A stretch of DNA of 28,634 bases, from contig CALSCQ010001024.1 in the NCBI GenBank assembly GCA_943704525.1, forward strand, positions 1 to 28,634, in the 5' to 3' direction. The notes beneath the pieces are model-generated. The model was not told the origin of the DNA, ran no database searches, and saw only the letters and a program-made list of their open reading frames with translations. Made by a program: the position numbers and the translations under genes. How positions within the stretch are numbered: position 1 is the stretch's first letter; the number at the start of each line of letters is the position of its first letter. Below, piece after piece: positions 1-28,634 of this stretch. The DNA comes from Pigoraptor vietnamica (Eukaryota; Opisthokonta; Filasterea).

Positions 1-115
1 AGTCGCGGCAGCTCGAGAAGACGAACGAGCAGCTCGCCGGTGCCGAGCGGTTCCTGCAGGTGTGTGATTGCACGCTGTTGTTGTTGTCTTGGCTTTCTCT
101 ATTATTACGTCTTCC
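1..115. repeat. Terminal direct repeat, left copy (identical to 28520-28634)
   Basis: Read base by base, positions 1-115 match positions 28520-28634 without a difference. The repeat holds the last 59 bases of a dynein coding exon and the first 56 bases of the next intron. Because it includes intron sequence and sits exactly at both ends, it is best read as the overlap left when a circular or tandemly repeated sequence is written out linearly, not as a biological terminal repeat. Confidence 0.97.
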
Positions 116-3100
116 CTATCAGGTTTTTCGGTTGTCGTCGCCGCGTTGGCCTTCACAACTCCGCGGCTCCTTTGCGTGCGTCTGACGCCGACCCCCAATC
201 CGCGCAGGTGCTCGCGGGCGAAAGCGCCAAGTGGCAGGCCCGCCTCGACGAACTCCGCGCGCGCGAGACGACGCTTATCGGCGACCTGGTCGCGGGTGTC
301 GCCTACGTGACATACCTCCCCGCCATCCGGCAGTCTGCGCGCCACCGCATCGTCCGCGAGCGATGGATTCCCGATCTCATCGAGAGGGGCATCCCGTGCC
401 GCCTCTGCCAGGCGCCCGACACAATCACCGACGTGCACATGGAGGAGCTTGTCGGCGCCCTCATTCACCTCGCGACTTCGGCGGCGGAAAGCGACGAAGG
501 GGGGGTCGCGGGCAACGACAGCCCCTCGCACCTGCACAGCCGCAAGCCGAGTGCGACGCGCGCCGAGAAGGGCTGCGCGCTCGCGGCCGAGAACATGGCC
601 CTGCTGAAGACGTGTCGCCGGTGGCCCATGCTGGTGGACCCCCACGGCCACGGCGTCGATTACATTCGCCGCAAGGAGGCTTCGGCCGGCCTGTTTGTCG
701 TCGATGCGTCGAGCGGACCGGCTGACCCGTCGATCCTCGAGACGGCCGTCACACTGGGCAAGCCGCTCCTCGTCGAGAACGTCGGCAGCACGCTCGACCG
801 CGTCCTCCTCTCCCTCGTCACGCAGACGTACCCGCCGCGCTCTGGCGACGACAGCCCCGACTCGACGCCGGTGGTTGTTGCGGGCGTTGAGCTGGAGCGC
901 GCCAAGGGGTTCCGCGTGTACCTGTGCACGCGCGTGGGCGATCCGCAGTTTGGGCAGGAAATTCTCTCGGTGACGTCCCTCGTCGACTGCCGCGCGTCGC
1001 CGGTCGCGTTTGAGCGGTGGCTGCTGGAGCACGTGTTCGAGCTTGAGAATGCCCAGCAGAGCGCGCGTCTCGTCGAGATTGAGAACCAGCGCGCCGTTCA
1101 CGAGGAGCGCCTCGCCGAAACGGAGGAGCGCCTGCTCGTTCACGGCCTTGGCGACGACAGCAAAGAGTCAGGCAACGTTGGGCAGTCGCGCGCCAACCTC
1201 GTCTCGTCGCCCTCTCGCAAGGTGCTGCGTCAGGGACAGAGCGTCGCTGCCGCCGTCGCCGCCGTCGCCGCCCACGGGCGCCTGTCCATTGTGGAAGACT
1301 TCAGGTCCGGCGGCGGACTGGCACCGACGGCGATGCTCGAGATTGAGGCGACGATCGGCGAGGAGGACGAGGAAGCCGCGAGCGTGCACGACCGCATTTC
1401 GAGCGCCGTCGTCATGAAGCAGGTGGAGACAGAGTCTCTCGACTCTCTGCTGGCCGAACAAGGCGGCATTATCCGCATGCGCGAACACTACCGCCCCGTC
1501 GCACAGCGCTGCGCGACGCTGTACTTTGCGGTCGACGCGCTGGACGCTCTGGGTCCCACGTACGCATGCACGCTTGACTCTGTGGTGTCGGCGACTGACG
1601 AGGCCGTGCGAAGCGTCCCCGCGGCTGCGGCTCCTGCTCCGAAGGAGGGTGAGAGCGCGCAAGATGCGGCGGACGCTGCCGTCGATGCACGCGTGTCGCA
1701 GCTTGTGAATGCGGCGACGTTGGCTGTGTTTCGACGGGCCGCGCTGGGCCTTGCCGAGAGCGACCGCCTCCTCTTCGCGGTCCACCTCGCGTGCGTGTGC
1801 GGACGCGAAGCTTCGCACCCGGAGAACATCGCCTTTGGAATCGACCTTCCCCTCCTGCTGCACGGCCCCCGCGCGCCCCCCATGTTGGCCGTGCCGCCAA
1901 TGCCCAAGGACTTTGCCGAGTGGCTCACGGCGGACGTGTGGACGGACCTCTTCCTCCTGTCGACGATCCCGCGCCATTCTGCGATCGTCCGCAGCGTCCG
2001 CGAGCGCCCGGCGGCCTGGCGCGACTGGCGCCTCTCGTCGCGGCCGGAGGAGAAGCCGACGCCGATCGAGTCGCCCGAGGGCGGCGCATCGACGCCCGTT
2101 TCTCCCCTCCACCGTGCGCTGATCATCAAGTACCTGCGCCCCGACCGCCTCGTGGCCGCACTCTCCGCGCTCGTCTCGCGTCGCCTCGGACCGGACTTTG
2201 TGGCGCCGGCGCCGGCGCCGTCGCTGCCGGCGTCTTGCGATGCGTCGACGCCCGTTCTCATCCTGTGCCCGAGCGACTCGGACTGCACAAAGCTAATCGA
2301 ATCGCTCGCCGCCGGCCGCACGCCCACCCGCATCTCGCTGGGTAATGGTCGCGTGGATGCCGCTGACGCCGCCATCGATGGGGGGAGCGGGCGCGGCGAG
2401 TGCATTCTCGTTGATGCGCTGCACGTCTGTCCCCAGTTTGCGACGTCGCTCGAGAAGCGAGTGCAGGCCTGGCGCTCGGTGCCCCCGAACCCCAGGTTCC
2501 GCCTGTTCCTCACGGCCGACCCCGCGCGGCTTACCGACGCCGTCGCGCATGCGCTGGCGTCTATTTCTGTGGTCATATCCGGGGATCCGGCCCGCAGCCT
2601 CCGCCGTGCGCTCGTCGCCGCGCTCGCAGTGTTCGACTCGCAGCAGTTTGAGGGCGCCTTCTCGTCGTCTCAGCGGCTGATGCGCATTGCGATTGGCCTC
2701 GCGACGATGCACGCGCTTCTCCGCACGCGCCGCCGCTTCGGCCGGCAGGGATTGAGCGACGAGTGCCCTCTGAGCGACTCGGATCTCGTCGCCGCCGCCC
2801 GGTTTGTGCTCTCGATGCCCAGCGACGGCCGCTGGTCGGACCTCCGCGGCGCCATCTGCGACGTCGTGTACGCGGGCCACTTCTCTGACGAGTGGGACCT
2901 CAACGTCTGCCGCTCGTACGCCGAGCTCTACCTTCGCGAGGAGATTATGCGTTCGGACTGGCAGCCCCTGCCTCATCTGCCCGTCCCAACCGGCGACACG
3001 GCGACGCTTGCGCAGTTTGCCAAGGCGGTCGAGGACGTGCTCCCTGCGGACGACGTGGCCGCGTGCTGGGGCCTCCCGCAAAGCGCCGGTCTCCGCGCCG

Positions 3101-4543
3101 GTCGTTCCATCGGCGCACGCATCCTCGCGCACCTCGTGTCCCTCTCCGAAGGGCAGGGGTCGCACGCGTCGCCAATTGCTCGCCAGTCGTCGTTCATCCG
3201 TCCCATGACGGGAAGCGTGGCGCGACAGTGGGGGCGCATAGCCCGCCCTCCTGCGCCGGCGCCTCCCACGCAGCCGCAGCCGCAAGCGAGTGCCGGTGCT
3301 GGCGATGCTGCGGTGCCCTCCGGACACAACGACCCCAGCAAGTCCCTGCCCCTCGAACGCATTCGCTCTCTCGTCGACGCCACGCTCGAGCGCCTTCCCG
3401 ACGCTGCGACTGTTCGCACCGACCGTCCCGTTGTGGCGCGCCCGCCTCCCCGCGCCCCGTCTCCGAAGCAGCCCGCGACGCCCCTGTCGCCGGCGGTGTC
3501 GAAGGCTGCGACGAGCGGCACTTCGTCCCCGTCGCGGCCGCCGCCCTCTCACGAGACCCGCCGGCACAAGCGCAGCTCTGTGGCGCAGGCGCTGAACCGG
3601 GAATGCGAGCGGATGGTTCGCGTGCTGTCTGTTGCGCGCTCGTCTCTGGAGACGTTGGACGCTTGCCTCGTGGGCAGCGTGCCGATGCACCACTCTGCGC
3701 GCGTGCTTCTCGATGCGCTGGCTGCGGAGCACACGCCGGCCGAGTGGCTTGCGGCTGCAGGCATGAGCGCGAGGGAACGCGTGAGCCTGGGCGCGTGGAT
3801 GGACGGTCTCGTTCGGCGTCATGCGCTGCTTCAGTTCTGGGCGACGTCGCACGCCCTGCCGCGCGTCCTCCCGCTGCCGGAGCTCTTCGACGTGCCTGCG
3901 TTCCTGTGCGCGTACATGCAGGATCAGGCGCGCGCGATGGCCGTGTCTGTTGAGGAGGTGTGTTTCTTGAAAACGCGTTGCGAAGCGGAAAGTGGTTTGT
4001 TTGAATTGATTCAATGTGCCGCATGAGTGGCAGTCGCATTTCCCCATCATCTCACTCTCCCCCGCCCCTCTCTCGACAGGTCGAGCTCCGCGTGGAGGTC
4101 ACCGAGAAGCACAGCCCACAGGAACTCCGCGGCGTGTCGGCGAGCCACGGCATCTTCGCGACGGGCCTTTACCTCGACGGCGCGCGCTACGAGGATGGCC
4201 GCCTTCGCGAACAGACATCGATGGACCGCCCTCAGCTGCTGCCGTACGTGCGCATCTCTGTCGCCTTGCGCGACAAGGAGGCTCGCGGCGCGTCGAAGCG
4301 GCCGGACGTCTTCGAGTGCCCGGTGTACACGACACGGGTGAGTTGTCGCTTTTGTGTGCGACTTGATGAAGCGTTGCGGCGTGTGATAATTTGGTGTGTT
4401 TGCCTGGTCTGTGTCTGACATCGTTTCGCGTTGGTGTGCAGGGTCGCGCCCACAAGGTCCTCTCGGTGGCGCTCAAGACCGAGTCGGTGCCGTCGTACAC
4501 GTGGACGCTGGCCGGAGCCGCGATCCTTCTGTGCGTGGAGTGA
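1..4543 (+). CDS. Axonemal dynein heavy chain, C-terminal part (continues the gene from the right end)
   Basis: This is the 3' portion of the dynein heavy chain that starts at 17272. It holds four exons: up to 59 (end of stalk coiled coil 2), 208-3957, 4080-4337 and 4442-4543 (stop TGA 4541-4543). Introns 60-207, 3958-4079 and 4338-4441 are GT-AG and phase 0. Counted from the start at 17272, these are residues about 3510-4897. In order they show the end of the stalk (AGESAKWQARLDEL), AAA5 (CRRWPMLVDPHGHG near 615-660, LLVENVGSTLD near 765), the strut coil (about 1045-1140), AAA6 with LRPDRL near 2134, the conserved DLRGAICDVVYAGHFSDEWD block near 2840-2900, and the C-terminal cap ending FATGLYLDGARYEDG, FECPVYTTR and ILLCVE. 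The C-terminal cap with its VEVT stretch resembles outer-arm beta chains (DNAH9/11/17). Low-complexity insertions interrupt AAA5 (about 478-560) and the C-terminal region (about 3241-3570, Pro/Ala/Ser rich). The family is certain; the subtype is inferred. Confidence 0.93.
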
Positions 4544-4859
4544 ACTGCCTACCAATCGGCTGCCTCGTTTAACAACCCTTTATGTGTGTGTGCGTGTGCG
4601 TGCGTGCACGCTATGTCCAACCAATCTTTCCACATGCGTGCCTGTCTGCGTTTTGTGTGCATTTTGTCTGTTTGCCAAGCCTTGCGTGCGTGCGAGCGTT
4701 GCGCTGCCACTTTGCGCTGCCACTGCGTCTTCTCACTAGAGCACAATATATTTGAATTTTGCACTGACGGCTTGCAACGACTTAAATCGGAAGCAGAAAG
4801 GGACTGGTACTGACATAAATGCAAACTCTTGGGTTGCTGTAAAAATAGCTTTGTGTCAA
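4544..4859. other. Downstream of the dynein stop; no gene seen
   Basis: This is the presumed 3' untranslated region of the dynein gene. It contains a short GT-rich run (about 4580-4605) and becomes clearly richer in A and T than the coding DNA. No canonical AATAAA signal was found close to the stop, and no tRNA or convincing open frame is visible. Confidence 0.5.
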
Positions 4860-5790
4860 AAGGGCCGTTTACTCAGGCCAATTCAAGCGCCACGCGTCGA
4901 ACACCCACAAAAACGCCACAAAGTAAGGTTGCCCAGAATTTTGACCAACTGCAATATGAAAACCCGCGGGGGTGTCCTCGTCAAAAAACCAGTAGCACCC
5001 GCAGTCGCCCTTCTGAGTATCGGGTTGGCAGCCGGCGAGACGGTGACCAAACCGTCCGCTTGGCACTCCACAATCACTCCCTCGGCGTGGGGCGTCTTAC
5101 ATCCCTTGAAAACATTCTTTCTCCGCGCCAAATCTTCTTGTCGGCGCGCCGGTAATTGCGCTTGGCCACGGCCACGTTGCCCTTGATCTTCACGAGCATC
5201 GCGTCCCAAACATTGTGCCGATCGACGACGATCACCAACGGCAAAACACGAGTCGGCATCGTCGCGGACATGGTCGTGCACGACCTCACTGTTGAAGTAA
5301 TGCTTCGGAGCCAGGGGCGTAGAATGCGCCGGGGTCGGTCGCGCGCTCCATATAGCCGCCCAGGCACGTTATCTCCTTCGTATTGTTCACCCAGCCGGTA
5401 CATACACGGTGGTTGCGAGCGAGAAACGGCGCGGAGCCCTGCGACGCGGTAGCAAACCTGATCGCGCTGGTTGCCGAAAATACTTGAGGTATCATCGATT
5501 CGACGTCGGCCTGGTAGATCAGCCGTTCGATTTGCTGCACCCGAAACTCGACGCCCAAAGGTTCTTCATAGCGCCGCACGGCCACAGAGACCTCCTCGAC
5601 AAACCCGACATCGCATGTAACGACCACGACCGACGACCCGTGAATGATGCGATTGCCGACAGTTTTAAGGCCAGTCCTGACGCGGCGGACGTGCGGGATG
5701 CGCTTGATCTCGTCGTGTACACCTCATCTACGGTCAGCTTAGGCCCTGCATTGGGGAAAGGCAGTACTCACCTAAAGTAAATGCATGCGC
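4860..5790 (-). pseudogene. Degraded protein-coding remnant of unknown family
   Basis: Three minus-strand stretches here read like protein, with balanced composition, rather than as shadows of other genes. Examples are VVVVTCDVGFVEEVSVAV with RVQQIERLIYQADVESMIP (about 5450-5640), LPLVIVVDRHNVWDAML followed by RNYRRADKKIWRGERMF (about 5110-5250), and KGDCGCYWFFDEDTPAGF (about 4950-5010). They lie in different frames and are broken by a handful of stops or shifts. I see no clean splice sites that would connect them, though unrecognised introns remain possible. I do not recognise the family: no catalytic motif, signal peptide or repeat domain stands out. It lies between the tail-to-tail dynein and ARP2 genes, a position typical of tolerated debris. 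It could be a dead host gene, a fossil mobile-element protein, or a live gene with introns I cannot place. Confidence 0.35.
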
Positions 5791-6126
5791 ACATCGAGAG
5801 AAAATTCTGCCCCTGCGTGCAGGATACTTGTCTCAATACCTGATGGTGCCGAGGCGCCGAAGCCAGTATCTGCAAACGAGCTCGCACTCATAGGGGTAGC
5901 CGAGCAGAACTCAGCGGCAACGTTACTGTGCCGCATGCCTGCGTGTGGTGCGATGTTACATACGCAAGCACAATGCCGCACGCCCTGCAAATGATCCGCA
6001 AAACATTTGTACGTCTGGTATGAATTTTCGTCGCATCTCAACTGGACCGTCTGGCCAGTGTCCTCATGTGCGCGGTCGTGCGCACGACGTTTCCGACAAT
6101 CACGCTCCGCATCGTGCACATCGCCA

Positions 6127-6174
6127 CGAGAGCTGCCGTCAAGCTCGCCGCGAGAGCTGCCGTCAAGCTCGCCG
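6127..6174. repeat. 24-base tandem repeat, two copies
   Basis: The unit beginning CGAGAGCTGCCGTC occurs at 6127-6150 and again at 6151-6174 without change. As the length is a multiple of three it would add eight residues to any frame through it, but no gene is established here. Confidence 0.85.
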
Positions 6175-6516
6175 CCCGCGTCTGTTCGTTCGGGCGGCTT
6201 CATGTTCGATTCGTCTATTCGAATGAAGTCTCCTGTGCCCCCCCAAAAGGTAATGCATTGGTACTACGCTAAGGAATATGGCACGTTGCTAGTGCTCTAC
6301 CTTCGAGCGACTCGTCGTCCTCACTGAAAGTTTGGTCGCCTTGCGCGAGTCCGCACGTCGGCGTTTTCTCTCTGCGCACCAAAAAAACGAAGAACGTAAA
6401 CAAAAAAGCCACCCACACACTCTCGCAATTGGCGCGTGCGCATTATACAAAAACGCACGCTGGCCCTCATTGCCAATCGCGAGTTCACCGACTCCCTCCA
6501 CGGTTCTTGGTACCAA

Positions 6517-6647
6517 ACGACCTCTGCCTTTTCCTACGTTTCCAATATGAATCCGAATCTGACTCACTTTCCACTGCAACATGTTGCGCTCACCTTGCAC
6601 TGCCGCCGGCTCGAGCATCTTCTCAAGATGTTTCTCGATTTCCTTGG
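6517..6647. repeat. Imperfect direct repeat, copy 1 (partner 6683-6818)
   Basis: A block of about 131 bases running from ACGACCTCTGCCTTTTCC to TTTCCTTGG recurs at 6683-6818 with scattered differences. The best conserved cores are ATCTGACTCA, TTTCCACTGCAACAT and ACTGCCGCCGGCTCGAGC. On the minus strand both copies read ...EPAAVQ followed at once by GGTGAG, like an exon end with a splice donor, so this may be a duplicated exon of an unidentified minus-strand gene. Confidence 0.8.
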
Positions 6648-6682
6648 ATTCGCCGACCCTCTCCACCGGATTTTAATACGAC

Positions 6683-6818
6683 ACGACCTTTGCCTTTTCC
6701 TGCCTCTCGCATTAGAGTAATACGAATCTGACTCAATTTCCACTGCAACATTTTTGCACTCACCTTGTACTGCCGCCGGCTCGAGCTTCTTCCCGACGTA
6801 TTTTTTCGTCTTCCTTGG
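6683..6818. repeat. Imperfect direct repeat, copy 2 (partner 6517-6647)
   Basis: This is the second copy of the block, 36 bases after the first. Its minus-strand upstream side extends into KTKKYVGKKLEPAAVQ, whereas copy 1 reads KEIEKHLEKMLEPAAVQ. The shared end with a divergent start suggests an old duplication followed by drift. Confidence 0.8.
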
Positions 6819-7053
6819 AAATGGGAATTTTTTGTGCCGCAAATCGAAGTCGCAAGGCTCAGTGGTGGTGCCCGGCGCCTTGTATCGAAGTGTTTTTTTC
6901 TGGGCCAAGGGAACTATATTACTCGTTTGCCCGGAGAATCCTGGCAAACGTAGCACACATCGATGCCTTGAGAACCGGCGTCGGGGAAACGAGAGCGAGA
7001 ACTTCGCCTTGAGCTCGAAAAGAACGGAGAGAGAGGCCGAAAGAGAGTTTCAA

Positions 7054-7063
7054 ATGACGTCAT
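7054..7063. promoter_or_regulatory. Perfect CRE-like palindrome ATGACGTCAT
   Basis: The sequence is a perfect ten-base palindrome containing TGACGTCA, the consensus for CREB/ATF-type bZIP factors. No established gene starts nearby, so function is only possible, not shown. Confidence 0.35.
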
Positions 7064-7541
7064 AATTTTCATTAATAAAAAAAATAAAAACGCGAGCTTG
7101 CTTGCATGACACATCTGTGATTAGATTGGATTAACCTTGGCGCACTTTGCGGGTTACGGCGCGGGTGCTTATGAGCACCCAATGGTTACAGTAGTCCTCA
7201 CAAAACGTCAATTCACCGCTTGTTATCTGCTTTTTTTTTATGTTACAGAGCAACCTTGGGATCAAGGCGCATTCGCTCCTTCCCCAAATTCTCTTCGCGA
7301 ACAGCCCACGCAGCGCGCGACGCCAAGCCAAAAACCGCCTCCAAGCACCAAAAACTACGCACGCACACGCACACGCACACCACAGCCGCGCCCCATCGGC
7401 CTCCGCCGCCTTCTCAACCCGCGGGCCCTCATGGGCAACACACGCGTGCGGCAAGAGACACACCGATCGAGGCGCAGAAACGGGGAGTCGCAAGAGCGGC
7501 CAACGTCCCCTCAGCGGCATGCAGCGCCGGCAGCAGACGCC

Positions 7542-8251
7542 TTAGGCCTGGACGCCCAATTTGTCGAGGCACTTGAGGCCCTTCTCCTTGTACTCCTCGC
7601 GCGAGATCCAGAAGTTGTCCTTGTCCTTCATGATGTCCGCGAGCACGGCACCGCCGAGGAACACCATGTGCTTGCGGCGCGGGGGATCCTCGATGCGGAT
7701 CTTGAACTTCTGCGGGGCGCGGAAGGAGAGACGCAACTCAGCGCGTGTCCCAAACAGCATCGTGACGTGCCACAAAACGCTCGCAGGTGCATATATAGCG
7801 AAACGTTACAGCAGATTACAGCACTCGCAACAGCACGAACACACAGATAATAAGCAAGAACAATTGCCACCAACAAACGCAAAACAATCGATTCAAAGCC
7901 GCCACGCACCGAGAGCTTCGACGTGTCGCCCTTGAGCACGCGCTCGAGGTAGAGCTGCTTCATCTCGCGCTCGAGACGGCTGGGCATGCCGGGGTACATC
8001 GTCGTGCCTCCAGAGAGCACAATGTGCTTGTAGAACTCCGGGCGCGTGTCAATGTCGGCGGCCTGGATCGTGTTGAAGAGCATCTCGGCGACACCGGGCG
8101 ACTCGACGTTGATGAGGTGGGGCTGGAAGAGCGCCTCGGGGGCCTCGAACCGCTCCTGACCGACCTTGATCACGCGGCCGTCGGGAAGCTGTAGATGGGC
8201 ACGGCAAGCGCGTGAGTGCACACACGAGGCAAGTGCGCGAGTAGACGCAGG

Positions 8252-8295
<44 letters not shown>

Positions 8296-9912
8296 GTTGT
8301 GTGCGCGTGAGTGGGACGGAAGCCAGAAGCACATTAAAACAGGTTGCGGACGCTGACGTTCAAACGCACCGTGTACTCCTCGACGAGGACGGTCGTCTCG
8401 CGGGCGAGCATCTGCTCCTGGTCAATGTCATAGCTGCAAGGCGCACACACAAGGTCACTACAAAGTGCACCCGACAAACCAAACTTCTTATTTTCCCCAC
8501 GACCTCTTCCATCTCAGTGTGAAAGGCGCGCATGCATATCACGTATCGCGCGCGCATGTTATCCCATGGTGGCCCATGTGAAGCCTCTGTAGACAAACGC
8601 CCGACCCACCCGACGTAGCAGAGCTCCTCCTTGATCTGGCGCACCGTCTCAAAGTCGGCAGAGTGGTTGAAGGCGTACCCGCGCATGAGGAGCAGCTTGA
8701 TGAGGTACCGCGTAATGTCGCGGCCAGCAATGTCGAGGCGGCGAGTGAGGTGAGGAAGCGCAAAGCCCTCGTACACGGGCACAATGTGCGTGACACCGTC
8801 ACCAGAGTCGACGACCACACCGGTCAGGAGACCTATAAATGAGCGAGAGTGTCGCGTGTGAATCACTCGGTCGCAAGGCCACAACAATATAAAGAAGTAT
8901 GCGTCCTACCCAATGTCCCCCTACCCAATCTCCTTCCCCCAGCAAACACCACCACTTACGCGCATGCACGCACGCACGCAACACGAAGGCGCAAACCCAC
9001 CCTGAGCGTACAGCGTGAGCACGGCCTGGATGGCAATGTAGCACCCGGCGACGCCATACTTCTCGAACATGACCTCAATCATCTTTTCGCGGTTCTTCTT
9101 GGGGTTCATGGGCGGCTCGGTGAGCATGACCTTCGTCTGGCGCGTGTCCACCTTGAGCTTCTCGGAGAACGTGTAGTCCCACACGAGCTGCATGTCCTCC
9201 CAGCTCCGCACAATGCCGTTGTCCATGGGGTAGTTAATCTCGAGCATCGACCGCACGGCCGCAGCCTCGTCACCAATCATAATGTCCTGTTTGCGCACAC
9301 GGTCGAAACCAGCACATATTATTAGCATGGACGCATGTGCATTCCCCACAACAATGGTACTGCATTGAGCCGCAACTGCATCTCTCGAGCCAACATAACA
9401 GCAGCTCATTCAGCCGTGTTGCGCAAAAAATACATCGCAGTGCGCGAACGACAGAGAGAGGAACGCACCTTGATCACGACATCTCCGGGATTCGAGTCCG
9501 TGCGAAGGATGGGGCGACCCACCATCGACGGGAAAATGTGCGCGGGAAAGTTTGTGCCGGCGTAGCCGACCTTCACAAACTACGCAAATGACAAAAGGAA
9601 GGACAGCGTGCATTAGGGTGCTGGTGCTCAACAGCTCAACAGAAAACAGAGGAAGGCGGTGTGTGTGTGCGTGTGTGTGTGTTCGCATGCCGACGTCACC
9701 AATCATGAACTATAAACGAGATGGTAACTTCCTTGCTACGTGCGCATGCACGTGTGCGTGTGTGCATGGACACGCACGCATGCTATGAGCATGCAGACGC
9801 ACACGTACACACGCACACACGCACACACATACAAACAGTCGGTTTGAATCGTGACACACACCCCCGTGCCGTTGTCGAGCACGATGACCTTGTTGCCCTT
9901 CGCGTCCGTCAT
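7542..9912 (-). CDS. ARP2: Actin-related protein 2 (Arp2/3 complex subunit)
   Basis: ARP2 pairs with ARP3 as the pseudo-dimer that templates branched actin filaments. Seven minus-strand exons: 9912-9862, 9579-9469, 9286-9001, 8832-8610, 8433-8370, 8188-7910 and 7709-7542 (stop TAA 7544-7542). All six introns are GT-AG with compatible phases. The product is 393 aa against 394 in human. Visible are the start [17 protein letters not shown] with phosphate loop 1, phosphate loop 2 DSGDGVTH near residue 158, [15 protein letters not shown], the long conserved [20 protein letters not shown], the adenosine-binding [10 protein letters not shown] near residue 303, and the ARP2 end [20 protein letters not shown]. 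These diagnostic stretches separate it from conventional actin and ARP3. Unlike most exon-poor genes here it is heavily split. It lies downstream of IFT46 on the same strand with its own 647-bp spacer, so it is probably transcribed separately. Confidence 0.98.
8251..8287. repeat. GT microsatellite in ARP2 intron 5
   Basis: A nearly pure GT tract of 37 bases lies in the intron between the exon ending at 8370 and the exon starting at 8188. In the sense of the gene it reads as AC. Confidence 0.9.
9744..9835. repeat. Alternating GT/AC tract with GCATGC inverted repeats in ARP2 intron 1
   Basis: GCATGC occurs at 9744, at 9778-9783 and at 9789-9794, the last two as arms around a five-base TATGA loop. 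They are flanked by GT-rich sequence to the left (including 9657-9687) and AC-rich sequence to the right. The intron could fold into a substantial hairpin as RNA, or adopt Z-DNA or cruciform as DNA. Confidence 0.6.
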
Positions 9913-10559
9913 TTTCACACAAAGCGACCCGCGGAAGCGCAGCGAGCCACCCCAATGAATGTAGAGAGAAAGAAGAAACTGCAACAAGGGAATAGAGCGC
10001 GCAAAGGGATTATGTCAAAAGAGGGATGCACAATCCACTCAGGCCCGGATGACGGATACTCCCACACAATGGCAATCGACCACTCTGACAACGTACCAAG
10101 TAAAACTTCGTCAAATTCAAAGATACTCGCTCAAGATTTTGATGAAAGACTTGCAAGAGATAGTAGAATATGGATGTGTTAAAGAAATGCGGGGATGGAT
10201 GGAGAGAGTGCTCAAAATACGACGCAAAGTGCGGCGGATGGTCTGTGCGAGAGGGCAAGGGGAGCGTTTGTTGATTGTTTTGGGCCGCGTCCCCCGCAAA
10301 AAATCAGCTGAGTGTGCGTAATAAAGCACCCGGACATCACCAAATAATTACGCATTTGTATAGAAAATATATGGAACTCAAAATGCAAAATAATCCACGA
10401 GTCCGTCTAAAAATTTGGGTGCTGGAAAATATGTGCCGCAATAAGGACGTCATGATATAATGACGTAGGTCGGATCCGTTACGACGCCGACATAAGGCCA
10501 TTTGTTGAGAAGCACCGCGAAAAACTCAGCGGAACGCACGCAAACGCCAAGCACAGCTA
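9913..10559. other. Spacer between IFT46 stop and ARP2 start
   Basis: 647 bp holding the ARP2 upstream region and the IFT46 3' region. The middle is A/T rich. A plus-strand open frame of 90 codons (10049-10321, lysine/arginine-rich and helix-like, with KILMKDLQEIVEYG) ends directly on an AATAAA (10320-10325). It has no recognisable homologue and could be chance, so it is noted but not called as a gene. No TATA box was seen at a sensible distance from the ARP2 start. Confidence 0.5.
10447..10466. promoter_or_regulatory. Inverted pair of ACGTCAT half-sites around GATATA
   Basis: ACGTCAT (10447-10453) and its exact reverse complement ATGACGT (10460-10466) flank a six-base GATATA core. The arms are CRE/ATF half-sites. 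The element lies 94 bases beyond the IFT46 stop and 535 bases upstream of the ARP2 start, so it could belong to either gene or act as a small hairpin in the IFT46 3' untranslated region. Confidence 0.35.
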
Positions 10560-12500
10560 TCAGTCGACCGATCCCGCTGGCGAAGTGCTGCGAATCTCGA
10601 CACGGTCTGCAGAACGGGACAGCTTCTCGCCCTCCTCGGCCGCTTCCTTTTGCTTGAAGTGCTGCGAGTTCTTGAACTCGGAGAAGAGTGAGAAGAGGAT
10701 GTGGAGCGACTCGATCTTGCTCTTGTAAACGGGTATGTCGAGAATGGAGCACACAATCTCGACGTACTGCTTGATGTCGATATTCAAGTCGGCCGAGGGC
10801 AACGACAGCTGTCAACGATAATAACAGGGCCGACGTCAGTAACCTGGAATGCAACTGCAAGCACACAACTTACGCGCAACGCGGCGGAATGTGCTGCAAA
10901 CCCACGACGAAAAGCAGACACCCACCATCTTCAACATCTCCTCAAACTCCGGAGGCCACTCCTGCATCAGTGAGTCAATGTCCGGCATCCGCTTGGCATA
11001 GTTGACCGTTGCCGCGGGCTTTTGTCGGTGCAGTTCGGCGATCGACTTGATCCAACCGTCGATTTGCCGCGGGTTCTTCTCCGCGTGCTCAAGGGACCGC
11101 ACGGACATGGGCTGCGCGCTCGCCTGCTTGAGGAGCGTGCGAAGCTGGAGGTCCAACACCGTGGGATCCGACTGGTTCGCGCACGGCTCGTCCAGCACCG
11201 TCAAGCCCAGCTGCGACGGCTTGTCGTCAGGGCGGGAGACCTTGACGAACGCGTCAATGTCGCCGACGGCGGGAATAAAGTCGGGGATGAACGGGCGCAG
11301 GCGGTGGTCGAGCTCGAGCGAGATGGGCATGTAGCGCGTGATGTACTGAAAGAGCTCCTTGATCTCGGAACTGACGGGGAGGTGCTTGTACTCGTCGGGA
11401 TCGTAACCCCTGAAAGGGGACGGAGGCGGGCGGAAGTTAGCCGAGAAACAGACAAATGTGCGGGGCGCAAAACGTGAATGCGAGAAACGGACAAGTGTGC
11501 GGGGCGTAAAACGCGAATGCAGCACTATTGTTCAGACAAGCAATGATGCGACTGACAGATCGGCACAACACAGTCCACGCCACCTCCACGCACACCACCC
11601 ACAGTGCTGCAAAGCGGCGGCGCTTACTTTTCAACAGGCTGGTTCTTGGGCTCCCCCTCGTCGTCCCCATTGCCTTCGTCCTCCGACATGTGTGAGCGCT
11701 GCGAGTGGTTCCCTTCTTCTTCCTCCTCTTCCTCCTCATCGCGCTCGTCCCCGCGATACATGCCGGCGTGTCCGCGCTGTCCGTGCCCCGGACCCGGCCT
11801 CTCGGATCCCTTCGGACGGGAGGGCATCTGCACACACACAAGGGCACAAATCACGCGATGAGAACGGAGCATAGCATTTCCGTGAAAACCGCGATTGACT
11901 CGCGCGAAACACAACGTCTGAACACTCAACGTTTCATTTCCCCCCTCCCTTCCAACATTGCCCTCAAGAATTGAAATCGCACCTTCGGCATGTCGTCGTC
12001 TTCTTCCTCGCCGTAGTCGTCCTCGTCTTCATTGTCGGACATGGGCTCGGGCGGCGTGTCCCCGCGCATGTTGTGCCGTGCTGTGTTGCGATGCCCCACT
12101 CAGTGGCACGAATACGTACACATAGAGGACTCGAAAAGCGAATCGCGCGCGCAAAAAAAGGCGCCATTTGTAAATAAAACGCAATAAAACGACATTGCGG
12201 TGCCTACCCTTCCCGCCGTCGCCGCCGTGCCCGTGCCGTCCCCGCGGAGCCTCGTGCTTTTGCATGGGACTCGAAGAGGAGCTCATAATGTCATCCCCTT
12301 CACTCACATCGACCGCTTCGTCAAAGGGCTGGTTGGTGACAACCTTCGACTGCGACTCGATGTAATATAATAATGAGACGAGGCGTAAATACAGGCACTA
12401 TTGGCATGTACTGATGTGTAGGGCAGTGGCCGCGCCAACACACCTTCTTCTTGTCGCTCCTGCGGAATTCAATTTCGTCGTCGTCATCGCTTCCGAACAT
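10560..12500 (-). CDS. IFT46: Intraflagellar transport protein 46 (IFT-B complex)
   Basis: IFT46 is a core IFT-B subunit; in Chlamydomonas it is needed to bring outer dynein arms into the flagellum. Six minus-strand exons: 12500-12444, 12349-12208, 12080-11983, 11827-11628, 11409-10926 and 10808-10560 (stop TGA 10562-10560). Introns are GT-AG and phases agree, giving 409 aa. The first about 165 residues are low-complexity and acidic (MFGSDDDDEIEF, DEDDYGEEEDDD, a run of Glu), as is usual for the family. The conserved domain starts at GYDPDEYKHLPVSSEIKELF and continues with FIPDFIPAVGDIDAFVKV, LDEPCANQSDPTVLDLQLR, MPDIDSLMQEWPPEFEEML, ILDIPVYKSKIESLHILF and SEFKNSQHF, all typical of IFT46. The acceptor at 12350 is chosen as the nearest CAG; one six bases upstream (after GAG) would add two residues. 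The gene diverges from the secretory-protein gene to its right. Confidence 0.97.
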
Positions 12501-12610
12501 TTTCGCCGAGAGGGACTGGGGATGCCCCCCTTCCCCCGCTGGCGCGCTCTGAACGGCTCGCGATCACACTGTCTTTCCACGCAAAATCGCCGCGCACAGC
12601 TCGGAACACC

Positions 12611-12622
12611 GTAACCGGCAAT
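12611..12622. promoter_or_regulatory. X-box-like motif upstream of IFT46
   Basis: GTAACC followed directly by GGCAAT fits the RFX consensus (GTNRCC, 0-3 bases, RGYAAC) except for the last base. It lies 111 bases upstream of the IFT46 start codon. RFX factors control ciliary genes in animals and some relatives. A single near-match in 500 bp can arise by chance. Confidence 0.35.
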
Positions 12623-12972
12623 TCAAACTCGCAGTCTATGAGCACACGTCGGCGCGAATATCGCAACTCAGAAGGGGGGAATAAATGGCGTAAAAAACGG
12701 AGGCAGGGAACTCAAACGGCGATCTTGTTTCACGCCGGCCGCGAAGTGGCTAATCGTGCTGAGTATGGGCTCACTATGGTCGCTCAAATATTTCAATCCC
12801 CTGCATTCCATTGGTCACGTGATGGTCTACCGAGATCTCGGCAGAAGCTTAACTGAGGCACGTGCCGGCAAGGGTGCGTTCCGTGGGTGTGTTGCCCTAG
12901 CCACAAAAACTGCTGTCTTCATTTTCTCGTTTAAGAGAACTCGTGTCGGAGACATACCGTAACTTACGAGAG

Positions 12973-12980
12973 TATATATA
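12973..12980 (+). promoter_or_regulatory. TATA box for the secretory-protein gene
   Basis: TATATATA lies 46 bases before the ATG at 13027, leaving a very short 5' leader. No comparable element is seen at the starts of the other genes, which fits a strongly or inducibly expressed secreted product. Confidence 0.55.
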
Positions 12981-13026
12981 CTATCTTGCCACGTAGAGAT
13001 ATACCGTAGCGTCGTGATCTGAGAGA

Positions 13027-13321
13027 ATGGCGTCTCTGTCGGTGCGGGCGGCCGCGCTTGCGGCGGTCGTCGTCGCGTTCCTTGCGTTTGCAGGGACAGC
13101 GGAGGCCGGTTATTGCAGCTGCGGCTATGGGCAGTGCTGCGGCGGTTTCTTCTCGACGTGCTCCGTGTGCTACAAGGGTAAGAGCATGCCTGCTCTTATG
13201 CGGCGACTTGCGATTGTGATATCGATTCAGTATTGAGCAATTCCTATTTCTTGGTACAGGGGACTGGTATGGGCCGTATCTCACGAGCTGCACTTCTGGT
13301 GAGTTTCAGTCGTCGACGTAA
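13027..13321 (+). CDS. Small secreted cysteine-rich protein, possibly truncated at the 3' end
   Basis: The ATG at 13027 opens a classic signal peptide (MASLSVRAAALAAVVVAFLA, likely cleaved after TAEA), followed by a Gly/Cys/Tyr-rich mature part: GYCSCGYGQCCGGFF, STCSVCYK, then GDWYGPYLTSCTS, with seven cysteines in about 35 residues. Exon 1 is 13027-13177; a GT-AG intron (13178-13259) leads to exon 2 at 13260. Exon 2 either reads on to the stop TAA at 13319-13321, giving 70 aa, or is spliced at the good donor GTGAGT at 13299, in which case the rest of the gene is missing because the T run follows about 110 bases later. The splice phase there does not fit the phosphatase exons downstream, so the two are not one gene. 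Such peptides may be extracellular matrix or defence products; no family is recognised. Confidence 0.55.
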
Positions 13322-13409
13322 TCGAATTGGGGGAGTGTGAAGTGCCGGCGCTTGAAAGTTCCGTTGAGGTTGTCTTGCAATTTATTTTTGAGGTAGAACT
13401 TCAGGCTAT

Positions 13410-13410
<1 letters not shown>

Positions 13411-13469
<59 letters not shown>
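13411..13469. repeat. Uninterrupted run of 59 T
   Basis: This is by far the longest homopolymer in the window. It separates the 5' end of one gene (secretory protein, to its left) from the 3' end of another (HAD phosphatase, to its right), both incomplete or possibly so on the side facing the run. It may be a retroposition tail, a genuine poly-T tract where a circle closed, or a false assembly join. Confidence 0.95.
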
Positions 13470-13471
<2 letters not shown>

Positions 13472-13518
13472 GAGTCTCTTCGTCCAATCTAAGCGCCCTT
13501 ATGACCATCAATTGACAG

Positions 13519-14136
13519 GATCATTGCTGGCGACGATCCGCGCGTTGCACGCGGCAAGCCGCACCCTGACATATTCCTCGCCGGCGCGTCTCTTCTTGGC
13601 GTCGACCCCTCCGAGTGCCTTGTGGTCGAGGATGCGCAGTGAGTCGTATTGCCATGCATGACATCATGCATGACATGTGTTGCGTCTCATGCTCCGCTAA
13701 CAAGCGTTCTTTCGTACTGCTTCGCCTGCTTCCATCGAAAGCTCCGGATATTGTGCCGGTGAGTGGTGCATGGTCGTGTTGACGTAGATCTTAATCGGCG
13801 ACTGTGTGTGTGTCATGTACCTATAGCATCGATGACTTTCTCTTTCGCAGGTGTTGCGGCGGGCATGAAGGTGGTCGTTGTTCCAGACGTCCGATTGGAG
13901 CGGACTCTCTTCCAAGACGCACATGCGGTGCGTCCCGCAATTTCCGCCCTGTTGTTGTGCGTGTATGCTGTGTGTAAAAGGATACTCTGACTGCGTGTGT
14001 GTGTGTGTTCGTGTACGTATTTGCGTGACGTGTGTGTGTGGGTGTGCGTGTGTATATGTGTGTGCAGGTTCTGAAATCGCTCGACGAGTTTGTGCCCGAG
14101 CACTTTTCGCTGCCACCTTACCCATCGACGACATGA
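13519..14136 (+). CDS. HAD-superfamily phosphatase (pseudouridine-5'-phosphatase/HDHD1-like), C-terminal exons only
   Basis: Four exons, 13519-13638, 13742-13758 (17 nt), 13851-13927 and 14068-14136 (stop TGA), encode 93 residues in consistent phase. They match the C-terminal third of HDHD1/GPP1-type HAD hydrolases: [20 protein letters not shown] carries the motif III lysine, CLVVEDAHSG the motif IV acid, then [11 protein letters not shown] and [17 protein letters not shown]. The cap domain and motifs I (DxDGT) and II are absent; nothing between the T run and 13519 resembles them. The first exon needs two bases from an upstream exon, so a 5' part existed. As it stands the fragment cannot be catalytic. 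Its exons are well kept, so the loss looks recent or is due to where the sequence was joined. It faces the lipase gene tail to tail with only 59 bp between stops. Confidence 0.88.
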
Positions 14137-14195
14137 CATTCTCTATAAACACAAGCACAAATCTCCACAATTGAGCTATCGCCACTTTTAATGGC

Positions 14196-16656
14196 TCAAT
14201 TCTTCCACACTTCCGTGTCCGCGAGCGGCGCCTTTCCGTCCGCCATCAGCGGCTGCCTCAGCTCGTCCTGTTTGTTGGGCCCCGACGAAGATGACGACGC
14301 CGCACGCACGGAGCGGCGCGGCTGCTCGGTGATCCCGAACGAAGTCTGCGCAACCACCGGCGGCAGCGACTGCGACGGCACGTGAGCCTTGGCGTGGAGA
14401 GTGCTCGTCCCGACAGTGCCCCCGCCGACGTTCTGGACGACGAGCTCGAGCACGTCCTTGACTGTGTCGGGGAAGTGATCGCCTATCATGAGCGGGGAAA
14501 TGATGATCTTCGAAAAGCCCTCGCGGTCCGCCCACTCGGCGCGGTACGAGCGCCGGCGACCAAACGGAAGACGCCGCGAAGAGTCCGTCTTGACGAGATG
14601 GAGAATGCGACCGGGCATGTACATGCGCTCGCGGCGGGGCTCTTGCGCACGAAGGGCCTTGTAGCGCTGCAGAGTCGCGATGGGTTCGCTCTCGCGTGCG
14701 AGCTCGGGGTCTTCCGTGTTGACGGCGGCGTAGTCGGTGGTTTCCTTCGGATGCCCGACGATAAAGTTGCCGGCGATCACCTTCCACTTGGGACGCGGCG
14801 AAATTGCGAGCGCCTCCATCATGTCGTCGCGCATGCCCTCCGCGCTGTGAAACGACATGCGCGGGACGACGTCCTTCCCGACGACCAGCGAGATGCAGAA
14901 CTGCTCGGCGTACTTCGCGGCGGCCGCGTTCAACAGACAACCCGGCGGCGAATACGCGTAGCAGAACAGACCGGTGAATTCGGACCGCAGCAGCAGTGCA
15001 AGCAGCGTGCCCGTTCCGGCGCCGAGCGAGTGCCCAACGACCACCAGGCCGTATCCTGCGCAGGGGCTCCCTTCGCGGTAGAGGTCGGAGAGCACGCGAC
15101 GGTCCTCGAGGTCCTGCTTGATGCGCTGCGCCGCCTGCAGCATGCCCTTGTGCGCGTAGCACGGCTCTGACACGCCGGGTATCTCGATCGGCGTCTCGTA
15201 CGCCGTGAGATCCGTGAGGCAGTCGGCAAGGGACATGGTGCCGCGGACGGCGATCACGACGGTGCGACGCGCGTGGTCCACGCCCACGTAGTACGGCGTC
15301 TGGTAGAGACCGTTCAGGAAGCTCGCGTACACGATGTCGGCGTCGCCGAGGCCCGACTGCTTTTTCAGGGCGTCCAAGTTGCACAGGCAGCAGTTGTCGC
15401 CGGAAATCGGCACCGCGGACGTGCCACAGCACCCGCCCGTGCAGCAGCGGCAGTCGCAGACGTTCAGGCGCGGCACACCGGTGCACGGGTGCATGAACAC
15501 AAACAGGGGCCAGCCGTAAACGGCGAGCGCGTACTTGGCAAAGTAGTCGATTTCGAGGAGATCTAGCGCCTCGACCGAGTCCTTCGTGTCGAGGGCCTTG
15601 GCGTTTTCGGTTGACTGGTGAAAGCGACCGCTCGACGTCGTCGCGACCGACGCACGCAGCTGCTCGTCGTGCTTCTGCGCCTGACGCAGGAGAATGAGGC
15701 CCGCGATGAAGTCGGAGGGAACAATGTCGAGGTTCTTGAAAAAGTCGGCGAAAATGTTCGACACCTCTGCGTAGACAAGGCGCGACTCCTTCCCGACGCC
15801 GGCGCACATGCAGCACGAGCGGCAGTTCTCCTCCCACACGCGATGGTATTCCTCGCCCTGACGGAACTCCATCAGCTTGTCGTGCGTCGTCGCCTTCCCT
15901 CCGATGGGGTCGAAGAAGAAGTACGTCACGATGAGGTAAGAGCCGATGAAGATCCAGTTGCTAATCACCGTCCCCTTGAGCGCACGCAGCGGCGTCGAGT
16001 GAATCGAGTCGCACTCGAACCCGCGCGCAAACACCCAGTACGTCCCGAGACATGCCCAGAGGATTTCGAGGAGGTAGAGGACGACGGCGCAGTAGAGGAT
16101 CGAGGGGACGTGGTGGCGCAGACGCGTTTGCATGATGCTCCCCTTGCGCGAGTGGTGAATAAGCGCCATGTCGAGCAACATCGACACGCCGTACACGCCG
16201 ACGGCGCCGGAGAGGTATATCCTGAAGAAGAGATGGCCATCCTCGCAACCGTCGTCGAATTTCACGACCGAGAGAATGACGGCGTACGCGGCGCACCTGA
16301 AAGCGACAAAGAAATCGCTACTCTCAGCGCCGATCGCTCGAAAGGACAAATATTCGACGGCACGCACACACGCGCGCACACGCATATACGCACTAGCGCA
16401 CGCACTGGCGCATCACACACACACCACACGCACACACACACACGCACACGCATATACGCACTAGCGCACGCACTGGCGCATCACACACACACCACACGCA
16501 CACTCTCTCAGACACACACACGGTACACGCGCACACACAAAAACACACAAGGAAGACTCACCACAGCGAGCGGAGGACGAGCCCGATAATGCCCGGTATA
16601 ACAAAGTCGTCGGTCGCGCACTGCCACCGCCGCCCAAACAGAACGAGGGCCGGCAT
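14196..16656 (-). CDS. DAGL: sn-1-specific diacylglycerol lipase (DAGL)
   Basis: Membrane serine lipase that releases the sn-1 acyl chain of diacylglycerol to give 2-monoacylglycerol. Two exons: 16656-16562 and 16296-14196 (stop TGA 14198-14196), with a 265-nt intron, giving 731 aa. The start [20 protein letters not shown] parallels the animal DAGL start. Four hydrophobic segments follow (about residues 18-45, 70-90, 108-135 and 155-175), then [14 protein letters not shown] and the cysteine-rich DNCCLCN insert. The catalytic serine is in [10 protein letters not shown] (S455), the aspartate in VVGKDVVPR (D507) and the histidine in IGDHFPDTV (H639). The 52-residue Ser-Asp spacing equals that of human DAGL-alpha. 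The C-terminal tail is short, as in DAGL-beta, with a basic-serine stretch. The start codon is head to head with the dynein gene. Confidence 0.97.
16376..16504. repeat. 68-base minisatellite unit, two copies, in the DAGL intron
   Basis: The unit starting GCACACGCATATACGCAC is present at 16376-16443 and again from 16444 (61 bases matching). It sits in an AC-rich (GT in gene sense) intron. The units are identical where they overlap, pointing to a recent duplication. Confidence 0.9.
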
Positions 16657-17271
16657 GGCCGCAACTCAGAAGCGCGAGGGGCTAAGAGATCCCCTCATGC
16701 GCCGTACTGGGACGTGTGGAGAGTGTGGGCAACGTTCGGTTAACAATAGGCTCCGCAACTGCGTTTGCGCGTTGTTTTTTGGCAGCCAGCTGCAGGGTAA
16801 GGTGGGAGTTAGACCGAGAGCTAATTTGCGCAGAATATACGAAAGCTCGGCAGAATTAATATCATCCGAGAACTCGGGTAAAATCCAATACCCTGCGGTT
16901 GCCCTTGACGACAACGGCTGGCCCATCTGTGCAAGCGACTTTGAAAAAATACGGAGAAATGCCGCGCACATCACTTTAATCTCTCAACCGTTTGCGCTGT
17001 CTCTTTCGAGTCTCGGCACCGTTCGCCTCGTTTCGGATAGAAGTGTTCGCACGGCTTTATATGCTGCGACGGTGCGCGGCAACATCATTCGCGCTGGTTT
17101 CATAACGTTGGAGCCGATCGTGGGCTGCTTAAAGTCGAACGGCGGAAAAGAGCGTCTGGGGCTGCGTCGCGAGCTCTATGGGGCTGAGGACCGTGTAGAG
17201 AGACGCGTGGAGGCGCAGCTGCGTGCTCGCTTGGGAGAGGGGCGAAGGGGCGCCCTGTGCTCGTCGGCAGA
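16657..17271. promoter_or_regulatory. Head-to-head upstream region of DAGL (-) and dynein heavy chain (+)
   Basis: 615 bp separate the two start codons. The sequence is mixed in composition, without a TATA box. A single GGGCAAC resembling half an X-box lies near 16730, but without a partner. A plus-strand frame stays open through the region by chance; it has no recognisable domain and its codon use is unlike the genes. The region must hold both promoters. Confidence 0.5.
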
Positions 17272-18201
17272 ATGGAGCCGGACGGGCGCATTCGATGGAT
17301 CGAGAGTCGAGTTGTCTCGTCTCTTCGGCCACGACCAGACGATGTGAAGCACATGCTCAATGCAGAGGAGAGCAGGTGCGTGGACTGTGCGCGTGCGTCT
17401 ATTGTGTACGTGTGCACTTGTGTCGGTCATGTGGGAGTTGCGCTGTACATTGCGCAGCGCGCTGAAATATGTTGGAATGTCGGCGTGTTTTAGGTCACTT
17501 CTGCTCGAGTTTTTCACGTCGGAGACATGGAAGCGGCTGGTCGTGTACAGCGACGGCGAGCGTCTTGTTGCGACGACGAATCTCCCCGCCCATTTGCCGC
17601 ACAAAGGGGTGATATTCCTCAAGGTGCGCGATGTGGCCATCACCGACGACAACATCAACGAGGAGGTGCAGTCGTGCGATCTCGTTCCGCAGTCGCTGCT
17701 CGAGTTGCACACGCTCGCACACCACGTGTACTTGCCGATGCTGTCGAACCCCGACAACCAGAGGGGATGGGAGGCCGACGCGCCAAAAATCATCGACTCG
17801 TGCCAAAAATTTGCGGCCGCCGCTTACGTTGCATTGGGACAGACGAAGGTGCGACCTTCTGATGAGTGTTGTTGTCGTGTAGAGGAATACTGTGGAAAAT
17901 GTGCGCGCGTGCGTGTTGGACTTTGTACGGACGTCAGAAGGGTTTGAGCGTGCATCCATGTCCGCGTGCTTTTGATCTCTCTCGCGTGTGCGTTTGCTTC
18001 TCCTCACACCACACTCGTGTCCGGACAGGGCGAGACGCTTCTTCCCATGCCACCGCCGGGCATTCTCCAGTATTTCGACGGCCCCGGCGCGAACGCTGCC
18101 GGCGACAAGCCAAAATCGGTGAAGGAGAAGGACCGCATTCACGTGCTCGAATCGACGGTCGTCACGTGGACCAAGCTGATCAAGGTGTGTGTGTGTGCGT
18201 G

Positions 18202-18251
<50 letters not shown>

Positions 18252-21200
18252 CCTATTCGTTGCCATTGAGTCAGTTTGGTTCGGGCGGGTCCGTCGGTGT
18301 TCAGCCTCGCAACCGCGGGCACACACAGCCAGCGCATGCACCCCACATGTATGTGCGCTTATGCCTGCGTCTGCATTGGTTGTCGCAGCACGTGCTCAAG
18401 TCGGACGCCGAGTCCCTTGGGAAGGGCGGGCAGAACCCGGGACCGATGGCGCTCGTGAACTGCTGGCAGTATAAGTGCACGAACCTCTCGTCGCTCTCGG
18501 AGCAGATCCGCTCAGAGCCCATTCAGAGCATTCTGCGGACACTCGATGCCATGAAGAACACGTACGCCCCCGCCTTTCTCCGCGTGGCGAAGGACATTGC
18601 GCAGGCGCAGCAGCAGGCGAGGAGCGTCGTGACGTACCTCGTCGCGCTCGTGCCGTGGTTTGAGAAGCTCTCGGGGGAGGACGAGGTGCCGTTCGAGTCG
18701 CTCGCGGACATTTTCCCTCCCCTCATGCACACGGTCTACCTCGTGTGGATCAACTGCAAGCACTACTCGTCCCAAGGGCGCCTTTCGCAGCTCTTCAGGC
18801 TCATCAGCAACGACATTATCGCACGGACGCGCGCGTACGTGGACGGCAGGAACGTCCTCTCGCTGCCGATGTCGGAGGCCCACGCCATCTTGAAGACGGC
18901 CCTCCGCGTGTGTGCCACCTTCCGAGGCTCGTACCACGACCAGAAGTTGCTTGCGGACGAGTACCTCGAGCGCCTCGCCGAACAGGACCGCAGTGAGCAG
19001 ATGGGCGCGGGCATCCCCGGGGGTCCCATGCCCGTCGACGCCGGGCAAGCCGACAAAAAGGACCGGCCGGCGTCGTGGCCGTCGCGCGGCAGCCCCGCGT
19101 TCCAGCGCCTCAACGGCTTCATCGATCGCCTGCACGATCTGATGGACTTTGCGCAGACAGCGACGCATTTTTCGCGCCTGGACGGGCTCGAACTCGGGGG
19201 TCCCTCTGGCAAGGCGCTCGACGCTCTCATGGGCGGCCTCCACAGCGAATACCTTCGGCAGCACGAGATGGTGCTTCCCGCGGTTCGCTCGGTCGATCCC
19301 CTCGACGTTGACGCCGAGAACTCGCGGCGGGTGGACGAGTGCTTCCACCGGTTCCGGACGGGCGTGAAGGACCTCGAGCGAAGGCTGGCGGTTGTGGTGC
19401 GCGGCGCGTTTGAGAGCTGCGGCACGTGGGCAGGGTGGATGCGCCTCCTGGACGTGTTCGAAGGGCTCGTCGGGCGTGACGTCATGCAGCAGATGCTGGA
19501 GGACCGATTCGTGCTCATCATGCGCGCGTATCGCGCGGAGATCCACGCCGTGCGTCGCGAATTGCACGAGTACAGCGGGAAGGCGCCCCCCGCGCACCCG
19601 CAGATGCCCCCCATATCACGAACACTCCGCTGGCTGCGTGGATTGAAGGAGCGCGTCGAGGCGCCCTCGTCACGCATGCGCCTTCTCTCCAAGGCCGTCA
19701 TCGAGAGCGAGGAGGGCAAGGACGTCCTCACCGAGCTCAGCAGCCTTCTCGCGGAGTTTGAGCGCGCGGAGGCCGAGCAGCAGACACGCTGGGTGCACGC
19801 AGCGGACGGCATCTCGCAGCAGCGCCTCAAAGTGCCGCTGCTCGTGCGGGAAGAGGTCGCCGAGTCGACGCCGGCCGCTGACGGCGAGGCCGAGCACGCG
19901 GAACAGCAGTCGCGGGCACGCATTCGCGTGAACTTTGACCAGGAGCTCGTCGTGCTGATGAACGAGGTCCGGCACCTTGCGGCGATGGGCGTGCACATTC
20001 CGGAGAACGTGCTCGCGATGCACCGCAAGTGGGACCCGATCCACGGAATGATGTCCTCGCTGGAGATGGTGTGCGACGTGTACAACTGGATGCAGGAGAG
20101 CCTCCTCCCCGTCGAGCGCCCGCTCTTCCGTCGCCAGATGGACGAGATTGCGGTCCTGCTCCAGCGCGGGCTCGAGGAGCTCACGTGGAAGAGTTACGGC
20201 ATTCAGGAATTCATCAACGACGCGCAAATGCTTATCGTCAACGACGTCCACAAGGTCATGTCGACGATTCGCTCGAGCTACGTGCGCATCCAGCAGATTG
20301 TCGCCGCGTGGAAGGCCGGAGCCGGCGGGCTCTTCGCGCGCCGGGACCCCGGCAAGACGTACCCCGTCGCGAAGTTCGCCGAGGAACACCGCGCCTTCAC
20401 CGCCATCCACAACTACGAGATTTCCGAGTCTGGCGTGCAGATTCACGAACTCCTGCAGAGCATCAACGCCGCTCTCGGGATAAGCAGCGGCGCGCCCGCG
20501 TGGAAGGTCTATGTCGAGCACGTGCAGAGCATGATCCTCGAGGGGCTCGCCGACGCCGCCACCGCCGCGCTCTCCCTTATGCTGGACGCGCTCGAGCCGC
20601 CTTTGTCCACGACGCCGAGCACGCCGGGTTTGTTGGGACCATCGACGCGCGAGCCGCTGCTCGAGATCAAGCTGGAGCTCGTCGCCCCCGTCGTCATTTC
20701 GAATCCGCCTCTGGACGCGAGTGCTGGCCGCAGCAGCCTGAAGGACACGGTCATGGAGTGGGTCGAAGGGTGCGTGGGAATTGCGCGCCTCGTATCGCGC
20801 GTGGACGCCCACACGGGCGACTACTTTGCGGACACGTCGTCGTGCGAGAAGGTTGCCGAGCTGGTCTCGCGCATCTCGCGCGCCGTCGACGAGAACAACA
20901 CGCGCTGCCGCGCGTTCCAGGACTCGTTTGCGAGCGGATTTTCGTTCTTGTGGACGACGGACATCAACGCGTCGTTTGCCGATTTCATGACGGGAGGTGG
21001 ACGAAAGGGGCCGAAATCCGCCCCGCGACCCACGAGCGGGCTTCAACGCGAGCGCTCGCAGATGGCCGTGAACGCGCCGCCCTCGCTCGTTGGCACGCAC
21101 GTGTCGTCGTCGGAGGGCTCGTCGCAGCAGTTTACGCCGACGCTCGAGGAATTTGACGCGCGGATGGCAGAGTACAAGGCGATCGGGGACAACGTCGCCG

Positions 21201-24200
21201 AACTGCCCAGCATGTGCACCGTCGGATGGGTCCGCGTCAACGCGAAGCCCATCAAGCAGGCGCTGGCGACGTCGTGCACGAAGTGGATCTTCTCGTTCAC
21301 GAAGCACCTCATGGACGGCGTCGTCGCGTCGATCGACAGCACGGAGCAGTTTATCGCGCGCATGGAGTCTGGCGTCGACGAGCGCGTTCCGGACGGCGAC
21401 GTCGCGGCGTTCCTTCGCGTCATGGGGTTCATTCGCGAGTTCCGTTCGCGCATGGAGACGATCGACCGCAGCTTTGGCCCCATTCACCGCACTATTGGCG
21501 TGCTGCGCAAGTACGGGTACCTCCTCCCGGACGACCGCTTTGCAGCGTACAAGGAATCGCCGGCGCGCTGGGCGGCCCTCAAGCGCAAGGTGCTCGCCGC
21601 GAAGGAGCGCCTCGCACCCCGGATGCAGCTCGAGGCCGAGCGCATGTCGAAGGACCTTTACAAGTTTTCGGACGCCACGCAGCGCTTCCGCGAGCGGTTC
21701 CTCAAGGACGCGCCGTTTGGGCGTGAGTGGACCGTTGACGACGCCGTGCGTGCGATCGCGCGCTTCTCGGACGCCGTCACGCGCATGCGCCGTGAAAGCA
21801 GGGAGTTGATGGAGCTCCAGGAGCTGCTCGATTCGACGGTGAACAACTTTGCCGACCTCGGCGCGTGTGCGGAGGACCTCCGGCTTCTCGCGATCGTGTG
21901 GGACGTCGCGAAGAAGGTGCGCGCGGAGCTCGAGCAGTGGCACGCCATGACGTGGACGGGCGTCGACATTTCGGCGATGGTGGAGTCGGCAAACGACATG
22001 GCTGGGCTTGTGCAGCAGCTGCCGGCGCCGTGCGTCGAGTGGGACGTCGTGCGCGACATGGTGGACCGCGTGATGGCGCTGCGCGACGTGGCGCCCCTCG
22101 TCGAGCACCTGCGCTGCGACTCGCTCCGAGACCGCCACTGGAAGCAGCTGCAGCGTGCGACGGGCATCAAAATCCAGACGGGCGACCTCGTGGGCGACCT
22201 TCTCTCCCGAGGGCTTGGCGGTTTCGAGGCCGTCGTCGTGGAGGCAGTGACGCGCGCGCGGAAGGAGCTCGCGATCGAGCGGACCATCAAGGAGTTTGAG
22301 GACACGTGGTTGAGCAAGACGCTCGACTTTCACCGGTCGCAGTCGCTTCACGACGCGTCGTCGGAGTACGGTGGCGGTTCGTCCCTGCCGGGGGGATCGC
22401 GCCGCGTCGACGACTCGCGTGGGGAATTGCGCGCGCGCAAGGGTGGGAAGGGAGACCACGGGCGGATGGCGCGTACCGTGCCCGAGTCGGTGGGTTTGGT
22501 CAGATTTTTCACTCATCGTTTCGCTCTGCAAACTCTTTCATACCGTTGCGTCCGTTTCGTGTTCCTCGCTCACACACATCACCGCGTTTTTCTCCTCCAT
22601 AGGACGAGCTCTACGTGCTGTCGGACCCCGGTGGCCTCTTCGACACGCTCGAGTCGCATCTCGTGACGCTGCAGGGCGTGCGCGCGAACCGGTACCTCCC
22701 GTCGTTCGCCGACGAGGTCGCCAAGTGGGAGAAGCGCCTCCAGACGCTCGAGGTGGCGCTGCGCACGTGGATGTCGGTGCAGGAGGAGTGGGTTCAGCTG
22801 GAGGACACGTTCCTCGGAACGTCGGAGATGTCGGAAGAGCTGCGCGCGTCGCTCCCGCAGGACGCCGTGCTGTTCGGGTCGATCGATCGCGAGTGGAAGG
22901 ACCTGATGCGGATGGCCTATCGCAAGCCCAACATGATTGAGCTGTGCTGTCGCGAGGGGTTCGTGCACTCGCTCGCGCAGATGCACCAGGGCCTCGAGCA
23001 CTGCAAGCGCTCGCTCAAGCGGCACCTCGACCGCAAGCGCAGCGCCTTTCCGCGCTTCTACTTTGTGTCTGCGGAGGACATCCTCCGGATCGTCTGCCAC
23101 GGCCCCGTCCCAGCCGAGATCAACCCCTTCCTCCCGTCGCTCTTCGGCAACGTCTCGTCGATTCGCTTCGACACGGCCGAGCACGCGCAGCAGATGTCTC
23201 AGGGTGGCCAGGGCGCCGCCATCAGCCGCGTCGCGCTCGGCCTCTACTCGAGCGAGGGGGAGCTCCTGAAGCTCTCGAGTCCCCTCCAGTGCGTGGGTCG
23301 CGTCGAGCTGTGGCTGGCCGCGCTGTCTCAGGGCATGCGGGATGCCGTGCGTGCCGCCGTCGCCGACGCCGTGCGTTCGCGTCCGGCCGAGTCCTCGGCG
23401 CTGCTCAAGTGGGTCTCTGAGAAGATCTCGCAGGCGGCGGTCGTTGGCACGGCGGTCCACGTGACATCGGCGGTGGAAAAGGCGTTCCGCGTGATGGCGG
23501 ACGGAGGTTCGCGTGACGCGATGTCGGCGTGCCTCGCGGAGGTGCGCCAGAGCATTGGCGAGCTCTCGGCAGGCCTGGCGTCGGACGACATGCCGACGCT
23601 TCAGCGCTCCAAGACGCGCGCGCTTGGGCTCGTGCTGTGCCACGCCCGCGATGTGATCGGGGACCTCGTCGCGTCGGACGAGAAGGGCGCCGAGTGCTTC
23701 CGGTGGCAGTCGCAGTTGCGGTACGCGCTGCAGGATGAAGGCGAGACTGTGTCCGCATCGCTGTGCGGCGAGACGATCGCCTACGGTAACGAATATCTCG
23801 GCTGCGCGGACCGCCTCGTCCTGTGTCCCGCGTCGGAGCGGTGCCGCGTCGGCATTATCCTGGCGCACGCTGCCAACGCCGCCGCCGCCGTTGTTGGCCG
23901 CGCGACGTCCGGCAAGACGCAGACGGTGAAGGACCTCGGCCACGCGCTCGGTGCTCCCGTCTACTCGCTCGGATGCTCTGCGGGGACGGATTACCGCGCG
24001 ATCGTCGAGATGTATCGTGGGATGGCCTGCACCGGCGCGTGGGTGTGCATCGATGGCATTGACAGCGTCGGCGTGTCGGTGCTGTCGGCGGCGTCGACGG
24101 TGATTCGCGCCGTGCTGGACGCCGCCCGCAGCCGTGCCGAGTCGTTCTCGTTCTTCGGCGAGGAGCTCAGGCTGGTGCCCGGCGGTTGCTGCGTCGCCAC

Positions 24201-27200
24201 CGTCAACTCGCGCGGATTCATGGACGGCCTCCCCGCGTGCTCGCGCTCGCTGTTCCGCCCCGTCGCCTGCACCCCTCCTCCGCTCGAAGTGGTGGCCGAG
24301 GCGCTTCTCCTCGTGTCTGGCTTTGGCGAAGAGAGTGCGCTGATCGCGCGCAGGCTCGCCGTCTTCTACGACCTTTGCCGCAGGACGTTCCGCGCCTCCC
24401 CCGACGGGCTCGACTGGAGCCTCTCGGCCGTGCGCGGCGTGCTTGCGGCGGCCAGTCTCCGCCGTCGTGCGGGCGACAAGGGCGAGAAGGAGAGCGGCAG
24501 CTGCATCGTGGCGGCCGCAGCGAAGCAGTACCACCTTCCTGCTCTGACGGCGCAGGAAGCCGCCCTGTTCGCCTCCATTCTCAGCGATTGCTTCCCTGGG
24601 TCGGACGATCGCGTCGGCGCTGTGCCCGGGGATGGCGGCCAGCTGGAGCAGGCTCTGCGCGAGGCTGCTGCCGAGTTGGGCCTCATCCCGAAGCCCTCGT
24701 TTGTGCAGCGCGCGCTTGAGCTCGACCGTCTCCTCAACACGCGCCACGCTGTGTACGTCGTCGGACCGCCCGGGTGTGGCAAGACGTCGCTGCTTCGCAT
24801 GCTTGCGCTCGCAAACGCCAAGGTCGGCCGGCCCACCATCTCGCGCACGCTGCACCCGAAGGCCCTGGACGCGAGGGATTTCCTCGGGTACGTCCACCCC
24901 GACACGCGCGAGTGGACCGACGGCGTCCTCTCTGCGATGCTTCGCCGCATTGCGGACGAGCGCCGTTCGAACGCGTGCGAGGTGCGCTGGGTCGTGCTCG
25001 ACGCCGACGTCGACAGCTCGTGGACGGACTCGCTGGCCTCGGCGATGGGACCGGAGCGGGCTCTCTTCCTCGCGAGCCACGAGCGCATCCCCATCCGCGC
25101 CGACACGCGCATTATTGTCGAGTCGGACACTGTGAGGGCCGAGGACGCCGAGTGCATGGCGCACGCCGCCGTTCTGCGCATGTCGGCGGACGACGTCGGG
25201 TGGGCGATTGTGGCGGCGAGCTGGATCGACGCGTTCCCCGACGCGGCGCAGGCGGACGTGCTGAGGCCGCTCATGTGGGAATACGTGCCGCGCGCTCTGC
25301 AGTTCCTCCGCGAGCACTTTGCCAGCACGCCGTTTGTCGTTCCCACGTCGGAGATGACCATTGTGACGACCCTTTGCACGCTCCTCACCGCCCTCATGCC
25401 GGAGCTGTGCCCGAAGGGGTCGTCGGCCGCTTCGGTGACGTCGGTGTTCGTGTACGCTTCGATCTGGGCGTTCGGTGGGCTCCTCTCGGACGAGCCCCAG
25501 CGCGCGGCGGACGGCGAGGTTCCGCGCGCCGCGTTCAGTGCGTGGATGCGCTCGACGTTCGCGTCCATCGTGAAGATCCCCGACAACGCCGAGTGCTGGG
25601 ACTGGCACGTCCTTCCCGGAACGCCCGGGTTGTCGGTGATTTCGAGCACGGCGGTGTTTGCGTCGGGGTCGGGTCCGTTTGGCGCCGACGTGTTCATTCC
25701 GACCGCGGGAACGGAGCGCATGGGCGTGCTGCTCAACGCGCTCGTGGCGGCGGGGAAGCCGGTCATGTTCGTCGGCGTGGCAGGGACAGGGAAGACGTCG
25801 TTCATCCGCGAGCGCCTTCGTGCCTACTGCGCAGGCGACGACGTGCTGTCGAGCACGCTCACCGTCAACGCGTTCACGACGGCGCGGTCGCTGCAGACGA
25901 GCCTCGAACAGTCGTTTGAGAAGAACCCCGCGCGCACGCACGGCGTTCCCGACAACAAGGCGCTCGTCGTGCTCATCGATGACCTGCACATGGCCGCGGA
26001 AGACGAGCGCGGCTGCCGCTCTGTCGACGCGCTGCTGCGCCAGCACATTGACCAGGGCGGCTTCTACGATTACGAGGCACGCGCCTTCCGCGAGGTGCGC
26101 CACGTGAGGTACGTCTTTGGACTCAACATGCACAAGGGGGCCGCGTACCGCACAAGCCCGCGGCTGCAGCGACAGGTCGCCGCATTCTACGTGCCGTACC
26201 CTGGTGCCGACGAGCTTCATACAATGTTCTCGGCAGTGCTAGCGGGCTACGGCAGCGAGTCTGGCAGTGGCATGGCGACGGGTGAGATGGCCGATCGCCT
26301 CGTCCGCGCGACGGTCGAGCTTCAGGCGCGCGTGCGGGCTGCATTCCCACCCACTCGCGAGCGGCCGCACTACGTGTTTACGCTGCGAGATCTCGGCATT
26401 GTGATACGCGGCCTGTGCTTCTGCCGCCCCGCGCACTGCGACGCGATCGACGACGTGCGTCTGTGGCTGCACGAGTGCCACCGCGTGTACGGCGACCGCC
26501 TCGCGAGTGCGTCGGACATGTCCGTGTTCCAGCACATCCTCCACGAGACGGCGCGCAAGTACTTTTACGACTTCGACCAGGTCGCCCTCTTCGCGCGTCC
26601 GCTGCTCTTCACGTGCCTCGCGTCGGCGCCGGCGTCGATGCTCGCGTCCACGAGCGGCGGTCGCGAGGAGGCGCGGTTCCAGGCGATTGCGAACTACGAC
26701 CACCTTCGCCTGGTCATCACGGACCGTCTCGCTGAGTACAACGCAGAGACGGGTCGCCACATGGACCTCGTGCTCCTCGACGAGGTGCTCGAGCAGCTCT
26801 GCCGCCTGATTCGCGTTTTCCGCTTCCCCGGCGACAGCGGCAACATGGTTCTCGTTGGCGTCGGCGGCGCCGGCAAGCAGTCGCTCACGCGCCTCGCGGC
26901 GCACATGTGCGGCTTCAAGACGCACCAACTGCCCGCGGGCGCGCGGTTTGGCCTCGCCGAATTCCGTGCTGAGCTCGTGTCGCTGTACATTCGCACCGGC
27001 CTGCGCGGCGACCGCATCGCGTTCCTTGTCTCGGAGTCGCAGTTGGCGGAAGAAGGGTTCCTCGTGTACATCAACGACTTTCTCGCGAGCGGAATCATCG
27101 CGGACCTCTTCTCAGCCGAGGAGAAGAACGACATTCTCGTGGCCATCCGCGCCGAGGTCAAGCACGCCGGCCTGCTCTACAAGCGCGACGTCGCGTGGGA

Positions 27201-28634
27201 CTACTTCATCGCTAAGGTCCGCCGCAACCTCCGCTTCGTCATCTCCATGTCGCCCGGTCCCGAGCGGTTTGCGCAGCGTTGCAAGATGTACCCCTCGCTC
27301 GTGTCGGCGACGTCGGTCATTTTCTGCCAGCCGTGGTCGAAGCAGTCGCTCATTTCTATGGCCCACCACCACCTCGGGGACGCGGACGTCGGCGGTGCCG
27401 AGATGAGGGAGAACGTCGCGCACCTCATGGCTTCGATGCACCTCTCTGTCTCGGACGCGACGGACGCGACCGACCCGCTTGCGGTGAATGAGTACAACCT
27501 CGCGAACCACCGGTCGTATCTCGACTTTATTGGCCGGTTTGTGCACGCGATGGCGAAGCGTCGCGAGGGCATTCGCTCGATGCAGACGCGGCTCGAGGGG
27601 GCGCTCGCGCGGATCAGTACGATCACTGCCGGAGTGGCGAAGATGCGCGCGCAGGTGCGTTGTGTGCGTGTGTGTGTTGTGTGTGGGTGTGTGCTTGTAT
27701 ACGTGTACGTGCCCGCTTATATTCTCCGGTTCTCAACTTCCTGTGTTTGCTACGTACACCAGGTGGACCAAGAGCGGTCGCTCACCCTCGAGAAGAAGCT
27801 GGGCACGGAGAAGCTCCTTGCTCAAATCGGCCAGGACCTTGCGCTCGTCGAGGACCAGAAGGCGCTCGCCGTTCTCGAGGAGGGCCGCCTTTCGCAGCTT
27901 GAAGCAGAGGCAGCGCAGCACTCTGCCGCATACGACACGGAGATCGCGGCGGCGGATGCCTACGCGCACGCGGCGGACGCAGCACTCGCGCGCGTCGACC
28001 GCAACCACCTCGCCGAGCTGCGCACGATCCAGAAGCCGCCGCACGAGGTCGCCGAGCTTCTCGCGGCGTTTGTCCTGCTGACTTCGCCGGGGAAGGGCGC
28101 GACGGCGGACCTGTCGTGGGCGGGCGCGCGCAAGGCCCTCACAAACGCCGACCGCTTCATCGACGCGATGGTGAAGTTTGACCGCAAGGTGATACCAGAG
28201 CAGAACATCGCGGCAGTGATGCCGTACGTTGAGCGCGCTGCAGAGGCCATCGCCGCTGGCAACACGATGGACGGGACGGAAGAGCTCGCGTGCAAGCCCA
28301 CGATTCTCGCCCTGCGCGAGTGGATCGTGAACGTCGTCGGTTATAACGGGCTGTACGTTCGCGCGGCGCCCGTGCTCCAGCGGCTGACGAACGCGCGCGA
28401 CGCCCTGGACGCCGTCAAGTCCAAGGTCGCCGCGATTCACGCGAAGGTGGGCGAGCTCGAGAGCCGCATCAAGGGGCTCGCGGTGTCTTTTGAGGGCGCG
28501 TCGAGCGAGAAGCGCCTGCAGTCGCGGCAGCTCGAGAAGACGAACGAGCAGCTCGCCGGTGCCGAGCGGTTCCTGCAGGTGTGTGATTGCACGCTGTTGT
28601 TGTTGTCTTGGCTTTCTCTATTATTACGTCTTCC
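17272..28634 (+). CDS. Axonemal dynein heavy chain, N-terminal tail to stalk (outer-arm beta-like); runs off the right end and resumes at 1
   Basis: Motor heavy chain of the flagellar axoneme. Exons: 17272-17375, 17494-17848, 18029-18184, 18389-22489, 22603-27654 and 27763-28578; all introns are GT-AG. With the left-end exons the protein is about 4,897 aa, longer than the usual 4,400-4,600. The start MEPDGRIRWIESRV, then SLLLEFF and VALGQTKGETLLPMP, resembles DNAH9/11/17 tails. The linker spans the exon 4/5 junction (PRFYFVSAEDILRI near 23055). P-loops are readable for AAA1 (GRATSGKT, residue about 2004), AAA2 (GPPGCGKT, about 2293), AAA3 (GVAGTGKT, about 2630; Walker B VVLIDDLH) and AAA4 (GVGGAGKQS, about 2991). 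Stalk coil 1 starts near 27540 and the microtubule-binding domain lies near 28110-28370. AAA1 is abnormal: Walker B reads AWVCIDGIDS instead of the usual CFDEFNR, and sensor I reads ATVNSRGF instead of ITMNPGYAG. The AAA2 segment that is normally SPATVSRCGM is unrecognisable. The gene is divergent from the lipase gene, sharing a 615-bp upstream region. Confidence 0.94.
18185..18250. repeat. GT microsatellite starting at a splice donor (dynein intron 3)
   Basis: The tract begins at the first base of the intron and continues, with small interruptions, for about 66 bases. The intron (18185-18388) is 204 nt, a multiple of three, and has no stop in the coding frame. Confidence 0.9.
28520..28634. 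repeat. Terminal direct repeat, right copy (identical to 1-115)
   Basis: This is the second copy of the 115-base end overlap. Removing one copy gives a unique length of 28,519 bp. The reading frame of the dynein stalk exon crosses the join without a change, and the intron that begins at 28579 is completed at the left end (60-207). Confidence 0.97.

What the first reader, a model, noticed from the sequence alone, without database searches (positions are those of the whole stretch)
1..28634. The sequence closes on itself: a 28.5-kb circle (or tandem unit) of nuclear genes
The first and last 115 bases are identical. A dynein heavy chain gene leaves the right end in stalk coiled coil 2 and resumes at the left end at the next residue, with one intron spanning the join (GT at 28579 or 60, AG at 206-207). 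Domain order is canonical only when the ends are joined. A circle of 28,519 bp carrying at least three complete split genes (dynein, DAGL, IFT46) plus ARP2 would be an extrachromosomal circular DNA or minichromosome. The alternatives are a collapsed tandem array, or a linear locus falsely closed elsewhere.
Basis: seen in the sequence. Interest (0 to 1): 0.9.

Follow-up and report, generated by a model that had tools for sequence, protein, structure and literature searches.

The report
Linear gene locus assembled as circle
This stretch of ordinary nuclear genes looks circular because of how it was assembled: its matching ends are the assembler's word length, and its real seam is a run of T's where halves of two different genes meet.

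Summary
The first and last 115 bases are identical, and one dynein heavy chain gene reads across that join. The 115 bases are not biology: other contigs of the assembly also share exactly 115 bases at their ends, and no T-run exceeds 114, so the assembler's k was 115. The contig is a cycle in a de Bruijn graph, cut at an arbitrary point inside the dynein gene.

The real seam is a 59-T run at 13411-13469. To its left a small Cys-rich gene breaks off in an intron; to its right a pseudouridine-5'-phosphatase-like (HAD) gene begins in mid-gene, in a different intron phase. The missing first half of that HAD gene ends contig C773 at a 111-T dead end, in matching phase; the joined protein aligns nearly end to end with solved PUDP structures. 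So the locus continues linearly into C773.

What made the 59-T joint is not settled. My order: a technical joint between two intronic T-tracts (0.5), a recent tandem duplication collapsed into one unit (0.33), an excised circle beside the chromosomal copy (0.12). Only reads can decide. A self-standing minichromosome as the sole copy is very unlikely.

The parts
1..115 (.). Left copy of the 115-base terminal identity (inside the dynein gene): k-length overlap of a graph cycle
28520..28634 (.). Right copy of the 115-base terminal identity
13411..13469 (.). Run of 59 T: the seam that closes the cycle
13027..13298 (+). 5' part of a small Cys-rich gene with a signal-peptide-like start (judged by eye; exons 13027-13177 and 13260-13298, leaving in phase 1); its continuation is missing after the T run
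   Evidence: no Pfam match; own-genome protein search at E <= 10 finds only these two exons
13519..14136 (+). 3' part of a HAD hydrolase / pseudouridine-5'-phosphatase-like gene (exons 13519-13638, 13742-13758, 13851-13927, 14068-14136 with stop; entered in phase 2); its 5' part is on contig C773 (exons 10422-10538 and 10650-10945)
   Evidence: one search printed the last exon one base short of the stop
18551..22498 (+). Dynein heavy chain, N-terminal part (DHC_N1, start of DHC_N2)
22603..28578 (+). Dynein heavy chain, DHC_N2 to stalk, ending at the intron donor at 28579 (= 60)
208..4023 (+). Dynein heavy chain continuation after the intron acceptor at 206-207: AAA_9 to Dynein_C
14199..16412 (-).
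10839..11531 (-). Open frame with the IFT46 C-terminal domain
7631..9409 (-).

Best explanation
An ordinary stretch of linear nuclear chromosome that a de Bruijn assembler (k = 115) represents as a cycle. Linear order: contig C773 (first half of the HAD gene), a poly-T tract of at least 111, window 13470 to 28519, window 1 to 13410, a second intronic poly-T tract, then an unidentified contig with the rest of the Cys-rich gene. Shown: what the 115 bases are, the seam between two truncated genes, and the fit of the HAD halves. Inferred: the second native tract (its far side was not found), and that the 59-T joint between the two tracts is technical (chimeric or template-switched reads, or a graph error at the T tracts) and not a joint in the organism's chromosome.
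For: k = 115: contigs C1200 and C1330 start with exactly the same 115 bases and then differ; the ends of C240 and C776 overlap head to tail by exactly 115; the window's two ends do the same. The longest T-run in the assembly is 114 = k-1, among 15 contigs with runs of 108 or more (all 57 rows listed). Seam: a gene part on each side of 13411-13469, in introns of different phase, 1 and 2. C773 ends with the HAD 5' half, leaving in phase 2, followed by an intron start and T111 at the contig end. The joined 231-aa protein aligns over residues 5-227 with pseudouridine-5'-phosphatase (9m7l, E 4.4e-42) and HDHD1A (3l5k, E 6.1e-42). The two halves match complementary parts of HAD_2, profile 1-111 and 131-178 of 178. 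Of 7 HAD_2 matches listed in the assembly, only C773's covers the N-terminal half. The seam flanks were found nowhere else. 59 lies within the T-run lengths of six contig ends that begin directly in T and go on into flank (47, 48, 48, 52, 61, 66), though the last of these, C776, is a 115-base overlap with C240. CheckV (PMC8116208, passages seen) reads odd-length terminal repeats in assembled contigs as likely k-mer lengths.
Against: T-runs shorter than k can be joined correctly here. Of 5 runs tested out of 30 fetched loci, 3 join consecutive parts of one gene (T50 anoctamin and T78 tyrosine kinase; T68 axonemal dynein contiguous with DNAH5), 1 is consistent (T38, spectrin repeats on both sides, below Pfam's cut-off, order not testable) and 1 is inconclusive (T74 RasGAP). 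I chose these five because the exons looked like one gene on both sides, so this sample could not have shown false joins and is no error rate. A 59-T joint is well inside what k = 115 can carry, so it should be present in reads, which favours a real molecule. The contig with the rest of the Cys-rich gene was not found. The HAD_2 search is exon by exon and did not list the window's own HAD exons, so N-terminal exons of other HAD genes may have been missed too. No reads were available. 0 of 20 other sampled contigs close on themselves by 115 (18 testable at both ends, two start in N), so such closures are not common.
Confidence: 0.5

Rival explanations
1. Collapsed tandem duplication. Unequal recombination between two long intronic poly-T tracts 28.5 kb apart duplicated the segment head to tail; the new inner joint has 59 T's and was assembled, while the two outer joints exceed k and were not, so two identical copies collapse into an isolated cycle.
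For: Explains why the inner joint assembles and the C773 side does not: T-runs at inner positions up to 109 are assembled, none anywhere is longer than 114. Three of five tested T-run joints are clearly genuine, though the five were chosen for looking so. The HAD 5' half on C773 is then the chromosomal left edge.
Against: No copy-number evidence; copies must be identical over 28.5 kb; the right outer edge was not found.
Confidence: 0.33
2. Extrachromosomal circular DNA excised by recombination between the two T-tracts, coexisting with the chromosomal copy that continues into C773.
For: Recombination between direct repeats would leave one tract at the joint, as seen; the sequence forms a clean cycle.
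Against: Same sequence signature as the technical joint and the tandem unit. The eight window open frames scanned with Pfam match only ordinary cellular families (other frames of the window were not scanned, apart from the two gene parts at the seam). Needs high abundance to be assembled.
Confidence: 0.12
3. A self-standing circular minichromosome that is the only copy of these genes.
For: Only the cycle itself.
Against: It would leave two genes broken at 13411-13469; the HAD gene's other half lies on C773 in matching phase; the terminal repeat equals k.
Confidence: 0.02

Closest known systems
Direct terminal repeats equal to k in assembled contigs (CheckV, PMC8116208, extended-data legend seen)
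   Same: Exact odd-length terminal identity, equal to the assembler's k, in a contig cut at a place that is not itself a genomic repeat.
   Different: There the template is mostly a real circular or permuted genome; here the cycle carries nuclear genes, a seam at a poly-T run, and has a linear neighbour.
Collapsed tandem duplication in short-read assembly (recalled)
   Same: Head-to-tail joint, a cycle in the graph, and outer flanks on other contigs.
   Different: Copy number not known here; one outer flank found (C773), the other not.
Gene-bearing eccDNA of eukaryotes (for example the Magnaporthe oryzae study PMC9694575, seen only as search listing and start of abstract)
   Same: Would carry chromosomal genes and a joint between two chromosomal positions.
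   Different: No circle-enriched sequencing, copy number or exonuclease test here.

Membership tests
k-length overlap of a de Bruijn graph cycle | Terminal identity equals the k shared by other contig ends of the same assembly | tested here: met
   115 in C1200/C1330, C240/C776 and the window; no T-run above 114
k-length overlap of a de Bruijn graph cycle | The identical ends are otherwise unique sequence, not a genomic repeat | tested here: met
   Own-genome search with window 1-1000 finds only C408:1-1000 and 28520-28634
Linear locus wrongly closed | A seam between unrelated gene parts, with a missing part on another contig | tested here: met
   HAD 5' half on C773, phase 2 into phase 2; joined protein matches PUDP over residues 5-227 of 231
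Linear locus wrongly closed | Both outer neighbours identified | tested here: inconclusive
   C773 found; neighbour beyond the Cys-rich gene not found in an incomplete look
Collapsed tandem duplication | Read depth at least twice single copy | not testable with these tools
   No reads held
Extrachromosomal circular DNA | Joint present in reads, and circular topology shown independently of assembly | not testable with these tools
   No reads or exonuclease data held
Self-standing minichromosome | All genes on it intact, no chromosomal continuation | tested here: not met
   Two gene parts meet at 13411-13469; continuation into C773

The most novel reading that the evidence does not exclude
Two long intronic poly-T tracts 28.5 kb apart in the same orientation recombined in this organism, giving a head-to-tail unit (tandem copy or excised circle) that carries dynein, lipase, IFT46 and actin-family genes beside the chromosomal copy. 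Homopolymer tracts of 100 or more would then act as recombination sites for gene-sized copy-number change.
Probability: 0.42. Interest if true: 0.4.

Novelty: not a real feature. Interest (0 to 1): 0.15.

Why it matters
Mostly as a caution: a perfect terminal overlap and an intact gene across the join can look like proof of a circle, yet the informative place is elsewhere in the contig, where two gene parts meet. The same test (find the other half of a broken gene on another contig) can be used on any eukaryotic contig that seems circular. If reads support the 59-T joint, it becomes a case of poly-T-mediated duplication or excision.

Tried and rejected
Chance: an exact 115-base terminal match in otherwise unique coding sequence is not chance. 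A seam at 28634/1: rejected, the dynein gene is continuous there. One spliced gene running through 13411-13469: rejected as a way to read the HAD frame, because the Cys-rich exons leave in phase 1 and the HAD exon is entered in phase 2. In the phase that the Cys-rich exons would use, the exon after the seam is open but does not read as HAD (third frame); the fusion test inside one search was one base off and is not used. T-runs as tails of one repeat family: the flanks listed look unrelated by eye. An artefact with run length equal to an earlier k of 59: only 1 of 71 measured run rows is 59 (31 rows, 40). A general failure at T-runs: 3 of 5 tested joints are clearly genuine, but the five were picked from 30 loci for looking like one gene.

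Search for the other outer neighbour: ten contigs with a T34+ run at, or within 8 bases of, the needed end (C60, C327, C319, C472, C748, C1029, C1330, C776, C1055, C586) show, by eye, no Cys-rich continuation. Not covered: runs shorter than 34; runs followed by A beyond C825 (the list was cut; complete it for G and C only); and reverse-strand hits whose contig length I did not look up (those at low positions, those with a later hit on the contig, and C1196). No Rfam family at its gathering score and no tRNA by ARAGORN in the window. Papers: searches; only CheckV was opened, as passages.

Full report
What was claimed.

Check. The window is the whole of contig C408 in a 32.5 Mb assembly of 1395 contigs. 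The terminal identity is exactly 115 bases, and an own-genome search found those bases only at the two ends. The dynein gene crosses the join by one intron, donor at 60 (= 28579) and acceptor at 206-207, in frame. Pfam domains run DHC_N1 to Dynein_C in canonical order only with the ends joined.

What the 115 bases are. I compared 57 contig ends with each other (55 from other contigs, two from the window; not every end that I had fetched). C1200 and C1330 start with the same 115 bases and then differ. The ends of C240 and C776 overlap head to tail by exactly 115. Two ends in GT repeats (C350, C1260) share 115. The window's own ends give 115. The other matches of 40 or more were simple repeats. 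A search for T-runs of 108 or more found 15 contigs, the longest run being 114. An assembler with k = 115 explains this: adjacent contigs share k bases, and no homopolymer of k or more is written out. The window is therefore a cycle in the graph, cut at an arbitrary place. CheckV describes this footprint (PMC8116208, passages). None of 20 other contigs sampled at both ends closes on itself by 115; two of them start in N, and one has a GT-repeat overlap of up to 27.

Where the seam is. A run of 59 T's lies at 13411-13469. To its left are two exons of a small Cys-rich gene with a signal-peptide-like start, leaving in phase 1. To its right an intron ends at 13518 and the reading continues as the C-terminal part of a HAD hydrolase, entered in phase 2. 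Splicing the two would not read the HAD frame, although the exon stays open in the other phase.

Where the missing half is. A HAD_2 search of the assembly gave 7 matches, exon by exon; only one covers the N-terminal half: C773, near its end. The window's own HAD exons were not among the 7, so the list is not complete. C773 carries two exons of a HAD gene from its ATG, leaving in phase 2, then a GT intron start and T111 as the last bases of the contig. Joined to the window's exons they give a 231-residue protein that aligns over residues 5-227 with pseudouridine-5'-phosphatase (9m7l) and HDHD1A (3l5k), E 4.4e-42 and 6.1e-42 (that both are the human protein is recalled). The halves match complementary parts of the HAD_2 profile. 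C773 is thus the likely linear neighbour of window 13470.

What made the joint. Three readings remain. A technical joint between two intronic T-tracts is my first choice at 0.5. Against it, T-runs can be joined correctly here: of five runs tested, three join consecutive parts of one gene (anoctamin, tyrosine kinase; axonemal dynein), one is consistent (spectrin repeats, below cut-off) and one is inconclusive (RasGAP). These five were picked from 30 loci because they looked like one gene on both sides, so they give no error rate. A joint of 59 T's is also short enough to be carried by reads at k = 115. A recent tandem duplication by recombination between the tracts would give exactly this picture, since the outer joints exceed k (0.33), and so would an excised circle beside the chromosomal copy (0.12). 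T-run lengths do not separate these: 59 fits both runs in the loci read (34-98; up to 109 at an inner position of C517) and contig ends that begin in T (47-66).

What is missing. I did not find the contig with the rest of the Cys-rich gene, in a look that was not complete. No reads were available. The organism is not identified (searches failed).

Verdict. It is a linear locus closed at a poly-T seam, by a technical joint or by a collapsed duplication. Ordinary, with a residual chance of poly-T-mediated recombination.

Noticed in passing
assembly-wide (contigs of G000): Contig ends that stop in long T-runs favour one orientation: the 7 contig ends that I could verify with runs of 108 or more (of 15 such runs) are all flank-then-T, and T34 preceded by a non-T outnumbers T34 followed by a non-T, 192 to 156. 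Perhaps a strand-dependent sequencing failure.
   Followed up: partly
13742-13758: A 17-base micro-exon is needed to complete the HAD gene; with it the protein keeps the length of the PUDP sequence at this point.
   Followed up: partly
L066 (C191): Receptor-like tyrosine kinase exons with an HKDLAARN motif in a genome that also has flagellar genes; by recall this hints at a choanoflagellate or related holozoan, not tested.
   Followed up: no
1-4000 and 19001-28000 versus 4001-19000: G+C per 1000 bases is 63-70% over most of the dynein gene and 50-64% over the rest of the window.
   Followed up: no
6550-6803: An imperfect direct repeat with about 170-base spacing (families D7 and D8, 84% and 92% identical) of unknown nature.
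   Followed up: no
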